Of a DNA stretch of 64,000 nt, positions 1-64,000 are shown in pieces. How positions within the stretch are numbered: the stretch's first letter is position 1; every line of letters starts with the position of its first letter. Location: NCBI RefSeq assembly GCF_030406905.1, contig NZ_CP129137.1:372001-436000 (forward strand), in the 5' to 3' direction. The translations under genes and the position numbers were made by a program. The notes under the pieces were generated by a model. The model had not been told where the DNA came from. It did no database searches and worked only from the letters and a program-made list of their open reading frames with translations. This DNA is from Streptomyces sp. HUAS CB01 (GTDB lineage: Bacteria > Actinomycetota > Actinomycetes > Streptomycetales > Streptomycetaceae).

Positions 1-1
1 C

Positions 2-814
2 GTGCTCATCTCGAGGGTCGAGCGCTCCGACCCGCCGACGCCGTCGATGTCAGGGACGGTGCTCGCGGTCATCGCCCAGGGGGCGAAGCGCCTCGCGCTC
101 GGCGACCGGGTGTACGAGTACCGTGCCGGCCAGTACCTGGTCGCCTCGGTCGACCTGCCGGTCACCGGCAACTTCGTCGACGCCACCCCGAATCGTCCGG
201 CGTTGGGCTTCGGTCTCACCCTGGAACCGTCGGCCATCGCCGACCTGCTCCTGCGGACGTCTCCCGGAGCTGTGCCGCGGAGCACCAGGGCATCCGCCGG
301 CCTCGCCGTGAGTGACGCCTCCCCCGAACTTCTCGACGCCGTCGTCAGGCTGCTGCGCCTGCTGGACCATCCACGCGACGTCGATGTGCTCGCACCGCTC
401 TACAAGAGGGAGATCCTCTGGCGGCTGATCACCGGCCCCGACGGTGCGACGATCCGTCAGATCGGCCTCGCGGACAGCAACCTCACCCATATCGCCCGGG
501 CTGTGCGGTGGATCCGCGAGCACTATGCGACGTCCTTCAGGGTGGAGGACGTGGCGCGGTTCACCGGGATGAGCCCGTCCGCCTTCCACCGCAACTTCCA
601 GGCCGTCACGGCCATGAGCCCGATCCAGTTCCAGAAGCAGATCCGGCTCCAGGAGGCCCGGCTGATGCTGGCCGCGCACCCCGAGGACGTCGCGAGCGTG
701 GGTCACAGCGTGGGTTACGACAGCCCATCGCAGTTCAGTCGCGAGTACCGTCGCCTCTTCGGGGCGGCGCCCAGCCAGGACGCCACGCTGCTGCACGGCG
801 CGGGCACGCCGTAG
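2..814 (+). CDS. AraC family transcriptional regulator (5' end cut by window edge)
   Basis: DNA-binding transcriptional regulator. The first part (about residues 30-130, around GDRVYEYRAGQYLVASVDLP) resembles the AraC-type N-terminal cupin domain. Residues about 170-262 form the double helix-turn-helix, with DVARFTGMSPSAFHRNF as the first motif and ASVGHSVGYDSPSQFSREYRR as the second. The reading frame is open to base 1 and these regulators are usually about 300 aa, so the true start probably lies outside the window. It is convergent with the lipoprotein gene downstream, so its target is more likely to its left. The family call is firm; the ligand and target genes are unknown. Confidence 0.85.
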   Translation: MLISRVERSDPPTPSMSGTVLAVIAQGAKRLALGDRVYEYRAGQYLVASVDLPVTGNFVDATPNRPALGFGLTLEPSAIADLLLRTSPGAVPRSTRASAGLAVSDASPELLDAVVRLLRLLDHPRDVDVLAPLYKREILWRLITGPDGATIRQIGLADSNLTHIARAVRWIREHYATSFRVEDVARFTGMSPSAFHRNFQAVTAMSPIQFQKQIRLQEARLMLAAHPEDVASVGHSVGYDSPSQFSREYRRLFGAAPSQDATLLHGAGTP

Positions 815-848
815 GGGCTGTCGTGGAGCGCCGTGGACGCGGCCGGGG

Positions 849-1691
849 TCAGCGTGTGCGTACCGCCGTCACCGTGAACCGTTCGACCGCGGCGACGTGT
901 CCGCCGGTGGAGGCCACCACGGTGAGCACGGGGTCACGGGCCCCGGAGAAGGCGACCGTCACCTTCCAGGGCTGGTTCTCGCCCCCTGCGGGTGTGCAGC
1001 ACGGGGAGGTGCCCAGCGGCGCGTCGGACGACGGCTGACGCACCTGGACATGGATGCTCTCGTCGACCCCGGTGATCCGGCCTCCGGTCACCAGCGGGGA
1101 GCGTACGAGCGCCCCGTACGCGGGTGCGGTGAGGGAGAACGTCGTGTCGTCGGTGCCGACGACCTCCCACGGTGCGTCCGGGCCCGTGCCGAACCGCACG
1201 AGGTGGATCACCGCGGCGGTGCTGGTCTCGGGCCCCGTCGGCGCCACTCCGACGCGGGCGTGCCGGCCGCTGACCTTGCTCGAGGTGACCCTGTCGATGT
1301 CCTTGAAGTTCAGATGGTCACGGGTGAACGAGAGTGCGGTCTGATCCGCGTCGAGGTGCCACGGCTGGTGGCCACCGGAGCGGTAGGAACGCTCCCATGC
1401 CTCGGCTTCGGCGAGTGTGGTGAAGGGCCAGATCGGCTGGAGGCTCCAGGAGCCGAGTGGCGGCGTGCCGCTGGCGGTCGGCGTGGGCGCGGTCGAGCCG
1501 GGCGAGGGCGTGGGGGAATCCGCCGGTGAGGGCGGGGCGGCGGACGTCGTACCCGACGGTGCGGGCGTCCCCGGTGCGGCGGTCGTCGATCCCGACGCGC
1601 TCGGGGACCCGCCGGAGCCGCTGCACGCGGTGAGGGCCAGCACGGCCGCGGTCGCCGCGGCGAAGTGCCGTAACGGGAGCCAGGTGTTCAT
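849..1691 (-). CDS. secreted lipoprotein with Ser/Thr/Pro-rich linker; carries a TTA codon
   Basis: 280-aa protein starting MNTWLPLRHF. It has a lipoprotein signal peptide ending in the lipobox LTAC (Cys23), so it is probably anchored to the outer face of the membrane. A low-complexity Ser/Ala/Gly/Pro/Thr linker (about residues 24-80) precedes a globular C-terminal half that I do not recognise, containing a CC pair near residue 232. The ATG at 1691 is chosen over an in-frame start 78 bases upstream because the signal peptide begins there. Codon 7 is TTA (bases 1671-1673), the codon read by the bldA tRNA in Streptomyces, so translation may be tied to development. The function is unknown. Confidence 0.8.
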   Translation of the reverse strand: MNTWLPLRHFAAATAAVLALTACSGSGGSPSASGSTTAAPGTPAPSGTTSAAPPSPADSPTPSPGSTAPTPTASGTPPLGSWSLQPIWPFTTLAEAEAWERSYRSGGHQPWHLDADQTALSFTRDHLNFKDIDRVTSSKVSGRHARVGVAPTGPETSTAAVIHLVRFGTGPDAPWEVVGTDDTTFSLTAPAYGALVRSPLVTGGRITGVDESIHVQVRQPSSDAPLGTSPCCTPAGGENQPWKVTVAFSGARDPVLTVVASTGGHVAAVERFTVTAVRTR

Positions 1692-1926
1692 ACGTGCGCC
1701 CCTGGGGAGATGGAGCCGGTCGGGGACCGGTCGGTACCGCCATGGTGCCACCAGTTCCGTCCCCGTCACAGGAGCTCTGCCCGCGAAGACCCCTCAAGGG
1801 TTACCCCCCGGATCTCGTCCTTCCGGTGGCCGGACGGCCACCGGAGGCGACGTGCACCTTCCTGGTCGGCGTGTTCTGCTGGAGTCAGGCGCGGCCCGGA
1901 TGTTCGCGGCCGCAGGGAGGTGCGCC

Positions 1927-2057
1927 ATGGGGAAGGACCGCGACGCCGACCCCCGGGGCGGCTCCGACAAGACCGGCGTGAGGCCCCGGAACTGCCCTGG
2001 CCATCGCCCGAGGAGGCACCGGCTACCGGGGAGACCGGGTCGGAGGACGAGGGGTGA
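1927..2057 (+). pseudogene. small conserved-looking gene with a frameshift
   Basis: A very good ribosome binding site (AGGGAGG, six bases upstream) precedes an ATG at 1927 that opens a hydrophilic peptide MGKDRDADPRGGSDKTG. Past this point the frame reads meaninglessly, while the neighbouring frame continues naturally as REAPELPWPSPEEA... to a TGA at 2055-2057. One extra base near 1978-1984 would join the two into a protein of about 43 aa. This is either a real frameshift mutation, a sequencing error, or less likely a programmed shift. The product is a small acidic protein of unknown role. Confidence 0.5.
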
Positions 2058-2151
2058 TCTCCGCGCCGGGTCCACAACCGCGCACCGACACGCCGACCGC
2101 ACTGGCGGACACGGTGGCGTGCGCCCGGGCACGACCGGGAAGGCCCTCTTC

Positions 2152-2469
2152 ATGACTGTCTACGTCGTCACCATTCCCGGCACGTTCCTCAAGGAGCTCT
2201 CGGCATCGGCCCGCACGGAGCTCGTACGGGCACTCAGGCCCGCCGATCCGCGTACCACCGACTTCGGCGCCGCCGAGGATCTCGACATCCTCACCTTCTA
2301 TCCCGACTCCCCCGCGTTCAGCCTCCGTCTGGAGGTCGAGGCCCATGACAACGCCTCCGCGGAGGCCAAGGCGCGTGAGCTCGCCACGGACGCTCTCAGG
2401 TCGGTGGGGTTCCCCGAGGAGGAAGTGCCCCTCGGCCAGCCGGTGATCACCGGTATCGACGCGGAGTAG
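2152..2469 (+). CDS. small hypothetical protein (105 aa)
   Basis: Starts MTVYVVTIPGTFLKELS and ends GQPVITGIDAE. The ATG at 2152 is preceded by GGGAAGG about nine bases upstream; longer versions of the frame run through non-coding-looking sequence. There is no signal peptide or membrane segment. The alternating hydrophobic pattern and a central region rich in Ala/Glu (HDNASAEAKARELATDAL) suggest a small alpha/beta fold. The function is not recognised. It is convergent with the MOSC fusion gene downstream. Confidence 0.7.
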   Translation: MTVYVVTIPGTFLKELSASARTELVRALRPADPRTTDFGAAEDLDILTFYPDSPAFSLRLEVEAHDNASAEAKARELATDALRSVGFPEEEVPLGQPVITGIDAE

Positions 2470-2546
2470 GCGTCCGGCGGCGCGGGCCCCGGCTCCGGCG
2501 CCCGCCCTCGGCCGGAAGCGCACCTCGCATCGTTCGTCACCGGGTC

Positions 2547-4271
2547 TCAGAGGTCGAGGACGACCTCCCCGGCCGGCCTGCTGCAGCAGGTCAGCACGGA
2601 ACCGGCGTCGGGCGCTTCGAGCGGTGCCGGGGCGTAGGCGACGTCGCCCGCCAGGAGCAGGGTGACGCAGGTGTGGCAGACGCCCGTGCGGCAGGACCAA
2701 CGCGTGGGAACGTCGCAGGCTTCGGCGAGTTCGAGGAGCGAGGCCCGCGCGGGCGACCAGCGGGTGGTGATGCCGCTCCGGGCGAAGGTGACGGGAGGGC
2801 CGCTGCCCGGAGAGCCTGCCGGCTGGTGGGGACGTACGGCGGCGGTGGGTGTGACGCCGGGGTTGAGGGCGGAGAGAGCGCCGAACGCCTCGGTGTGAAT
2901 GCGCTCGGCGGCGAGCCCGTACCCTCGCAGGTCGGCGTCGAGTGCGTCCATGAAGGCGGCCGGACCGCAGAGGTACGCGTCGGCGTCGCGGGGAATGCCC
3001 ATCTCGGCCGGTGAGTCGGCGGTCAGGCGGCCGTACCGGATGCGGGGTCCGCCGGGCCGGGGGTCCTGGGCGGCGCCTACCGCCGTGTAGTGGATCCGCT
3101 CGTGCCCGTGCGGGAGTTGGGCGACGAGGGCGTGGGCCTCGTCCGCGAAGACGTGCCGTGCCCGGTCGCGGGCCGTGTGGATCCACCACACCTGGCGCGT
3201 GTCGCGTGCGGCGGCGAGCTCGTGGAGCATGGCCAGCACGGGTGTGGCCCCGATCCCCGCGGAGACGAGGAGGACGGGACGGGTTCCCGCTTCGAGGACG
3301 AACGTCCCCCGGGGGCTTGCGATGTCGACGAGATCCCCCGGGCGGAGACCGGTGTGGAGATAGCCGCTGACCTGCCCGTGGGCCTCACGTTTCACGCTGA
3401 TGCGGTAGGTCCCGGCCCCGGGCGCCGACGACAGTGAGTAGCTCCGCACGGTGGGGGCTGTGCCGTCCGTGGCGAGCCGGAGGGAGAGGTACTGGCCGGG
3501 CCGGGCCCGCGGGAGGGGCGTACCGTCGGTGCTGTCCAGGTAGATCGACGAGACGTCGGGGGTCTCGGGCAGGATACGGGCGACGCGCACGGGTCGGAAG
3601 CCCTGCCAGGCCGGTTCCTCCTCCTGCTCCCGGGCGGCGGCGAGTTCACGGAAGGACGTCTGCCAACCGGGGCTGAGCGCGGGGATGTTGAGCGCTCTGC
3701 GCAGCCGGGCCGGGTCGCGGCCGGGGAGGTAGAGCAGTGCGTCGATGTCGGCGACGCTGAGCTCTTCCGGGCCCCGGCGGACGAGGGTGATCTCGTCACC
3801 GGCCTCGACGCGCCCTTCGGTGAGCACGCGCAGGTAGAAGCCGGGGCGGCGGTGGGCGACCAGGAGCGACGCCATGGCGGGTTCGCCCAGGCGCATGCCG
3901 ACCCGGTAGCAGGTGACGCGGGGTTGGGTGACTTCGAACTCGGCCTCGCCGATGCGGAAGCGGTCGCCGATGCAGACGTCGTCGTCCGCCAGGCCGTCGA
4001 CGGTGAAGTTCTCGCCGAACATCCCGAACGTCAGGTCGTCGCGGCCGAGTTGCTCCCTCCAGTACCGGTACGACTGCAGTTGGTAGACGAGGACGGCGCG
4101 CATCTCGCCTCCGTGCCCCGCGAGGTCGCCCTGGCCGTCGCCGTCGACGTTGAGCCGCCGCACCGTCCTGGCTCCCCGCACCGGAGACTTCCAGGCGCCG
4201 GTGCGGACGGTCCTTCCCTGCCAGGAAACGTCCTCGGGCGTGCCTACGTTGACGGACAGCAGCGTTGCCAT
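2547..4271 (-). CDS. MOSC domain / ferredoxin-NAD(P)H reductase fusion protein
   Basis: A 574-aa cytoplasmic redox enzyme with three parts. Residues about 1-210 form a MOSC domain plus 3-alpha module (TCYRVGMRLGEP includes the conserved Cys), the domain that carries molybdenum cofactor or related sulfur chemistry. Residues about 220-460 form an FAD- and NAD(P)-binding ferredoxin reductase (RSYSLSSAP for FAD, VSAGIGATPVLAML for the nucleotide). The end is a plant-type 2Fe-2S ferredoxin (CDVPTRWSCRTGVCHTC). YiiM-type MOSC proteins fused to such reductases handle N-hydroxylated or other reducible small molecules; the actual substrate is unknown. The start was placed at ATG 4271, seven bases after AGGAG; a GTG three bases earlier is possible. 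Confidence 0.88.
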   Translation of the reverse strand: MATLLSVNVGTPEDVSWQGRTVRTGAWKSPVRGARTVRRLNVDGDGQGDLAGHGGEMRAVLVYQLQSYRYWREQLGRDDLTFGMFGENFTVDGLADDDVCIGDRFRIGEAEFEVTQPRVTCYRVGMRLGEPAMASLLVAHRRPGFYLRVLTEGRVEAGDEITLVRRGPEELSVADIDALLYLPGRDPARLRRALNIPALSPGWQTSFRELAAAREQEEEPAWQGFRPVRVARILPETPDVSSIYLDSTDGTPLPRARPGQYLSLRLATDGTAPTVRSYSLSSAPGAGTYRISVKREAHGQVSGYLHTGLRPGDLVDIASPRGTFVLEAGTRPVLLVSAGIGATPVLAMLHELAAARDTRQVWWIHTARDRARHVFADEAHALVAQLPHGHERIHYTAVGAAQDPRPGGPRIRYGRLTADSPAEMGIPRDADAYLCGPAAFMDALDADLRGYGLAAERIHTEAFGALSALNPGVTPTAAVRPHQPAGSPGSGPPVTFARSGITTRWSPARASLLELAEACDVPTRWSCRTGVCHTCVTLLLAGDVAYAPAPLEAPDAGSVLTCCSRPAGEVVLDL

Positions 4272-4597
4272 CACGGTTCTCCTGCGTGAGGACTCGCCGG
4301 TCGGCGGTTGTCACGTTGTCGGCAGTGCGCTGCGGCCGATCCTAGTTGTCGGGGATGTCCGTCGCCATTTCCGGCCGGCGCCGGTGGGCGGCTGGGCGCC
4401 GGTGCGGTCACCGGAGGGCGCGGGACGACAGGCGGCAGCAGCCGGCTGTCACGGGGCACCGCGGCGCGGCCGCACTCGCCGGCGGCCGCTGCCGGGCGGA
4501 TGGTTGAACCGGTGCGCTCGTCCGGTCCCGGATCGCCCCGCAGGTCGGCGTGGTGGGCGTCCCGCCGCCCGGCCCGCCCCGACCCCCCGTAGCAATC

Positions 4598-4679
4598 TAA
4601 CCGCTCACATCATATTGACAGGTTAGACCATGGCGTGCTCGACTTACCTTGTAACCGCTCATATCAAATAAAGGGGTTA
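4598..4679. promoter_or_regulatory. twin operator-like repeats upstream of the alpha/beta hydrolase
   Basis: Two copies of the same 28-base element lie exactly 54 bases apart, at 4598-4625 and 4652-4679. Each begins TAACCGCTCAYATCA and ends in GGTTA, so every copy is bounded by the inverted pair TAACC...GGTTA with identical spacing. The second copy covers the Shine-Dalgarno region of the gene starting at 4683. The region is AT-rich against a GC-rich background and includes a consensus TTGACA at 4615-4620, though no convincing -10 follows. This is what a repressor site for the downstream gene would look like. No regulator gene is adjacent. Confidence 0.65.
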
Positions 4680-4682
4680 GGC

Positions 4683-5552
4683 ATGATCCCCTCGGTCCAC
4701 CACCGCACCGCCACCGTCGACGGGCTCGACGTCTTCTACCGGGAGGCCGGCGACCCCCAGGCGCCCACCGTGGTGCTGCTCCACGGCTTCCCCACCAGCT
4801 CGCACATGTTCCGCCACCTGATCCCCGCGCTCGCCGACCGCTACCACGTCGTCGCGCCCGACCACATCGGGTTCGGACAGTCCGCGATGCCGTCCCTCGA
4901 TGACTTCCCGTACACCTTCGACGCGCTCACCGGGATCACCGCCGGGCTGCTCCGGCAGCTGGGGATCGACCGCTTCGCGATGTACGTGCAGGACTACGGC
5001 GCGCCCATCGGCTGGCGTCTCGCACTCCGGTCCCCCGACAGCGTCACGGCGATCGTCAGCCAGAACGGCAACGCGTACGAGGAGGGCTTCGTCAAGCCCT
5101 TCTGGGATGCCGCGCTCGCCTACGCGCAGAGGCCCGGGCCGGACACCGAGGGCCCCATGCGCGGCGCCCTGACCCCGGAGATCACCCGCTGGCAGTACGT
5201 GAACGGCGTCCCCGACCCCAGCCTGGTCAGTCCGGACACCTGGGTTCACGACCAGGCGCTGCTCGACCGTCCCGGCAACGACGAGATCCAGCTGAAGCTC
5301 TTCCGCGACTACCCCACCAACGTGGACCTCTATCCGCAGGTCCACCGGTACTTCCGCGAATCCCGGGTGCCGCTGCTCGCGGTCTGGGGGGCCAACGACG
5401 AGATCTTCGGCCCCGCGGGCGCGGAGGCGTTCGGACGGGACCTCCCCCACGCCGAGATCCATCTGCTGGACTCGGGCCACTTCGCCCTCGAGAGCCACCT
5501 CCCGGCCATCGCGGAGCTGATGCGCGACTTCCTCGGCCGCGCCCTCGGGTAG
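4683..5552 (+). CDS. alpha/beta hydrolase, haloalkane dehalogenase / epoxide hydrolase type
   Basis: 289-aa cytoplasmic hydrolase. HGFPTS (about residues 34-39) gives the oxyanion hole. The nucleophile position in YVQDYGAP is Asp104 rather than Ser, which places it with haloalkane dehalogenases and epoxide hydrolases that work through an aspartyl ester. VWGANDEIFGP supplies the acid and DSGHFALES the catalytic His. The start at 4683 is set by AAAGGGG nine bases upstream, inside the second operator-like repeat. A stand-alone gene, probably repressed through the repeats and induced by a small molecule. The substrate is unknown. Confidence 0.85.
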   Translation: MIPSVHHRTATVDGLDVFYREAGDPQAPTVVLLHGFPTSSHMFRHLIPALADRYHVVAPDHIGFGQSAMPSLDDFPYTFDALTGITAGLLRQLGIDRFAMYVQDYGAPIGWRLALRSPDSVTAIVSQNGNAYEEGFVKPFWDAALAYAQRPGPDTEGPMRGALTPEITRWQYVNGVPDPSLVSPDTWVHDQALLDRPGNDEIQLKLFRDYPTNVDLYPQVHRYFRESRVPLLAVWGANDEIFGPAGAEAFGRDLPHAEIHLLDSGHFALESHLPAIAELMRDFLGRALG

Positions 5553-5781
5553 GACGCACGTCCCCGACCGGGCGCCGGCGGTGCTCCGGTGGCGCTGTTG
5601 CGAGCCCCTGGTGAGGGGTGGAAGGTGAAGTGCAGGTGCCTCGGAGCGCAGTCCGCGGACCGGTCCGCGCGCCGTTCGTACGGTCACTGCGGGCCTGCCG
5701 GACGGCTTCGCGCGCCATGCCGACGGCTTCCGCGGGCCCTGCGGACGGCTCTCCCTCCGCCCCGCCCCTGAAGGAGCGCAC

Positions 5782-6060
5782 ATGCAGCAGGACAAGCATC
5801 CGGACTACCGGCCCGTGGTGTTCCGCGACCGCGCGGCGGGCTACGCCTTCCTCACCCGCTCCACCGCGACGAGCAAACAGACCATCGAGTGGGACGACGG
5901 CCAGACCTATCCGGTCGTGGACGTGGAGATCTCCTCGGAGAGCCATCCCTTCTACACGGGCAAGGCCCGGACGGTGGACTCCGAGGGCCGCATCGCCCAG
6001 TTCGAACGCCGCTACGGCGCCGCGGGCGGTGACACGCCCGGCGCGGGGAACGCGGGCTGA
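5782..6060 (+). CDS. rpmE2: 50S ribosomal protein L31 type B
   Basis: 92-aa ribosomal protein beginning [16 protein letters not shown] with the family signature [18 protein letters not shown] near residues 55-72. It lacks the CxxC...CxxC zinc-binding cysteines of the ordinary L31, so it is the zinc-independent paralogue that replaces L31 under zinc starvation, normally under Zur control. I looked upstream and saw no clear Zur box. A C-terminal Gly/Ala tail follows the conserved part. AAGGAG seven bases before the ATG supports the start. Confidence 0.92.
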
Positions 6061-6090
6061 CCTGCGCGTCGGTCGTCGTTCCCGGCACCG

Positions 6091-6140
6091 CCGCTGAACC
6101 GTTCGGCGCCCGTGCCGCCGGCGGCACTGGGGTTCAGCGG
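6091..6140. terminator. bidirectional hairpin between rpmE2 and modBC
   Basis: CCGCTGAACC at 6091-6100 pairs perfectly with GGTTCAGCGG at 6131-6140, and the loop holds a second 16-base palindrome GTGCCGCCGGCGGCAC at 6112-6127. It lies at the convergent ends of rpmE2 and modBC and overlaps the modBC stop codon. There is no U-tract, as is common in high-GC actinobacteria. Confidence 0.6.
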
Positions 6141-8212
6141 GGCACCAGGGTCGTCTCGGTGGCCTTGACGCTGGTCCACACCGCCGTGCCGTCGGCAAGG
6201 CCGAGTTCGGCGGCGGCCTGGGGGGTGATCTCGGCCACCAGGTCGGGGGCGGAGGGCGAGGTGATGAGCACCCGGAGCCTGCTGCCGCTGGCGGTGATCT
6301 CGCGGACGGTACCGGGCCACACGTTGCGAGGGCTGCCGGACGGGCGCTCCGGATGTACGGAGACGGCTTCGGGGGCGATGATCGCGAGGGCGTCCGTGCC
6401 GGGCGGCAGGGGGTCGGAGACGACGAGCGTGCCGCCGTCGGCGAGCCGGAGCCCGTGAGCCGTGGTGGTGCCCGGCCAGGCGTTGCGGCCGAGCATGCGG
6501 GCGACCCACGGGGAACGGGGATGGCGGGTGACCTCCTCCGGTGGCGCGTCCTGCAGAGCGCGGCCGTCGTCCAGGACGAGGACGCGGTCGGCGAGGGCGA
6601 CCGCCTCGACCGGATCGTGGGTCACGATGAGGCAGACGCCTCCGAAGCCGTCGAGGTGGTGCCGGAGGGTGTGCCGGACGCGGGCGCGGGTGGTCTGGTC
6701 GAGCGCGGCGAGGGGTTCGTCGAGCAGCAGGGCGCGGGGGCGTGCGGCGAGGGCGCGGGCGAGGGCGACGCGCTGGGCCTGGCCGCCCGAGAGCTGGCCG
6801 GGTCTGCGGTGGGCGAGGTGCCCCACGCCGAGCCGGTCCAGCCACTCCTGGGCCTCGTGGCGTGCCTCGCCCCGGGGGATGCCGTGGGCACGCAGCCCGT
6901 AGGCGGTGTTGGCGAGGGCGGTGAGGTGCGGGAACAGGGCTCCGTCCTGGGGGACCCAGGCAACTCCCCTGCGGTGCGGCGGTAGTTCCGTGACGTCCGT
7001 GCCGCCCAGCGTCAGTCGGGCGTGCGCGCGGGTCGTGAGGCCGAGCAGCGCCCGGAGGAGGGTCGTCTTGCCTGCGCCGTTGGGGCCGACGACGGCGATG
7101 GTGGTGCCGGGTTCGGCGTCGAGCGTCAGCTGGTTGAAGCCGGTGACGTGGGCGTGCAGGGGCCAGAGCTCACGGGTGCCCGCCGGGGACGGGGCGGTGG
7201 CCTCGGGGACTGCGGCGGTCTCGGGCCCGGCGGTGGAACGGTGATTCCGGGTCGGGTCCGGAAGACCGGTGGTGTGCGGAAGGCCGCTGGTGTCCGGAAG
7301 ACGGGCCGCGTCCTGAAGACCGGCAGGGTCCCGCAGGGCGACGGTGTCGGCACCGATGGGGTCGGGGCCGGCCGCATCGGCCACGGCCTTGGCCATGTGG
7401 TCGGCGGGCGTACCCGTCCAGCGGCCCCTGAGCGCGATGAGCACCAGCATGGCGATGGCGAGCAGGAGCAGGGAGACGGAGGTGGCCGCCTCGGGCGCTT
7501 CCTGCAGAAGCAGGTACACCTGGAGCGGAAGCGTCTGCGTGGTGCCGGGGAGATTGCCCGCGAAGGTGATGGTGGCACCGAACTCACCGAGGGCCCGGGC
7601 CCAGGTCAGGGCGGCTCCGGCGATGAGTCCCGGCGCGACCATGGGCATGGTCACGGTGAGGAAGACCCGCACGGGTGAGGCACCGAGGGAGGCCGCCGTC
7701 TCCTCGTAGCGGGGCCGCAGACCGCCCAGTGCCCCCTCGAGGCTGATCACCAGGAACGGCATCGCGACGAAGGTGGCCGCGAGGACCGCGCCCGAGGTGT
7801 GGAAGGGCAGTGTGATGCCGAACCAGTCCTCCAGGTACGGCCCCAGGAGGCCCCGCCGGCCGAAGGCGAGCAGCAGCGCGACGCCGCCGACGGTCGGCGG
7901 CAGCACCATGGGCAGCAGCACCAGCGAGCGCACGAACGCCTTGCCGCGGAACGGGACCCGGGCCAGGAGCCACGCGAGCGGCACGCCCAGGACGAGGGAC
8001 AGCCCCAGCGCCCAGAACGAGACGAGGAGGGACAGCCGAAGGGCCTCGACGGTTCCCGGGGTGGTCAGATGACCCACGAGGTCGTGCCACGGGGTGCGGG
8101 CGAGGATGCCGATGAGGGGCAGCAGCAGGAACGCGACGGCGAGCAGCGCCGGGACCGTCAGGGTGAGCGGTGCGCGGGAGCGGTGGTCTGTGCGGCGGCG
8201 GAGCTGTTGCAT
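6134..8212 (-). CDS. modBC: molybdate ABC transporter, fused permease and ATPase (ModB-ModC)
   Basis: 692-aa fusion that imports molybdate. Residues about 15-255 are a ModB-type permease with several membrane spans and the EAA-like loop (EETAASLGASPVRVF). A Pro/Thr/Gly-rich linker (about 260-335) with repeated GLPDPT-like units joins it to the ABC ATPase: Walker A GPNGAGKTT, signature LSGGQAQR, Walker B LLLDEPLAALD. A C-terminal TOBE/MOP-type domain follows (about 600-692). The ATG at 8212 has CAGGA eight bases upstream; the open frame further upstream overlaps modA and is not coding. Last gene of the mop-modA-modBC operon. Confidence 0.9.
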   Translation of the reverse strand: MQQLRRRTDHRSRAPLTLTVPALLAVAFLLLPLIGILARTPWHDLVGHLTTPGTVEALRLSLLVSFWALGLSLVLGVPLAWLLARVPFRGKAFVRSLVLLPMVLPPTVGGVALLLAFGRRGLLGPYLEDWFGITLPFHTSGAVLAATFVAMPFLVISLEGALGGLRPRYEETAASLGASPVRVFLTVTMPMVAPGLIAGAALTWARALGEFGATITFAGNLPGTTQTLPLQVYLLLQEAPEAATSVSLLLLAIAMLVLIALRGRWTGTPADHMAKAVADAAGPDPIGADTVALRDPAGLQDAARLPDTSGLPHTTGLPDPTRNHRSTAGPETAAVPEATAPSPAGTRELWPLHAHVTGFNQLTLDAEPGTTIAVVGPNGAGKTTLLRALLGLTTRAHARLTLGGTDVTELPPHRRGVAWVPQDGALFPHLTALANTAYGLRAHGIPRGEARHEAQEWLDRLGVGHLAHRRPGQLSGGQAQRVALARALAARPRALLLDEPLAALDQTTRARVRHTLRHHLDGFGGVCLIVTHDPVEAVALADRVLVLDDGRALQDAPPEEVTRHPRSPWVARMLGRNAWPGTTTAHGLRLADGGTLVVSDPLPPGTDALAIIAPEAVSVHPERPSGSPRNVWPGTVREITASGSRLRVLITSPSAPDLVAEITPQAAAELGLADGTAVWTSVKATETTLVPR

Positions 8213-8298
8213 CTGCGTGTTCCTGGGGCGAGGAGTGGGGGCGAGGCGGTGGGCTGCCCGAGGGTGTGGCCGGGCGGCCCCCGCGACGGCTGTCGGGA

Positions 8299-9105
8299 TC
8301 AGGGCTGCTGGAAGCCCGCGTCCCGCAGGATCTTCTGCGCCTCGGGCGAGGAGAGCCATGCGACGAACGCTGCCGCGGCCTCGGCGTTCCTGGAGGTCTT
8401 CAGGGTGGCGGCGGGGTACTCGGCGATGGCGTTCTGCGCGTCGGGGATCTCGACGGCGTCGACCTTGTCCGGTGCGGTGGCCGCGTCGGTCCTGTAGACG
8501 AGGCCGGCGTCGGCCTCGCCCAGCTCGACCTTGCTCAGCACGGCGCGCACGTTGGGCTCCTGGGAGACCGGCTTCACGGAGATCTTCTGGGCGTCCAGGA
8601 TCTTCTTGCTGTAGCGCCCGACGGGGACCTCGGGGGCGGCGAGCACGACCTTCAGCTCGGGATCGGCCAGGTCCTTCAGGTCGTCGACCTTGTCCGGGTT
8701 GCCCTCGGCCGTGGCGATCACGAGCCGGTTCCTCGCGATGATCTCCGGGGTGCCGGTGTCGGCCCTGAGGCCGTCCATGGTCTTGGTGTCGGCCGTGACC
8801 AGTGCATCGGCGGGCGCGCCCTGCTTCACCTGCGCGGCGAGTTCCTGTGATCCGGCGAAGGAGAAGGTGATCTTCGTACCGGGGTGGGACTCCTCGTAGG
8901 CGGCGCCGGCGGCCTTGAACACGTCGGTGAGGGAGGCGGCGGCCAGCACCGTGAGGTCGGCCGCGGGTGCGCCGGGGGCGGACGGTGTCGCCTCGGCACC
9001 GCTGCCGGATTCGGCGTCGCCGCTGCCGCACGCGGTGAGCGGCACGAGGAGGGCCGCGGCGAGGGCCGCGACGGCAGCGCGACGGCGGGCGGGGGTGAGC
9101 GACAT
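8299..9105 (-). CDS. modA: molybdate ABC transporter substrate-binding lipoprotein
   Basis: 268-aa extracytoplasmic oxyanion-binding protein. The lipobox LTAC places the modified Cys at 26. The mature part starts [15 protein letters not shown], the typical ModA opening; [11 protein letters not shown] and [12 protein letters not shown] follow. It hands molybdate (or tungstate) to the permease encoded 86 bases downstream. CAGGAG nine bases before the ATG supports the start. Family identification is firm. Confidence 0.94.
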
Positions 9106-9202
9106 GAGGCTGGGCTCCTGGAGGACGAGATCGGCGCGTCGGCCGTCTGTACGGGTCGTGACGAGCCGCGCCGGGACGGCGACGCCGCTGGGTGCTCAAG
9201 GG

Positions 9203-9610
9203 TCAGGTGCGGTCGATGTGCACGCTGGTCGCCTTCACACGGGCGGTGGCCCGCATGCCGACCTCGAGGGCCAGTTCCTCGACGGCCTCCCTGGTGAGCA
9301 GGGACACCAGCCGGTGGGGCCCGGCCTGGATCTCCACCTGTGCCGCGACGTCGCCGAGTTTCACGGCGGTGACGATGCCGGGGAACGCGTTGCGGGCGGA
9401 GGTGCAGGAGACGTCCTCCTCTCCGCCCGGAGCGGACTGTGCGAGTTCGACGGAGAAGGCGGCCAGGTCCCGGCCGTCGACGAGGCGCCGCCCGCCGTCG
9501 TCGCGATGGGTCGCGATCCGGCCGGCGTCCGCCCAGCGGCGTGCGGTGTCGGGGCTGACCCCGAGCAGTCGCGCCGCCTGTCCGATGGTGTAGGACTGCA
9601 TACGCGCCAC
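9203..9610 (-). CDS. HTH-TOBE (Mop-type) molybdate-responsive regulator or molbindin
   Basis: 135-aa protein in two halves. Residues 5-55 (YTIGQAARLLGVSPDTARRW) are a MerR/excisionase-like helix-turn-helix. Residues about 68-133 (SARNAFPGIVTAVKLGDVAAQVEI) are a TOBE/Mop domain that binds molybdate. It heads the molybdate operon, 97 bases before modA, so it is probably the molybdate sensor or store for this transporter. The GTG start at 9610 is preceded by AGGAGAAGG; an ATG three codons later is an alternative. Confidence 0.85.
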   Translation of the reverse strand: MARMQSYTIGQAARLLGVSPDTARRWADAGRIATHRDDGGRRLVDGRDLAAFSVELAQSAPGGEEDVSCTSARNAFPGIVTAVKLGDVAAQVEIQAGPHRLVSLLTREAVEELALEVGMRATARVKATSVHIDRT

Positions 9611-9947
9611 CGTAGGGCCCTTCTCCTCTTATCTGCAAACCATTCGTGGATTCCTCACGGCAGATGCGGGATCCCTCGGAGGAACGGACGACGTCGACGC
9701 TCCGGATCCCGCCCGGTGAGGGGTACCGGCCGGACCGCGGCACGGACGCGCGCGGATGTGGTCGGTGCACGCAACCGGCCGCCTCCGAGAGGCCCGTTCG
9801 GGGCGGGCGCACGTCACCGGCCGCACCGAGAGTTCCGTTCGAGGGCGGGCGCACGAAGACGTCCGCACGGAGAGATCCGTACGGAGACGTCATCGTCACC
9901 GGCAGAGCGCCGAGGCTCGCGTCCTCGTGCGGCCCGCCCTCCGGGCG
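9611..9947. other. intergenic stretch without a recognised gene
   Basis: This should hold the promoter of the leftward molybdate operon, probably in the less GC-rich piece near 9625-9665. The rest contains loosely repeated phrases (GGGCGGGCGCAC and ACGTCACCGGC variants at about 9805-9905). No gene, terminator or clear molybdate-box palindrome could be supported. Confidence 0.4.
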
Positions 9948-10958
9948 TCAGCCGGCGAGCGGGCTGTGGCCGGCCGGTACGGCCTCGTCGGGCGCGACCG
10001 GATCGGGAGGCGTGCCGTCGCCGAAGGGCGTGCCGCCGAGAGCCGCACGGCCGTGCGGCGCGAGCCAGTTCGACAGGTCCGGGCCGTCCGGCACGATCCC
10101 GGTCGGATTGATGTCGCGGTGCACCACGTAGTAGTGCCGCTTGATGTGGTCGAAGTCGACGGTGTCGCCGAAGCCCGGCGTCTGGAACAGGTCCCGCGCG
10201 TACGCCCACAGCACCGGCATCTCCGAGAGCTTCCGGCGGTTGCACTTGAAGTGGCCGTGATACACGGCGTCGAAGCGCACCAGCGTGGTGAACAGCCGTA
10301 CGTCGGCCTCCGTGACCGTGTCGCCGACGAGGTAGCGGGAGCCCTCCAGGCGGTCCGACAACCAGTCGAGACGGGAGAAGAGGCGTTCGTACGCGGCGTC
10401 GTACGCCTTCTGCGAGCCGGCGAACCCGGCACGGTAGACCCCGTTGTTCACGTCCTTGTACACGACCTGGTTCACCGCGTCGATCTCGGGGCGCAGCGCG
10501 GCCGGGTACAGCGCGGGGGCTCCTGCGCGGTGGTGGGAGGCCCACTCGAGCGACATGTCGATCGTGATCCGCGCGAAGTCGTTGGTCACCACTTTGCCCG
10601 TCGTCACGTCGACGATCGCCGGGACCGTGACGCCCCGGTCGTAGCCGGGGTCCAGGGCCAGGTAGGCCTCCTGGAGGCGTTCGATGCCGAGGACCGGGTC
10701 GCGCCCGTCCGGATCGAGGTCGAAGGTCCAACTGCGCTCGTCGTGGGTGGGGCCGGCGATGGCCATCGGCAGGGCCCGCTCCAGCCCCAGGAGCCTGCGG
10801 ACGATCACCGCGCGGCTCGCCCACGGGCAGGCGCGGCTGACCACCAGGCGGTAGCGGCCCGCTTCCACCGGGAAGCCCTCACGTCCGTCGGCGGTGATCC
10901 TCGTGGTGATGTACCGACTGTCGCGCGCGTACTCCCCGCCGGGGTTCACATAGCTCAT
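9948..10958 (-). CDS. glutathione S-transferase family protein, glutathionyl-hydroquinone reductase-like
   Basis: 336-aa cytoplasmic oxidoreductase of the Xi-class GST/ECM4/YqjG type. The N-terminal thioredoxin-like domain carries the catalytic motif SRACPWASR (Cys44). The C-terminal helical domain includes GSRYLVGDTVTEADVRLFTTLVRFD, the usual GST-C signature. These enzymes reduce glutathionyl-hydroquinones. Actinobacteria use mycothiol instead of glutathione, so the natural thiol here is an open question. The last 30 residues are Gly/Pro-rich and probably disordered. The start at 10958 has AAGG seven bases upstream, inside a tandem repeat. Confidence 0.85.
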   Translation of the reverse strand: MSYVNPGGEYARDSRYITTRITADGREGFPVEAGRYRLVVSRACPWASRAVIVRRLLGLERALPMAIAGPTHDERSWTFDLDPDGRDPVLGIERLQEAYLALDPGYDRGVTVPAIVDVTTGKVVTNDFARITIDMSLEWASHHRAGAPALYPAALRPEIDAVNQVVYKDVNNGVYRAGFAGSQKAYDAAYERLFSRLDWLSDRLEGSRYLVGDTVTEADVRLFTTLVRFDAVYHGHFKCNRRKLSEMPVLWAYARDLFQTPGFGDTVDFDHIKRHYYVVHRDINPTGIVPDGPDLSNWLAPHGRAALGGTPFGDGTPPDPVAPDEAVPAGHSPLAG

Positions 10959-10960
10959 CC

Positions 10961-10998
10961 GATCGCCTTACCCCTCAGTGATCGCCCTACCCGTCAGT
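10961..10998. repeat. tandem 19-bp duplication covering the leader of the GST-like gene
   Basis: Two back-to-back 19-base units, 10961-10979 and 10980-10998, differ at only two positions (read leftward, ACTGAGGGGTAAGGCGATC and ACTGACGGGTAGGGCGATC). The gene-proximal copy contains the ribosome binding site of the GST-like gene. It may be a local duplication of the translation leader or a paired regulatory site. Confidence 0.6.
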
Positions 10999-11000
10999 GG

Positions 11001-11034
11001 CCCCGACGAACGCCCGCGGGGGCGTTCGTCGGGG
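11001..11034. terminator. strong hairpin upstream of the GST-like gene
   Basis: A perfect 15-base stem (11001-11015 with 11020-11034, starting CCCCGACGAACGCCC) with a 4-base loop. It sits between two divergent genes, about 43 bases ahead of the leftward GST-like start, so it would either be in that gene's leader (attenuator-like) or act as an insulator. It is an odd place for an ordinary terminator. Confidence 0.5.
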
Positions 11035-11208
11035 TTCGGATCGGGCGGGCGGGCCGGCTCGTGCGAGCGCCCGGAGCGCGCCTCTCCCCCGCCGCCCGGA
11101 CGTGATGCGCCTGGCGGGCTCCCCTGTGACGCGCCTGTGACAGTCGACGGACATCACGGTGAAACCCGGCGCGCAATCTATTTGGAAAGAGGGCAAAACG
11201 CACTCTTC

Positions 11209-11220
11209 GGGCATATGCCC
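11209..11220. promoter_or_regulatory. 12-bp palindrome in the upstream region of the small LuxR gene
   Basis: The perfect palindrome GGGCATATGCCC lies 60 bases before the LuxR-type gene, in an AT-richer patch (about 11170-11230). It is a possible binding site, perhaps for the LuxR protein itself. This rests on symmetry and position only. Confidence 0.35.
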
Positions 11221-11279
11221 CCTCTGCTTCCGAGGGTGTGAGCAGTGAGGACCGAGCCGATACCGCCGGAGGAAATCCC

Positions 11280-11504
11280 ATGAGCCTCACCCTCACCACC
11301 CCGGACGTCGAAGCCCCCGCCCTGGCCCCGCGCGAGCGCGAGACGCTGCGCCATATCGCCGCAGGTCGCACCTATGTGCAGACGGCCCGCCACATGGGCC
11401 TCTCCAAGCACACCGTCGACGCCTACCTCCGGCGGATCCGGGCCAAGCTCAACATCAACACCACCGCCGAACTCACCCGACTGGCCATCTCCCTGGGGCT
11501 GTGA
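11280..11504 (+). CDS. minimal LuxR/GerE-type helix-turn-helix protein (74 aa)
   Basis: The whole protein is little more than one GerE DNA-binding domain: LAPRERETLRHIAAGRTY, then the helix-turn-helix YVQTARHMGLSKHTVDAYLRR and IRAKLNINTTAEL. It has no receiver, PAS or ligand-binding domain, so it is likely a stand-alone DNA-binding protein or a partner of another regulator. GGAGG seven bases before the ATG at 11280 fixes the start. It is divergent from the GST-like gene. Its target is unknown. Confidence 0.88.
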   Translation: MSLTLTTPDVEAPALAPRERETLRHIAAGRTYVQTARHMGLSKHTVDAYLRRIRAKLNINTTAELTRLAISLGL

Positions 11505-11680
11505 CCTCCACCCCCGTCACCGACGCGATCCCGACCGGGGAACGACGTTCGGGCAGCACGCGACGACCGGCGGTCGTCCGGCAGCGAGCCGGGCGACCGC
11601 CGAAGCGACCGCGGCACGGACGGAGCGGCCCGCCTCCACCCCTCACGGAGCAGGGCCGTCTCGACCTCGCAGGGCCCGGC

Positions 11681-12502
11681 TCAGTCCGGGTGCCCGCCGA
11701 GGCCGGTTCCGACGGGGCTCTCCACCGCCAGCAGGTGGGGGCGCTTGGCGGTACGCCCGTCGCCGGAGGAACGGCCGCGGAGGCGTCTGGCCAGCCAGGG
11801 TCCGAGATACGCGGCGACCCAGCGGAGTTCCGCCGCGGTCGCCCTCCACCCGGCGGGGAGCGGCCTGGCGGGAGCGGGCAGGGGGAGGGTCCAGGTGTCG
11901 TCGCTGCCCGGCAGTGCGAGAGCGTGTGCCATGGCGGCGGCGATCCGCTGATGGCCGAGCGCGCTGGCATGCAGCCGGTCCGGGCTCCACAGCCGGGGGT
12001 CGGTGACGACGGGATGGTGTCCGGTCTCGGCGACGACCACCCCGTGGCGCCGGGCCGCCTGACGGATGAGGTCGTTCAGGGCGGTGACGCGGGAGCCGAG
12101 CGGCCGGGCGAGCGGGATCACGCGTGCGATGTCGGGGAAGGTGAGGGTGGCGACGCGGGCGCCCTCCGCGGTGAGCGCGGCGAACATCGCCTCGAGGTGG
12201 GCGGCGACCTCGTCGGCGTCGAACCTCGGTCGCAGCAGGTCGTTGACTCCGGCGACCACGGTGACGAGGTCGGGGCGGAGGGCGAGTGCCGGAGCGAGCT
12301 GTTCGGCCCGGACCTCGCCGGCCAGTCGTCCGCGTACGGCCAGGTTCGCGTACCGCAGACCGGGGTGGTGGCGGGCGAGCTGCTCGGCGAGCCGGTCGGC
12401 CCAGCCCCGCAGTCCGGCGGTGTCGTCGCCGTCGCCGAGCCCTTCGGTCTGGCTGTCGCCCAGGGCGACATAGCGGAGCAGGCGCGGTTCAGTACCGGAC
12501 AT
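11681..12502 (-). CDS. SGNH/GDSL hydrolase
   Basis: 273-aa cytoplasmic esterase-type enzyme. Block I is YVALGDSQTEG (Ser nucleophile), the GxND block is VVAGVNDLL, and the catalytic Asp-His is in SPDRLHASALGH. The start at 12502 follows GAGGAGGGG; a start at 12571 would add 23 Arg-rich residues and is not favoured. The last 40 residues (RRLRGRSSGDGRTAKRP) are basic and probably disordered. Upstream lies a 34-base palindrome that may control it. The substrate is unknown. Confidence 0.87.
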   Translation of the reverse strand: MSGTEPRLLRYVALGDSQTEGLGDGDDTAGLRGWADRLAEQLARHHPGLRYANLAVRGRLAGEVRAEQLAPALALRPDLVTVVAGVNDLLRPRFDADEVAAHLEAMFAALTAEGARVATLTFPDIARVIPLARPLGSRVTALNDLIRQAARRHGVVVAETGHHPVVTDPRLWSPDRLHASALGHQRIAAAMAHALALPGSDDTWTLPLPAPARPLPAGWRATAAELRWVAAYLGPWLARRLRGRSSGDGRTAKRPHLLAVESPVGTGLGGHPD

Positions 12503-12564
12503 CCGAATCCCCTCCTCGCGGCCCCGCCCCCGTGGACGGACGAACCGACGAACCGACCTCAGCA

Positions 12565-12598
12565 TACTCATGAATATGACTAAACAGATTCATGAGTA
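12565..12598. promoter_or_regulatory. 34-bp perfect inverted repeat, probable operator
   Basis: TACTCATGAAT (12565-12575) and ATTCATGAGTA (12588-12598) are exact reverse complements separated by 12 bases. The whole element is AT-rich in GC-rich surroundings and lies 62 bases upstream of the SGNH hydrolase start. Size and symmetry fit a TetR- or MarR-family site. No such regulator is adjacent; the TetR gene at 14614-15183 has a different palindrome of its own. Confidence 0.65.
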
Positions 12599-12690
12599 CC
12601 GTCTCCGGTGGGTATCGGTCCCGCCCACCGGCGGGGGCGCACCCCCGCCCGCTCGGCGGAACCCGGTTCCGCGTGCCTCGGGCCGATCCG

Positions 12691-13008
12691 TCACTGCCCG
12701 CGGGACGAGGGCTCCTCGTCACCGCCCTGCGCCGCGGGGCCGTCACCCGGCGGGGCCGCGGGACGGCGCTTCGCGCGGGCGTCGGCCTTCTCGGTGGTGC
12801 GCAGCACGGCCCAGCAGCCGAGCGTGATCGCGCTGAGCGTCCAGGCGTTCTGCCACACGAACGGCCACCACGGGGCCGCCGGTCGGGCGAACGCCTCGAC
12901 GGTGCTGAGGAGTACGGCTGCGGCGAGTACACCGCACACGACTCCCTCGGCGACACGGATCCTGCGAGTGCCACCGGTGGCACGGTCCGGCGGTCGGTCT
13001 GCGTGCAT
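12691..13008 (-). CDS. small membrane protein (105 aa), unknown function
   Basis: Begins MHADRPPDRATGGTRRIRVAEG. It has two hydrophobic segments, about residues 20-42 (GVVCGVLAAAVLLSTVEAF) and 50-70 (WPFVWQNAWTLSAITLGCWAV), followed by a charged cytoplasmic tail (EKADARAKRR...). AGGGGAAC before the ATG at 13008 supports the start; the longer frame upstream is not convincing. No family is recognised. Confidence 0.65.
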   Translation of the reverse strand: MHADRPPDRATGGTRRIRVAEGVVCGVLAAAVLLSTVEAFARPAAPWWPFVWQNAWTLSAITLGCWAVLRTTEKADARAKRRPAAPPGDGPAAQGGDEEPSSRGQ

Positions 13009-13231
13009 GCGGTGTTCCCCTGGTTCGCGCCCGTGCGGGCCTCGCTGTCGGGCGAGCCCGGGGTCCGCCCCGGCGGCCGAGCGGCGAGTGCGGCCCGTAC
13101 CGGCCTCCCGTCTCACTCGTTGCCCGACGCCCGTGGTGCAAACGGCGGTGGAGGCCGGATCCGGTGTGAACTCGTGCGCATGTGTGCGACGGATCGCCCG
13201 CCGCCCGCGCCCTGTGCGGCGTGCCCTCGTG

Positions 13232-14419
13232 TCAGAGGTCGGACCCGGCCAGTGGGCCCCCGGCGGTGAAGGCGAGCCGGGCGAAGCGTTCGCCGATGCG
13301 CCGGTGGGTGGCGGCGTCCGGGTGGAGGTCGTCCGGGAGGGGCAGTTCGGCGGAGTCGGCCTCACCGTAGAGCGCGCGGCCGTCGAGGTGGTGAAGGTTC
13401 GGATCCTCGGCCGCCCGCTCTTCCACGATGCGCGCCAACTCGTCCCGGATGACGCGCAGGGTCAGCTTTCCGCTCGCACGCTCCGCGGGGTCGCCGGCGG
13501 CGCGGAAGCGCAGTCGTCCGGCGCTGAGCGCGCTGAGGTCCGGGGCGCTCGGACCGGGAGTGTCCTCGTGGATGGGGCACAGGATCGGCGAGACGACCAG
13601 CAGTGGTGCGGTGGGCTGCCCTTCGCGGACCGTGTCGAGGAAGCCGTGGACGGCCGGGGCGAAGGCGCGCAGTCGCATCAGGTCCGTGTTGACCACGTTG
13701 ATGCCGATCTTGACGCTGATCAGGTCCGCCGGGGTGTCCCGCAGGGCGCGGGCGGTGAAGGGGTCGAGCAGGGCACCGCCACCCAGTCCGAGGTTGATCA
13801 GTTCGACGCCGCCGAGGGCGGCGGCGAGCGCGGGCCACGTGGTGGTGGGGCTCGCGGCGTCGGAACCGTGGCTGATCGAACTGCCGTGGTGCAGCCACAC
13901 CTTGCGCCCCGCGGCCGGCGCGGGCTCGACGAGTGCGTCGGTGCGCAGGGCGACGAGTTCCGTGGTCTCGTTGTGCGGCAACCAGATCTCGACGGTCTTC
14001 GTGACCGCGGGCATTCCGGTGAAGCGGAGGGTGCCCACCGGGCCCGGCCGGTTCTCGGCGGTGCCCGTGGTCATGTCGACGGTCAGTGTGTCACCGCCGG
14101 ACACACTGCCCTGGCCGGCGAGTCGACCGTCGACGACCAGGTCGTACACGCCGTCCGGGCGGGGCGGGGCACCCACGTACACCCGCTTGGTGGGGAGGGT
14201 GTCCAGTTCCACGGCGGTGGCCCGGGTACGGAACACCAGCCGTACGCCGGAGGGTTGGGACTCCGCCATGGCGAGCTGTCCGTCCGCGCACTGCGCGCGG
14301 GCCCGGGCGGGAAGCCGGTGGGGCAGCACACCGCGGGCGGTGCGCTCCAGTTCGAGGGCACCGCGGACGAGGTCGGCGGTGAGGGGCGTGGAGATCCAGT
14401 CTTGCTCGGTGTGGTGCAT
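13232..14419 (-). CDS. GDSL-type esterase/lipase with N-terminal beta-sandwich domain
   Basis: 395-aa hydrolase. Residues about 1-170 form a beta-rich N-terminal domain (VRLVFRTRATAVELDT..., YDLVVDGRLAG). The SGNH catalytic domain follows: Ser in LHHGSSISHG, Gly in NLGLGGGALLD, Asn in VKIGINVVN and the Asp-His pair in LPDDLHPDAATH. This two-domain layout is that of the SGNH carbohydrate or lipid esterases common in Streptomyces. No signal peptide is seen. Three GTGATCAC-bearing direct repeats lie just upstream. Confidence 0.87.
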   Translation of the reverse strand: MHHTEQDWISTPLTADLVRGALELERTARGVLPHRLPARARAQCADGQLAMAESQPSGVRLVFRTRATAVELDTLPTKRVYVGAPPRPDGVYDLVVDGRLAGQGSVSGGDTLTVDMTTGTAENRPGPVGTLRFTGMPAVTKTVEIWLPHNETTELVALRTDALVEPAPAAGRKVWLHHGSSISHGSDAASPTTTWPALAAALGGVELINLGLGGGALLDPFTARALRDTPADLISVKIGINVVNTDLMRLRAFAPAVHGFLDTVREGQPTAPLLVVSPILCPIHEDTPGPSAPDLSALSAGRLRFRAAGDPAERASGKLTLRVIRDELARIVEERAAEDPNLHHLDGRALYGEADSAELPLPDDLHPDAATHRRIGERFARLAFTAGGPLAGSDL

Positions 14420-14449
14420 GGGTCGGCCTGTTTCGCATGGTCGGGACGG

Positions 14450-14514
14450 ACGGGATGATCACGTGGTGGCGACGCACGGGGTGATCACACGGTCGGGACG
14501 GACGGGGTGATCAC
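14450..14514. repeat. three direct repeats with exact 26-bp spacing (ACGGGRTGATCAC)
   Basis: The 13-base unit ACGGGRTGATCAC occurs at 14450-14462, 14476-14488 and 14502-14514. The outer two are embedded in a longer near-identical 24-base phrase. Two of the three units contain the 8-base palindrome GTGATCAC; the first has ATGATCAC. They lie immediately upstream of the GDSL esterase gene and behind the TetR gene. The constant spacing (about 2.5 helical turns) suggests either a small tandem duplication or an iterated operator. Confidence 0.5.
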
Positions 14515-14613
14515 GATGGCGCGGAGGAGGAGGTGAACGGCACGGGCGGGGCCGGCGGATGCGGCCGGCGGTCATCGCCCGGGGCGGGGGCCGGGCGCAG
14601 GCCGCGGACGCGG

Positions 14614-15183
14614 TCAGGGCGCGGGCCAGTTGCGCAGCAGGGCGTCGAGCGCGTCCAGGGACCGGGACCAGGACTCCTGCGAGTCGGGTGCGCTGTGGCT
14701 GAACCCGCCCGCCAGCTCCAGGCTCACGTATCCGTGGAAGACACTGCCCAGCAGCCGGACGGCGTGCGTCCGGTCCGGCTCCGCCAGGTCGTACCCGCGC
14801 AGGATCGCCCGCATCATCTGCGCGTGTCTGCCGCCCGCGCCGGCGGCCGCTGCCTCCGGGTCGAGCCTGAACCGGGCCGCGTCGTACCGGCCCGGATGCT
14901 CGCGGGCGTAGTCGCGGTAGACGTTCGCGAAGGCGGTCAGGGCGTCCTTGCCGGAACGACCGGCCAGCGCCTCCGCGGCCCGGTCGGCGAGTTCCTCCAA
15001 CGCGAGCAGGGCGATCCCGGTCTTCAGGGCCTGGGAGTTCCTCAGGTGCGAGTAGAGGCTCGCGGCCTTGACGTCGAACCGCCTGGCGAGCGCCGACACG
15101 GTCACCTGGTCGAACCCGACCTCGTCGGCCAGTTCCGCGCCTGCCCTGACCAGGCGCTCCGTGGTGAGTCCTGCGCGTGCCAC
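14614..15183 (-). CDS. TetR family transcriptional regulator
   Basis: 189-aa repressor-type protein. The N-terminal helix-turn-helix is in VTVSALARRFDVKAASLYSHLRN (about residues 25-48). The C-terminal part (DYAREHPGRYDAARF, GSVFHGYVSLELAGGF) matches the TetR_C_33-like ligand-binding domain. The GTG at 15183 is chosen because GGGAGGAAG precedes it. An AT-rich palindrome 53 bases upstream (15236-15259) is very likely its own operator. The regulated genes beyond itself are unknown; the GDSL gene follows on the same strand. Confidence 0.87.
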   Translation of the reverse strand: MARAGLTTERLVRAGAELADEVGFDQVTVSALARRFDVKAASLYSHLRNSQALKTGIALLALEELADRAAEALAGRSGKDALTAFANVYRDYAREHPGRYDAARFRLDPEAAAAGAGGRHAQMMRAILRGYDLAEPDRTHAVRLLGSVFHGYVSLELAGGFSHSAPDSQESWSRSLDALDALLRNWPAP

Positions 15184-15235
15184 GACTTCCTCCCCTCCCC
15201 TGCGGACCGGCTCAGTGTGCAGCTTCCTATGACCT

Positions 15236-15259
15236 TTAGGCAATATCTTAAATGCCTTA
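15236..15259. promoter_or_regulatory. probable TetR operator and promoter
   Basis: TTAGGCA (15236-15242) and TGCCTTA (15253-15259) are inverted repeats with one mismatch across a 10-base AT-rich centre. Read leftward, TAAGAT at 15249-15244 could be a -10 box, so a repressor bound here would block the promoter. It is placed just ahead of the TetR gene, which supports autoregulation. Confidence 0.6.
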
Positions 15260-15377
15260 GCCCGCGCGCGAAACCCCGGAGGCCGGACGCCGCACTCGGG
15301 AGGCCGGGGACCACGCGGTACTCAGAGGCGCCGACTCGTCGCGCGCGGCTCACCGGCGCGGGTCCGGCCCGGTTGCC

Positions 15378-16469
15378 TCAGCGCGTCCGTCGAGCCTCGT
15401 CGACGGCGCGGTCACGGAAGGGCCGGCGCAGATCACGCAGGTGGGCCAGATCGTCGGGCGGCGGGGTGTCGGGCCGGTGGAAGAGCGGCGCCTGGTCGAT
15501 GGCCGTCGCCGGAGCGTCCGTCAGATGGAAGCGCTCACGCAGCCGGTGGTAGAACTCCAGGGGCGCGAGACGCGCCAGGCGCAGCCGGTAGGGCGCGCGG
15601 TAGGCGGCGACCCAGTCGCCGGGGTCCAGTACGCCCCGGTGCTGCCCGTCGATGCTGACCGCCACCCGCCCGGAGTGCGGCAGTACGCGCATGGCGACCG
15701 CCTCGTCGGCCGCGGCGATGACGGTCCGGCCGAAGGCCATGTGGGGAGCGACCGGTGTGAAGACGATGGCATCGGTGGCCGGGTCCACCACCGGACCTCC
15801 GGCGGCGAAGCTGTAGGCGGTGGAACCTGTCGGGGTGGCCACGATCACCGCGTCGGCCGAGTACGACGCCAGCAACTGCCCGGCCAGGTAGACGGCCACA
15901 CCCGCCTGCCGGTCCCTGGCGAGCTTCTCCAGGACGACGTCGTTCACCGCGGTGACGTCCAGGGCGACGCCCCAGTCCACCGCCTCCGCCGCGTCCGGGC
16001 GGACCGCCGGGGCGGGCAGCGCGGGACCGCGGCCGTAGCACAGCAGGGTGTCCAGACCGACCGGCGTACGGAGCGGGCGCGACGCGCGCATGGTCAGCAC
16101 CATCCGGTCCTCGATGACGGCCTCGTCACGGTGCAGGGCGTCCAGGGCCTCCTCGACCTGGTCGGTGGTGATCTCGGTGAGAAAGCCGACCCGGCCCACG
16201 TTCACACCGAGGACGGACGCCCCGTCCTTGGCGGCCACGCGCGCGCCCCGCAGGAACGTGCCGTCGCCGCCGAACGTGATGATCAGCTCGGGATGGCCCG
16301 CGGCGTCGGCCTCCGCCTGGCCGCCGCGCCTCGGTTCGCCTTCCCGCCACACGTCGATGTCGGTGCAGCTGACGCCCTGCGCCGCACACCACGCCCTGGC
16401 CGTCCGCGCCGCCGCCACGGCGGCGGGACGACCTTGATGGACGACCAGTCCCAGCCGGTTCAAAGGCAT
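15378..16469 (-). CDS. NAD kinase
   Basis: 363-aa cytoplasmic enzyme that makes NADP from NAD and ATP. The diagnostic GGDG motif is in LIITFGGDGTFLRGAR, followed by GVNVGRVGFLTEI. The second conserved block is VNDVVLEK and the substrate loop TPTGSTAYSFAAGGPVVDP. The C-terminal tail after residue 300 is longer than usual and Arg/Asp-rich. The ATG at 16469 (MPLNRLGLVVHQGR) has GGAAGGCG upstream; the in-frame extension to 16742 is Pro/Arg-rich and rejected. Probably one of two paralogues, as usual in Streptomyces. Confidence 0.92.
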   Translation of the reverse strand: MPLNRLGLVVHQGRPAAVAAARTARAWCAAQGVSCTDIDVWREGEPRRGGQAEADAAGHPELIITFGGDGTFLRGARVAAKDGASVLGVNVGRVGFLTEITTDQVEEALDALHRDEAVIEDRMVLTMRASRPLRTPVGLDTLLCYGRGPALPAPAVRPDAAEAVDWGVALDVTAVNDVVLEKLARDRQAGVAVYLAGQLLASYSADAVIVATPTGSTAYSFAAGGPVVDPATDAIVFTPVAPHMAFGRTVIAAADEAVAMRVLPHSGRVAVSIDGQHRGVLDPGDWVAAYRAPYRLRLARLAPLEFYHRLRERFHLTDAPATAIDQAPLFHRPDTPPPDDLAHLRDLRRPFRDRAVDEARRTR

Positions 16470-16665
16470 CGCCTTCCACGCTAGACCGCCGGGTGCCACC
16501 GCGCAGAAGCTCCGGTCGGGGCGCGGCTGGACGCCTTCCGGGGCCGGCGCCTGGTTTCCCCGCGCCGCAGCTTCCGGAGGGAGCCGCCGCGGCCGGGGCG
16601 AAGACCGCGGCCCGGGGACGCGTAAACAGGAGTTCCGGGAGCGCACGCGCGACGCCCGGGTCGCC

Positions 16666-16974
16666 GTGGCCCGCGAGGCCGAGGAACACTTGGGGAAGAA
16701 GGCCTCCTGGGGTGTGGAGTGCGGCGGGGACCGCCTCTTCACGCACGTCGCCGCACGTCATGACCCGGCTGCTGCAACCGAGCGTCAGGTCCTGGACACT
16801 CTGGTCGCGGGTGGCGTGGCCCGCCGCCGCAGCGACGCCCTCGCCTGGTGCGTCCGGCTCGTCCAGCAGCACTCGGACACCTGGCTCACGGACCTCCGGG
16901 ACTCCCTGGAGCATGTGCAGCACGTCCGGGCGCAGGGACCCGTGAGGGCGGGTCCGGGGGAGGAACCGACATGA
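16666..16974 (+). CDS. small hypothetical protein (about 102 aa), start uncertain
   Basis: The reading frame looks genuinely coding: AREAEEHLGKKASWGVECGGDRLFTHVAAR, then an amphipathic helical part ALAWCVRLVQQHSDTWLTDLRDSLEHVQHV. No standard start with a ribosome binding site is visible. The GTG at 16666 is the first usable codon, yet the sense-like frame extends upstream (RKQEFRERTRDARVA) with no ATG or GTG. The real start may be a rare codon or may have been lost. No family is recognised. Confidence 0.5.
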   Translation: MAREAEEHLGKKASWGVECGGDRLFTHVAARHDPAAATERQVLDTLVAGGVARRRSDALAWCVRLVQQHSDTWLTDLRDSLEHVQHVRAQGPVRAGPGEEPT

Positions 16975-17023
16975 CACGACACCGGCGCAGGCCCCCGTCC
17001 CCCCGCGTTGTCCGCGTGGGGGC

Positions 17024-17242
17024 TCAGGCCCCCAGACCGAGCAGCGCCACCTGAAGGGGCAGAGCGGGCCGCTCGGGAAGCGCCGGCGGCTCCTCACCAC
17101 GGCCCGAGTGGGTGGGCGGCACCGCGCGCAGCGCCTTGATGCCGTCGGCCGCCCACGGCGCCCCGGTCGGCGGGAGCGAGAGTGTCATCCGCCGGCCGTC
17201 GGCGAGCACGGTCTCCACCTTCGTCGGGTCGTCCGCCCCCAT
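17024..17242 (-). CDS. small hypothetical protein (72 aa)
   Basis: Begins MGADDPTKVETVLADGRRM and has the middle LSLPPTGAPWAADGIKALRAVPP, typical of small conserved actinobacterial proteins of unknown role. CGGAGGAGAAC before the ATG at 17242 is an excellent ribosome binding site. It has no membrane segment. The much longer frame that contains it is not coding upstream of this ATG. Confidence 0.65.
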   Translation of the reverse strand: MGADDPTKVETVLADGRRMTLSLPPTGAPWAADGIKALRAVPPTHSGRGEEPPALPERPALPLQVALLGLGA

Positions 17243-17548
17243 GACAGTTCTCCTCCGTCGCTGTCGCACGCCCGTCGGACGGCGTCCGTTCTCACCCTTC
17301 ATGACGCTCGCGTCACGGAGGAGGTTCCCCGTCCGAGAGCCGGGGACGCGGGCGCTCGGTGCGCGGACCGGCATGAACCGTGCGTCGCCGCCCCGGAGCA
17401 GCTTCACCGTGGACGGCATTTCCCCCGACAGTGCCGCCGCGACGGGAGGAGCGAGGGGAAACCGGCCTGTTAGAGGCGGCGGGGACGGGGCAGAGGGGAC
17501 CGGGACGATCTTGGAATGAGCTGATCCCGAATGAGGTGAGCGCTGCAC
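17243..17548. other. divergent intergenic region, nothing specific recognised
   Basis: Lies between the leftward 72-aa gene and the rightward nuclease gene, so it must carry both promoters. I see a GC-rich stretch without a convincing -35/-10 pair, operator palindrome or extra gene. Confidence 0.3.
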
Positions 17549-18292
17549 ATGACGATACCCGTCCGGCGTCCCCGGCCCGCCGATCGAGCCGTCTTCAGCA
17601 TGAGGCAGACGATTCTGTGGTTCGCCCTGACCGGGTCCGTGCTCTGCGGGTGCGGTCTGATGCTCAAGTCCCTTGTGAGGGCGGCGGGGGTGGGCGGGGC
17701 CCTCGGGGGTGTCGCGCTGGTCGGCACCGCCTTCGTGCTCGTCGGGCTGCGGGGAGCCGGCCGGCGGCGGAGGGCCGTGCCACGCCCAGAGTCCGTACCC
17801 GACGACCCGTGGGAGACCGAGCCGGTCGCCGTCGCCGCGCGGACCGCGGGGACGGTACGGGCCGGCAGGGGCGCGCAGTTCGCCGCGGAGGACCTGGCCG
17901 CGATGGACGCCGAGACGTTCGAGCTGGCGATCGCGGCGCTCTGCGAGCGAGACGGCTGCACGGACGTCGAAGTGGTGGGCGGCAGTGGGGACCTGGGCGC
18001 CGATGTGCTGGCCGTCGCACCGGGCGGGCGACGCGTGGTCATCCAGTGCAAGCGGTACGGCCCCGTCAACAAGGTCGGTTCGCAGGACATGCAACGCTTC
18101 GGCGGCACCTGCTTCGCCGTGCACGAGGCGGACGTCGCCGCCGTCGTGACCACGGGCGAGTTCACCGGCCCCGCCACTGACTACGCGGAGCAGTGCGGCA
18201 TCCTCTGCCTGGACCTGACCGCACTCACGGCTTGGGCGGACGGGTCGGCCCCCGCCCCGTGGCTCAGCGGCAACTCCCGGTGCTCGACCTGA
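17549..18292 (+). CDS. membrane-anchored restriction endonuclease-like (Mrr/PD-(D/E)XK) protein
   Basis: 247 aa. Two hydrophobic helices (about residues 23-42 and 46-67) anchor it in the membrane, followed by a basic patch GRRRR. The C-terminal part is an Mrr_cat-type nuclease: GDLGADVLAV (Asp152) and VVIQCKRY (Gln166, Lys168) give the D...QxK core, with helix FELAIAALCERDGCTDVEVV before it. The family cleaves modified or foreign DNA, but membrane-bound stand-alone members are of unknown role; no methylase or specificity gene is nearby. Start ATG 17549 has AGGTGA about nine bases upstream. Confidence 0.85.
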   Translation: MTIPVRRPRPADRAVFSMRQTILWFALTGSVLCGCGLMLKSLVRAAGVGGALGGVALVGTAFVLVGLRGAGRRRRAVPRPESVPDDPWETEPVAVAARTAGTVRAGRGAQFAAEDLAAMDAETFELAIAALCERDGCTDVEVVGGSGDLGADVLAVAPGGRRVVIQCKRYGPVNKVGSQDMQRFGGTCFAVHEADVAAVVTTGEFTGPATDYAEQCGILCLDLTALTAWADGSAPAPWLSGNSRCST

Positions 18293-18429
18293 CGTCGACG
18301 CGCCGCACCGGAGCCGTGGCGTTGCGGGACCCCCTCGGCGCCCCTGCCGCGCCGAGGCCGCCTCACGCCTCGACCCGGCGCCCTGAAGTCACCGCGTTCG
18401 TCCCGGTGTTTCGGGGGCAAGCGAGGGAC

Positions 18430-19266
18430 ATGAATGCACGCGCATTGACATTCCGGAGCCGCTCGGTGGCACACCGCGCGGCACGCAGCGACGCCGTGGA
18501 GACCGGGGCACGTTGCGGGCTCGCGGCACGCGGGCTGATCTATCTCCTCATCGGAGTGCTCGCCCTGCAGGTGGCTTTCGGGTCGGACGGGGGTCGTGAG
18601 GCCGACCGCGGCGGCGCGTTGGAGGAGCTGTCCGCGCAGCCCTTCGGTGCGGTGCTGCTGTGGGCCGTGGGCGTGGGTCTGATCGGCATGGTGCTCTGGC
18701 GGTTGTCGGAAGCCCTGTTCGGGGCGGCCGGACCCGACGGACGCAAGGCCCGCAAGCGCGCGTTGGCGGCGGTGCGTTGTGTCTTCTACGCGTTCGTCGC
18801 GTACTCGGTGCTGGCCTTCGCCGTCGGCGACCGCGGGGCGGGGTCGAGCGACCAGCAGTCGCGGGACATCACGGCCCGTGCCCTCGAACTTCCCGCCGGT
18901 CAGTGGATCGTGGGCCTCGGTGGCCTCGGGATCGCGTGCGCGGGTGTGTGGATCGGTGTGCGCGCGGCGCTGCGGAAGTACCGCAAGCATCTCAGGACGG
19001 GGGCCATGGGCCGGCGGGCCCGGCAGGCGGTGGACGTGACCGGCGTGGCCGGGGGCATCGCCCGGGGTCTCGTCTTCGCGGTGGCGGGAGGCTTCGCCGC
19101 CCGTGCGGCCCTCACCTACGACCCCTCCGACGCGAAGGGGCTCGACGACACGCTCCGCACCTTCGCCTCGACGGCTGCCGGCCCCTGGCTGCTGGTCGCG
19201 ACGGCCACGGGACTGGTGCTGTTCGGTGTCTTCTCGTTCCTGATGGCCCGGTGGCGCAGGGTGTGA
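18430..19266 (+). CDS. DUF1206 membrane protein
   Basis: 278-aa integral membrane protein with three repeated units, each with a pair of membrane helices: GLAARGLIYLLIGVLAL, then VRCVFYAFVAYSVLAF, then GGIARGLVFAVAGGFAARAAL. The pattern (R/C)xxYxxxG at the start of each unit is that of DUF1206, a family of unknown function widespread in actinobacteria. The start at 18430 follows GCGAGGGAC. It ends in front of a long terminator hairpin shared with the convergent gene. Confidence 0.87.
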   Translation: MNARALTFRSRSVAHRAARSDAVETGARCGLAARGLIYLLIGVLALQVAFGSDGGREADRGGALEELSAQPFGAVLLWAVGVGLIGMVLWRLSEALFGAAGPDGRKARKRALAAVRCVFYAFVAYSVLAFAVGDRGAGSSDQQSRDITARALELPAGQWIVGLGGLGIACAGVWIGVRAALRKYRKHLRTGAMGRRARQAVDVTGVAGGIARGLVFAVAGGFAARAALTYDPSDAKGLDDTLRTFASTAAGPWLLVATATGLVLFGVFSFLMARWRRV

Positions 19267-19358
19267 ATCCGGTCCGCCACGCCACGGCCCGGCTTGCGGC
19301 ACCGGGACGCGCGGTTTCGCGGTTTGAGGCCCGGCGGCCGCACCCCACACCGGCGGAC

Positions 19359-19410
19359 GCGCCCCCGCCCCCGGCTCACGGCCGATGGCCGACACCGGGG
19401 GCGGGGGCGC
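19359..19410. terminator. 16-bp stem terminator between convergent genes
   Basis: GCGCCCCCGCCCCCGG (19359-19374) pairs perfectly with 19395-19410, with a 20-base loop. It separates the rightward DUF1206 gene from the leftward secreted protein gene and is expected to stop transcription from both sides. Confidence 0.75.
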
Positions 19411-19432
19411 GAGAAGCGCGAGGCGGGAAGCG

Positions 19433-19927
19433 TCAGCGCACGAGATACAGGGTGAAGGAGCCGCCCTCTTCGGCGATACGGCCGATGTGGGCGTGGCCGC
19501 GAGCGGTCCGGTAGGCACCCGTGCCGCCGGTGACGGCGACGTCGAAGTCACTCGGCGGGGTGCCCACGGGCGTGCTCTTCAGGTGCTGCCAGGTCACCTG
19601 GCCGAGGGGAAGGCTGAACGTGCCCGTGCAGTGGGTGGTCGCGGGTGCCACCCGGGTGCAGACGGCCGCTTCGGTGCCGTAGCTCCGGCCGTTGCGGAAG
19701 AGCTTGGCGGTGATGATGATCTGGTCACCGAGTCCCGGACCGGGTGTTCCGTTGTCGACCATCGTCGTACCAGTGCCGGTCGACGTCAGGCTGATGACCT
19801 GGACGCGGTTGAGCGTCGCGGTGCGGCGCGCGTCGTACGGCTCGTCGGATGCGGAGACGGGGCTGACAAGGGCGGCCACGGACAGTGCCGTAGCCGCCAC
19901 CACGCCCCATGGGGGAAGGGAGATCAT
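19433..19927 (-). CDS. secreted allene oxide cyclase-barrel-like protein
   Basis: 164 aa with a signal peptide (MISLPPWGVVAATALSVAAL...VSA, cleavage about residue 27). The mature part has features of the AOC/dirigent-like beta barrel: VQVISLTSTGTGTTMVDNG, GDQIIITAKLFRNG, CTGTFSLPLGQVTWQ and the closing VTGGTGAYRTARGHAHI. Such proteins in Streptomyces are small secreted barrels of unknown substrate. Two Cys in the mature part may form a disulfide. GAGGAAC before ATG 19927 supports the start. Confidence 0.75.
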   Translation of the reverse strand: MISLPPWGVVAATALSVAALVSPVSASDEPYDARRTATLNRVQVISLTSTGTGTTMVDNGTPGPGLGDQIIITAKLFRNGRSYGTEAAVCTRVAPATTHCTGTFSLPLGQVTWQHLKSTPVGTPPSDFDVAVTGGTGAYRTARGHAHIGRIAEEGGSFTLYLVR

Positions 19928-20078
19928 GTGTTCCTCGCCTTTTGCCGTCGGCTCCTCGGGTGCGGCACAGAATCGCCTTCGGCCTGACGTGGATTCAATT
20001 CTGAAACACTGAAAATGTGCCCGTTCATCCGTCCGGCTGCCCTCGGCCGGATTCCCACCGCCCCGGCCGACACCGCCC

Positions 20079-20204
20079 GGCGCGCGCACCGTCCTCATCG
20101 ACGTCGCGGACGCGTCCGTGGCCGCCGCGTCGAAGGCCGTGGAGGCCGACAGCGGACTGGAGGACCGGGGCTACGTCGACGCCGAGGGCCCGCTTCCTTG
20201 GTAG
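20079..20204 (+). pseudogene. short-chain dehydrogenase remnant (inverted internal piece)
   Basis: The frame GARTVLIDVADASVAAASK...AVEADSGLEDR ending at TAG 20202-20204 reads like the beta3-alpha4 stretch of a short-chain dehydrogenase (compare VLIDVADDASVAAAAKAVEADGGLDVLVNNAG-type sequences). It has no start codon or ribosome binding site and stops before the NNAG motif. It points opposite to the neighbouring N-terminal remnant at 20217-20396, so an inversion has probably split the old gene. Degenerate and not functional. Confidence 0.5.
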
Positions 20205-20216
20205 CCGGCACCGCCG

Positions 20217-20396
20217 TCAGGGACGGACCACCCGTGGGCCGGGGAGTGCCGGTTCCTCGGCCGCCCGGCGGCACCGGTCGGCGTCGCGGCTGCCGATGCA
20301 GCCGTTGTGGCCTGCGGCGACGAGCCGGCGGGCGGTCTCGTCTCCGGGTCCCTCGCCGGCTCCGGTGGTCAGTGTTTCGTCATGTGTCCGGGCTGC
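20217..20396 (-). pseudogene. short-chain dehydrogenase remnant (N-terminal NAD-binding part)
   Basis: Read leftward the frame gives TTGAGEGPGDETARRLVAAG, then HNGCIGSRDADRCRRAAEE and a stop at 20219-20217. It preserves the TGxxxGxG cofactor-binding loop and the following helix and strand of a short-chain dehydrogenase, with several unlikely substitutions (GP in the loop, GC in the strand). No start codon is left. Together with the oppositely oriented piece at 20079-20204 it is a decayed and rearranged SDR gene. Confidence 0.55.
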
Positions 20397-20628
20397 GGCG
20401 GCCGGTGGGGTTCAGCCGGTCGCCCGGTGTTCCTGCCGGACCGTCGGCCCTCCGCGGACGGGTCCACTGGCACCGGGCCGCGATGTGCCCACGACCGCGG
20501 GCGGCGATCGGACGGCGAACTGCGAGGGCAAGGACCGTCCAGAACGGCCGACCGTGTCTCGTGCGGCGCACGCGTGTGCGGGGCGATGAGGGGCATACGG
20601 AGCCCAGGACCCTCGGGAAGGGACAGCG

Positions 20629-20892
20629 ATGGAAATCTCCGGCATCCTCAGCGCCATGGTGATCGGCATCGTCATCGGTGTGCTCGGGCGGCTCGTGCTC
20701 CCCGGGCGGCAGCACATCGGCATCCTGTGGACGATCGTCGTCGGCATCGTCGCCGCACTGATCGGCACAGCGGTGGCAGCGGCTCTCGGTGTCGCGGACA
20801 CCAACGGCGTCGACTGGATCGAATGGCTCATCCAGATCGGCCTCGCCGCGGTCGGCGTCGCCGCCCTCGACCGTGTCAAGGCACTGCGTTGA
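20629..20892 (+). CDS. GlsB/YeaQ/YmgE family stress-response membrane protein
   Basis: 87-aa membrane protein made of three hydrophobic helices: ILSAMVIGIVIGVLGRLVLPG, the second HIGILWTIVVGIVAALIGT, and WLIQIGLAAVGVAALD. The PGRQxxG turn after helix 1 is typical of the family (also called transglycosylase-associated). The role is thought to be envelope stress; the mechanism is not known. GGGAAGGGA before ATG 20629 supports the start. A strong terminator follows 18 bases after the stop. Confidence 0.85.
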   Translation: MEISGILSAMVIGIVIGVLGRLVLPGRQHIGILWTIVVGIVAALIGTAVAAALGVADTNGVDWIEWLIQIGLAAVGVAALDRVKALR

Positions 20893-20910
20893 GTCCTTCC
20901 GTCCGAGCAC

Positions 20911-20956
20911 GCACGCGAGGGCCCCTGCGGATTCCACCGCAGGGGCCCTCGCGTGC
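20911..20956. terminator. perfect 20-bp stem terminator
   Basis: GCACGCGAGGGCCCCTGCGG at 20911-20930 is exactly complementary to 20937-20956 with a 6-base loop (ATTCCA). It stands between the rightward GlsB-type gene and the leftward methyltransferase gene and has no U-tract. Confidence 0.85.
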
Positions 20957-21040
20957 GGGGACATCGCGACGGCACGGCGTCTCCGGGCGTCTGTGGGGCG
21001 GCTCCGGGTGTCTCCGGGTGTCGATCAGCCGGGGCGCAGC

Positions 21041-22087
21041 TCACGGCCGGATCTCGTACACCGCGTTGAAGCCGGTCTGTGCCGCCTTCCGGAACCGGGT
21101 GAAGCCCGCCTCCGTGACGATCTCGCGGACCGCCGTCTCGCCTGCCTGGGCACCGAGGGCGTAGCCGCCCGGCTGGGAAAGGCCGTTCGGCACGCAGAGG
21201 AAGGTGGAGCCGCTGTAGAACAGCCGTCCGACCGGGTTGAGGTTGTCCTCGATGCGGTCGGAGGCCGCGGGCTCGACCAGGAGCCAGGTGCCGTCCGGGG
21301 CGAGCGCCTGCCGCACCCGGCGGGCGGCGCCCACCGGATCGCCCATGTCATGGAGACAGTCGAACATCGCCACGAGGTCGTACCCGGTGCCCGTGAACGT
21401 CTGGGCGGTGGCCACCTCGAAGGACACCCGGTCGGAGACGCCCGCCTCGGCCGCCTTCTTCCGGGCCAGCTCGATCGACGCGGCGTGGTAGTCCGAACCG
21501 GAGACGGTGGTGCGCGGGTAGGCCTCCGCGATGAGCAGCGACGACGAGCCCAGGCCGCAGCCCAGGTCGGCGACCCTTCCGGCGGCGCTCAGCTTGGCGT
21601 CGACCCCGTCCAGCGCCGGGATCCACGTACGGACGAGCTCGGCCACGTAGCCGGGACGGTAGAACGCGTCGCACCCGACGAAGACGTCCTCGTCGTGCTC
21701 GTGCCACCCGACCCCCTCACCGGTGCGGAAGGCCTCGGTGATCCTCGGCTCGGCCCGCAGGTACCCCAGCACCACGCGGAAGGCGGCAGCCAGGTTGGGG
21801 CCTTCCGGATCGGCGAGGCAGTACGCCTGCTCCTCGGTCAGCGAGAACGTCCCGGTCCCGGGGTCGTAGTCGACGTACCCGCCCGCAGCCTGGCCGCACA
21901 GCCATTCGGTCAGATACCGCTGGTGGCATCCGGTGCGCCCGGCGAACTCCTCCGGGGTCGCCGGGCCGTCCGCGAGGGCCCGGTAGAGGCCGAGTCGGTG
22001 GCCGATCACCACGGAACCGGCGGCGCCGGTGGCACCCAGGTCGCCCACGAACCGCTCCAGGAACGCCGTCACCTTGTCCTGATCCAT
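21041..22087 (-). CDS. class I SAM-dependent methyltransferase with N-terminal winged helix
   Basis: 348 aa. The first 100 residues resemble the winged-helix dimerisation domain of small-molecule methyltransferases (PATPEEFAGRTGCHQRYLTEW). The Rossmann part has motif I VADLGCGLGSSSLLIAE, then VSGSDYHAASIELARKKA and DLVAMFDCLHDMGDP. The overall layout is that of the mycobacterial Rv2258c-like family, whose substrate is not established. AGGAG eight bases before ATG 22087 supports the start. Divergent from the AfsR-like regulator, which could control it. Confidence 0.85.
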   Translation of the reverse strand: MDQDKVTAFLERFVGDLGATGAAGSVVIGHRLGLYRALADGPATPEEFAGRTGCHQRYLTEWLCGQAAGGYVDYDPGTGTFSLTEEQAYCLADPEGPNLAAAFRVVLGYLRAEPRITEAFRTGEGVGWHEHDEDVFVGCDAFYRPGYVAELVRTWIPALDGVDAKLSAAGRVADLGCGLGSSSLLIAEAYPRTTVSGSDYHAASIELARKKAAEAGVSDRVSFEVATAQTFTGTGYDLVAMFDCLHDMGDPVGAARRVRQALAPDGTWLLVEPAASDRIEDNLNPVGRLFYSGSTFLCVPNGLSQPGGYALGAQAGETAVREIVTEAGFTRFRKAAQTGFNAVYEIRP

Positions 22088-22395
22088 CACTGGCTCCTTC
22101 CTCCCGCGACCGGCCCGCGCCGGCCACACGAGAAAGCGTCGGCACATCACCTGTCACGGCCCTCGCACGGACTATCGTCGTGCTAACAGGCACGGTCGTC
22201 GCTGCCGGGCTCCGCCCTCGTGGCCCTGCCCGTCCGCGTGACCCGCCGGCCCGTGAACCGGCGGCCCGTGAACCGGCGGCCTGCGGCCTGTCCGGCCTCA
22301 CGGCCCGCTCGTTCCCCGCCGGCCCGTTCGACCTCACGTCCCCTTCACCACCGCTTCCTCGTCCCTTCCGTCTCTCGTCCTCCCACGGGGGTCCC
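22088..22395. other. divergent region between methyltransferase and AfsR-like genes
   Basis: It contains a short tandem phrase (two copies of GGCGGCCCGTGAACC-like sequence at about 22243-22285) and a stretch without purine-rich sites except the one before the AfsR-like ATG. No gene can be supported. The repeats could be SARP-type direct repeats, but their spacing gives no clear match. Confidence 0.3.
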
Positions 22396-25300
22396 ATGGC
22401 AGTCGGGTGTCCGCAGCCGTCGGTCCGGGTCGAGGTGCTCGGGCCGCTGCGGCTCCTTGTCGACGGCGCCGGTGTGGACGTGCCCGGCCCGAAACGGCGT
22501 GCGGTGCTCGCCCTGCTCGCCCTCGCCGAGGGCCGGATCGTCACCGTCGACCGTCTCGTGGACGCGCTGTGGCCCTCGCAGGTACCCGACTCCGGCCGCC
22601 AGGCCCTGCACAATCACGTCTCCCGGCTGCGCGGACACCTCGGCGCCGCTTCCGGCCGGCTCGAGACACGGCACGGCGGCTACCGGCTCGTCCTCGGGGA
22701 CGGCGAACTGGACCTGGCCGAGGCCCGTGCCCTCCTCTCGGCGGCGCGGCACGACGGGGCCGCCGGCGGGTACGACCTGCTCCGGCAGGCGCACGAGCTG
22801 TGGCGGGGACCGGTCCTCGCCGACCTCACCGGGATCGAGCCCATCGAGGCCGCGGTCGAGGACTGCGCACGGCTGCGGCAGGACGTGACCGACGCGCTGA
22901 TCGCCCAGGCCATCGCCGCCGGCCGGGCCGAGCAGGTCGTGGGCCTGGCGGCCGCCTCCTCGGCCGCCGACCCCCTGCGCGAGCCGGCGGTCCTGCTCCT
23001 CGTACGGGCTCTGGCCGCGACCGGGCAGGCGCCCCGGGCGCTGCACACCGCCAGGGAGTACCGGCGGCGGCTGATCGACGAGACCGGGCTCGACCCCTCC
23101 CCCGCGCTGGACGCGACCGAGCACGACATCCTCACGGGCACCGCGCCCGCCGCGGTGACGCCCGCGGCGGTGCCGTCACCACCTGCCGCAGCGACGCCCG
23201 GCCTCCGGCCGTCGCCGTCCGCAGTACCCCACGTGCCCGCCGGGTCCCAGTCATCCGCCGACGCGACGTCCGCGCCCGCACGGCGACCCACGGCACCGGC
23301 ACCGGCACCGGCACCGGCCACAGCGGTACCGCGGGACACAACGGCGCCACGGGACACAACGGCGCCACGGGAGACACCAACACCGCCCGCCGCACCGACA
23401 CCGCCCGCCGCACCGGCTCCGCCCGGCTCTCCGGGCCCGGCGACCACCCGTCTGATCGGCCGCGAAGCACAGCTCAGTGCTCTGAAGGAGCTGCTGGCGG
23501 CCGAGCGCCTCGTCACCCTCGTCGGGCCGGGCGGTGTCGGGAAGACGCGGCTCGCTCTGGAGGTCGCACGGCAGGACGGGGCGGCGACGGTGCTCCGCCT
23601 CGCGCCGGTCACCGACTCCGCCGCCCTCGCGCACGCCCTGGCGACGGCCCTCAATCTGAAGGTCGACCGGGGTGACGTGCTCTCCGCCTGCCTCGCCGTC
23701 CTGGCCGACCACCCCGGCCTGCTCGTCGTCGACAACTGCGAGCACCTGCTCGACGGTGTCCGCGACGCCGTCGACACGATCCTCGCCGCCTGCCCCGGGA
23801 CCACCCTGCTGGCGACGAGCCGGGAGCCTCTCGGCCTGCCCGCGGAACAGCTCTCCCGACTCTCGCCGCTCGCTCTCCCGCAGCCCGGTGAGGACCCCGC
23901 GCACGTACCGTCCTCGGCCCTCTTCCTGGAGCGGGCCCGCCGCGTCCGGCCCGGCCCGCCGCCCACCGACGAGGAGCTGCGGACGGTCGCCGGGATCGTG
24001 CACCGGCTCGACGGGATGCCGCTGGCCATCGAGCTCGCGGCGGGCCGGCTGTCGACGTTCTCCCTCACCGATCTGCAGTGCCGGCTGGAGCGCTCGCTCG
24101 ATCTGCTGGCGGGCGGCACACCGAGCGCCGACCGCCGGCACCGCACGCTCCGGGCCACGCTGGAGTGGTCGTACCGGCTCCTCACACCGGACGAGCAGCG
24201 GCTCTTCCGGCATCTGGCGGTCTTCCCCGACGGCGTCGACCCGGACACCGCCGAGCAGATCGCCCACGACCTGGGTCTGGACAGCGACCCGGGAGCCGCA
24301 CTCGCCCGACTCGTCGACGCCTCCATGATCGAGGCTTCGTTCGAGGGAACGACCCGCTACCGGATGCTCCAGACGCTGCGGGCCTTCGCCCTGGACCGGC
24401 TGGAGGCGGAGGGCGAGGACGAGACCGCGGCCGGCCGGCTGGTGACCTGGGCACGCGGGCTGACCGCGTGGATCGGCACCACCCTGGACTCCGGGAACGA
24501 GGGCGAGGCCGACAGCGCCCTGCGCCGCGAACTGCCCAACCTGCGGGCCGCCTGGCGGCTGGCCCGTGCGCGGGGGGCCGTGGACGAGGCCGCGGCCGTC
24601 GTCACCGCCCTCTACGACGCCGTCGCCTACCGGGACCTGGTCGAGATCCGGGACTGGGCCGTGGAACTGGCCACCGACGATGCGCTCGACGGCCACCCCC
24701 TGGCCGGCCAGGTGCTCGGAACGGCGGCAGAGGCCACCTACCACCGAGGGGACTACCGACGCGCCGATCTGCTCGCCCGTACCGGGCTGGAGAGGGCCGC
24801 CGGCACCACGGGGGCCTGGCACTGCCTGTCGGTGCTGTCGGTGGCCGACCTCGCCCGCGGAGCGTACGAGGACGTGGTCGAGCACTCCCTCGCCGCCCTC
24901 GCGCTCGCCGGCCCCCACCGGGAGAACCTGGGCATCGCCGCACTGGCCATGGCCTACGCGGGCGATCCGGAAGAGGCACGCCGCCTGAACGAGCGGGGGC
25001 GGGCAGCAGCGGTGTCGCCCTCGATGAAGGCGTGGGGCGCCTATGTGGCCGGGGAGATCGACAGCCTGGAGGGACGCAGCGAGACGGCCGAGGAGCGGTA
25101 CGTGGACGCCGTCGAACTGGCCCGCGCCTCCGGGGCGACGTTCCTCGTCGGGGTCGCGACGGTGGGGCTGATGTCGCTGCGGGCCCGTACGGGCCGGGTC
25201 CACGAGGCGCTGGGCGGCTACAGCGAGGTCATCGACTACTTCGCCCGCAACGGCAATTGGACCCACCTCTGGGCCACGCTGCGCAATCTCGCCGGGCTGC

Positions 25301-25641
25301 TGAGAGGGCTCGGCGACGACGAAACGGCCACGCTGATCGAGAGGGCGGCCGACCGGGCTCCCGACGCACCCGCTGTGGAGGGGCCGGGGAACGCTGCCCT
25401 CGAGGAGCCCGGGGCAGCCGCCCCGGAGGGCTCCGGGACGGCCGCCACCGCGGACGGTGCCGCCGCAGTGGGGGGTTCAGAAACTGCCGCTGTACGTCCG
25501 GGAGGTGCCGGCCCGCGAGACGGGACGGTCCCGGTGGCGGGCGTCCCGGCCTCCACGGCGCCCGTGGCCGGCCGGGCCGCGGTGCTGGACGCCGCACGGC
25601 GGGCGATCGAGCGGCACCTCTCCCGGCCCTCGCAGACATGA
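22396..25641 (+). CDS. AfsR/SARP-type regulator: OmpR-like DNA-binding, BTAD, NB-ARC ATPase, TPR-like region
   Basis: 1081-aa transcriptional activator. Residues about 8-100 form the OmpR-like winged helix (VLGPLRLLVDG, RAVLALLALAEGRIVTVDRL). Residues 105-250 form the BTAD helical bundle. A Pro/Ala/Thr linker with repeats such as APRDTTAPRDT (about 255-350) leads to the ATPase: Walker A VGPGGVGKTR and Walker B LLVVDNCEHLL. TPR-like helices follow (about 690-980). The last 110 residues are Ala/Gly/Pro/Glu-rich and look disordered. AfsR-type proteins activate secondary metabolism; the target is not evident here, and the peptide cluster lies 8 kb away. Confidence 0.9.
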   Translation: MAVGCPQPSVRVEVLGPLRLLVDGAGVDVPGPKRRAVLALLALAEGRIVTVDRLVDALWPSQVPDSGRQALHNHVSRLRGHLGAASGRLETRHGGYRLVLGDGELDLAEARALLSAARHDGAAGGYDLLRQAHELWRGPVLADLTGIEPIEAAVEDCARLRQDVTDALIAQAIAAGRAEQVVGLAAASSAADPLREPAVLLLVRALAATGQAPRALHTAREYRRRLIDETGLDPSPALDATEHDILTGTAPAAVTPAAVPSPPAAATPGLRPSPSAVPHVPAGSQSSADATSAPARRPTAPAPAPAPATAVPRDTTAPRDTTAPRETPTPPAAPTPPAAPAPPGSPGPATTRLIGREAQLSALKELLAAERLVTLVGPGGVGKTRLALEVARQDGAATVLRLAPVTDSAALAHALATALNLKVDRGDVLSACLAVLADHPGLLVVDNCEHLLDGVRDAVDTILAACPGTTLLATSREPLGLPAEQLSRLSPLALPQPGEDPAHVPSSALFLERARRVRPGPPPTDEELRTVAGIVHRLDGMPLAIELAAGRLSTFSLTDLQCRLERSLDLLAGGTPSADRRHRTLRATLEWSYRLLTPDEQRLFRHLAVFPDGVDPDTAEQIAHDLGLDSDPGAALARLVDASMIEASFEGTTRYRMLQTLRAFALDRLEAEGEDETAAGRLVTWARGLTAWIGTTLDSGNEGEADSALRRELPNLRAAWRLARARGAVDEAAAVVTALYDAVAYRDLVEIRDWAVELATDDALDGHPLAGQVLGTAAEATYHRGDYRRADLLARTGLERAAGTTGAWHCLSVLSVADLARGAYEDVVEHSLAALALAGPHRENLGIAALAMAYAGDPEEARRLNERGRAAAVSPSMKAWGAYVAGEIDSLEGRSETAEERYVDAVELARASGATFLVGVATVGLMSLRARTGRVHEALGGYSEVIDYFARNGNWTHLWATLRNLAGLLRGLGDDETATLIERAADRAPDAPAVEGPGNAALEEPGAAAPEGSGTAATADGAAAVGGSETAAVRPGGAGPRDGTVPVAGVPASTAPVAGRAAVLDAARRAIERHLSRPSQT

Positions 25642-25668
25642 AGCGCCGGGGGCGTCCGGCGAGGTCGA

Positions 25669-26520
25669 TCACCTGGAGGTGGAAGCCGCCGTAGCCGTAC
25701 GGGCGTTCCCCTCGGTCCGCGCTTCTCCGGCGTCCCCGTCCGGGGCCGCTCTCGCTGCAGCCGCCCGGACGGCGTCGACCGCGCGGGACGTGTCCGTCGC
25801 GTCGACGAACGACTCGTCACCGACCCATGCCGTGAAGCGCTCCAGCCCCAGCAGCGCCATGAGCTCCGCCGTCTGGGTCCGCTGCGCCGCCAGCGCGCGC
25901 ACCTTGCGGTCGGCCGTGCGAGCGTCCAGCACCACGTCGACCGCCAGCAGACGGTCGGGGGTGAGCACCGGCAGCCCGGGCGGAAAGATGCCCAGGCGCT
26001 CGTTCAGCGCCGCCCAGCGCGGGCCCCGCCGCTCGGCGAACGTGGCGTGGAGCAGCCTCGCGCCGTCCGGTGCGGCCCGCGCGAACGCGGCCGTGGTCCA
26101 GTCCGAGACCGTGCGGTGGTCCGGATGGCCGGTGATGCCGTCCGGGCCGAAGGTGAGGACGGTGTCGGGCCGTACGCACGCGATGATGTCGCCCAGCCGC
26201 CCCACGGCCCGGGAACGGGGCACCGCCGCGCACTGACCGTCCCGGTAACCGAGCCAGTGGTGCTCGTGCACCCCCAGGACCGCGAGACACTGAGCCAGTT
26301 CGTACGTACGGGCCGCGGCCAGCCGGTCCGGCGGCCAGACCTCCGGCTGCTCCGTGCCGAGCTCGCCGCGGGTGGCGGTCACGCACACGACGCGCGACCC
26401 GCGGTCGCGTGCCAGCGCCATCAGCCCGCCGGAGAGGTAGGCCTCGTCGTCCGGATGCGCCCAGACGCCGAGCACCGTCCCCAGTCCGACGACGTCCCGT
26501 GCGGATTCGATCCTGGTCAT
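25669..26520 (-). CDS. PIG-L family deacetylase (LmbE-like)
   Basis: 283-aa zinc-dependent N-acetyl (amino sugar) deacetylase family member. AHPDDE at residues 21-26 gives the metal ligands and the catalytic Asp, and GPDGITGHPDHRTVSDW gives the third ligand. It starts four bases inside the stop codon of the upstream MFS gene (ATGA overlap), so the two are translationally coupled and likely act together, for example on a sugar conjugate that is exported. The C-terminal 45 residues are Ala/Arg/Asp-rich and variable. Confidence 0.88.
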   Translation of the reverse strand: MTRIESARDVVGLGTVLGVWAHPDDEAYLSGGLMALARDRGSRVVCVTATRGELGTEQPEVWPPDRLAAARTYELAQCLAVLGVHEHHWLGYRDGQCAAVPRSRAVGRLGDIIACVRPDTVLTFGPDGITGHPDHRTVSDWTTAAFARAAPDGARLLHATFAERRGPRWAALNERLGIFPPGLPVLTPDRLLAVDVVLDARTADRKVRALAAQRTQTAELMALLGLERFTAWVGDESFVDATDTSRAVDAVRAAAARAAPDGDAGEARTEGNARTATAASTSR

Positions 26521-28007
26521 GAGCTGTTCTCCTTCCCGGCGAGGACCGTGTGCACGGCCCAGGCGCCACCGCAGCAGACGACGGCAAGCGTCCAGAGCCA
26601 TCGGGCTCCCGCGCCGTCGACGACGAGACCGCCCAGCAGCGAACCGGCCGCGGCCCCGAGATGGACGGCGCCGCTGTGCAGCGCCAGCAACAGCGCGGGC
26701 GCCGCCGTGCCCAGGCCGAGCAGCCGGTGCTGTTGGGCGGGTACGAAACCCCACACCGCCGCTCCCCAACCGGCCACGACCACCGCCGCACCCGCCGCCG
26801 TGGACGTCGTGTGCGGGAGCGCCGCGAAGGCGGCGGCGGAGACGGCCACGGCCGGCCCCACCACGCGACGCGGACCGTGCCGGTCGGCCGCCGAGCCGCC
26901 CCACCGGGTCCCCGCCATGCCCGCGAGGCCGAACACCGCGATGAACAGGCCGCTCCCCAGCGGCGCGGCCGCGCCGGCCAGCAGCAGGGGGAGGAAGGTG
27001 TACATGCTGTAAGAGGCGGTCATCAGCAGGAACGTCACGGCGAGAGTGGCGGCGACGGCCGGCGACGCGAGGGGCCGGAACCGTTTCCACGACCCCGCAC
27101 GGCCCCCCGGGACCGGCGCGCCACCGCCGTCCCGCGCATCACCGCGGTCCGGCCGGAGAGGCCGGCCCCGCGGGCAAGGCGGGCCGGGAAGGAGCAGCCG
27201 GTACCGGAGGAACAACCGGTCCGTGGGGAACAGCCGCGGCCGGAGCAGCGCCCGGGACCGGAGAGACGGCCGCGGCGGGGAAGCCGGCCGGCGCGGTGGG
27301 AGCGGTTGCGGCCCGTCGCGGTGCCCCGCGGTGCGCGCCCGCTGCGGCTCGCCGGCGGACGGCGGGCGCTCGCCTGCCGGCGTCGCGGGCGGGTGCGGAT
27401 CGTCGCGGGTGAGCAGCAGGCCCGTGACGGTGGCGGCGGCGAGGACGGCGGGCAGAGCGAACGCCGCCCGCCAGGAGAGCGTCGATGCCAGCAGCACACC
27501 GGCCGGAGCGCCGAGCACCGTCGCCGCGGACATGCAGCCGACGATCGTGCCGAGCGCACGCCCTCGATGGCTCGCCGGCACGGCGGCGGCAGCAGCCGCG
27601 GCCGCTGCGGGGACACCGGCGGACGCGGCGAGCGCGCCCAGCAGTCGTGCCGCGAGAAGCACGGGCAGTGCGGGCGCCAGTGCCGCCGGAACGTTCAGCA
27701 CGGCGAAGGCCGCCAGGGAGACGACCAGGACGCGGTGCGGCGGGAAGGCGGCGACGAGGGGTCCGAGCAGGATCGCGCCCGTCGCGTACGTCAGTGCGAA
27801 CACCGTCACGGCAAGTCCCGCGCTGCCGACGGTGACACCGAGGTCGTGCGCGATCCCGCCGAGGAGTCCGGCCACGACGAACATGTCGGTGCCGATCGCG
27901 AAGACACCGGCTCCCGGCAGCGCCACCGAGCGCCGTGCGGCGCGCGGCCTTCGCGCTCCGCACAGCGTGGGCTGCCGCACCGCCGTGCCCGTCGCGTCGT
28001 CGCCCAT
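26517..28007 (-). CDS. MFS transporter with long cytoplasmic loop
   Basis: 496-aa membrane transporter of the drug/sugar-efflux (DHA1, AraJ-like) type. The first six helices run to about residue 200 (FAIGTDMFVVAGLLGGIA, LAVTVFALTYATGAILLGPL, MSAATVLGAPAGVLLA). A very basic Arg/Pro-rich loop of about 100 residues (about 200-300) separates them from the second half (VAATLAVTFLLMTASYSMYTF...). That loop is longer than normal and low in complexity. GGGAGGACGAG before ATG 28007 sets the start. Coupled to the PIG-L gene by an ATGA overlap. Confidence 0.87.
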   Translation of the reverse strand: MGDDATGTAVRQPTLCGARRPRAARRSVALPGAGVFAIGTDMFVVAGLLGGIAHDLGVTVGSAGLAVTVFALTYATGAILLGPLVAAFPPHRVLVVSLAAFAVLNVPAALAPALPVLLAARLLGALAASAGVPAAAAAAAAAVPASHRGRALGTIVGCMSAATVLGAPAGVLLASTLSWRAAFALPAVLAAATVTGLLLTRDDPHPPATPAGERPPSAGEPQRARTAGHRDGPQPLPPRRPASPPRPSLRSRALLRPRLFPTDRLFLRYRLLLPGPPCPRGRPLRPDRGDARDGGGAPVPGGRAGSWKRFRPLASPAVAATLAVTFLLMTASYSMYTFLPLLLAGAAAPLGSGLFIAVFGLAGMAGTRWGGSAADRHGPRRVVGPAVAVSAAAFAALPHTTSTAAGAAVVVAGWGAAVWGFVPAQQHRLLGLGTAAPALLLALHSGAVHLGAAAGSLLGGLVVDGAGARWLWTLAVVCCGGAWAVHTVLAGKENSS

Positions 28008-28135
28008 CTCGTCCTCCCGGTCCGTCACCCGCATCGTCGGAGCACGGGCTGGCAGCGCCCTACCGCGGCGCTGTCACACGCGCGATCCGGACCGCCCGGC
28101 GGGAACCGCAGCGGGATGCGCACGCGTCGCCGATC

Positions 28136-29269
28136 ATGACCGCGGCCCGTGGGGTGGGCCGGGGACGGTGGCCGGCGGAAGGCGGGGAGCAGGTGGTGAG
28201 GGGCGGGAACGACCGGGTGGGGACAGAGGCCGACCGGATCGGGACGAAGGCCGGGCGGGTGGGGACCAGGGCCGCCCGGCTGCGCCGCTGGGCACCCCCG
28301 CGGCTCCGCGGGGGACGAAGGGCGGCTCCGTCCCCGCGCGCGGTGGCGTACCGGGACGCGGTGGCGGTGGTGGTCCCGGTGCTCCTCGCATGCCTGCTGG
28401 TGTTCCACTCGGCGGTGCCCGACACGGCCGGACGCCTCGGCAGCCTCCTCGAGACGTTCCTCCCCTGGCTCGCGGCGGCCTGCCCCGTCCTGCTGGTACC
28501 GGCGCTGCTGCGGCGCTCGCCCGCCGCCGCGGGCGCCGCGCTGCTGCCGGTGGTGGTGTGGGCCTGTGTCTTCGGCGGCCTGCTGCTCCCCCCGTCCCGG
28601 CCCGCCCCCGACGACCTCACGGTCGTCCAGCACAACATCAGCGACGTGAACCCCGATCCGGGCCGAGCGGCGCGGGAGCTCGCCGCGAACGGGGCCGGTC
28701 TCGTCGCGCTGCAGGAGGTGACCGAGACGGCCCTGCCGGATCTCACGGCGGCTCTCGCTCCGCGCTATCCGCACCACGCGGTCGTGGGGACGGTGGGCCT
28801 GTGGTCGGCGCACCCGCTCACCGACGTGCGACGGGTCGACATCAGACCGCAGGGGATCGCCGAGGGCTGGGAGCGCGGTCTGAGGGCGACGGTCCGGCTG
28901 CCGGGACAGGGGGACGTGGCGGTGTACGTCGTGCACCTGCCCTCGGTCCGGCTCGGCTGGGACCGGGGCTTCGCCTCGGCGCACCGGGACGAGAGCGCAC
29001 ACCTGCTCGGTGCGGCACTGGCGGCCGAGCGGCTGGAGAGGATCGTCCTGCTCGGGGATCTCAACGGCACGGTGGAGGACCGTGGTCTGGGCCCGGTCCT
29101 CGCCCGGCTCGGTCCGCCGCGTTCGGGCATGGCGTTCAGCTGGCCGGCCTCCTTCCCCGTGGCCAGGATCGACCAGATCCTGGCGCGTGACGCCACGGTG
29201 GTGGAGGTCCGGTCGCTGCCCGCGACGGGCAGCGATCATCTGCCCGTCGCCGCCCGCATCGCCTTCTGA
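28136..29269 (+). CDS. endonuclease/exonuclease/phosphatase-fold membrane protein
   Basis: About 377 aa. After a basic N-terminus there are three hydrophobic helices (about residues 80-160: VAVVVPVLLACLLVFHSAV, LPWLAAACPVLLVPALL, GAALLPVVVWACVFGGLLL). The extracytoplasmic catalytic domain follows: LTVVQHNISDVNP, GLVALQEVTE, VHLPSVR, ILLGDLNGTVED and TGSDHLPVAARI carry the Asn/Glu/Asp/His set of the EEP superfamily. Such proteins hydrolyse phosphodiesters of nucleic acids or lipids. Start codon uncertain: ATG 28136 has no clear ribosome binding site, and a GTG near 28191 with GGGGAG is possible. Confidence 0.82.
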   Translation: MTAARGVGRGRWPAEGGEQVVRGGNDRVGTEADRIGTKAGRVGTRAARLRRWAPPRLRGGRRAAPSPRAVAYRDAVAVVVPVLLACLLVFHSAVPDTAGRLGSLLETFLPWLAAACPVLLVPALLRRSPAAAGAALLPVVVWACVFGGLLLPPSRPAPDDLTVVQHNISDVNPDPGRAARELAANGAGLVALQEVTETALPDLTAALAPRYPHHAVVGTVGLWSAHPLTDVRRVDIRPQGIAEGWERGLRATVRLPGQGDVAVYVVHLPSVRLGWDRGFASAHRDESAHLLGAALAAERLERIVLLGDLNGTVEDRGLGPVLARLGPPRSGMAFSWPASFPVARIDQILARDATVVEVRSLPATGSDHLPVAARIAF

Positions 29270-29650
29270 GGGCGCCGAGGGCGGGCCGCGGGCCCGGGCG
29301 GGACCTGACGACCGTCCGCCATCCGGCGGGGCAGCATGGCCCGTGACGGCCCCGGGCGGCTCGGATCCGTTACGTCGGTCCCGCGACCGTGACGGTGGAC
29401 TCAACGCACGGAGACGACGGGACTTCCCTCCCCGGCGTGCGCGCACCAGCGCACCGACAGCCGCTGAACAGGCAGAATCGCGCACAACACCGTGCCGCCC
29501 GCAGTGGATTCGGGTCCCACTGCACTCCTCCGAACCCTCGAACGCACAGGCGGTGTCACACCACCTGCCCCGAACTCCGGGCAAACGGCGTACCCTGCAT
29601 CACAACATTCCCACCACCGGCAGCAGGCACAGCCGCGTCAGGAGAGCACC
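29270..29650. other. intergenic region upstream of the nucleoid-like gene
   Basis: No gene is supported. A TACCCT hexamer near 29590-29595, about 55 bases before the ATG, resembles a Streptomyces -10 box, but no good -35 is seen. The sequence between 29450 and 29640 is AC-rich and lower in GC than its surroundings, which fits a promoter region. Confidence 0.3.
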
Positions 29651-30412
29651 ATGACATCGACGCCCACCGCAACACACAGCATCGAAGCCACAACTGCCGC
29701 GCTGCAGGCGGAGCTTCCCCAGCTGGAGGAGCAGCAGATCACACTGCAGAAGGAACTCGCCACGGTCTCCGAGCGGTTGGAGTCGGTACGCGCGGCTCTG
29801 GCGGCGCTGAGCGCCCTGTCGGCGACCGTGGTCCCGGCACCGCGCGCCGCCCAGCCGGTGGTCGAGACCCCTGTCGAGGAGGAACCGCAGGCCGAGCCGG
29901 TCGCGGAGGTCGCAGCGGAGACAGCGGAAGCCGTCACCGAGGCCGTCACCGAGGACGACGCGACGGCGGACTCCGCGGTCGAGGCCGGGACGGAAACCGC
30001 GTCCGACCGCCCTCGCACGTCCCGCAAGAGCGCAAGCGCCTCGAAGTCCAAGGCGAAGAAGCCCGCCGCCACCGCTTCCACGCGCCGACCGGCGAAGAAG
30101 GCCCCCACCACACCGGCCAAGTCCGTGAAGTCGAAGGCGAGGACGAAGACCGCGGGCACGGCGAGGAAGTCGGCGGCGAACGCGGCACCGGTCGAGACGG
30201 CCCCGGAGTCCGGGGGCCTGACCGAGCAGGTGATCGCGGTGCTGTCCCGTCGCGCCGACACCCCCCTGCGGGCCCGGGACGTGGCCCAGGAGCTCGGCCG
30301 TGACGACAGCTCCGGGAACATCAACACCGTGCGCAGCACCCTCGACCGGCTGGTCGCGACCTCCCGCGCCCACCGCGCGGGCCGCGGCCTGTACCAGTTC
30401 CCGACCGGCTGA
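29651..30412 (+). CDS. nucleoid-like protein: coiled coil, acidic and Lys/Ala-rich linkers, winged helix
   Basis: 253-aa protein with an unusual layering. Residues about 12-60 form a coiled coil (LPQLEEQQITLQKELATVSERLESVRAAL in heptads). Residues 70-115 are strongly acidic (EEEPQAEPVAEVAAETAEAV). Residues 120-185 are histone H1-like, rich in Lys/Ala/Pro/Ser/Thr (KSKAKKPAA, RRPAKKAPTTPAKS). Residues 190-253 form a winged helix (LTEQVIAVLSRRADTPLRARDVAQEL...VRSTLDRLVATSRAHRAGRGLYQF). It probably binds DNA, maybe bridging or compacting it. CAGGAG before ATG 29651 sets the start. The specific role is not known. Confidence 0.85.
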   Translation: MTSTPTATHSIEATTAALQAELPQLEEQQITLQKELATVSERLESVRAALAALSALSATVVPAPRAAQPVVETPVEEEPQAEPVAEVAAETAEAVTEAVTEDDATADSAVEAGTETASDRPRTSRKSASASKSKAKKPAATASTRRPAKKAPTTPAKSVKSKARTKTAGTARKSAANAAPVETAPESGGLTEQVIAVLSRRADTPLRARDVAQELGRDDSSGNINTVRSTLDRLVATSRAHRAGRGLYQFPTG

Positions 30413-30484
30413 ACCCTCGCCGGGCCGGGAGCGTTCCCCGCGTCGGCGCCCCGTTCGCCGCGGGCTGCGGCGCCCCTCCCGGAG

Positions 30485-30510
30485 GGGGCCGGACGGACCG
30501 GTCCGGCCCC
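30485..30510. terminator. 10-bp stem terminator after the nucleoid-like gene
   Basis: GGGGCCGGAC (30485-30494) pairs with GTCCGGCCCC (30501-30510) across a 6-base loop and is followed by TTGT. It lies 73 bases after the stop codon. Confidence 0.7.
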
Positions 30511-30783
30511 TTGTCACCCGTCCCTGTGCCTCTCCACGCGGAGCAGCACGTACCCCGTGGGCCGACCGCAACTCCGTCCACGTCGTGCGGCCGTCGGGGA
30601 GCACGGTCCGTGGGGCGACGCAGGTTCCCGGGCGCGGCGGCACTCGTCGGGAGGTACCGGTGAAGGCCGCACCGGACGGCGCGCGGGTCCCTCCCGCCTG
30701 CGTCCGGCGGCACCGGGCCCGGGGCGTACGCGGTGGGCGAAAGGCCCGGCGGCGCGGGGTGGTTGCGTCGCACCGTGGTGAGC

Positions 30784-31545
30784 ATGCCGAACCGAGTAGC
30801 CGTGCTGTCCGACACCCACGGAGTTTTGCCCGCCCTCGAAGCGGTCCTCGCCGAACCGGACGTACGGGCCGCCGACCGCATCGTCCTCACCGGGGACATC
30901 GCCGCCGGACCCCAGCCGGAGCGGGTCCTGGACCTGCTGACCTCTCTGGGCGGTCGTGCGAGCTGGTTGAGCGGCAACGCCGACCGCGAGCTCGTCGCGT
31001 GCCGGCGCGGTACGAGTGCTCTCGCGGGCGATGCCATCGGCGCATGGGCGGCGGGTTCGCTGCGCGCCGACCAGCTGGACCTCCTGGCCGGGTTGCCCGC
31101 GTCGCTGCGCCTGCCGGTGTCCGGTCTGGGCGACGTCCTGTTCTGCCACGCCACCCCGCGCGACGACGAGGAGGTCGTGCTCGTCGACTCCCGCCCGGAG
31201 CGCTGGCGGGAGGTCCTCGCGGGCCTGGACGGCGATGTCCGCACGGTCGTCTGCGGTCACACGCACATGCCGTGCGTCCGTCTCGCGGACGGACGGCTGG
31301 TCGTGAACCCGGGCAGTGTGGGCATGCCGTACGGCAGGGCCGGCGCCCACTGGGCCCTCCTGGGGCCGGGCGTCCAACTCCGGGTGACCGACTACGACAT
31401 CGACGCCGCGATCGCGCAGGTCACCGAGGACTCCGGCTACCCGGGCGCCGCCCGTTGGGCGGACTACCACCTGCGCGCCCGGGCCACCGACACCGAGGCC
31501 CTGGCGGTCTTCGCCGAACGCGACGGCCGGGGCGGCGCCTCCTGA
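30784..31545 (+). CDS. metallophosphoesterase (YfcE/MJ0936-like)
   Basis: 253-aa cytoplasmic phosphodiesterase or phosphatase. The metal-binding motifs are complete: VLSDTHG near residue 10, LTGDI near residue 38, SGNADRE, FCHATP, VVCGHTHMP and VNPGSVGMP. Members cleave cyclic nucleotides or other small phosphodiesters; the substrate is unknown. The start is ATG 30784; a GTG two codons earlier is possible and no strong ribosome binding site distinguishes them. It is convergent with the GAF-SpoIIE gene. Confidence 0.88.
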   Translation: MPNRVAVLSDTHGVLPALEAVLAEPDVRAADRIVLTGDIAAGPQPERVLDLLTSLGGRASWLSGNADRELVACRRGTSALAGDAIGAWAAGSLRADQLDLLAGLPASLRLPVSGLGDVLFCHATPRDDEEVVLVDSRPERWREVLAGLDGDVRTVVCGHTHMPCVRLADGRLVVNPGSVGMPYGRAGAHWALLGPGVQLRVTDYDIDAAIAQVTEDSGYPGAARWADYHLRARATDTEALAVFAERDGRGGAS

Positions 31546-31630
31546 TCGGGCGGCGGCGCGGCGCGCGGTCCGGCCGGCGCGGAGTCGCGAGGTGAGCCTC
31601 GTGGTGATCCGCGAGGTGGGCATCGGGGCG

Positions 31631-32986
31631 CTACGGAGCCGGGGACCGGGGGGCGGCCGGCGTACGGAGGGCGAGGAGGGCGATGTCGTCGTGGCCGTCG
31701 CTGGGGTGGTTGTCGGCCAGCGTCGTGACGTACTCCCCCAGAGGAAGGGAGGCGTGGGCGACGGCGAGTTCGGCGAGCTCTTGGAGGCTGTGGTCGACGG
31801 GGTGGGCGGGGTGTTCGACGAGACCGTCGGTGAAGAAGACCACGGTGGCGCCCGGAGGCAGGGGGTGGGTGTGGTCGGGACGGGGCAGGGACGTGTCGAC
31901 GCCGAGGGGCACACCGGGGTCGGCGTACAGGTACCGCGCCTGTCCGTCGGGGGTGACCAGCAGCGGCGGGAAGTGGCCCGCCGAGCTCCAGTGCAGCCGC
32001 CACGCCGGTCCGTCGGGCTCGATCCGGGCCAGGCTGGTGGTGGTGACGGGATTGTCGGTGATGGCCTGCAGGGTGCGGTCCAGTTGGGCGAGCACCGCGC
32101 TGGGCGGGGTGCGCCGGTCGAACAGCAGGGCGCGCAGCATGTTGCGCGTCTGGGCCATGGCGGCCGCCGCGTGCAGGTCGTGGCCGACCACGTCGCCGAT
32201 GACGACCGCGACGGCGCCGTCGGGCAGCATGATGGCGTCGTACCAGTCACCGCCGACGGAGTTGGGTTCGGTGGCGGGCCGGTAGACGGCCGCGGCCTCG
32301 AAAGGGCTCAGGTCGGACAGCCGCGGCAGCAGGAGCCGCTGGAACTGCTCGGCCCGGGCACGGACCTGTTCGAACAGTCGGGCGCTCTCGATGGCGATAC
32401 CGGCGGCGCTCGCCAGGGCGATCACGATGCTCTCGTCGTGGGCGTCGAAGGGCAGTCCGTCGCGCCGCTCGGACAGATAGAGGTCCCCGTAGATCTCGCC
32501 GCGGACGCTGATGGCGACACCGAGCAGGGTGCGCATGTGGGGGTGACCCGGGGGAAAGCCGACCGAGGAGGGGTGGGAGGCGATGTCCTTGGCGCGCAGC
32601 GGCTGCGGGTGGTGGATGAGGTGGCCGAGGACGCCCCTGCCGCGGGGGAAGTCGATGCCGGCCAGATCGGCACGCTCCTGTTCCGACAGGCCCGCGGTGA
32701 TGAACTGCTCCAGATACCCGCCGGACTCGTGCAGCACGCCCAGCGCCCCGTAGCGGGCGCCCACCAGGTCCATGGCGGTGGTGACGATCCGGCGCAGCAC
32801 CGCGGGCAGCTCCACCTCCCGGCTGATGGCGAGCACGGCGTCGAGCAGGCTCTCCAGCCGGTCCTTGGCCTGGGCCATCTCGCGGAACTGCTCCGCGATC
32901 CGGCCGAGTTCCGGCACGGCCTCGTCGTCGTTGCCGGGAGGCTGCGGGCGCCCGGAGCCGGGCTGCGGTGTGTCGTGCCCGTCCAT
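31631..32986 (-). CDS. GAF-domain SpoIIE-type PP2C phosphatase
   Basis: 451-aa signalling phosphatase. After a short coiled stretch (FREMAQAKDRLESLLDAVL) the GAF sensor domain covers about residues 45-205 (GARYGALGVLHESGGYLEQFITAGL). The SpoIIE phosphatase follows with the metal-binding Asp motifs VGGDWYDAIML, VIGDVVGHD and FFTDGLVEH, then HDDIALLAL. Such proteins dephosphorylate anti-anti-sigma factors in partner-switching pathways. It has no kinase or membrane domain, so it is cytoplasmic. The start at 32986 is the most likely; upstream in-frame sequence is Arg/Ser-rich. Confidence 0.87.
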   Translation of the reverse strand: MDGHDTPQPGSGRPQPPGNDDEAVPELGRIAEQFREMAQAKDRLESLLDAVLAISREVELPAVLRRIVTTAMDLVGARYGALGVLHESGGYLEQFITAGLSEQERADLAGIDFPRGRGVLGHLIHHPQPLRAKDIASHPSSVGFPPGHPHMRTLLGVAISVRGEIYGDLYLSERRDGLPFDAHDESIVIALASAAGIAIESARLFEQVRARAEQFQRLLLPRLSDLSPFEAAAVYRPATEPNSVGGDWYDAIMLPDGAVAVVIGDVVGHDLHAAAAMAQTRNMLRALLFDRRTPPSAVLAQLDRTLQAITDNPVTTTSLARIEPDGPAWRLHWSSAGHFPPLLVTPDGQARYLYADPGVPLGVDTSLPRPDHTHPLPPGATVVFFTDGLVEHPAHPVDHSLQELAELAVAHASLPLGEYVTTLADNHPSDGHDDIALLALRTPAAPRSPAP

Positions 32987-33324
32987 CACGTCGGCTCGGA
33001 GACGCTGACCCGGCCGGGGCGGCCGGCCCCGTGGCCCTGCTCCGGCATCGGCGAAGTCGCTTGAGGCACCGGATGCCTGCGCACCGCGTCGGCGGTGGTC
33101 GGAGCGGGGCTCATACGAGGTGGTGTCCTTCGTCGTGCTGCGGGCATCGTCGTCCCGCGGGTGACCTGCTGCGGAATCCTCCCAGCGTGACACGGCCGAA
33201 CAGCCCGAACCGCCCATTACTCCTTACGCGGCATGCCCCCCGGTCGTACCAGCGGGAACGGCACGCCCGGACGTCTTCACCCACGGCTCTCGGCGCCCGC
33301 TTCCACGGGCCGGGCCGACCGGGA

Positions 33325-33351
33325 CCCCGCCGGGCACCGGAGCCGGCGGGG
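33325..33351. terminator. hairpin after sbnB
   Basis: CCCCGCCGG (33325-33333) pairs with CCGGCGGGG (33343-33351), loop 9 bases, 16 bases beyond the stop of the leftward SbnB gene. It ends the first block of the peptide cluster. The rest of the 380-base gap to the phosphatase gene holds nothing else I can support. Confidence 0.6.
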
Positions 33352-33367
33352 CCGCGCGGGCCGGGAC

Positions 33368-34405
33368 TCAGCCGTAACGGCGCAGTTCGTGGAAGAAGTC
33401 GTCGATGACGTGCAGTTGGCCGGCGCGTTCCGTCTCGTCGTACACGTACTTGCCGACGGCCAGGTCGAGCACTCCCAGGCCGAAGGGCGAGAAGACCACC
33501 GGCCGGTCGTCGGGCACCTGCACGGTGCCGTTCATGGCGTCGGCGAGGGTGCCGGTGAGGAAGTCCCGGCTGCCGGTGAGCTGCTCGGCCAGGTGCGGGG
33601 AGGTGTCGGCCTTGAGGCAGTGCTCGACGTCGTCGACGAAGTTGGCCGAGGCGAGCAGGATCTCCGGGGCGAGGTCCCGCAGGGAGACGTGCAGCACCAG
33701 CGGGTTGTGGGTGAACCACGCCGGGTCGGTGACGTGCGGCTTCGCGGCGATGGTGGCGAAGACGACCATGTCGCTGGAGCGGATGAGCTCCTCGGGGTCC
33801 TCGTGCACGGTGACGCGGCCGGTGGTGCCCGTCTGCTGGAGATACCCGGCGAACCCGGTGGCGCTGTCGCCCGACAGGTCGTGCACCCCGATCTCGTCGA
33901 AGGACCAGCCGGTGCCGGCGAGGTAGGTGTGGATGTAGCGGGCGATCAGGCCGGTGCCGAAGAACCCCACCCGCGCCGGACGTTCGGGCCGGGCGCGGGC
34001 GAGGCGGTCGGCGGCGAGCGCCGCCATCGCGGCGGTCCGGGTGGCGCTGATGATGGAGCTCTCCAGGCAGGCGAAGGGGTAGCCGGTGTCGTGGTCGTTG
34101 AGGATCAGTACGGCCGAGGCCCGGGGGATGCCGGCCGCGACGTTGTCGGGGAAGCTGGAGATCCACTTGAGGCCGTCCACGCGGACCTGCCCGCCGATGG
34201 AGGCCGGCAGCGCGATGATCCGGGAGTTGGGGCGGTCGGGGAACCGGAGGAAGTACGAGGGCGGGTTCACCGAATCGCCCGCGGCGTGCAGCCGGTAGGT
34301 GGCCTCGACCAGGTCGGTGATCTGCTTCTCACGATGCTGCAGTGCGCTGTGCACCTGTGCGCCGGGGATCACGGCGAACGGCGGCACTGCGGTCGGCTGG
34401 GACAT
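33368..34405 (-). CDS. sbnB: 2,3-diaminopropionate biosynthesis protein SbnB (ornithine cyclodeaminase fold)
   Basis: 345-aa NAD-dependent enzyme that oxidatively hydrolyses N-(1-amino-1-carboxyethyl)-glutamate to give L-2,3-diaminopropionate. It has the ornithine-cyclodeaminase/mu-crystallin pattern: IIALPASIGGQVRVDGLKWISSFP, the dinucleotide-binding VGFFGTGLIARYIHTYL, and FVDDVEHCLKA. Its partner SbnA is encoded 4.4 kb away, divergently. An upstream in-frame ATG at 34510 overlaps the hydroxylase stop (ATGA) and would add 35 Ser/Thr-rich residues; 34405 is preferred because it has GGGAG upstream and gives the usual family length. Confidence 0.88.
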   Translation of the reverse strand: MSQPTAVPPFAVIPGAQVHSALQHREKQITDLVEATYRLHAAGDSVNPPSYFLRFPDRPNSRIIALPASIGGQVRVDGLKWISSFPDNVAAGIPRASAVLILNDHDTGYPFACLESSIISATRTAAMAALAADRLARARPERPARVGFFGTGLIARYIHTYLAGTGWSFDEIGVHDLSGDSATGFAGYLQQTGTTGRVTVHEDPEELIRSSDMVVFATIAAKPHVTDPAWFTHNPLVLHVSLRDLAPEILLASANFVDDVEHCLKADTSPHLAEQLTGSRDFLTGTLADAMNGTVQVPDDRPVVFSPFGLGVLDLAVGKYVYDETERAGQLHVIDDFFHELRRYG

Positions 34406-34506
34406 GGGGGTCTCCCGGGGGACGGTGCGGCTGGTGGGCGGTGGGGTGGCGGTGGCCGCGCGGCTCGACGTGGCCGTTACGGAGGGGGAATCGGGGGGCG
34501 TGGCGC

Positions 34507-35514
34507 TCATCGGGTGGCCGCTCCGCCCGCCGGTGGGGCGTCGGTGGGCTTCTGCGGGTCCGCCATGCCGACGAGGATCTCGCGGGGGCCGTCGTAGGGC
34601 TCGCGGCTGTGGGCGGTGCGGATGTTGTCGACGAGCATCAGGTCGCCGGGCTGCCAGGGTTCGCGGGCCGTGTGGGCCTCGTAGACCTCGTTGAGGGTCC
34701 GTACGACGTCCTCGCCGACCGGGTCGCCGTTGCCGTAGCGGGTGTTGAACGGCAGGCCGTCCTCGCCGTAGACGTCGATCAGGTATTCGCGGACCTCGGG
34801 GGCGAGGGTCCATTCGTTGAGGAACGCGATCTGGTTGAACCAGCAGCGCGCTCCGGTCACGGGGTGGCGCACGACCGCGCTGCGGCGCTGGCGGGTGCGC
34901 AGTCCGCCGTCGCTCTGCCAGGCGACGTCGATGGCGTTGGCGCGGCAGTACTCCTCGACGGCGGCCCGGTCGCCGGTGCCGAAGGCGTCGGCCCAGGAGG
35001 CGCCGATCTCGTCGTTGTAGCTGCGGGTGAGCAGCCAGCCCTCGCGTTCGAACCGCTCCGTCATCGCCGACGGCAGCGCCTCCAGCACGGCCGTCGCGTC
35101 CGCGACTCCCGTGACCCCGCCGGAGGCCGGCGCGGTCAGGCACGCGAACATCATCGTGCCGGGAGGGGTGAGGGCGTAGCTGAGCTCATGGTGCATGCAC
35201 ATCGGCTGGTTCGGCGGCCATGCGGTGGAGGAGTACACACCGTCCGCGTACGGCTCCCGCGCGGCGAACGCCTCCCTGTCGGGCATGAGGGGGCCGCCGG
35301 CGAGGTGGCGGAACACCGCGCCGACCTGGTCCGCGTCGCGCAGTCCCAGTCCGCGGACGAGGATCGCACCGTGCTCGGCGACGAGGGCGCGCAGCGCGGG
35401 AGCGTGCGCGGCGCCCCACTGCGGAGCGTCGTCAGGGGTGTCGATGGTCAGGATCGGCGGCCTGCCGGGCTGAACGGTCGCCTCGGGCAGGGTCGTGGGG
35501 GCGGGGGAGGTCAT
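34507..35514 (-). CDS. TauD/TfdA (SyrP-like) Fe(II)/2-oxoglutarate hydroxylase
   Basis: 335-aa non-haem iron oxygenase. The metal triad is H108-x-E110 (in MCMHHELSYA) with the distal His in DNIRTAHSREPY; PREILVGM carries the 2-oxoglutarate-binding Arg. An Asn-rich FNQIAFLNEWTL segment and the overall length match SyrP-type enzymes that beta-hydroxylate amino acids held on carrier proteins. It is located between the NRPS protein (67 bases upstream) and SbnB (overlapping), so it probably hydroxylates the residue activated by this operon, or an amino acid of the peptide. The start follows the GGAAAGGACCCCCACACC leader. Confidence 0.87.
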   Translation of the reverse strand: MTSPAPTTLPEATVQPGRPPILTIDTPDDAPQWGAAHAPALRALVAEHGAILVRGLGLRDADQVGAVFRHLAGGPLMPDREAFAAREPYADGVYSSTAWPPNQPMCMHHELSYALTPPGTMMFACLTAPASGGVTGVADATAVLEALPSAMTERFEREGWLLTRSYNDEIGASWADAFGTGDRAAVEEYCRANAIDVAWQSDGGLRTRQRRSAVVRHPVTGARCWFNQIAFLNEWTLAPEVREYLIDVYGEDGLPFNTRYGNGDPVGEDVVRTLNEVYEAHTAREPWQPGDLMLVDNIRTAHSREPYDGPREILVGMADPQKPTDAPPAGGAATR

Positions 35515-35581
35515 GGTGTGGGGGTCCTTTCCTTGCTGCGGTGATCCGTGGTCGGCGTCGATGCGGTGGCCGGCTCCTTGT

Positions 35582-38095
35582 TCAGGAGGCAGGGGCGGGT
35601 TGGTTGTCGGTGGTGTTCCTGGTGTCGAGGAGTGCGGCGAGGTCGGTCAGGACGGGGTGGCGGGTGACGTCCTTGAGGGTGACGGCCCGGTCGAGGGCGA
35701 TGGCGAGTTTCACCGCGGACAGCGACGTGCCGCCGCGGTCGAAGAAGTGGTCGCCCCGCCCGATCCGGTCCTCGGGGACACCGAGCACCGTCGACCAGGC
35801 CGCCGCCAGCCGCCGTTCCGCCGCGGTCACCGGCGCCCCACCACCACCGCTGCCGGTGTCCCCGGTGGAGGTGTCCAGGGTGGCGGCGAGCGCGGTCAGG
35901 GCCTTCTTGTCGACCTTCCCGTTCGCGGTCAGCGGCAGCTCCGGCCGCCAGTGGAACACCGACGGCACCATGTACGACGGCAGCGTCGCCCCCAGCCCCG
36001 CGGCCAACTGCCCCGCCTCCAACGGCCCCGCGGCCGTGTAGAACGCCACCAACTGCGTCCCCGCCCCACCCGCCACCGCGACCACCGCACCGTCCCGCAC
36101 CCCCACCTGACGCAGCAGCGTGTTCTCGATCTCCCCGATCTCGATCCGGAACCCGCGGATCTTCACCTGCGTGTCCCGCCGCCCCAGGAACTCCAGCTTC
36201 CCCGACACATCCCAGCGCCCACGGTCCCCGCTGCGATACAACCGCTCACCCGGCCGCAACGGATCCGCCACGAACGCGGCAGCCGTCCGCTCCGGATCAT
36301 TGACATACCCACGCCCCACACACACCCCGGAGAACACGATCTCCCCCGGCGCGCCCAACGGCACCGGCCGCAACCCCTCGTCCACCACGTACACATGCAC
36401 ATTCGCCACCGGCCGGCCCAGCAGCACCCGCTCCGGCACCGACGTCATCACCTCGTGATTGGTGTCGTCACACGTCTCGGTCAGCCCGTAGGCGTTCACC
36501 AGCCGGATCCCCGGCTGCACGGCGAACCACCGCTCCACCAGCTCCCGCTTCAACGCCTCACCCGTCACCGACACACACCGCAACCCGCCCAGCGACCGCG
36601 GCGCGTGCTCCAACGCCGCCACCACCGCCTCCAGGTACGACGGCACCACCTGCAGCACATTCACCCCGGCACCCGTGACCGTGTCCAGGAACCGCGGAAC
36701 ATCCAGCACCGCGTCCTGCTCCACCACCACCGTCCGCCCACCCACCAGCAGGCCCGCCACCAACTGCCACAACGAGATGTCGAAACACTGCGGCGCGACC
36801 TGCGCCACCACACCACCCTCACCGATCCCCAGATCCTCGATCTTCGCGAACAGGTGATTGACCAGCCCCGCGTGCTCGCACATCGCCCCCTTCGGCTCAC
36901 CCGTGGAACCCGAGGTGAAGTAGATGTACGCCAACTGCCCCGCACCCACCGGCACGTCCAGATCGTCCGCGGCATGCCCCTCGCCGTACGCCACCTCCAC
37001 CAGCAGCCGCTCCACCCCGCCCACCGACACCAGCGCCTCATCGAGCGTGCCCGTACTGCCGGACTCCGTCAGCACCAGCCGGCACCCCGCCCGCGCCAGC
37101 GTCGCCGCGATCCGCCCCGCCGGGAAACCCGGCTCGACCGGCAGATACACCCCACCCGCCTTGAACACCGCCAGCACCGACGCCAGCCAGTCGGCACTGC
37201 GCTCCAGCACCACCCCCACCACACCCTCCCCCGCCACACCACGCGCCCGCAGCGCCCGCGCCAGCCGGTTCGCCCGCCCGTTCAACTCCCCGTACGTCCA
37301 CTCCCGCCCCGCGTCCACCACCGCCACCGCATCCGGATGCGCCCGCACCCGCTCCTCGAACAACTCGTGCACCCGCAACCCCGGCAACTCCCGCCGCCGC
37401 CCCGCCAGACCCTCGACCTGAAACGCCACCTCCGCATCGGAGACCACGGAGGCCGGGGCCGTGTCCGGGCCGGAGACGATCTGCTCGAGCGCGGTCAGGT
37501 GGTAGCCCGCGATCCGGCCCGCCGCCTCCCCGTCCAGCACATCGGTGCGATACCGCAGCCGCAGCACCACAGCCCCGTCCACCCCGTCCGCACCGTTGAC
37601 GACCGAAAGCCGCAGCACCGTCCCACCGACGACGTCCCCGTCGCCCCCGTGGGGATCGAACTCGGCTTCGGAGACCGGACCCGCGATCGCCAGCTGCTGA
37701 CGCAGGGCCTCGACGGGGAAGTCCTGGTACCGGGTGAGCCGTGACACGGTGTCATGGGTGGCCGTGACGAGGCTCCGCCACGACGGGACGTCGGTGGCGA
37801 CGCGGCAGGGCAGCGGCCGGGCGCCCGGGGCGGGAACGCAGCCGGTGACGGCCTCGTCCTCACCCGACAGCACCGCCAGCACATGCGCGTGGGCCGCCAG
37901 GACCAGCGAGGTGGCCGGAATGCCGAGCTCCTTCGCCAGTCGGCGCAGCCCCTGCGTGAGCTCGTCCGCGACCTGGACGTCGTGCCGCGCGCTCCCCGGC
38001 GCGGGCGTCGTCGTCCACCTCGGGATCGTGGTCAGTCCTCCGGCGCCGAGCGCGTCGCGCCAGAACTCCCGGCCCGTGTCCTCATGCATGTCCAT
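35582..38095 (-). CDS. NRPS: truncated C domain - adenylation - thiolation protein, predicted diamino acid substrate
   Basis: 837-aa assembly-line protein. Residues 30-215 match only the C-terminal half of a condensation domain; the HHxxxDG active site is absent. The adenylation domain follows (about 245-720: YFTSGSTGEPKG, NAYGLTET, YRSGDRGRW, NGKVDKKAL). The thiolation domain has its pantetheine Ser in FFDRGGTSLSAVKL. Aligning by eye to the GrsA pocket gives DIWQSTADDK; two acidic residues at the pocket base fit a basic side chain, so with SbnA/SbnB next door 2,3-diaminopropionate is the likely substrate. Codon usage switches from C- to G-ending within the adenylation region. Confidence 0.87.
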   Translation of the reverse strand: MDMHEDTGREFWRDALGAGGLTTIPRWTTTPAPGSARHDVQVADELTQGLRRLAKELGIPATSLVLAAHAHVLAVLSGEDEAVTGCVPAPGARPLPCRVATDVPSWRSLVTATHDTVSRLTRYQDFPVEALRQQLAIAGPVSEAEFDPHGGDGDVVGGTVLRLSVVNGADGVDGAVVLRLRYRTDVLDGEAAGRIAGYHLTALEQIVSGPDTAPASVVSDAEVAFQVEGLAGRRRELPGLRVHELFEERVRAHPDAVAVVDAGREWTYGELNGRANRLARALRARGVAGEGVVGVVLERSADWLASVLAVFKAGGVYLPVEPGFPAGRIAATLARAGCRLVLTESGSTGTLDEALVSVGGVERLLVEVAYGEGHAADDLDVPVGAGQLAYIYFTSGSTGEPKGAMCEHAGLVNHLFAKIEDLGIGEGGVVAQVAPQCFDISLWQLVAGLLVGGRTVVVEQDAVLDVPRFLDTVTGAGVNVLQVVPSYLEAVVAALEHAPRSLGGLRCVSVTGEALKRELVERWFAVQPGIRLVNAYGLTETCDDTNHEVMTSVPERVLLGRPVANVHVYVVDEGLRPVPLGAPGEIVFSGVCVGRGYVNDPERTAAAFVADPLRPGERLYRSGDRGRWDVSGKLEFLGRRDTQVKIRGFRIEIGEIENTLLRQVGVRDGAVVAVAGGAGTQLVAFYTAAGPLEAGQLAAGLGATLPSYMVPSVFHWRPELPLTANGKVDKKALTALAATLDTSTGDTGSGGGGAPVTAAERRLAAAWSTVLGVPEDRIGRGDHFFDRGGTSLSAVKLAIALDRAVTLKDVTRHPVLTDLAALLDTRNTTDNQPAPAS

Positions 38096-38817
38096 CGTGT
38101 CTTTCCTCGGTTGCTCGGGTGATGTGTCGTGGCGGCTGATGTGCGGTGGCGTCGCGGTGCCGGTCGGCCGTCAGTGGGCGTGTTCCGGTGCCGCGGTGTG
38201 ACGGGCGGCGTGGTGCGGGCCCTCGGGGTGGAGGGCCCTGTGGTCCCGTACTTCCCGGGCCGGGTTGCCGCCCCACCGTGCGTTAGGGGGAACTTCGCGG
38301 TGGACCGTCACACGGTCACGTTGCGTGACGCCGGCCGGGTGCTTCCCCGGGGCGCCCCGGTCGCGGAACCACGAATTCATGGGTCGCACACCTGCAATCC
38401 GCGTGGTTGCTCTGTCGTCTTCCTTGGAATCATTCGTTCCCGGACCGCCCTCCACGGGCTGTCGCGCGGCGGATCGCATATGCGCCGCACCGCTGGAACC
38501 GAACGCTCTCCAGTAGGCCCGATCAGGGCGGATCTGTCCTGCTGCGGGAATTCGGTACTTGACGGGACATCCCTGTCCGGATAGGCCGTCCGATCCGGTG
38601 GTACCGCCGGCGCCCGATGCCCCCCGAGCAGCCGATCACGGGTGTGACCTGCACAGATATTCCAAGACTCACGCTCTGCAGAAGGTGCGCAATTGTCAAG
38701 CCCCGAATTCCGGTGGCATGACGGCGGGGGTTCCGGCCGGGCGTACTGGAGAAGCGTTCGGGCGCCGCCCGGACGGCCTTTCCACCCACCCCTCACACGC
38801 CCTGACAGGAGGCCGCC
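38096..38817. promoter_or_regulatory. 722-bp divergent control region of the diaminopropionate block
   Basis: It separates the leftward NRPS-hydroxylase-SbnB operon from rightward sbnA and is markedly AT-richer from 38370 to 38720. A candidate rightward promoter is TTGACG (38559-38564), a 17-base spacer, then TAGGCC (38582-38587). The spacer holds the perfect inverted repeat GGACA-TCCC-TGTCC (38565-38578), and CCGGAT...ATCCGG (38577-38598) overlaps the -10. Such sites inside a promoter are typical of repressor control. No iron-box sequence (TTAGGTTAGGCTAACC-type) is present. No gene is supported here. Confidence 0.45.
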
Positions 38818-39807
38818 GTGCCTGTCATATCCGTCCCCCAGGACTTCAACGAAGACGATCTCTATGTCGACCTCGAGGCGATTTCCGGGCACCCGCTGTT
38901 CCTGAAGTGCGAGGGGTTCAACTTCGCCGGCTCGATCAAACTCAAGGCCGCCACCGAGATGGTCGAGGCCGCCGAGCGCGACGGCCTCCTGCGGCCCGAC
39001 TCGGTCCTGATCGAGTCCTCGTCGGGCAACCTGGGCGTGGCGCTGAGCATGATCGCCGCCAGCAAGGGCTACCGGTTCCTGTGCGTGACGGATCCACGGT
39101 GCAACCTGTCCACCCGACTGCTGATGGAGGCCCTGGGCGCCGAGGTGCACACCGTCACCGAACCCGGCGAGGGCGGCTTCCTCGGGGCGCGCATCGACCA
39201 CGTGCGGGCGCTGTGCGCCTCGGACGACCGCTACGTATGGCTGAACCAGTACACGAACCCGCACAACGGAATGGCCCACTACCGCAGGACCGCCCCGGCC
39301 ATCGCCCGCCAGTTCCCCGACCTCGACGTGCTGTTCGTCGGCGCGGGCACCACCGGGACACTCATGGGCTGCGCACGCTACTTCCGCGAGTGGCACCGCC
39401 CCGTGCGCATCGTGGCCGTGGACAGCGCCGGTTCCGTCACCTTCGGCGACGCTCCCGGCCGGCGGATGATCCCCGGGCTCGGCACCAGTGTCCGACCGCC
39501 CCTGCTGGACACCTCGTACGTGGACGAGGTCGTCCACGTCCCCGAGGCCGACACCATCCGTGCGTGCCATCGGCTGGCCCGGCGCGGATTCCTCTTCGGC
39601 GGCTCCACCGGCACCGTCGTCAGCGGCGCCACGAGATGGCTCGCCGCGCACGGCGACGAGAACGTCACGGCGGTGGCCATCGCACCCGACCTGGGCGAGC
39701 GGTACCTGGAGACGATCTACCAGGCCAACTGGGTCCACGATCTCTACGGCGAGCACGTACTCACCCGACCGGCCGCGACCGTCCCCTCCCCCTCCCCCGC
39801 GGTCTGA
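38818..39807 (+). CDS. sbnA: 2,3-diaminopropionate biosynthesis protein SbnA (PLP enzyme)
   Basis: 329-aa PLP-dependent synthase of the cysteine-synthase fold that condenses O-phospho-L-serine with L-glutamate to N-(1-amino-1-carboxy-2-ethyl)-glutamate, the SbnB substrate. The PLP lysine is in AGSIKLKAA (Lys41), the phosphate loop is ESSSGNLGVAL and GAGTTGTLMGC, and FLFGGSTGTVVSGA closes the site. The GTG start at 38818 follows CAGGAGG. With SbnB it supplies diaminopropionate to the adjacent NRPS. Family assignment is firm; the link to this NRPS is inference from position. Confidence 0.9.
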   Translation: MPVISVPQDFNEDDLYVDLEAISGHPLFLKCEGFNFAGSIKLKAATEMVEAAERDGLLRPDSVLIESSSGNLGVALSMIAASKGYRFLCVTDPRCNLSTRLLMEALGAEVHTVTEPGEGGFLGARIDHVRALCASDDRYVWLNQYTNPHNGMAHYRRTAPAIARQFPDLDVLFVGAGTTGTLMGCARYFREWHRPVRIVAVDSAGSVTFGDAPGRRMIPGLGTSVRPPLLDTSYVDEVVHVPEADTIRACHRLARRGFLFGGSTGTVVSGATRWLAAHGDENVTAVAIAPDLGERYLETIYQANWVHDLYGEHVLTRPAATVPSPSPAV

Positions 39808-39938
39808 CCTCCGTCCCGGCGGCGCGGCCCGCGTGAAGGTCCGCTCTCCGGCCACGGGCGCGGCGCGGCGAGAACGCACGCGCGACGAAAGACCGTCGAG
39901 CGCGACCCCGGACTGCGGACCTCCAGGACTCGGAGAAT

Positions 39939-40562
39939 GTGACCGACACCACAGTGCGCCATACCTCCGTGTCGCGGCTGCGCAACGCCGGCCTGGTCGA
40001 ACCCCGGCAGGGCCGGTGCGTGTTCGTCAGGCCCCGGCGTACCCGCCCCCTCGACCTCGATGCCGAGCCCGTCGAGGACACCAAGGCCAAGGTGCTGCAG
40101 ATCGTGGAGGTACGCCGACCGCTGGAGGGCGAGGCGGCGTACCTCGCGGCCTCGCGCGCCACCCCGGGCGGCCTGGCCCGGATGCGGCAGGCCCTGGACG
40201 CGATCGACGCGGCGGTCGCCGCCGGCGGTGACGGCGTGGACGAGGACCTCGCGTTCCACCGGTCGATCGCGGAGTCCATCGGGAACGCGGTCATGGTCTC
40301 CACGGTGCGGTACCTCGGCGAGGTGCTGCGCGGCGGCATCCGCGTCACCCGGGCGAACGAGGCACGGCGCGGCGACTTCATCGAAGAGGTGCGGCAGGAG
40401 CACCACGCGATCCTGGCCGCCATCGAGGCGCGCGACGCCGACGCCGCCCGCGATGCCGCACGGCTGCACCTGAAGCACGCCGCGTCGCGACTGCAGGACG
40501 CGGACGACCGGTTCTGGACGGAGGCGGAGGTCCTGGACGTGGACCTCGACGCGGCTCACTGA
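39939..40562 (+). CDS. GntR/FadR-type regulator with a damaged N-terminal DNA-binding domain
   Basis: 207 aa. The C-terminal FCD ligand-binding domain is complete (about residues 50-190: ILQIVEVRRPLEGEAAYLAA-like start, DLAFHRSIAESIGN, EEVRQEHHAILAAIEARDADAARDAARLHL). The winged helix is short: only TVRHTSVSRLRNAGLVEPRQGRCVF remains where about 65 residues (SERELAxxLGVSRxTVR...) are expected, and one residue seems inserted in the recognition helix. No start with a good ribosome binding site lies upstream. Either a decayed regulator or a ligand-binding remnant. It follows sbnA by 130 bases on the same strand. Confidence 0.6.
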   Translation: MTDTTVRHTSVSRLRNAGLVEPRQGRCVFVRPRRTRPLDLDAEPVEDTKAKVLQIVEVRRPLEGEAAYLAASRATPGGLARMRQALDAIDAAVAAGGDGVDEDLAFHRSIAESIGNAVMVSTVRYLGEVLRGGIRVTRANEARRGDFIEEVRQEHHAILAAIEARDADAARDAARLHLKHAASRLQDADDRFWTEAEVLDVDLDAAH

Positions 40563-40678
40563 CGCGGGAGGCTCTCCGGAGTCACGGGAAGCCGTACGCG
40601 TCGCGGCCGCGGCGTCACACACCTGGCGCCCCGGGGCACGGGGTCGTCGCCCGGCCCGCCGGCGGGCAGCACGGGTGC

Positions 40679-41107
40679 TCACGAGGCGCGCCAGCCGCTC
40701 CACCGCACGACCTCGACCAGGATCACGGGGCCGGCGGGAGGCCGCCCGGTGTACTGCTCGTACTTCGCCGCCAGCAGCGCGGTGCAGCGTTCGGCCTCGG
40801 GAGACCCGGCCGCCCCGGGGAGCACACGCGCCTCGCCGTCGGCGCGGACCCACCACAGCCGGTCCCAGTCCTCCTCGTAGTGGTCCGCGAGGAGACAGAC
40901 CGCCGGGTTCGCCTCGATTTCGGCCATGCGCCTGAGCCGCGTCGTGCGCTTCGGCTTGTGGTCCACGGCCATCAGCACCGTGTCCCCGTCCAGCGCGAAG
41001 ACGACGGGGACCAGGTGCGGGCGGGCCGTCGTGCCGGCCGTGGCGAGACGGGCCACGCGTGCCGCCGCGAACCGCTCGCGCGCCTCGGCGTCGGTCAGGG
41101 CGGGCAT
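40679..41107 (-). CDS. PPOX-class F420-dependent oxidoreductase
   Basis: 142-aa split-barrel flavin/F420 enzyme. It starts MPALTDAEARERFAAARVARLATAG, then HLVPVVFALDGDTVLMAVDHKPKRT and the trailing EDWDRLWWVRADGEARVL, the layout of the Rv0121c-like (TIGR03668) group. Such enzymes reduce small molecules using reduced F420. It follows the LLM-class gene by 12 bases, so the two F420 enzymes form an operon. Whether they belong to the peptide pathway is not known. Confidence 0.87.
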   Translation of the reverse strand: MPALTDAEARERFAAARVARLATAGTTARPHLVPVVFALDGDTVLMAVDHKPKRTTRLRRMAEIEANPAVCLLADHYEEDWDRLWWVRADGEARVLPGAAGSPEAERCTALLAAKYEQYTGRPPAGPVILVEVVRWSGWRAS

Positions 41108-41119
41108 CGCGCGGCCGCC

Positions 41120-41944
41120 TCAGCGGAACCGTGAGGCGACCTGGGCCAGCCGGTCCAGATGCGCCGTGGTCTCCGGCTCCGGCACCGTCGGGAGGTAGAA
41201 CAGCACGCGTTCGACACCGAGCCGGATGTATCCCTCGATCTGCTCGGGGTCGTCCGGGACGGCGTACACCGTGACGGGCACGTCCCGGCCGGCGGTGGTC
41301 CGCAACCGTTCGATCTGCGGGCCGAGTTGCTCGGGTGGCACGCTGTTGGCGAGCCAGGCGTCACCGAGCGCGGCGACCCTGCGGAACGCGCCTTCGCCGC
41401 CGCCGACGTAGATCGGCGGATGGGGGCGCTGCACCGGCTTGGGCCAGGCGTACACGGGGTCGAAGTCCACGAACTCGCCGTGGAACTCGGCCTTCTCGGC
41501 GGTCCACAGCTCCCGCATGGCCAACAGCCGCTCGTCCGTGAGGCGGCCGCGGGTGGCGGGGTCGGTGCCGTGGTTCGTCATCTCCTCACGGTTCCAGCCG
41601 ACTCCCACTCCGAAGATCACGCGCCCGTCGGAGACCAGGTCGAGCGAGGCCACTTCCTTGGCCGTGGTGATCGGGTCGCGCTGCGGGACGAGCGCGATGC
41701 CGGTGGCCGGCAGCAGGCGCCGGGTCACCGCGGCGATCACGGACAGGGCGACGAAGGGGTCGAGCGTGCGGTAGTACATGTCCGGCAGTTCACCGCCGCC
41801 GGGGTACGGGGTCCTGCGGGAGACCGGGATGTGCGAGTGCTCGGCGACGAACAACGAGTCGAACCCACGCTCTTCGAGTGCCCTTCCCAGCGGTGCCGGG
41901 CGGATGCCCTCGTCGGTGATGAAGGTCGAGACTCCGAATTTCAC
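41120..41944 (-). CDS. LLM-class F420-dependent oxidoreductase
   Basis: 274-aa luciferase-like TIM-barrel enzyme beginning MKFGVSTFITDEGIRPAPLGRALEERGFDS. FVAEHSHIPVSRRTPYPGGGELPDMYYRTLDPFVAL and VIFGVGVGWNREEMTNHG are typical of the TIGR03619 F420 family. These transfer hydride from or to F420H2; the substrate is not predictable. The GTG start at 41944 is chosen over the long upstream frame because GAGGAG precedes it and homology begins there. First gene of the F420 pair. Confidence 0.9.
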   Translation of the reverse strand: MKFGVSTFITDEGIRPAPLGRALEERGFDSLFVAEHSHIPVSRRTPYPGGGELPDMYYRTLDPFVALSVIAAVTRRLLPATGIALVPQRDPITTAKEVASLDLVSDGRVIFGVGVGWNREEMTNHGTDPATRGRLTDERLLAMRELWTAEKAEFHGEFVDFDPVYAWPKPVQRPHPPIYVGGGEGAFRRVAALGDAWLANSVPPEQLGPQIERLRTTAGRDVPVTVYAVPDDPEQIEGYIRLGVERVLFYLPTVPEPETTAHLDRLAQVASRFR

Positions 41945-42367
41945 AACCGCTCCTCGGGGTCGAGTACGGGAGTGGGCGGGTCGGCGTCGCGTCTGCGGCG
42001 GCGTCCGGGGCCCGGCCCCGGCGCAGCGCACACGACGCGCGGTCCATTGTCCCAGGGAGCCAGGGGACGACGCGCGCGCCGGGACCGCGGCGGGTCCGGA
42101 AGCGGCATCGGCCGGCCGACGCGTCGGAGCCGGTCGGCCGGCCCGTGCCGAGCCCCGGCGGCGACGATGGGGGCGGGCGGCAGGCGGCCGGGCCGCGCCC
42201 CGGCAACGCGGGAGAGGACCGTCGGCCGGGCCGGGCCCAAGCCGCCCTCGCGGGCACCCGCAAGCCCGGGCCCGGAACGTGCCGGCCGGAACTCGGCCGG
42301 GCCGGACCGCGCCACGGCCGTCGGGCCGCCCCACCGAGGCCGGTCCGCGGACCACGGCCATTCTCCC

Positions 42368-42606
42368 GCCCGGTCCGCGATCACGGGCGGGAAGCCGACC
42401 ACCGGGCCGTCCCCGCCCGGTCCGCGATCACGGGCGGGAAGCGGACCACCGGCCATCCCTGCCCGGCCGCCTCGCCGAGGCCCGGGAAGCGGACCACCGG
42501 GCCATCCCTACCTGGTACGCGCTCACGGGCCGGGAAGCCGACCAGCGGCCATCCCTGCGGCCGCCCCACTCGGACCGGGCGGGGAGCGGACCACCGGCCA
42601 CCCTGT
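42368..42606. repeat. five imperfect tandem repeats, unit about 46-50 bp
   Basis: Within the geneless stretch 41945-43214, a unit built around GGGAAGCSGACCACCGG and CCATCCCT recurs at roughly 42368, 42415, 42461, 42511 and 42558. The first two copies share the 5' phrase GCCCGGTCCGCGATCACGGG almost exactly; later copies drift. The frames across it are compositionally odd and contain no recognisable protein. Possibly a minisatellite or an array of protein-binding sites. Confidence 0.7.
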
Positions 42607-42975
42607 CCGTCGGCGATCACGGCGCGGCGTCGCGTCGTGACGCCGGGCGGCCGGCCGCCGTCCCGCGCCGGGAGTGCCGGGAGCCGCCCGGGTGTCGTCG
42701 GCAGCGGCCGGGCTTATGGTCCGCATATGGGCGATGCTCGGTGGGACCGCCACATCCCGGTCGTGCCGCGCGACCGCCGGCGTCGCGGAGCCGCGCACCG
42801 CCGGACGGTCCTGTCGGCGTACCGCCCCGGAACGCCGGCACCCGGCACGACGCGGGGTCCGGCCCCGGACATCGACGTGCCACGGCCCATGGGGGACGAG
42901 GCCCTGTACGGGACCCGGTGCCCGGGCGGTCCGTGCGCACCCCGGGACTGCCCCCGGAACTGCCCTCGGCACGCC

Positions 42976-43200
42976 CGTACCCGCACGAGACCTGAGGCGA
43001 GCGACTCGCACCCCCGCACCCGCACGAGGCCCGCGGCGCCCCAGGCGCACACCCGCACCCGCACGAGCCCCACAGCGCCCCAGGCGCACACCCGCACCCG
43101 TACAAGCACCCCAACGCCCAAGCCGCCCGTCCGCACCATCCGCACCCGTACAAGGCCCCCAACGCCCCCGCGCACGCACACCCGTACGAGCCACGCGCCG
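42976..43200. repeat. 39-bp tandem repeat array just upstream of the SpoIIE phosphatase gene
   Basis: Units start at 42976, 43015, 43054 and 43093 with an exact 39-base period; a degenerate tail continues to about 43200. The core is CGCACCCGCACGAGSCCC; copies 2 and 3 differ at only three to four bases. The plus frame would read Thr-Arg repeats ending at TGA 43216-43218, the minus frame Gly/Cys-rich repeats; neither has a supportable start. The array abuts the ribosome binding site of the next gene, so copy-number change could alter its expression. Confidence 0.7.
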
Positions 43201-43214
43201 GCCGAGGAGTGCGG

Positions 43215-45329
43215 ATGAGCGGGGAGCCGACCGGTTCGCGGGCCACCGCGCGTGCCGGCCGCGAAGTGGAGGCCGCGCTGATGGACGCCGTGCGGGACGC
43301 CCACGCCTCCGCCTCGATGCTGTACGGGCTCGACACCGGCGGGGACGCCCTGTGGCTGGCGGTGCTGACCGGTGTCCCCCGTCATATCGCCGCCCCGTGG
43401 ACGCGGGTGGCGCTGACGGATCCGCTTCCCGTGGCGGACGCCGTGCGGGAAGGGCGCCTGGTGTGGGTCGGTGGCACGGAGGAACTGGCGCGGCGTTACC
43501 CGAGGCCGTCGCTCGTGCTGCCCTACGACTTCGTGCTGGCGGCGGCGCCGGTGACGGACGGCGGCATCCTGCGGGGCGGACTGGTGCTGCTCTGGCCGGG
43601 CTCGCATCCGGCGCAGCTCGGCGCCGAGGAGCGCGCGGTCGTCGAGGCGTCCTGCCGTCGGCTGGGCCGCGCCCTGCGGTTGGCGGCGGAGGCGGGCGAG
43701 CTGGTGCCGTGCGAACGGCCCCGCACCCTGACCCCGGAACCGGACCGTGCGCTGGGGCCGCCCGAGGCGCTGGCCGCGTTCGTCGACCGGCTGCCGGGAG
43801 GGTCCTGTGCCCTGGACCTGAACGGCCGGATCACGTTCATCACTCCGGAAGCCGCCGCCCTGTGCGGCGCCGACCCGGAGGATCTCCTCGGCGCCCTGCC
43901 GTGGGAGGCGCTGCCGTGGACGGACGTGCCCGAGGTCGAGGACCGCTACCGGTCGGCCCTGGTCAGCAAGTTGCCCACCTCGTTCGCCGTGCTGCGCCCG
44001 CCGGACACCTGGCTCACGTTCGAGCTGTACCCGGACGCCTCCGGCATCAGCGTCCGCATCACCCCCGGCGACCACGGCCCGAGGACGCCCGAGCCCGGTT
44101 CCGCGCCGCCCGCCGGTCCCAGCCGTGCCACCGTGCTCTACCACCTGATGCACCTGGCCGCCACGCTCACCGAGGCCGCCGGGGTCAAGGACGTGGTCGA
44201 GCAGACCGCCGACCAGCTCATTCCGGCGCTCGGTGCGCAGGCCATGGCGCTGCTGGCCGCCGAGGACGACCGGCTGCGGGTCCTCGGCCACCGCGGCTAC
44301 AGCGACGCCCTCGTGGAGCGCTTCGACGACACCCCCCTGACACCGGACACGCCCGCCGCCCGCGCCATGCTCACCGGCGAGGCGGGCTTCTTCGGCGACT
44401 TCGAGGAGCTCCGGAGCGCCCATCCCCAGGCCGTCCGCCAGGACGGCCTGGGGTCCTGGGCGGTCCTGCCGCTCATCGCGTCCGGCCGGCCGATCGGGTC
44501 GCTGGTACTGGCGTACGAGCGGCACAAGCGGTTCCCGCCCACCGAGCGTGCCGTGCTCACCTCACTCGCGGGGCTGATCGGCCAGGCCCTGGAGCGGGCC
44601 CGGCTGTACGACACCAAGCACGACGTCGCCCGCCGCCTCCAGGCCGCGCTGCTGCCCCACAGCCTCCCCAGCGTGCCCGGTCTCGAGGTGACCGCGCGCT
44701 ATCTGCCCGCTGGGCGGGGCCTCGACGTCGGCGGCGACTTCTACGACCTCATCCGGCTGGACGACACCACCGCCGCGGCGGCCATCGGCGACGTCCAGGG
44801 CCACAACATCGACGCCGCGGCGCTGATGGGTCAGGTCCGCACCGCCGTCCACGCCCACGCCAGTGCCGGCGCCCCTCCCGACGACGTCCTCCGCCGGACC
44901 AACCGGCTGCTCATCGACCTCGACAGCGATCTGTTCACCAGCTGTCTCTACGCCCATCTGGATCTGGCCCGGCAGGAGCTCTGCATGGCCACCGCCGGGC
45001 ACACCCGGCCGCTGCTGCGGCACGCCGACGGCCGCACGGACGTGCTGACCGTGCCGCCCGGTCTGCTCCTGGGCATCGACCCGGAGGCCGACTACCCGAC
45101 TCTGGGCTTCTCCCTGACGCCCGGGTGCGTGCTGCTTCTCTACACCGACGGGCTCGTCGAGGACCCGGGCGTGGATCCGGACGACGCGCTCGACTCGCTG
45201 CGCGAACTCCTCGGGCGCACCGATCCCGGCGACCTCGACGCCCTGGCGGACGCGCTGATCCGGCACGTCCCCCGTCCCGTGGACGACATCGCGCTGCTGC
45301 TCATCCGGTTCCACGCGCCCTGCGGATGA
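43215..45329 (+). CDS. multidomain SpoIIE-type PP2C phosphatase (GAF-like, PAS, GAF)
   Basis: 704-aa cytoplasmic signalling phosphatase. Residues about 15-160 look like a GAF-type sensor (ASASMLYGLDTGGDALWLAVLTGV). Residues about 185-275 resemble a PAS domain (LPGGSCALDLNGRITFITPEAAALCG). A second GAF covers about 300-460 (VKDVVEQTADQLIPALGAQAMALL). The phosphatase follows: VGGDFYDLI, AIGDVQGHN, YTDGLVED and DDIALLLIRF. GAGGAG before ATG 43215 fixes the start. It probably acts in partner switching to control a sigma factor; no anti-sigma partner is adjacent. It lies inside the peptide cluster region. Confidence 0.88.
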   Translation: MSGEPTGSRATARAGREVEAALMDAVRDAHASASMLYGLDTGGDALWLAVLTGVPRHIAAPWTRVALTDPLPVADAVREGRLVWVGGTEELARRYPRPSLVLPYDFVLAAAPVTDGGILRGGLVLLWPGSHPAQLGAEERAVVEASCRRLGRALRLAAEAGELVPCERPRTLTPEPDRALGPPEALAAFVDRLPGGSCALDLNGRITFITPEAAALCGADPEDLLGALPWEALPWTDVPEVEDRYRSALVSKLPTSFAVLRPPDTWLTFELYPDASGISVRITPGDHGPRTPEPGSAPPAGPSRATVLYHLMHLAATLTEAAGVKDVVEQTADQLIPALGAQAMALLAAEDDRLRVLGHRGYSDALVERFDDTPLTPDTPAARAMLTGEAGFFGDFEELRSAHPQAVRQDGLGSWAVLPLIASGRPIGSLVLAYERHKRFPPTERAVLTSLAGLIGQALERARLYDTKHDVARRLQAALLPHSLPSVPGLEVTARYLPAGRGLDVGGDFYDLIRLDDTTAAAAIGDVQGHNIDAAALMGQVRTAVHAHASAGAPPDDVLRRTNRLLIDLDSDLFTSCLYAHLDLARQELCMATAGHTRPLLRHADGRTDVLTVPPGLLLGIDPEADYPTLGFSLTPGCVLLLYTDGLVEDPGVDPDDALDSLRELLGRTDPGDLDALADALIRHVPRPVDDIALLLIRFHAPCG

Positions 45330-45420
45330 CCTCGTACCCACCGCCCGGTGACGGCGGACCGCCCCGGCGCGGGGCGTGCTGCCGGGAACGGCGGTGCGCC
45401 GGGGCGCAGGGGTGACGGCG

Positions 45421-45452
45421 GGTGCCCGGTGGCCGTGGGGCCACCGGGCACC
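45421..45452. terminator. 14-bp stem terminator between convergent genes
   Basis: GGTGCCCGGTGGCC (45421-45434) pairs perfectly with 45439-45452 across a 4-base loop. It separates the rightward phosphatase gene from the last gene of the leftward NRPS operon. Confidence 0.8.
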
Positions 45453-45461
45453 GCGGCAGGT

Positions 45462-48400
45462 TCAGCCCGCGCCGTCGGACCTGCCGTCGGACATGCCGTC
45501 GATCATCGCGGCCAGTACCGTCCTGCGGTCCTCCCCCGGGCGCGCCCGGAGCGGCGCGGCCAGGCGGGCGCTGTCGTAGTGCCAGTGGTGGTCGAGATCG
45601 CGGGGTGTCGCGTCGACCTCGCGGAACTCGGCGCTGGTTCCCAGCAGTTCCGTGAGATCGCGGGCCAGGTCGAGCCAGGAGACGTGCCCGCTGCAGGCGT
45701 TGGCGACGCCGTGCACGGGCCGGTCGAGGCAGTCGGCCACCGCCCGGGCCAGCGCCGCGGCGTGCACCCAGGCGACCCCGTACCAGGGGTGGCCGCCGGT
45801 GCCGGGGCGGGGCAGCTCGATCGGGCCGCCGTCGCGGGCGGCCTGGTAGAGCCGGCCGATGGCACCCCAGCGGAGCTGCTCTCGGAGCCGGTCGTGCGCG
45901 CCCCAGACGATCGGCGAGCGCACCGCGCCCGCTCCCCCGCGCCCCTCGGTGCCGGCCGCCCGCAGCAGCATGGCCTCGCAGTCGAGCTTGGCCTTCCCGT
46001 ACGGGCTCAGCGGCCCGTACGACGGCGACTCCTCGGCGACCCGTTCCCCTTCGGGCCGGCCGTAGGCGTCGACGCTGCTGACGAAGACGAACGGCCCGCG
46101 CCGCCAGGCCGCCGTCATGGCCTCCATCGCCGCGAGGTCCACCTCCGGACGGGTGAAGGTGCTGGCCGCGTGGACGATCGCGTCCGCACTCCCGACGGCG
46201 TCCCGCAGTCCGTCCGGATCGGTGAGGTCGCCCTCGACGACGTCCACGCCCTCCGCGGCGAGCAGGTGCGCCGACTCGGGCCGGGCCAGGGCCAGCACGG
46301 GGCGCCCCCGGGCGGCCAGTTCCCGCAGGACGAACGCGCCCACGCCGCCGGTCGCCCCGGTCACCAGCACCGTACCGGCCCGTGCGCCGCGCGGTCGGCC
46401 CGGCCGGGTCGCGGACTTCGCCGCCGCCTCGGCCTTCGCGGCGGTCTGCTCGGCCGCCCGTCCGTCGAGCAGGGCGGTGAGCGCCCGGGGTGTGCGGGCC
46501 TGGAGCACGTCGAGTCCCGTCAGCGGCAGTGCGAGCCCGGTGCGCAGCCGCTCGGCGAGCTGCACCGCGACCAGGGAGTGCCCGCCGAGGGCGAAGAAGT
46601 CGTCGTCCGGCGACGGGACGAGTCCGAGGAGCGCGGTGAAGCCCTCGGTGACGGCCTCGGCCCGTGGGCCGGACGGGGCGCTCGGGGCCGGGAGCCCGGG
46701 CAGCCGGCTCCGGTCGACCGTGCCGTCGGCCGCGCGCGGCAGCGCGTCGAGCAGGGTGACGGTGGCGGGTACGGACTCGGGGGCGAGCGATCGCCGGAGC
46801 AGGCCCAGCAGTTCGGCACGCGCGGGGCCGAGGCCGCCCCGCAGCACGGCGAAGGCCAGCGGCGGTCCTTCGGCGGGGTGGACCACCGTGGCGTCGTCGA
46901 CGCGCGGGTGGGCGCGCAGGGCCCGGACGGCCGGGTGCTCGCGGGGATCGTCCGGGCCGGCGCCGGTACCAGTACCGCCTGGGGCGGGGGCGGGGGCGTG
47001 GGCGGCCGCGGCGTGGCGCCCGGTCACGGCGACCTGCTCGGCCGGGGCGTCGCCGGTGGCGCCGCTGCCGGGGCCGAGGTCCGTGCCGGGCGCGGGCAGC
47101 CTGCTCAGCGGGAGGTCCGGGGCGGCCGCCGCCGTGCCGAGCAGCGCCGCGTAGTGCCGGGCCGTCGCCTCCGCCACGCTGTCGTCGAGCGCGGCGCGGT
47201 CGTACTGGACGAGCGCCACCGGTTCCGCCGGGTCGCCCAGCCCCAGCCCGTAGGACAGGTCGAACTTCGCGCCGGTGGCCGGCACGTCGACGTACTCCGC
47301 CGAAGTCCCGGGAAGCCGCAGCACCGTGGGCTCGCCGAGCACGTCGGAGGTGACGCGGACGAGCGCGGTGCCGTCCGTGCCCCGCGCTCCGGCACCGAGG
47401 CGTTCGAGGACGAGGTCGAAGGGGATGTGCCGGTGGCGCTGGGCCTCCAGCAGCGCGTCCCTCACCCGGTCGAGGAGCCCGGCGAAGGACGGGTCCCCGG
47501 AGACGTCGACCCGTACGGGCAGGGTGTTGACGCACAGTCCCACGAGACCGCGCATGGCGGTGCCGCGCCGGTGGGTGCCGGCCACTCCGATGACGAGGTC
47601 GTCGTCGCCGGTGAGCCGGTGCAGCGCGGCGAACGCCGCGGTGAGCGCGACCGCGAAGAGCGTGGCCCGCCGCTCGGCACCCAGGGCGCGCAGCGCGTCG
47701 GGCAGTCGGTGCCCGAGCGGGACCGTGCGGACGGCCGCGCGCCGCGCTGCCCCCTCCCGCAGGCCCGTCCCCCGACGGGGAAGGCGGGGCGGCGCCGCGT
47801 CGGCCAGCAGTCCGCTCCAGCGGCGCAGGTCCGCCTCGAGGCCCGGGGCCCCTGCGTGCTCGCGGCGCGCGTGGTCGGCGTACTGCGGCGGTGCGCCGAG
47901 GCCGTGCCGGCCGGTTCCTTCGGCGGCCGCCGTGTAGAGGGCGGCGAGTTCCCCGGCGACGGTCTCCAGCGAGCCGCCGTCGACGGCGATGTGATGGAAG
48001 GTCAGCAGGACGGTGTGGTCCTGCTGCCCGTGGCGGAGGACCAGCGCCCGTAGGGTCTCCCCCGCCGAGAGGTCGAACGGGCGGGCGGCCTCCCGCTCCA
48101 GCGCCGGCCGGGCCTCCGTCCCGGGGAGGTCCACCACGGGCACGGGGACGGTCCGCGGGGACGGGAGCACTTCCTGGCAGGGCTCTCCGTCGTGCTGTGC
48201 GTAGCGGGTGCGCAGGATCTCGTGGCGGCCCACCAGCCCGGTCAGGGCGGCCCCGAGCGCGGTCGGGTCGAACGGGCCGCGCACCCGGGTGGCGAACGGC
48301 ACGTGGTACGAGTCGCCCGAGCCGCCGAGCCGTTCCGTCAGCCACATGCGGCGCTGGGCGCGGGAGAGCGGGGCACGGTTTCGGCCGTCCCGCGGCGGGG

Positions 48401-48590
48401 CGTCGTGGCGCGTGCGACCGGGCCGCGCGGTCTCCTCCGGTGCGTCGCCGTTCTCCCCGGCGGCGGGGGCACCGTCACCGGAGGCGGCGGGTGCGGCCGG
48501 GGTGTGCCGTGAGGCGCGGGCGCGGCGCAGCAGTTCCCGCTGGAGTTCCTGCCGCCGGGCAGGCGGCACGGGGTCGGCGTCAGTGGGCAT
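45462..48590 (-). CDS. NRPS: condensation - adenylation remnant - thiolation - reductase (release) protein
   Basis: 1042-aa terminal assembly-line protein. The condensation domain spans about 72-510 with an intact HHIAVDG (199-205). Instead of an adenylation domain only its C-terminal lid is recognisable (about 590-680: VDDATVVHP, PLAFAVLRG, LPRAADGTVDRSRL); the ATP- and substrate-binding core is missing. Thiolation domain: DDDFFALGGHSLVAVQL. Reductase domain (about 775-1030): VLVTGATGGVGAFVLREL, SVDAYG and SPYGKAKLDCE give the NAD(P) loop and Tyr-Lys pair. It should release the peptide as an aldehyde or alcohol. The thiolation domain must be loaded in trans. The start overlaps the upstream gene by 11 bases. 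Confidence 0.88.
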   Translation of the reverse strand: MPTDADPVPPARRQELQRELLRRARASRHTPAAPAASGDGAPAAGENGDAPEETARPGRTRHDAPPRDGRNRAPLSRAQRRMWLTERLGGSGDSYHVPFATRVRGPFDPTALGAALTGLVGRHEILRTRYAQHDGEPCQEVLPSPRTVPVPVVDLPGTEARPALEREAARPFDLSAGETLRALVLRHGQQDHTVLLTFHHIAVDGGSLETVAGELAALYTAAAEGTGRHGLGAPPQYADHARREHAGAPGLEADLRRWSGLLADAAPPRLPRRGTGLREGAARRAAVRTVPLGHRLPDALRALGAERRATLFAVALTAAFAALHRLTGDDDLVIGVAGTHRRGTAMRGLVGLCVNTLPVRVDVSGDPSFAGLLDRVRDALLEAQRHRHIPFDLVLERLGAGARGTDGTALVRVTSDVLGEPTVLRLPGTSAEYVDVPATGAKFDLSYGLGLGDPAEPVALVQYDRAALDDSVAEATARHYAALLGTAAAAPDLPLSRLPAPGTDLGPGSGATGDAPAEQVAVTGRHAAAAHAPAPAPGGTGTGAGPDDPREHPAVRALRAHPRVDDATVVHPAEGPPLAFAVLRGGLGPARAELLGLLRRSLAPESVPATVTLLDALPRAADGTVDRSRLPGLPAPSAPSGPRAEAVTEGFTALLGLVPSPDDDFFALGGHSLVAVQLAERLRTGLALPLTGLDVLQARTPRALTALLDGRAAEQTAAKAEAAAKSATRPGRPRGARAGTVLVTGATGGVGAFVLRELAARGRPVLALARPESAHLLAAEGVDVVEGDLTDPDGLRDAVGSADAIVHAASTFTRPEVDLAAMEAMTAAWRRGPFVFVSSVDAYGRPEGERVAEESPSYGPLSPYGKAKLDCEAMLLRAAGTEGRGGAGAVRSPIVWGAHDRLREQLRWGAIGRLYQAARDGGPIELPRPGTGGHPWYGVAWVHAAALARAVADCLDRPVHGVANACSGHVSWLDLARDLTELLGTSAEFREVDATPRDLDHHWHYDSARLAAPLRARPGEDRRTVLAAMIDGMSDGRSDGAG

Positions 48591-50454
48591 CGGTGTGCTC
48601 CGGGGTCTCGGGACGGAGGTCGCCGTGGGCGGCCAGCAGGGCGCGCTCGACGAGTGCGGCCTGACCGGCGACGGTCGGCGCCGTGAAGAAGTCGGCCAGG
48701 GCGAGCTCGACGCCGAGCTCCTCACGCAGGTCGTCGGTGACGGCGAGGGCGAGCAGCGAGTGTCCGCCGAGGGCGAGGAAGTCCGTGTCGGCGCGGGTGA
48801 CCTCGGTCCCCAGCGCCCGGCTCCACACCTCGGCGACGGCCTGTTCCAGCGGGGTCAGCGGAGCGGTGGACGGGCCGGACGGGCCGGTGCCGCCCGTGCC
48901 GGCGAGTCCGGCGAGCGCGCGCCGGTCGACCTTGCCGGACGGGGTGAGCGGCAGTCGCTCCACCACGGTGACGACGTCGGGCACCAGATGGGCCGGCAGC
49001 ACGTCGGTGAGCCGGTCGCGCAGGACGGCGGGCCGCGGCACCGGGCCGGGGGCCGGCACGACGAAGGCGACGAGGCGCGCCTCGGGGGTGCCCGGCCGGT
49101 CGACGGTGACGACGGCGTCGTCGACGTCGGGCCGCTCGCGCAGGGCGTGTTCGACCTCTCCGGGTTCGATGCGGAAGCCGCGCACCTTCACCTGGTCGTC
49201 GTTGCGGCCGTGGAAGTCGAGGGTCCCGTCGGGGCGGTGGGAGACGATGTCGCCCGTGCGGTAGAGCCGTCCGGTGCCGGGGTGGTCGACGAACCGCTCG
49301 GCGGTGAGCCCGGGCAGGCCGGTGTAGCCGTGGGCCAGCCTGCTGCCGCCGATCCACAGTTCGCCCCGGTCCCCGTCGGCGACCGGCCGGCCGTCGGCGG
49401 CGAGGACGTGCACGGTCGCGCCGGCGATGGGCCGGCCGATCGGTACCGGCCCGTCGCAGTCGGCGCGGGTGACCCGGTGGGCGGTGGCGAAGGTGGTCGT
49501 CTCGGTCGGTCCGTAGCCGTTGACCAGTTCCAGCCACGGGAAGGCGGCCAGCACTTCGCGAGCCTGGGCGGCTGCGAGGGCCTCGCCGCCCACCACGACC
49601 GAGCGGAGCTGGGCGAAGACGCGGGAGCGGCGGGCGGCGAGCTGGTGGAAGAGGGCGGTGGTGAAGAACGCCACCGTCACACCGTGGCGTTCGACGTGCC
49701 GCGCCAGGTCCTCCAGGGACGGGCGTTCCACGGTGCACACGACGACGGCGGCGCCGTTGGCCAGGGCCGCCCAGACCTCGAACGTGGAGGCGTCGAACGT
49801 CATGGGCGAGTGGAACAGGACGCGGTCCCGGGCGTCGACGGTGACGTAGTCCGGTGCGGTGACCAGTTCGGCGATCGCGCCGTGCGGGACGGCGACGCCC
49901 TTGGGGCGTCCGGTGGATCCGGAGGTGAACATGATGAACGCCGCGCTGTCCGGATCGACGTCCTCCGGGAGGCCGCCGCCGGCCAGCGGTTCCTCGGGCA
50001 GGGCGAGGACGGGGCCGGCGAACGCGGCGGCGTCCAGCAGCTTGGCGTCGCCGACCGTGAGGGTCACCCCGGCGTCGGCGGTCATCGCCTCGGTACGGGG
50101 CCGCGGTTGGGCGGGGTCGAGCGGTACGCACACGGCTCCGGCCCACCACAGCGCGAGCTGTGCCACGACCGTACGGGCCGAGCGGGTGGTGAGCAGCGCG
50201 ACCCGGTCGCCGCGGGCCACCCCGTGGTCGCGCAGGCGCCCGGCGAGTGCGCGGCCCTCCGCGACGAGCCGGCCGTAGGTGAGGGTGGTGTCGCCGTCGA
50301 CGACGGCCAGGGCGTCGGGGGTGAGCTCGGCGTGCCGGGCGACGAGCGCGGGCAGGCCGGTCCGCCGGGCGGGCGACGGCGTTCCGGCGCCGGGCTCCGC
50401 GAGCCCGGGCAGGTCCGTCGTGGTGTCGAGGGGCTGCGGGGTGCTGTGCGGCAT
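48580..50454 (-). CDS. NRPS adenylation-thiolation protein
   Basis: 624 aa. Adenylation domain about 30-510: FTSGSTGRPKGVAV, FDASTFEVWAAL, NGYGPTET, YRTGDIV and the catalytic Lys in TPSGKVDRRAL. Thiolation domain about 545-615 with FLALGGHSLLALAV. The pocket read by eye is DAFFVGGTFK, closest to aliphatic (Val/Ile-type) codes, a tentative call. It has no condensation domain, so it must work with the C domains of the neighbouring proteins or the free-standing C protein. GAAGGAG before ATG 50454 sets the start, one base after the upstream stop codon (TGA-G-ATG), so translation is coupled. Confidence 0.88.
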   Translation of the reverse strand: MPHSTPQPLDTTTDLPGLAEPGAGTPSPARRTGLPALVARHAELTPDALAVVDGDTTLTYGRLVAEGRALAGRLRDHGVARGDRVALLTTRSARTVVAQLALWWAGAVCVPLDPAQPRPRTEAMTADAGVTLTVGDAKLLDAAAFAGPVLALPEEPLAGGGLPEDVDPDSAAFIMFTSGSTGRPKGVAVPHGAIAELVTAPDYVTVDARDRVLFHSPMTFDASTFEVWAALANGAAVVVCTVERPSLEDLARHVERHGVTVAFFTTALFHQLAARRSRVFAQLRSVVVGGEALAAAQAREVLAAFPWLELVNGYGPTETTTFATAHRVTRADCDGPVPIGRPIAGATVHVLAADGRPVADGDRGELWIGGSRLAHGYTGLPGLTAERFVDHPGTGRLYRTGDIVSHRPDGTLDFHGRNDDQVKVRGFRIEPGEVEHALRERPDVDDAVVTVDRPGTPEARLVAFVVPAPGPVPRPAVLRDRLTDVLPAHLVPDVVTVVERLPLTPSGKVDRRALAGLAGTGGTGPSGPSTAPLTPLEQAVAEVWSRALGTEVTRADTDFLALGGHSLLALAVTDDLREELGVELALADFFTAPTVAGQAALVERALLAAHGDLRPETPEHTDAH

Positions 50455-50455
50455 C

Positions 50456-52930
50456 TCAGGCTCCTTCCGGTCGCGGGGTGCGTCGCTCGTCGAGGAGGGC
50501 GGCGAAGGCGCGCAGATCGGTGCTGCGCAGCAGTTCGGGGGCGCGCAGCCGGACGCCGGTCGCGCGCTCGACGGCGGTGAGCAGCCTGGCGGCGACGACG
50601 GAGGTGCCGCCGGCGTCGGTGAAGTTGTCGTCGAGTGTGGTCCCGGGCCGGCCGAGGAGGTCCCGTACGGTCGCGAGGACGAGCCGTTCGGTGGGTGTGG
50701 CGCCGGCGGGGTCGTCTGCGGTCGCCGCGGTCCCGGCGGGATCCGGTGCCACGGCCGCCAGGGCGGCCCGGTCCACCTTGCCGTTGGCGTCCAGGGGGTA
50801 GCCGTCGACGACGCGCACGGCGGTGGGCACGGCCTGCTCGGGGAGCCAGGCGCGGACCGCCGCCAGCAGGTCGCCGGCCGCGGGTTCGCCACCGGCGGCG
50901 GGCCGCACGTGGGCGACGAGGCGCGCGGTGCCGGACGCGTCGCGCAGCACGGTCACGACGGCGCTGTGGACGGCCGGGTCGCGCTCGAACGCGGCCTCCA
51001 CCTCGGCCGGTTCGATCCGCACGCCACTGATCTTGACCTGGTCGTCGAGGCGGCCGAGGAACTCGAGGCTGCCGTCGGCGGTCATCCGTACCCGGTCGCC
51101 GGTGCGGTAGAGGCGTTCGACGCCGGGCAGCGGCGGGTCCTGCGGCGGGGCGGTGAAGCGGCGTGCGGTGAGCTCGGGGTCGAGGTAGCCGAGCGCCAGG
51201 CAGTGGCCGCCGATGCGGAGTTCACCGTCCTGTCCGCGGGCCACGGGCCGGCCGTCGTCCCCGGTGACGACGACCGTGACGCCCGGCAGGGGCGTGCCGA
51301 TCGGCGGCGGTTCCGGGCAGCCCGCCTTCGCGTCGGTGCCGCGCATGGCGTACGTGGTGGTGACGACGGTGGCTTCCGCGGGACCGTAGGCGTTGTGCAC
51401 GGTGGCGGTGACGTCGCGGCCGGGCCGCCGGCGCATACGGTCGCCGCCGACCACCAGATGACGCAGCTTCAGGTCCTGCGGCCACGGCCGGTCGAGCAGC
51501 GGTTCCACCATGGGGGTGGCCGCCACGGACACGGTGACGGCGGCGTCGCGCCACCAGTCGGTGAGGACGCGCGAGTCCCAGCGGACGTCGTCGGGCGCGG
51601 GGACGAGGGCCGCGCCGGAGGTGAGTCCGGCCCACAGCTCCAGCAGGTGCGGGTCGAAGGCGACACCGATGAGCAGGGACTGGCGGTCGCCGGGTGCGAG
51701 ACCGGTCTCGGACCGGTACCAGTCGAGGGCTACGGACAGGGCGGGCTCGGCCACGGCGACCGCCTTGGGCCGGCCCGTGGAGCCGGAGGTGAGGACGGCG
51801 TACAGGGCGCCCTCGGGCGCGCGTCGTGCGCCGGTGGCAGGGGCGGTGAAAGCGGCCACGGGGGCGGCCGGGGCGTTGCTGCCCTCGGTGGGCAGGGGCA
51901 GCGGGGTCCGCTCCCCGGCACGGTGGCGGGGAGGCAGGACGGCGGGGTCGCCGATGAGGCAGACGACGTCGAGGTCCTCCGTGACGGCCTCGGTGCGGCG
52001 CTCGCCGGGACGGGGGCCGAGCGGCAGGTAGACGGCACCGGCGCGGGCGAGCGCGACGGCGGTCACCACGAGGGCCGCGGACCGGTCGAGGCAGACGCCG
52101 ACGAGGTCACCGGGCCGTACGCGGTCGCTCAGGGCGGTCGTGACGCGCGCGGCGGCGGTGTCGATGTCCCGGTACGTCCAGGTGCGGTCGCCGTCGATCA
52201 CGGCCGGGGCCTGCGGGGTACGCCGGACCCAGTCCTCGAAGCGGGCGAGGACGCCGGTCGGTTCGGCCGCGGGGCCGTGGGCGACGCTCGACGGAACACC
52301 GGCGGGTCCGTCGGGGGCGGAGCCGCGGGGCGCATCGGTGCGGAGGGGGGCGGCGTCGGGAGCGGTCACGGCGTCGACGGCGGACGCCGGGTCGGGGCGG
52401 GTCGCCGTGCCGAGGGCGGACGTCGCCTCCGGGCGGCCGGCGGACACCACATCGCGGCCGGCCGACGTACCGGCGGACGCGGGGCCGGCGGCGGACGCCG
52501 GGGCAGTACCGGCGGACGCGGGGGCGAGACCGGCATCGGACCCCAGGCCCATGCCGACGGCGGACATCGTGTCGGCCTCGGCGGGCGACGCGGGGGCAGT
52601 GCCAGGGGCAGTGCCGGCGGCGGACGCCGGGGCAGTACCGGCGGACGCGGGGGCGAGGCCGGCATCGGACCCCAGGCCCATGCCGACGGCGGACATCGTG
52701 TCGGCCTCGGCGGGCGACGCGGGGGCAGTGCCAGGGGCAGTGCCGGCGGCGGACGCCGGGGCAGTACCGGCGGCGGACGTCGCCTCCGGGCGGCCGGCGG
52801 ACGCCATATCGCGGCCGGCCGACGTACCGGCGGCGGAGGCGGGGTCGGCGGCGGTCACCGTGGCGGCGACCTCGGCGGACGCGTCGTCGCGGGCCGGTGC
52901 GGTGTCGGGGGTGGTCAGGGGCTGGGTCAT
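50456..52930 (-). CDS. NRPS adenylation-thiolation protein with 240-residue repetitive N-terminus
   Basis: 824 aa. Residues 1-240 are Ala/Gly/Pro/Ser/Thr-rich with an exact 43-residue tandem duplication and flanking half-repeats (AGRDMASAGRPEATSA / AGRDVVSAGRPEATSA). The adenylation domain follows (about 243-720: LTSGSTGRPKAVAV, FDPHLLELWAGL, NAYGPAEAT, YRTGDRVRM, DANGKVDRAAL), then thiolation (DNFTDAGGTSVVAARL). The pocket read by eye, DPLVVGAVVK, matches no code I know. Some core residues are unusual, so activity is not certain. The start shares one base with the upstream stop (TGATG); a GTG three bases earlier is possible. Confidence 0.85.
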   Translation of the reverse strand: MTQPLTTPDTAPARDDASAEVAATVTAADPASAAGTSAGRDMASAGRPEATSAAGTAPASAAGTAPGTAPASPAEADTMSAVGMGLGSDAGLAPASAGTAPASAAGTAPGTAPASPAEADTMSAVGMGLGSDAGLAPASAGTAPASAAGPASAGTSAGRDVVSAGRPEATSALGTATRPDPASAVDAVTAPDAAPLRTDAPRGSAPDGPAGVPSSVAHGPAAEPTGVLARFEDWVRRTPQAPAVIDGDRTWTYRDIDTAAARVTTALSDRVRPGDLVGVCLDRSAALVVTAVALARAGAVYLPLGPRPGERRTEAVTEDLDVVCLIGDPAVLPPRHRAGERTPLPLPTEGSNAPAAPVAAFTAPATGARRAPEGALYAVLTSGSTGRPKAVAVAEPALSVALDWYRSETGLAPGDRQSLLIGVAFDPHLLELWAGLTSGAALVPAPDDVRWDSRVLTDWWRDAAVTVSVAATPMVEPLLDRPWPQDLKLRHLVVGGDRMRRRPGRDVTATVHNAYGPAEATVVTTTYAMRGTDAKAGCPEPPPIGTPLPGVTVVVTGDDGRPVARGQDGELRIGGHCLALGYLDPELTARRFTAPPQDPPLPGVERLYRTGDRVRMTADGSLEFLGRLDDQVKISGVRIEPAEVEAAFERDPAVHSAVVTVLRDASGTARLVAHVRPAAGGEPAAGDLLAAVRAWLPEQAVPTAVRVVDGYPLDANGKVDRAALAAVAPDPAGTAATADDPAGATPTERLVLATVRDLLGRPGTTLDDNFTDAGGTSVVAARLLTAVERATGVRLRAPELLRSTDLRAFAALLDERRTPRPEGA
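52509..52766. repeat. 129-bp in-frame tandem duplication inside the NRPS gene
   Basis: Two adjacent copies begin at 52509 and 52638 and differ at a single base in the stretch I compared (GAGACC versus GAGGCC). Each encodes 43 residues, including TMSAVGMGLGSDAGLAPASA. Shorter related phrases flank the pair on both sides. The near-identity indicates a recent duplication or ongoing unequal exchange. Confidence 0.88.
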
Positions 52931-55900
52931 CACGACTCCGTCGAGAGGGTGGCGGTGGCTGCGAGGGCGTCGGCCTGGTCGGCGAGCACGGGGTTGCGGA
53001 AGAGCACCTTCAGCGGCGGGCGCGTGCCCAGCCGGGGCTCGAGCCAGGCCGCAAGCTCGGCGGCGAGCAGGGAGTGGCCTCCGCTGCGGAAGAAGTGGGA
53101 GCGCGCGTCGAACCGGCTGTGGCCGAGGACTTCGCGCCAGCCCTCCGCGAGCAGGGCCGTCATCGGGTCGTCCGGTGCGGCGTCGGCCGTGGGCCCAGCC
53201 GCGGGTGCGGGTGCGGGTGCGACGGGTTCGAGTGCCGCCGCGCGGCGGGCGAGCGCGGTCCGGTTCGGCTTGCCGCCGGGGAGGGTCGGCATGGTGTCGA
53301 GGCGTGCCCAGCGCGCGGGGACGAGGGGGCCGGGCAGCCGGCGGCTCAGCTCGGCGTGCAGCGCCTTCTCGTCGAACTCCGCGCCGTCTCCCCCCTCTTC
53401 GAGGAAACCGACGAGCCGTGGGCCTCCGGCCGTCTCGCGGTCCAGGACGACGGCGCAGGACCGGCCGCCGAGCGCGGCGGACGCCGCCGCCTCGATCTCC
53501 TCCAGCTCGATGCGGTGGCCGCGGAGCTTGATCTGGTTGTCCCGGCGGCCCAGGAAGTACAGGAGGCCGTCCAGTCCGCGGTAGCCGAGGTCACCGGTCA
53601 GGTACACGCGCTCCCCGCCGAGTGCGTCGACGGTGACGAAACGGGCGGCCGTGGCCTCCGGGTTCCCCGCGTACCCCTCGGCGAGGCCCGGCCCGGCGAT
53701 GGCGAGTTCACCGACGGCGCCGGACGGCAGGGGACGGTGGTGGGCGTCCAGGACGTGAACGCGTTCGCCCGGGAGTTCGGTGCCGAGGGGGATCTCGGCA
53801 CCCTCGGCGAGGGCCTCGCGGGATATCTCGTGGACGGTGGAGCTGATGGCCGCCTCGGTGACGCCGTACACGTTGAGGACGGTCGCGTCGGTGTCGGCGA
53901 GGGCGTCGCGGAGGGCGTCCGCGGGGAGCCGCTCGCCGCCGAGGACGAGCAGCCGCGGGGCCCGGCTCCCGTCGCGCAGCGCGGGCCGCAGGTCCTCGCG
54001 GGTGGCGAGGAAGTAGCTGGTGGGCAGGTTGGCCACGGTCACGCGTGCGGACGCGAGCAGGTCGGCGAGCTCCGTGCCGGTGGGCACCTCGTGGTCGGGG
54101 AGGACCAGGCACGCCCCGGCGTACAGGGTCGGCAGGACCTCCTCCAGGGCCACGTCGAACGACGGCTGGGCGAACATCAGGACCCGGTCCCCGGCGGCGA
54201 GGCCGAATCGGTCGGCGGTCGCCGTCAGATGGTGTTCGAGCGCCGCGCGCCCGACGGCGACGGGCTTCGGGGTCCCGGTGGAGCCGGAGGTGTGGATGAC
54301 GTACGTGGTGCCGGGCAGCACCGCGGCCTCGCGTGCACGGGGCAGCACGGGTGCGTCGACCCGGGCGGCGGGCAGTCCGTCCGGTACGGCCGGGTCGCCC
54401 TCGCCGATGAGCACCAGCGCGGGGCCCAGCCGCTGCAGCAGCAGTTCGAGCCGGGCGGGCGGGTCGGAGGGGGACAGCGGGCAGTAGACGGCGCCGGTCC
54501 GCAGACAGGCGAGGAGGGCGACGACGGAGTCGGCGCTCCTGGGCAGGACGACGGCCACCGGCTGTCCGGGCGTCACACCCGCGGCGCGCAGCCGCTGCGC
54601 GAGCGAGCTGACGCGCGCGTCCAGTTCTCCGTAGGTGAGGCGCCGGGCGCCGGACAGCAGCGCGGGCAGGTACGGGTCGTGGCCGGCCACGGGGTCGAGC
54701 GGGTCGCGGTCCGCCGGGACGGGCACGGCCGCGGCGGCCGGCTCCGGGGCCGCGGGCGCGAGATCGGCCAGCGGGGCCCCCGGGGTGTCGAGGTAGGCCC
54801 GGAGCAGGTCCAGGAACCGGCCGGCGAGCAACCGTGCCACGTCCTCTCCGAGGAGGTCGGCGTCGTAGTCCCAGACCAGGGTCATACCGGCCGCGCCGTG
54901 GCGCGGGGTGACGCCGCGCCGGTCGTCCGGCAGCAGCACCACGTCGAGGTCGAACCGGGTGGTGCCGGTGTTGAACCCCTCGAAGAGGGTGATGTCCAGG
55001 CCGGGTACGTCGATCTCGGGGAGGGGGGCGTCATGGGCGCTGAACATGACGGAGAACAGCGGGTTGTCGGCGCCCGTGGAGTGCATGCCGAGCATCCGCG
55101 TCAGCTCCTGGACCGGTACGTCCTGGTGCGGGAGCGCGCGGATGAGGGTGTCGGTGACCTCGTCCATGGCGTCCTGTGCGGGCGCGGCGGCGTCCAGGGC
55201 GAGCGGCAGCGGGATGGTGTTGACGAACATGCCGACCGCGTCCTCGTAACCCCGCGGACGGTTGCCGACGGCGGTGCCGACGACCATCCGGGACCGTCCG
55301 CTGTGCCGGCGCAGGAGTTCGGCGAACAGCCCGAGGAGCGTGGCGAACGGGGTGAGGCCGCGCGCGCGGGCGTGTTCGCGCAGCCGCCCGGCGAGGTCGG
55401 CGCCGATCGACTGGCGCAGCTGCCCGCCGTGGTGCCTGCGCCGGGCGCCGGGGCGGGCGAGGCCGGGCAGTGGCAGGTCGTGGGGCTGGTCGCGGAGTTC
55501 CGTCCGCCAGAAGTCGAGGCTCTCGGGTGCGTACGCGGTCTCGACCCGGCTGCGGACGTGGTCCGCGTACGAGGAGGCGGGCGGGAGTTCCACGGGCTCG
55601 CCGAGGACGTGGGCGCGGTACACGCGGAACACGTCGTCGAGCAGGATCGCGAAGGAGTGCCCGTCGTGGATCAGGTGGTGCTCGACGTGGATCAGCCGGT
55701 GGTGGCGCTCGGCGAGGCGCACGAGCGTCCAGCGGAGCAGCGGTGCATCGAAGGTGTCGAGCGGGGACTCGGCCTCGGCGCGCAGCAGTTCGGCGAAGGC
55801 CGCCTCGGGGTCCCCTTCCCCGCCGAGGTCGACCGTGCGCAGCCGCGGCGGGCACTTCTCCGCGACCCGCTGCCCCGGTACGGATCCGGCGGAGGCGACG

Positions 55901-56076
55901 AGTTCGAGCCGCAGGCCGGGGTGGCGCTCCAGGGTGGCGGCGAGCCCGCGGCGCAGCGCCTCGGTGTCGAGAGTGCCCCACAGGTCGAGTGCGGCGGTGA
56001 AGTTGTAGGCACGGCTGCCCGGCTGCATCTGCTCGTGCAGCCAGACGATCTCCTGCGAGGAGGAGAGCGGAAGCAT
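52930..56076 (-). CDS. NRPS condensation-adenylation-thiolation module
   Basis: 1048 aa, first module of the operon's assembly line. Condensation domain about 1-430 with HHLIHDG (133-139) and VGMFVNTIPLPL. Adenylation domain about 455-930: VIHTSGSTGTPKPVAV, FDVALEEVLPTL, NVYGVTEAA, YLTGDLGYRG, and Lys in LPGGKPNRTAL. Thiolation domain with HFFRSGGHSLLAAEL. The pocket read by eye is DVENVGVISK, very like the DMENLGLINK-type codes associated with N5-hydroxyornithine and its formyl form, so a modified ornithine is a reasonable guess. CAGGGA before ATG 56076 sets the start. Confidence 0.88.
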   Translation of the reverse strand: MLPLSSSQEIVWLHEQMQPGSRAYNFTAALDLWGTLDTEALRRGLAATLERHPGLRLELVASAGSVPGQRVAEKCPPRLRTVDLGGEGDPEAAFAELLRAEAESPLDTFDAPLLRWTLVRLAERHHRLIHVEHHLIHDGHSFAILLDDVFRVYRAHVLGEPVELPPASSYADHVRSRVETAYAPESLDFWRTELRDQPHDLPLPGLARPGARRRHHGGQLRQSIGADLAGRLREHARARGLTPFATLLGLFAELLRRHSGRSRMVVGTAVGNRPRGYEDAVGMFVNTIPLPLALDAAAPAQDAMDEVTDTLIRALPHQDVPVQELTRMLGMHSTGADNPLFSVMFSAHDAPLPEIDVPGLDITLFEGFNTGTTRFDLDVVLLPDDRRGVTPRHGAAGMTLVWDYDADLLGEDVARLLAGRFLDLLRAYLDTPGAPLADLAPAAPEPAAAAVPVPADRDPLDPVAGHDPYLPALLSGARRLTYGELDARVSSLAQRLRAAGVTPGQPVAVVLPRSADSVVALLACLRTGAVYCPLSPSDPPARLELLLQRLGPALVLIGEGDPAVPDGLPAARVDAPVLPRAREAAVLPGTTYVIHTSGSTGTPKPVAVGRAALEHHLTATADRFGLAAGDRVLMFAQPSFDVALEEVLPTLYAGACLVLPDHEVPTGTELADLLASARVTVANLPTSYFLATREDLRPALRDGSRAPRLLVLGGERLPADALRDALADTDATVLNVYGVTEAAISSTVHEISREALAEGAEIPLGTELPGERVHVLDAHHRPLPSGAVGELAIAGPGLAEGYAGNPEATAARFVTVDALGGERVYLTGDLGYRGLDGLLYFLGRRDNQIKLRGHRIELEEIEAAASAALGGRSCAVVLDRETAGGPRLVGFLEEGGDGAEFDEKALHAELSRRLPGPLVPARWARLDTMPTLPGGKPNRTALARRAAALEPVAPAPAPAAGPTADAAPDDPMTALLAEGWREVLGHSRFDARSHFFRSGGHSLLAAELAAWLEPRLGTRPPLKVLFRNPVLADQADALAATATLSTES

Positions 56077-56225
56077 GGGCGATCCCTGAGGTCGTCGGGT
56101 CGGTTGTCCGGCCGGTCACGATCGTGGCCGGCGGTGGTCCTGCGGGCGGTCACGGTGGTGGCCGTCTGTGGGCGTCCGGGCGCTCCGCGGGTCGCGCGGT
56201 GGTGCGTCGGACGGGGTGGTACGTC

Positions 56226-56251
56226 GGGGTGGCGCGCCGGGGCGCCACCCC
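56226..56251. terminator. hairpin inside the NRPS operon gap
   Basis: GGGGTGGCGC (56226-56235) pairs with GCGCCACCCC (56242-56251) with a 6-base loop. It sits in the 369-base gap between the free-standing C gene and the C-A-T gene. It may end one transcript or dampen read-through. The rest of this gap is GTG/GGT-rich and shows no gene. Confidence 0.5.
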
Positions 56252-56445
56252 GGCCGTGGGCCGTTGACGCGGTGGCGCGTGGAGGGGCGGTGACGCGGTC
56301 GTCCGCCGTGGTCCCGGCTCCCCGGTGGGTTGCGGACGCGGTGTCGGTGCCCCGGGTGCCGGGGCGGCTCGCCGGGAGTACGGGCCGGCGTGCCGTGTCC
56401 GCCCGTGCGCCGGGTCACCGTGCGCACTCCGGGTGGCGTGGCGTG

Positions 56446-57741
56446 TCAGTCCACGGGCCGTCCCGGTGGGCGCAGCGCGTCGGCGAGGGCCTCGAAAGCC
56501 TCGTTCGCTGTGCGGTCGTCGAGGACGGCACGGTCCCAGACCATCCGCAGACGGAGTTCGGCCCCCTGGGTGACGGACACGGCGAAGGGCCCCCGTACGG
56601 TCCGGCCGTCGACGTGGATCTCCCGGCCCTCGACACCGGCCAGCCGCAGCGGGGGCCGGCGGCGGTCGTCGTCCACGGTCAGCAGTCCGTCGAGGCGTCC
56701 GGTCCAGCCCGAGCCGGCCGACCGCGCGGCGCTCACGACCGCGTCGAAGGGCGCGTCGGCGCGGTCGAGATCGTCCCACCAGGCGTCGGCCGTCACCTCC
56801 GGTGCCGGGCCGTGGCCGGTGGCCGCGGGAAAGACGACGGTGTTGAGGAAGCAGCCGACGACCGGCTCCGCACCGGCGGGGCGGCCGCCCCAGGGGTAGC
56901 CGAGCGGGACGACGCTGCCGGGTCCGTAGAGCGCCCGCGCGGCGGAGCGGCAGGCGTCGAGCAGTTCGGGGAAGGGCACGGTGTCGTCGTGGGCGGGCAG
57001 CAGGGCCTCGGCCGAACCGCTCGGGAGCGCTCCGGCGGGCACGCGTTCCGGGCGCGCGGTCGGGGCCTGCTCGCGTACGGCGCGGAGCCGGTCCGCCCAG
57101 TAGGCCGCCGCCTCGGTGGTGTCCGCCCGTTCCTCCGCGGCGAGTTGCAGGAGGACGGCCTCCCGGTAGGCGGCGAGTTCGGCCTCCGTCTCCTCCGGGG
57201 CGGGAGGGCTCGCCGTGATGGTCTCGGCGTAGGCGGCGCCGAGTTCCTCGACGATCCGGGTCAGCGAGCGGCCGTCGCACACGGCGTGGTCCAGGACGAC
57301 GGCGAGGACGTCGTCGTCCCGGCCCCGGTCGTCCCGTACGAGGAACAGCCGCAGCGGTGGGCCGTCCGGGTCCCAGGCGGCGAGCGCGCGGCGGAGCGTG
57401 TCCGCGGGCCGCTCACCCGGAGCGGGGGCCGGCCGTGAAACGGGGACGTCCGGTTCCCCGGCGCGGAGGACGGGCGTTCCGCGGACCACGGCGGGTCGCG
57501 AGCGCAGGGCGGTGTGCCGCGCGGCCACGCCGCGGGCCGCCGCCCGGAGGCGTTCGACGTCGACGGTGCCGGAGGGGAAGGCGAAGAACATCGGCACCAC
57601 GTCGGGTCGTCCCGACCGGTCCAGCGAACGCACCAGTACGAAGCGCCGCTGTGCTCCGGTGACGGGCAGCAGGTCGTCTGTCCGGTCGCCGGCGGTGAGG
57701 TGCCGGTAGCGGGCCAGGTACTGGCTCGTGATGCTGAGCAC
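56446..57741 (-). CDS. free-standing NRPS condensation-like domain protein
   Basis: 431 aa forming one condensation-fold protein without carrier or adenylation domain. The active site is VLDHAVCDGRS: the catalytic His152 and the DG (156-157) are kept, while the first His of HHxxxDG is Asp151. YPWGGRPAGAEPVVGCFLNTVVFPA corresponds to the VGxFxNT block and TADAWWDDLDRADAPFDAVV to the following helix. It may form the bond for the A-T proteins that lack their own C domain. The GTG start at 57741 follows AGAGGAC. A leftward gene between the exporter and the C-A-T gene. Confidence 0.82.
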   Translation of the reverse strand: MLSITSQYLARYRHLTAGDRTDDLLPVTGAQRRFVLVRSLDRSGRPDVVPMFFAFPSGTVDVERLRAAARGVAARHTALRSRPAVVRGTPVLRAGEPDVPVSRPAPAPGERPADTLRRALAAWDPDGPPLRLFLVRDDRGRDDDVLAVVLDHAVCDGRSLTRIVEELGAAYAETITASPPAPEETEAELAAYREAVLLQLAAEERADTTEAAAYWADRLRAVREQAPTARPERVPAGALPSGSAEALLPAHDDTVPFPELLDACRSAARALYGPGSVVPLGYPWGGRPAGAEPVVGCFLNTVVFPAATGHGPAPEVTADAWWDDLDRADAPFDAVVSAARSAGSGWTGRLDGLLTVDDDRRRPPLRLAGVEGREIHVDGRTVRGPFAVSVTQGAELRLRMVWDRAVLDDRTANEAFEALADALRPPGRPVD

Positions 57742-57890
57742 GTGGTCCTCTCTGTCGTGGCCGCGGGTGCGCGGGAGGGGGCGATGGGTCGCGTTCGGGC
57801 GGGTGCCGCCGTCGGCCTTGCGCGTGCGACCGCCGCGGTGTGATGCGCGGTTCGTACGGCGTGTCCGCCGCACGGGCGTGTGACGGTGGT

Positions 57891-59279
57891 TCAGCGGGCG
57901 GGCACGGGCCGTTCGTCGCCGTCCGCGACCTCGCCGGATGCGCCGGCCCGGGGCGCCTCGGGCCCGGTGCCGCCGTGCCCGGCCGACTCGGGCACGCTGT
58001 CGTCCGGGAGGCCGTCGTCCGGGAGGCCGTGGGGCGTCGGCAGGTCGCGCATCCGGCGCATCGGGGACAGCAGCAGCGGCAGCGGTACCGCGAGGAACCC
58101 GGCGGCGCAGCAGGCGAGTGCCGTGCGCGGCCCGAAGGACTCGGCGAGGGCGCCGCCGAGGAGGGCCCCGAGGGGCAGGGTCCCCCACATGAGGAAGCGC
58201 AGGGTGGCGTTCATCCGGCCGAGCAGCCTGGGCGGGCACAGCGCCTGGCGGAAGCTGACCTGCGCGACGTTGTAGACGACGGCGCCGAAGGAGACGGCAG
58301 CGGACCCGGTGGCGAAGAGGACCGCGCCGGGGACGCCCGGGCCGGACAGGGGCCACAGCACGGCGAACGGTCCGGTCGCGAGGGCGGAGAGGCGGATGAG
58401 CCTGGCCTGCCCCAGCCGTGCGGCGAGCCGGGCGGCACACAGGGCGCCGAGGAGCCCGCCGACGGCCGAGGCGGACAGGACCAGGCCGAGCGCCCCGGGC
58501 CGCAGTCCGACGGTGCGGACGAGGTGGACCGTCTGCGTCGCCATGAGGACGGCGGTGCAGAGGTTGGCGAGGCCCGTCGTGAGGGCGATGACGCGGAGCA
58601 GCGGATGGCGGGTGACGAAGCGGACACCCTCGCCGATGTCCTGGCGCAGGGAGCCGCCGGGGGTGGGCTCGGGCCGTTCCTCGGGCCGTTTGACACCGAG
58701 GAGGAACAGCGCGGAGAGCATGTATCCGACGGCGTCGGCGATGACGGCGAGGTGCGCTCCGGCGAGCTGGACGAGTCCGCCGCCGATGCCGGGACCGGTC
58801 ACCTGGGCGGTGGAGCGGACCGTCTCGAGCGCGCCGTTGCCCGCGACGAGCTGGTGATGGGGCAGGAGTTGCGGGAGGTAGCTCTGGTGGGCGACATCGA
58901 AGAAGACGGTCGCCACGCCGACGACGAGCGCGACGACGTAGAGCTGAACCATCGTCAGGACGTCGGCGACCGCGGCGGCGGGGATGCTCGCCATGGCGGC
59001 GGCGCGCACCAGGTCCGCCCGGATCATCAGGGGGCGCTTGCGCATCCGGTCGGTGAGGGCGCCGGCGGGCAGTCCGATGAGCAGGAACGCCGCGGTCTCC
59101 GCGGCGGTGAGGAGGCCCACCTGGAAGGCGGAGGCGTCGAGTTCGAGGACGGCCACGAGCGGCAGGGCCACCAGTGTGACATGGGCGCCGAGCTGTCCGG
59201 TGGCCGCTCCCGCGAGCAGCAGCCGGAAGTCACGTATGCGCATCGGGCCGCCGGCGGCGGCTCGGGATGTGACGGACAT
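57891..59279 (-). CDS. MFS exporter (EntS-like)
   Basis: 462-aa membrane exporter with about 12 hydrophobic segments: FRLLLAGAATGQLGAHVTLV at the start, AGALTDRMRKRPLMI for the loop 2-3 motif, and the second half from VIALTTGLANLCTAVLM. The pattern is that of the MFS_3/EntS group that exports siderophores and peptides. It is the first gene of the leftward operon, so it probably exports the cluster product. The C-terminal 50 residues are Asp/Gly/Pro-rich. Start uncertain: ATG 59279, GTG 59294 or ATG 59243; none has a clear ribosome binding site, so it may be leaderless or weakly translated. Confidence 0.87.
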   Translation of the reverse strand: MSVTSRAAAGGPMRIRDFRLLLAGAATGQLGAHVTLVALPLVAVLELDASAFQVGLLTAAETAAFLLIGLPAGALTDRMRKRPLMIRADLVRAAAMASIPAAAVADVLTMVQLYVVALVVGVATVFFDVAHQSYLPQLLPHHQLVAGNGALETVRSTAQVTGPGIGGGLVQLAGAHLAVIADAVGYMLSALFLLGVKRPEERPEPTPGGSLRQDIGEGVRFVTRHPLLRVIALTTGLANLCTAVLMATQTVHLVRTVGLRPGALGLVLSASAVGGLLGALCAARLAARLGQARLIRLSALATGPFAVLWPLSGPGVPGAVLFATGSAAVSFGAVVYNVAQVSFRQALCPPRLLGRMNATLRFLMWGTLPLGALLGGALAESFGPRTALACCAAGFLAVPLPLLLSPMRRMRDLPTPHGLPDDGLPDDSVPESAGHGGTGPEAPRAGASGEVADGDERPVPAR

Positions 59280-59395
59280 GTGAACGACATTCACTGAACG
59301 GCCGATCAGCAGTCAAAAGCTCACAGCCACTTTCGGTCGATTCTTGCGCTGCTTCGGCGATACTTCAGTAAAAGTTTCTCTGTACCCGAGGTACA
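59280..59395. promoter_or_regulatory. two inverted repeats in the control region of the NRPS operon
   Basis: GTGAA-CGACA-TTCAC at 59280-59294 directly abuts the exporter start. TGTACC-CGA-GGTACA at 59381-59395 lies about 100 bases further upstream. Both are perfect inverted repeats in AT-rich sequence, in the 323-base gap that also holds the promoter of the rightward ATPase gene. No DmdR/IdeR iron box is visible. They are candidates for operators of the peptide operon. Confidence 0.5.
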
Positions 59396-59617
59396 TCCGC
59401 ATGAATGCCTTTCGTGCGGCGCCCGCACCGAATCCGGGCACCCCCAGCGACGAGGGAAGCACCCCGGATGTCCGCTCAGCCGTCCCCCACGGAGAGTGAC
59501 CGCTCAAATCCTGACCGAAAACAGCCACCTCCGATCACCCCGGGACTGAAGCGGTCATTCCGCCCGCTATGGAACGTGAGTGACACTCAGGGACACACCC
59601 CGTGAGAGACTCGAACC

Positions 59618-60325
59618 GTGATCATCGAACGTGCGTACGCAGTCGGGGACTCGCGCCACGAGGACGCCTGGCCCTGGGACGTACCGTGCGTCCGTGACCT
59701 GCTGGCGGACGGGCTGCGCTTCACCGCGCCGGTGACCTTCCTCGTGGGGGAGAACGGCTCGGGCAAGTCCACCCTGGTCGAAGCGCTCGCCGAGGGCTTC
59801 GGGCTGGACTCCTGGGGCGGTTCGCACGACTGGCGCTACGCGAGCCACCGCCCCAAGTCCGCCCTGGGCGAGCGGATCCGCTTCGACGCCGCGCCGCGGG
59901 GGCGGCGCATGATGGGCAGCTGGTCGGCGCGCAGGGGCTTCTTCCTGCGCGCCGAGACGGCTCTGGACGCGCTGGACCGGGAGGGGTTCGCCCCGGACTC
60001 CGTCAGCCACGGCGAAGGCTTCCTGGCGGCCTTCCGGCACAAGTTCCTGCAGCCCGGGCTCTATGTCATGGACGAGCCGGAGGCCGCCCTGTCCTTCGGC
60101 TCGTGCCTGGAACTGATCGGGCACATCGACGAGTTGGTGGGGAAGGGCGGCCAGGTGGTCTGCGCCACGCACTCCCCGCTGCTGACCGCCCTCCCCGGGG
60201 CCGACATCGTGGAGGTCGGGGAGCACGGCATGCGCCGTGCCGCGTGGGACGAACTCGCCCTCGTGGACCACTGGCGCCGCTATCTGGCCGACCCCCGGGC
60301 CTATCTGCGCCACGTCCTCGGCTGA
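59618..60325 (+). CDS. predicted AAA (ABC-like) ATPase
   Basis: 235-aa soluble ATPase. Walker A is VGENGSGKST (residues 43-52), Walker B is GLYVMDEPEAALS, and the switch His is in VCATHSPLLTALPGA. The intervening FRHKFLQPG segment and the lack of a canonical LSGGQ signature place it with the small stand-alone COG3910-type ATPases rather than transporters. No membrane partner is nearby. The function is unknown. The GTG start at 59618 lies close to the likely promoter. Confidence 0.85.
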   Translation: MIIERAYAVGDSRHEDAWPWDVPCVRDLLADGLRFTAPVTFLVGENGSGKSTLVEALAEGFGLDSWGGSHDWRYASHRPKSALGERIRFDAAPRGRRMMGSWSARRGFFLRAETALDALDREGFAPDSVSHGEGFLAAFRHKFLQPGLYVMDEPEAALSFGSCLELIGHIDELVGKGGQVVCATHSPLLTALPGADIVEVGEHGMRRAAWDELALVDHWRRYLADPRAYLRHVLG

Positions 60326-60369
60326 GGGCCCCTCCTCTCCACGACTCTTCCGCGCCCCGCCACGAGGGC

Positions 60370-60405
60370 GAGCCCCTGTCCCGCCGACGTGTGAGACAGG
60401 GGCTC
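60370..60405. terminator. bidirectional terminator between ATPase and acyl-CoA dehydrogenase genes
   Basis: GAGCCCCTGTC (60370-60380) pairs perfectly with GACAGGGGCTC (60395-60405), loop 14 bases, between two convergent genes. Confidence 0.75.
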
Positions 60406-60513
60406 CGGCGTCTTCTTCCGCCCCCGACCCCCCATCGGATGCACGGGAGTCCGGGGCCGGCCGTCAGCGCGGCGGCCGCCCCCGCACACGGGCGGCCGCC
60501 GGGTGCCCCCGGC

Positions 60514-62232
60514 TCAGGGCGCCATCTCGTACGCCCCGGCCAGCGCCTCGACGCGCTCCCAGACACGAGCCGAACGTGCCTCGTCGACGACCGGCCGGCG
60601 GACGGCGCCCAGGGCCCAGCTCTGCTGCTGCTCGGTGGCGGAGTCCTTCCCGTGGAGTTCGACGGCGTGGCCGGAGAAGTCGCGGACGAGGACCGAGAAG
60701 AGCTCGTCGAGCACGTCCTCGTCCAGGCCCGTCAGCCGGGCCTGCTCGAGGATCAGCTGGCCGTGCACGACGAGGGCGAACAACTGGCCGACGGCGAGGA
60801 GGAGGTCCAGGTCACGGCTCTGCTCCTCGTCGGGGGCCGCCGTGGTGACGAACTCGCACAGGGCGTCGGCCTGTTCGCGGAAGCGGGCGACGTTGGGCAC
60901 CCCGGCACAGGCGTCGAAGGCGGTGCGCCAGTCGTGGAAGCGGATGGAGCCGAGGCCCCGCGCCGGGCCCTGCCGGAAGAGGAAGTCGTCGTCGGCGGCG
61001 TCGAGCCGGGTCGGCACCTCCGGATGGGCGACCGGGTCCAGCAGGTGGTTGCGCATGAACTTCAGGATCAGCGCGAGGTTGACGTGGACCGTGCCCTCGA
61101 GCTTCGGCAGGCCCCGGATCTCGACCGCCGCCTGGGCGAAGTAGTTGTCCTTCTCGAAGCCCTTGGCCGCGATGACGTCCCACATCAGGTCGATGACCTT
61201 CTCGCCCTCGGTGGTCACCTTCATCTTGGTCATCGGGTTGAAGAGGAGGTAGCGGCGGTCGTCCGGGCCGGCGGAGCGGAAGTAGTCGACGGCACGGTCG
61301 CTGAAGAGCTTCATCCCGACGAGGCGTACGTAAGCGTCGGCCAGTTCGCGCCGCACGTGCGGGAAGGCGGTCACGGGACGGCCGTACAGGATGCGGTTGT
61401 GGGCGTGGGTCACGGCCTCGTACATCGCGTGCTCGCAGATGCCGATCGAGGCGGTGCAGAGGTTGAACTTGCCGACGTTGACGGTGTTGAGGGCGGCGTC
61501 GAAGGCGGCGCGGCCGGTGTGGAGGACGTCCTCGGGAGCCACCGGGTAGTCCTCGAGCCGGAACTCGCTGACGTACTTCGAGGAGTCGACGACGTTCTTC
61601 ACGAGGTGGTACGCCGGGTGCCGGCTGTCGGCCGCGAAGAACACGTAGCCGTCCGGCCCCTCGACGTCGGTGCGGCGACCGAAGACGGAGACGAGCCCGG
61701 CCGCGTTGCCGTTGCCGATGTAGTACTTCGAGCCGGTCGCCCGGAAGCCGCCGTCGCCGTCCGGCTCCAGCAGCATGTCCGTGGAGTAGATGTCGGCGCC
61801 GTGGCTCTTCTCGGAGAGCCCGAAGGCGAACACCTCGCCCTGGGAGAGGAGTTCGGCCGCGCGGGCGCGGGCGGCGGCGTTGTCGCTCTGCCACACGGGC
61901 CCGAGGCCGAGGATGGTGACCTGCCAGGCGTACCAGTAGTCGAGCCCGTAGAACCCGAAGATCTCGTTGAGGGCGGCGATACGGGCGGTGTCCCAGCGCT
62001 GGTCCGGCCGGCCGGCGTCGCGGGCCGGGGTGAGGAAGGTGGCGAACAGGCCCTCCTTGGCGGCGAAGGCGAGGAAGTCCTCCAGCCAGACGCGGGAGCG
62101 GTAGTCCTCGATCAGCCTGCGCTTGCCCCGGGCCTCGAACCAGTCGACCGTGGCGCGCAGCAGCCTGCGGGTCTCGGGGTCGAAGTGCGCCGGGTCGTAG
62201 GTGCGCGGGTTGAACAGGAGCTGGTCGGCCAT
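60514..62232 (-). CDS. acyl-CoA dehydrogenase family protein
   Basis: 572-aa flavoenzyme beginning MADQLLFNPRTYDPAHFDPETRRLL. The middle domain has FAFGLSEKSHGADIYSTD and GSKYYIGNGNAAGLVSVFGR for FAD and substrate. The C-terminal helical part has NVGKFNLCTASIGICEHAMYEAV and LMWDVIAAKGFEKDNYFAQAAVEIRG. It is longer than classical acyl-CoA dehydrogenases (about 380-400 aa) because of an extra C-terminal helical part, as in the AidB/ACOX-like branch. Likely oxidises a fatty acyl-CoA. GGAAGG before ATG 62232 sets the start. The PadR gene is immediately upstream and probably controls it. Confidence 0.88.
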   Translation of the reverse strand: MADQLLFNPRTYDPAHFDPETRRLLRATVDWFEARGKRRLIEDYRSRVWLEDFLAFAAKEGLFATFLTPARDAGRPDQRWDTARIAALNEIFGFYGLDYWYAWQVTILGLGPVWQSDNAAARARAAELLSQGEVFAFGLSEKSHGADIYSTDMLLEPDGDGGFRATGSKYYIGNGNAAGLVSVFGRRTDVEGPDGYVFFAADSRHPAYHLVKNVVDSSKYVSEFRLEDYPVAPEDVLHTGRAAFDAALNTVNVGKFNLCTASIGICEHAMYEAVTHAHNRILYGRPVTAFPHVRRELADAYVRLVGMKLFSDRAVDYFRSAGPDDRRYLLFNPMTKMKVTTEGEKVIDLMWDVIAAKGFEKDNYFAQAAVEIRGLPKLEGTVHVNLALILKFMRNHLLDPVAHPEVPTRLDAADDDFLFRQGPARGLGSIRFHDWRTAFDACAGVPNVARFREQADALCEFVTTAAPDEEQSRDLDLLLAVGQLFALVVHGQLILEQARLTGLDEDVLDELFSVLVRDFSGHAVELHGKDSATEQQQSWALGAVRRPVVDEARSARVWERVEALAGAYEMAP

Positions 62233-62339
62233 GGGGTACGCCTTCCGGGGGTCGAGGGTCGGATGCGGTGCGTCGACGGTGCGAAGCGGTACGGGTGGGC
62301 TGCCGCGGGCGTTCGGCACGGCCCGGGCGGCCGCGCGGT

Positions 62340-62906
62340 TCAGGTGCCCGGAGGTGCGGCGCCGAGCCGGTGGAGGGTGGCGAGGACGTCGTCGAGCCAG
62401 GCGATGGTCATCCGCTCGTAGGCGATGCCGCCGCGCAGCACGACGTGCTGGAGCTCCTGCCCGGCGTCGAGCGGCAGGTGCGCTTCGGGCCCGGTGAAGT
62501 CCCGCCGCTCCCCCGAGAGGTAGTGCGCGAGCCGGTCGCGGTGGGTCTCGCGGTGCCGCTCGACCTCGGAGACCAGCGCCGCCGGGTCGTCGAAGGCGGC
62601 TCCCCGGATCTTCACGGCGAGTTCGTGCCGGATGCTCTCGGGTTCGACCGGCTCGTGCAGCCACTGCGAGAGGGCGGTGCGGCCGGGACCGGCGACGGAG
62701 TACTCCTTCTTGTCCGGCCGGCCCTGCTGGGCCACTTCGCGGGCCTCCAGCAGGCCGTCGCCCTCCATGCGCTTGAGGACGCGGTAGATCTGCTGGTGGG
62801 TCGCGGTCCAGAAGTACCCGATGGACCGCTCGAACCGGCGCGCGAGCTCATAGCCGGAGCCGGGCTTCTCCAGCAGGGAGACGAGGATCGCGTGTTCGAG
62901 CGCCAT
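62340..62906 (-). CDS. PadR family transcriptional regulator
   Basis: 188-aa repressor. The N-terminal winged helix is ALEHAILVSLLEKPGSGYELARRF then FWTATHQQIYRVLKRMEGDGLLEAREV, typical of PadR. The C-terminal PadR_C helices run about 95-185 (EPESIRHELAVKI, VERHRETHRDRLAHYL). AAGGAT before ATG 62906 sets the start. A perfect palindrome 14 bases upstream is almost certainly its own operator, and the acyl-CoA dehydrogenase gene follows 107 bases downstream on the same strand. Inducer unknown, possibly an aromatic or fatty acid. Confidence 0.9.
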   Translation of the reverse strand: MALEHAILVSLLEKPGSGYELARRFERSIGYFWTATHQQIYRVLKRMEGDGLLEAREVAQQGRPDKKEYSVAGPGRTALSQWLHEPVEPESIRHELAVKIRGAAFDDPAALVSEVERHRETHRDRLAHYLSGERRDFTGPEAHLPLDAGQELQHVVLRGGIAYERMTIAWLDDVLATLHRLGAAPPGT

Positions 62907-62919
62907 GCTCACGATCCTT

Positions 62920-62939
62920 CTATGCAACTCGTTGCATAG
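62920..62939. promoter_or_regulatory. PadR operator: perfect 20-bp palindrome
   Basis: CTATGCAAC (62920-62928), two central bases TC, then GTTGCATAG (62931-62939), exact reverse complements. It overlaps the region just before the ribosome binding site of the PadR gene and has the ATGCAA...TTGCAT form reported for PadR-family sites. The binding protein is inferred from position. Confidence 0.8.
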
Positions 62940-63297
62940 ACAAGCGGCCGGGCGCGGATGAGACACGGCTCACCCGGCCCGGTGGCGACGCCACCCTCAC
63001 GAGCCCTTCAGTCCCGACGGCGATGTGCCGATCCGCTGAAGAGCGCCCGCGCCACGGGGCCGTACGCGGCGGCCCCGCCCGACCGCCGCCCGGAAACCGC
63101 ACGAAAGCACGATGCAGGGCTGCCCGTTCGAGCGGCGAAACAGTGACGCTGTTACACAAAACCACCCCTTTTCGCGGCGGCACACCCCCGCATGAACGAG
63201 GGGCGCGTGGGGCGCTGGAAACCGCTTGTTGTTGATCAATGAACGGATCGGTGCAACAGGAAACCACTTCCGTTCGGGACGGATGCGAAGCACATGC

Positions 63298-63328
63298 CCC
63301 TTGCAGGCAAGGGTTACGGACATGTCCG
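63298..63328. promoter_or_regulatory. adjacent palindromes in the leader of the lamin-tail gene
   Basis: CCCTTGC-AG-GCAAGGG (63298-63313) and CGGACATGTCCG (63317-63328) are both perfect and only three bases apart, 150-180 bases before the gene at 63475. A third pair AACAG-TGACG-CTGTT is at about 63138-63152. The region 63130-63350 is AT-richer than its surroundings. These could be operator sites or leader RNA hairpins. The 508-base gap from 62967 to 63474 holds no gene I can support. Confidence 0.4.
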
Positions 63329-63474
63329 CATTTCGTCATAGCGTCCGGTTTGCGTCTCGTCGGGTCCGCGACCAGGCCACAGTGAGGGCCCTCGGCAGCA
63401 AGCCGGGAACCCGAACCGCCGCACAAGGCCCCCGAACAGGACCTTGTCAGGCACGTCCACGAAGGGGCATCCAC

Positions 63475-63948
63475 ATGTCTGCTTCCCGCATCACCCGCCG
63501 CATCGTCGCCACCGCACTCGCCTCCGGCGCACTGCTCGCGGCGGCCGCGCTGCCGGCGACCGCGGCCGACCACGACCGGCACAACGGCTTCCGGTCGACG
63601 GTCGTCATCGGACAGGTCCAGTACGACAGCCCCGGACGCGACGACCACTCCAACCGCAGCCTCAACGCCGAATGGGTCGAGGTCCGCAACACCGGCCGAC
63701 ACGCGGTCAACCTCCGCGGCTACACCCTCAGCGACCGCGACGGCAACCGCTACCGCTTCGACCACCTCCGCCTCAACGGACGCTCCAGCGTCCGCGTCCA
63801 CACCGGCATCGGCCGCGACACCCGCACCGACGTCTACCAGGACCGCCGCAACTACATCTGGGACAACCGCGACACCGCCACCCTCCGCAACGACCACGGC
63901 CGCACCATCGACACCAAGTCCTGGGGCCGCTTCGGACACCGCCACTGA
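63475..63948 (+). CDS. secreted lamin tail domain protein
   Basis: 157 aa. Signal peptide MSASRITRRIVATALASGAL...ATA with cleavage about residue 31. The mature part is a lamin-tail (LTD) beta sandwich: VIGQVQYDSPG, LNAEWVEVRNTGRHAVNLRGYTLSD, YRFDHLRLNGRSSVRVHTG and TATLRNDHGRTIDTKSW. It is rich in Arg, Asp and His. Such small secreted LTD proteins are common in Streptomyces; their role in the wall or outside the cell is unknown. AAGGGG nine bases before ATG 63475 sets the start. Confidence 0.88.
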   Translation: MSASRITRRIVATALASGALLAAAALPATAADHDRHNGFRSTVVIGQVQYDSPGRDDHSNRSLNAEWVEVRNTGRHAVNLRGYTLSDRDGNRYRFDHLRLNGRSSVRVHTGIGRDTRTDVYQDRRNYIWDNRDTATLRNDHGRTIDTKSWGRFGHRH

Positions 63949-63970
63949 CCCCACACCCCCGCAAACCCGA

Positions 63971-63997
63971 GGGCCGGCCGCACCACGCGACCGGCCC
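63971..63997. terminator. terminator after the lamin-tail gene
   Basis: GGGCCGGCCGC (63971-63981) pairs with GCGACCGGCCC (63987-63997) with one mismatch and a 5-base loop, 23 bases past the stop codon. Confidence 0.65.
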
Positions 63998-64000
63998 CCG

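Follow-up and report, generated by a model that had tools for sequence, protein, structure and literature searches.

Two groups of nonribosomal peptide synthetase (NRPS) genes lie in the 64,000-nucleotide stretch of Streptomyces sp. HUAS CB01 analyzed here (the window), raising the question of whether they serve one pathway or two. The initial annotation read them as a single cooperating cluster. Its domain counts hold: Pfam and NCBIfam searches identify four adenylation (A) domains (35582-38095, 48580-50454, 50456-52933, and 52930-56076) and five thiolation (T) domains, and Pfam identifies two complete in-line condensation (C) domains (52930-56076 and 45462-48590), one free-standing C domain, and one half C domain. 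The proposed cooperation is not supported. Among 295 genomes, the oxygenase of the first group (block 1) is present in 118, the second group (block 2) in 30, and both in 15 (Fisher p = 0.16). The blocks adjoin in 4 of the 27 genomes informative for block 2, and block 1 is not nearby in the other 23. Since the two blocks occur together no more often than chance predicts and relatives as a rule carry one without the other, a single split cluster for a diaminopropionate aldehyde was rejected as the main interpretation. The stretch very probably contains two independent neighboring systems, a block 2 cluster of the antipain/chymostatin/omicsynin type and a block 1 diaminopropionate locus.

Judged from its sequence, block 1 (33368-39807) is a reduced version of a widespread Streptomyces locus for diaminopropionate synthesis and loading. 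Its SbnB-type diaminopropionate biosynthesis enzyme (33368-34510, minus strand; the start may be 34405) and SbnA-type counterpart (38818-39807, plus strand) pass the curated NCBIfam cut-offs (TIGR03944, 419.2 against 326.9, and TIGR03945, 391.6 against 349.95), and their closest solved structures are 4m54 (E = 7.1e-32) and 5d87 (E = 4.8e-60), respectively, bearing out the diaminopropionate supply that had been proposed. The same enzyme pair occurs in the staphyloferrin B (SbnA/SbnB) and capreomycin (CmnB/CmnK) systems, whose downstream genes differ from those of block 1. The two remaining genes are on the minus strand. One encodes a candidate SyrP-type aminoacyl hydroxylase, a TauD/TfdA-type Fe(II)/2-oxoglutarate oxygenase (34507-35514; Pfam, 161 bits) that carries H108, E110, H302, and R311, with the HxE...H iron-site residues present. 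The other encodes a half-C.A.T charging enzyme (35582-38095; Pfam), the N terminus of which is the half C domain (24.6 bits, under the cut-off of 30.6).

All four block 1 genes are open, and the A code of the charging enzyme (DIWQSTADDK) and the catalytic residues are intact. This code was not found in the literature searched. Its D.WQ...DDK likeness to DVWQMIGDDK, which passages of PMC12283262 give as the Dab-type-domain code for a beta-hydroxylated residue, is only suggestive. Comparison with the PDB places linear gramicidin synthetase first by two-domain summed score, with different pocket residues, and neither this comparison nor the code gave an informative match for the substrate. We propose that SbnA and SbnB would make diaminopropionate, which would be loaded onto the half-C.A.T enzyme and may be oxidized there by the TauD-type oxygenase.

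In its usual form this locus includes a gene for a Pls/PosA-type polymerase and, in many cases, one for a thioesterase; the window version has neither. No TIGR02353 polymerase gene was found within the 64-kb window; three above the cut-off lie elsewhere in the genome. The locus resembles Pls/PosA-type poly-amino-acid systems, among them that for poly(L-diaminopropionic acid) (passages of PMC4668381), in that a charging enzyme adjoins the diaminopropionate-forming pair and the usual form of block 1 also encodes a TIGR02353 polymerase. Unlike those systems, the block 1-type locus has its charging enzyme and polymerase as separate proteins and adds an oxygenase and often a thioesterase, and the window copy is without the polymerase. 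The product of the common locus is not named among the literature matches listed.

A complete second copy of block 1 is present in the same genome (C1:5.31 Mb). A tract of 1,839 bp (35595-37433) is identical in the two copies, and a further 458-bp tract (34613-35070) is shared; the comparison of identical tracts between copy pairs included four pairs without a readable charging gene. Exact sharing over 1,839 bp is a sign of recent gene conversion. The dN/dS of block 1 against genome G230 is 0.08 to 0.32, like that of block 2, and in both G000 and G230 block 1 is without a polymerase yet under purifying selection, which calls for a partner. With its own polymerase and thioesterase missing, the window block 1 most likely works for a polymerase whose gene lies at another site in the genome, and its probable output would be charged diaminopropionate. 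The divergent-type polymerase may simply have been relocated from block 1 to 7.0 Mb: the orphan polymerases of G000, G230, and G034 group in a single clade (support 1.0), but G273 and G218 each have a linked polymerase of the divergent type plus a further one.

A broader reading of these data is tentative, and we give it well short of even standing. The locus of SbnA/SbnB, TauD oxygenase, half-C.A.T enzyme (with or without a thioesterase domain), and T-Pls polymerase, present in a sizeable fraction of Streptomyces, could be an undescribed split line that polymerizes oxidized diaminopropionate. It would be dispersed in the lineage of the window, where recurrent gene conversion would keep a polymerase-less charging module beside the antipain cluster identical to the charging module of the complete locus, since both would charge one amino acid for shared polymerases acting in trans. 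In our judgment it is unlikely that the window block 1 is a relic in decay, its polymerase and thioesterase lost, and that only chance recombination homogenizes it with the working copy. The two missing genes, the complete copy at 5.31 Mb, and the broken or scattered block 1 pieces in G012 and G034 are all consistent with decay, but the four open genes, the block 2-like dN/dS, and the intact A code and catalytic residues argue against it.

Block 2 (45462-57741, plus a transporter gene at 57891-59294) had been thought to match no known cluster. Its gene order, A codes, and ureido motif assign it instead to the antipain/omicsynin/chymostatin type, a cluster of the protease inhibitor kind. Both results that the initial annotation had set as refuting its reading, relatives with one block alone as a rule and a likeness to a known cluster, were thereby obtained. 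All of its genes are on the minus strand, with refined starts at 48590, 50454, and 57741 for the C-T-R, second A-T, and free-standing C genes. The conserved order begins with an MFS transporter (57891-59294; Pfam MFS_3/MFS_1), whose gene adjoins the C gene in most related loci, followed by a free-standing condensation-like protein of 431 aa (56446-57741), a C-A-T enzyme (52930-56076), an A-T enzyme with an N-terminal low-complexity stretch (50456-52933), a second A-T enzyme (48580-50454), and a C-T-R enzyme without an A core (45462-48590; Pfam, NCBIfam). Three A domains are thus spread over five discrete NRPS genes (Pfam).

Of the 73 named block 2 loci, 8 of them outside Streptomyces, 69 share this gene order; among these are the loci of Streptomyces noursei B-3066 and S. 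rimosus, to which the window proteins are 52 to 77% identical per gene. The order in B-3066 (L134) is identical to that of the window, and two A codes agree at 10/10 positions each; the third agrees at 7/10, the window code being changed at the other three. B-3066 is regarded as a deimino-antipain producer. The S. nojiriensis and S. antarcticus clusters, named deimino-antipain or antipain by others, are both represented among the block 2 relatives, one of them by strain H27-S2 (L111). Further, the omicsynin (omn), deimino-antipain, and chymostatin clusters share with block 2 the division into five separate NRPS genes with three A domains, together with a ureido C domain and an A-less C-T-R enzyme with a short extended-SDR R domain. 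According to passages of PMC12783407, omn has three A domains in its five NRPS genes and, in addition, an arginine cyclase homologue (AnpI/OmnC).

The C domain of the C-A-T enzyme carries EHHLIHDG, which fits the EHHxxHDG motif of ureido-forming C domains (PMC11212132); the ureido motif is present in 96 of 96 loci read. The A code of this enzyme, DVENVGVISK, is predicted to be Arg-like, and that of the A-T enzyme at 48580-50454, DAFFVGGTFK, Val/Ile-like; the A-T enzyme at 50456-52933 has DPLVVGAVVK. The free-standing C protein scores 30.7 bits against the PF00668 cut-off of 30.6 and has LDHAVCDG where HHxxxDG is expected. The pattern [DE]HxxCD[GE] holds for the 12 commonest forms, in 88 of 93 loci. 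In the C-T-R enzyme, an AMP-binding_C remnant (PF13193, 25.9 bits) sits between the C and T domains, the A core being gone, and HH..D, carrier Ser672, and the SDR residues Ser838, Ser839, Tyr864, and Lys868 are invariant among 17 sequences.

The C-T-R module requires a residue loaded in trans, and in capreomycin, according to passages of PMC12400406, a module that lacks an A domain can use one borrowed from elsewhere. Cooperation confined to this lineage could take that form: the half-C.A.T enzyme would charge (oxidized) diaminopropionate, and the A-less C-T-R or free-standing C protein would accept it in trans, and the product would be a peptide aldehyde that contains diaminopropionate. Block 1 is conserved despite its missing polymerase, and the neighborhood is kept in one lineage (G000, G230, G034, and, with a polymerase, G273) and an independent case occurs in L111 with a different layout, so that chance adjacency is not certain. 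We nevertheless consider this cooperation very improbable. Relatives that have no block 1 also carry an A-less module as a rule: PF00501 is absent from all 120 proteins among the matches listed. The distribution given above, with block 2 mostly apart from block 1 and co-occurrence at chance level, also argues against it, as does G273, which retains the polymerase gene in its linked block 1 copy.

The C-T-R enzyme ends in an extended SDR (R domain, 46388-45462; PF01370, 69 bits). A canonical NRPS thioester reductase (PF07993/TIGR01746) was ruled out by family search: no PF07993 match appears among the 12 Pfam families at E <= 1e-3, and TIGR01746 was not found among the best 25 of 31 NCBIfam families. 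The terminal reductase first annotated is not of the usual thioester reductase kind. Reductive release itself is supported by likeness to OmnF of omicsynin, in which R-domain deletion led to C-terminal acids (passages of PMC12783407). An epimerase-type or other SDR activity in place of a reductase is extremely unlikely: the top Pfam match is the epimerase family and the predicted model is closest to UDP-sugar 4-epimerases (TM 0.66, pLDDT 70.5), but the similar domain of OmnF is described in the same passages as required for the aldehyde, and Pfam found no other release domain in the five block 2 NRPS proteins.

We infer that block 2 likely makes a ureido-tetrapeptide aldehyde. The A-T enzyme at 50456-52933 would load the terminal residue, which the ureido-forming C-A-T enzyme would link head to head with an Arg-like residue via a ureido group. 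The A-T enzyme at 48580-50454 would provide a Val/Ile-like residue, and the free-standing C protein would couple it, joining residues 2 and 3. One of the three A domains would load, in trans, a fourth residue for the A-less C-T-R enzyme to append, and the SDR-type reductase of that enzyme would free the peptide aldehyde, a putative protease inhibitor, for export by the MFS pump.

The novel diaminopropionate peptide aldehyde was a false lead and is now removed; instead, Streptomyces sp. HUAS CB01 should produce an antipain-like protease inhibitor. The analysis also draws attention to a common Streptomyces locus that combines diaminopropionate synthesis, a charging enzyme, an oxygenase, a thioesterase, and a Pls-type polymerase, and it provides a clear natural example of recurrent gene conversion of adenylation-thiolation domains between two loci about 4.9 Mb apart.

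Family searches of the window (C1:372001-436000), whose genome (G000) spans 8.10 Mb in 6 contigs, bore out the domain inventory of the initial annotation: four A, five T, two complete in-line C, one free-standing C, and one half C domain. The NRPS genes at 45462-57741 (block 2), preceded by an MFS gene (57891-59294), encode C, C-A-T, A-T, A-T, and C-T-R enzymes. The terminal domain of the C-T-R enzyme (45462-48590) is an extended SDR (PF01370, 69 bits) rather than the usual NRPS reductase, and only an AMP-binding_C remnant remains between its C and T domains. The SDR model has a mean pLDDT of 70.5, and its nearest structures are UDP-sugar 4-epimerases (TM 0.66). In 88 of 93 loci, which cover the 12 most frequent forms, the free-standing C protein (56446-57741) has D or E instead of the first His of HHxxxDG, making it an unusual condensing domain. 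The low-complexity N terminus of the A-T enzyme at 50456-52933 contains a 129-bp tandem repeat (52484-52843; 2.2 copies at 99%), a recent expansion. A 98-base tRNA-Gly called by ARAGORN on the plus strand (32602-32699) lies within a SpoIIE-type frame (31631-33217, minus strand) and is probably false.

Searching with residues 520 to 1042 of the C-T-R protein (CTR) identified at least 412 proteins at E≤1e-20; the 120 among the matches listed are 950 to 1080 residues long, and PF00501 is absent from all of them. When 17 aligned CTR proteins were used to scan genome contigs, 73 named loci emerged: 65 in Streptomyces, 5 in Kitasatospora, and the rest in Saccharothrix, Planomonospora, and Streptosporangium. 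The order C, CAT (52930-56076 in the window), XAT (50456-52933), AT (48580-50454), CTR holds in 69 of the 73, the other four being partial gene sets, and also in 26 of 27 loci, each taken from a different one of the 30 block-2 genomes, the exception (L072) having the CTR gene only. S. rimosus (L152) and S. noursei B-3066 (L134), the latter taken here as the deimino-antipain producer, are among the named loci. Two A codes of block 2, DPLVVGAVVK and DAFFVGGTFK, match B-3066 exactly, and the third agrees at 7 of 10 positions (DVENVGVISK versus DVENVGAVTK); the S. rimosus codes are further from block 2. In L088 to L093, which are more distant antipain-type clusters, the CAT-XAT gap of ~1.2 to 1.5 kb may hold one extra gene, with a clear frame (427 aa) only in L088.

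The C domain of the CAT enzyme carries the motif EHHLIHDG, and this ureido motif is conserved wherever readable (96/96 loci, combining two sets that share some genomes). EHHxxHDG is described as diagnostic of ureido-forming C domains, a group in which antipain is placed, and the passages concerned describe other MIBiG C domains as lacking it (PMC11212132). The omicsynin (omn) cluster has the same gene set as block 2, and in-frame deletion of its R domain gives C-terminal acids (PMC12783407). Papers on other strains report an antipain cluster in Streptomyces sp. ID38640 with 61 to 78% gene identity to MIBiG entries and antipain detected (PMC7955054), chymostatins A to C and a region given as 66% deimino-antipain in another S. 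rimosus strain than L152 (PMC9045324), a region given the same 66% in S. nojiriensis JCM 3382 (9,022,916 bp; PMC8466323), and an NRPS cluster reported as identical to antipain in S. antarcticus (PMC12451607), whose strain H27-S2 provides locus L111. Block 2 belongs to the antipain-type clusters, a kind already known of which this member is new; gene set, ureido motif, order, and A codes do not support the claim that its order matches no known cluster. The three condensing domains, together with four carrier positions, are consistent with a ureido-tetrapeptide, one residue of which would be loaded in trans, since three A domains serve four residues.

The SbnA/SbnB locus (block 1, 33368-39807) had been assigned to the same cluster. 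In one set of 295 genomes of the genus, an SDR domain search found block 2 in 30 (one, G073, a fragment), and the TauD-type oxygenase of block 1 occurs in 118 at ≥53% identity (183 at E≤1e-30). Both blocks are present in 15 genomes versus 12 expected (Fisher p=0.16). They adjoin (within ~20 kb) in 4 of 27 genomes, a count leaving out G016, G073, and G167, whose assembled sequence is too short: G000, G230, and G273 via TauD, and G034 via SbnA. At least 8 kb lies downstream in 61 of the 73 named loci, and block-1 genes (>55% identity) occur there in two: L157, which apparently belongs to the G034 genome, and L111, whose entire operon is in the opposite orientation. Among genomes with a divergent block-1 layout, block 2 was not found in G040, G212, G285, or G101 and is far from block 1 in G218. 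Block 1 is a locus separate from block 2. These counts do not bear out a single cluster; the initial annotation was right in observation and half right in interpretation.

The usual block 1, mapped in 14 fetched loci, has T-Pls (a Pls/PosA-type polymerase; TIGR02353, 817 bits against a cut-off of 423), half-C.A.T-TE, TauD, SbnB, and SbnA in line; four loci share this layout without a detectable TE. A second layout (L059, L101, and L104) has SbnA divergent from Pls, half-C.A.T, TauD, and SbnB, without TE, and coordinates place G040, G212, and G285 here too. The window and G230 have the divergent layout without Pls; the window's block 1 represents a common locus in reduced form. G012 has its set split: L205 at 6.37 Mb comprises SbnA, Pls, and half-C.A.T, and TauD and SbnB are at 1.08 Mb in L066, a block-1 remnant. 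Among the matches listed from one literature collection, which says nothing of other papers, we found no account of the SbnAB-TauD-A.T.TE-Pls locus, which as far as seen there is little described; the nearest match concerns poly(L-diaminopropionic acid) synthesis (PMC4668381).

The window's genome also carries a complete second block-1 copy (L055, 5.31 Mb) and an orphan divergent-type polymerase gene (L183, 6.997 Mb; C1:6997524), which forms a clade with orphans in G230 and G034 (support 1.0). No SbnA, SbnB, TauD, or half-C.A.T gene was found alongside the orphans L183, L203, L204, and L202. A simple move of the polymerase out of block 1 does not follow from this clade, because G273 and G218 each carry one linked and one further polymerase. 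A third SbnA/SbnB pair in G000 (L185, C1:268000-286000) has 49 and 55% identity to the window's pair.

Copies of the half-C.A.T protein within one genome are 91% (G000), 93% (G230), and 98% (G273) identical, and SbnA and SbnB of these genomes sort by locus type. The window and L055 share exact DNA runs of 1,839 bp (35595-37433) and 458 bp (34613-35070), with 66 to 90% identity in 250-bp segments beyond them; runs reach 1,712 bp in G230 (L056/L060) and 796 bp in G273 (L059/L061). Among 12 further two-copy genomes of our choosing in which both half-C.A.T genes could be read (G218, G101, G040, G212, G285, G130, G234, G153, G237, G253, G064, and G036), only G285 has exact runs of ≥100 bp (longest, 204 bp), and four pairs without a readable half-C.A.T gene (G216, G144, and two of three G234 pairs) have none. 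An assembly fault behind the exact tracts is unlikely; the converted copies lie ~4.9 Mb apart, on contigs of 7.6 to 8.2 Mb. In G034, contigs end within or next to block-1 copies (L107, L108, and L109), TauD is divided between two contig ends, and a lone half-C.A.T start adjoins SbnA; these breaks at converted copies reflect either rearrangement or an assembly fault. Over the same tract G000 and G230 are 81 to 94% identical, and we therefore take their events as separate. Judged from sequence, the tracts indicate that gene conversion has repeatedly affected the charging enzyme, along with part of the oxygenase, separately in three lineages.

Simple NG86 estimates of dN/dS between the window and G230 are 0.13 (SbnB), 0.30 (TauD), 0.32 (half-C.A.T), and 0.08 (SbnA), with 0.19 to 0.34 for block 2 genes. 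The half-C.A.T A code DIWQSTADDK is identical and the carrier motif GG[TN]SL present in 22/22 loci, and oxygenase residues H108, E110, H302, and R311 are invariant in 24 sequences. Together, the low dN/dS and these conserved features argue that block 1 is maintained. We infer that it would charge diaminopropionate, its putative substrate, and may oxidize it, for a Pls-type polymerase acting in trans that would make the predicted polymer.
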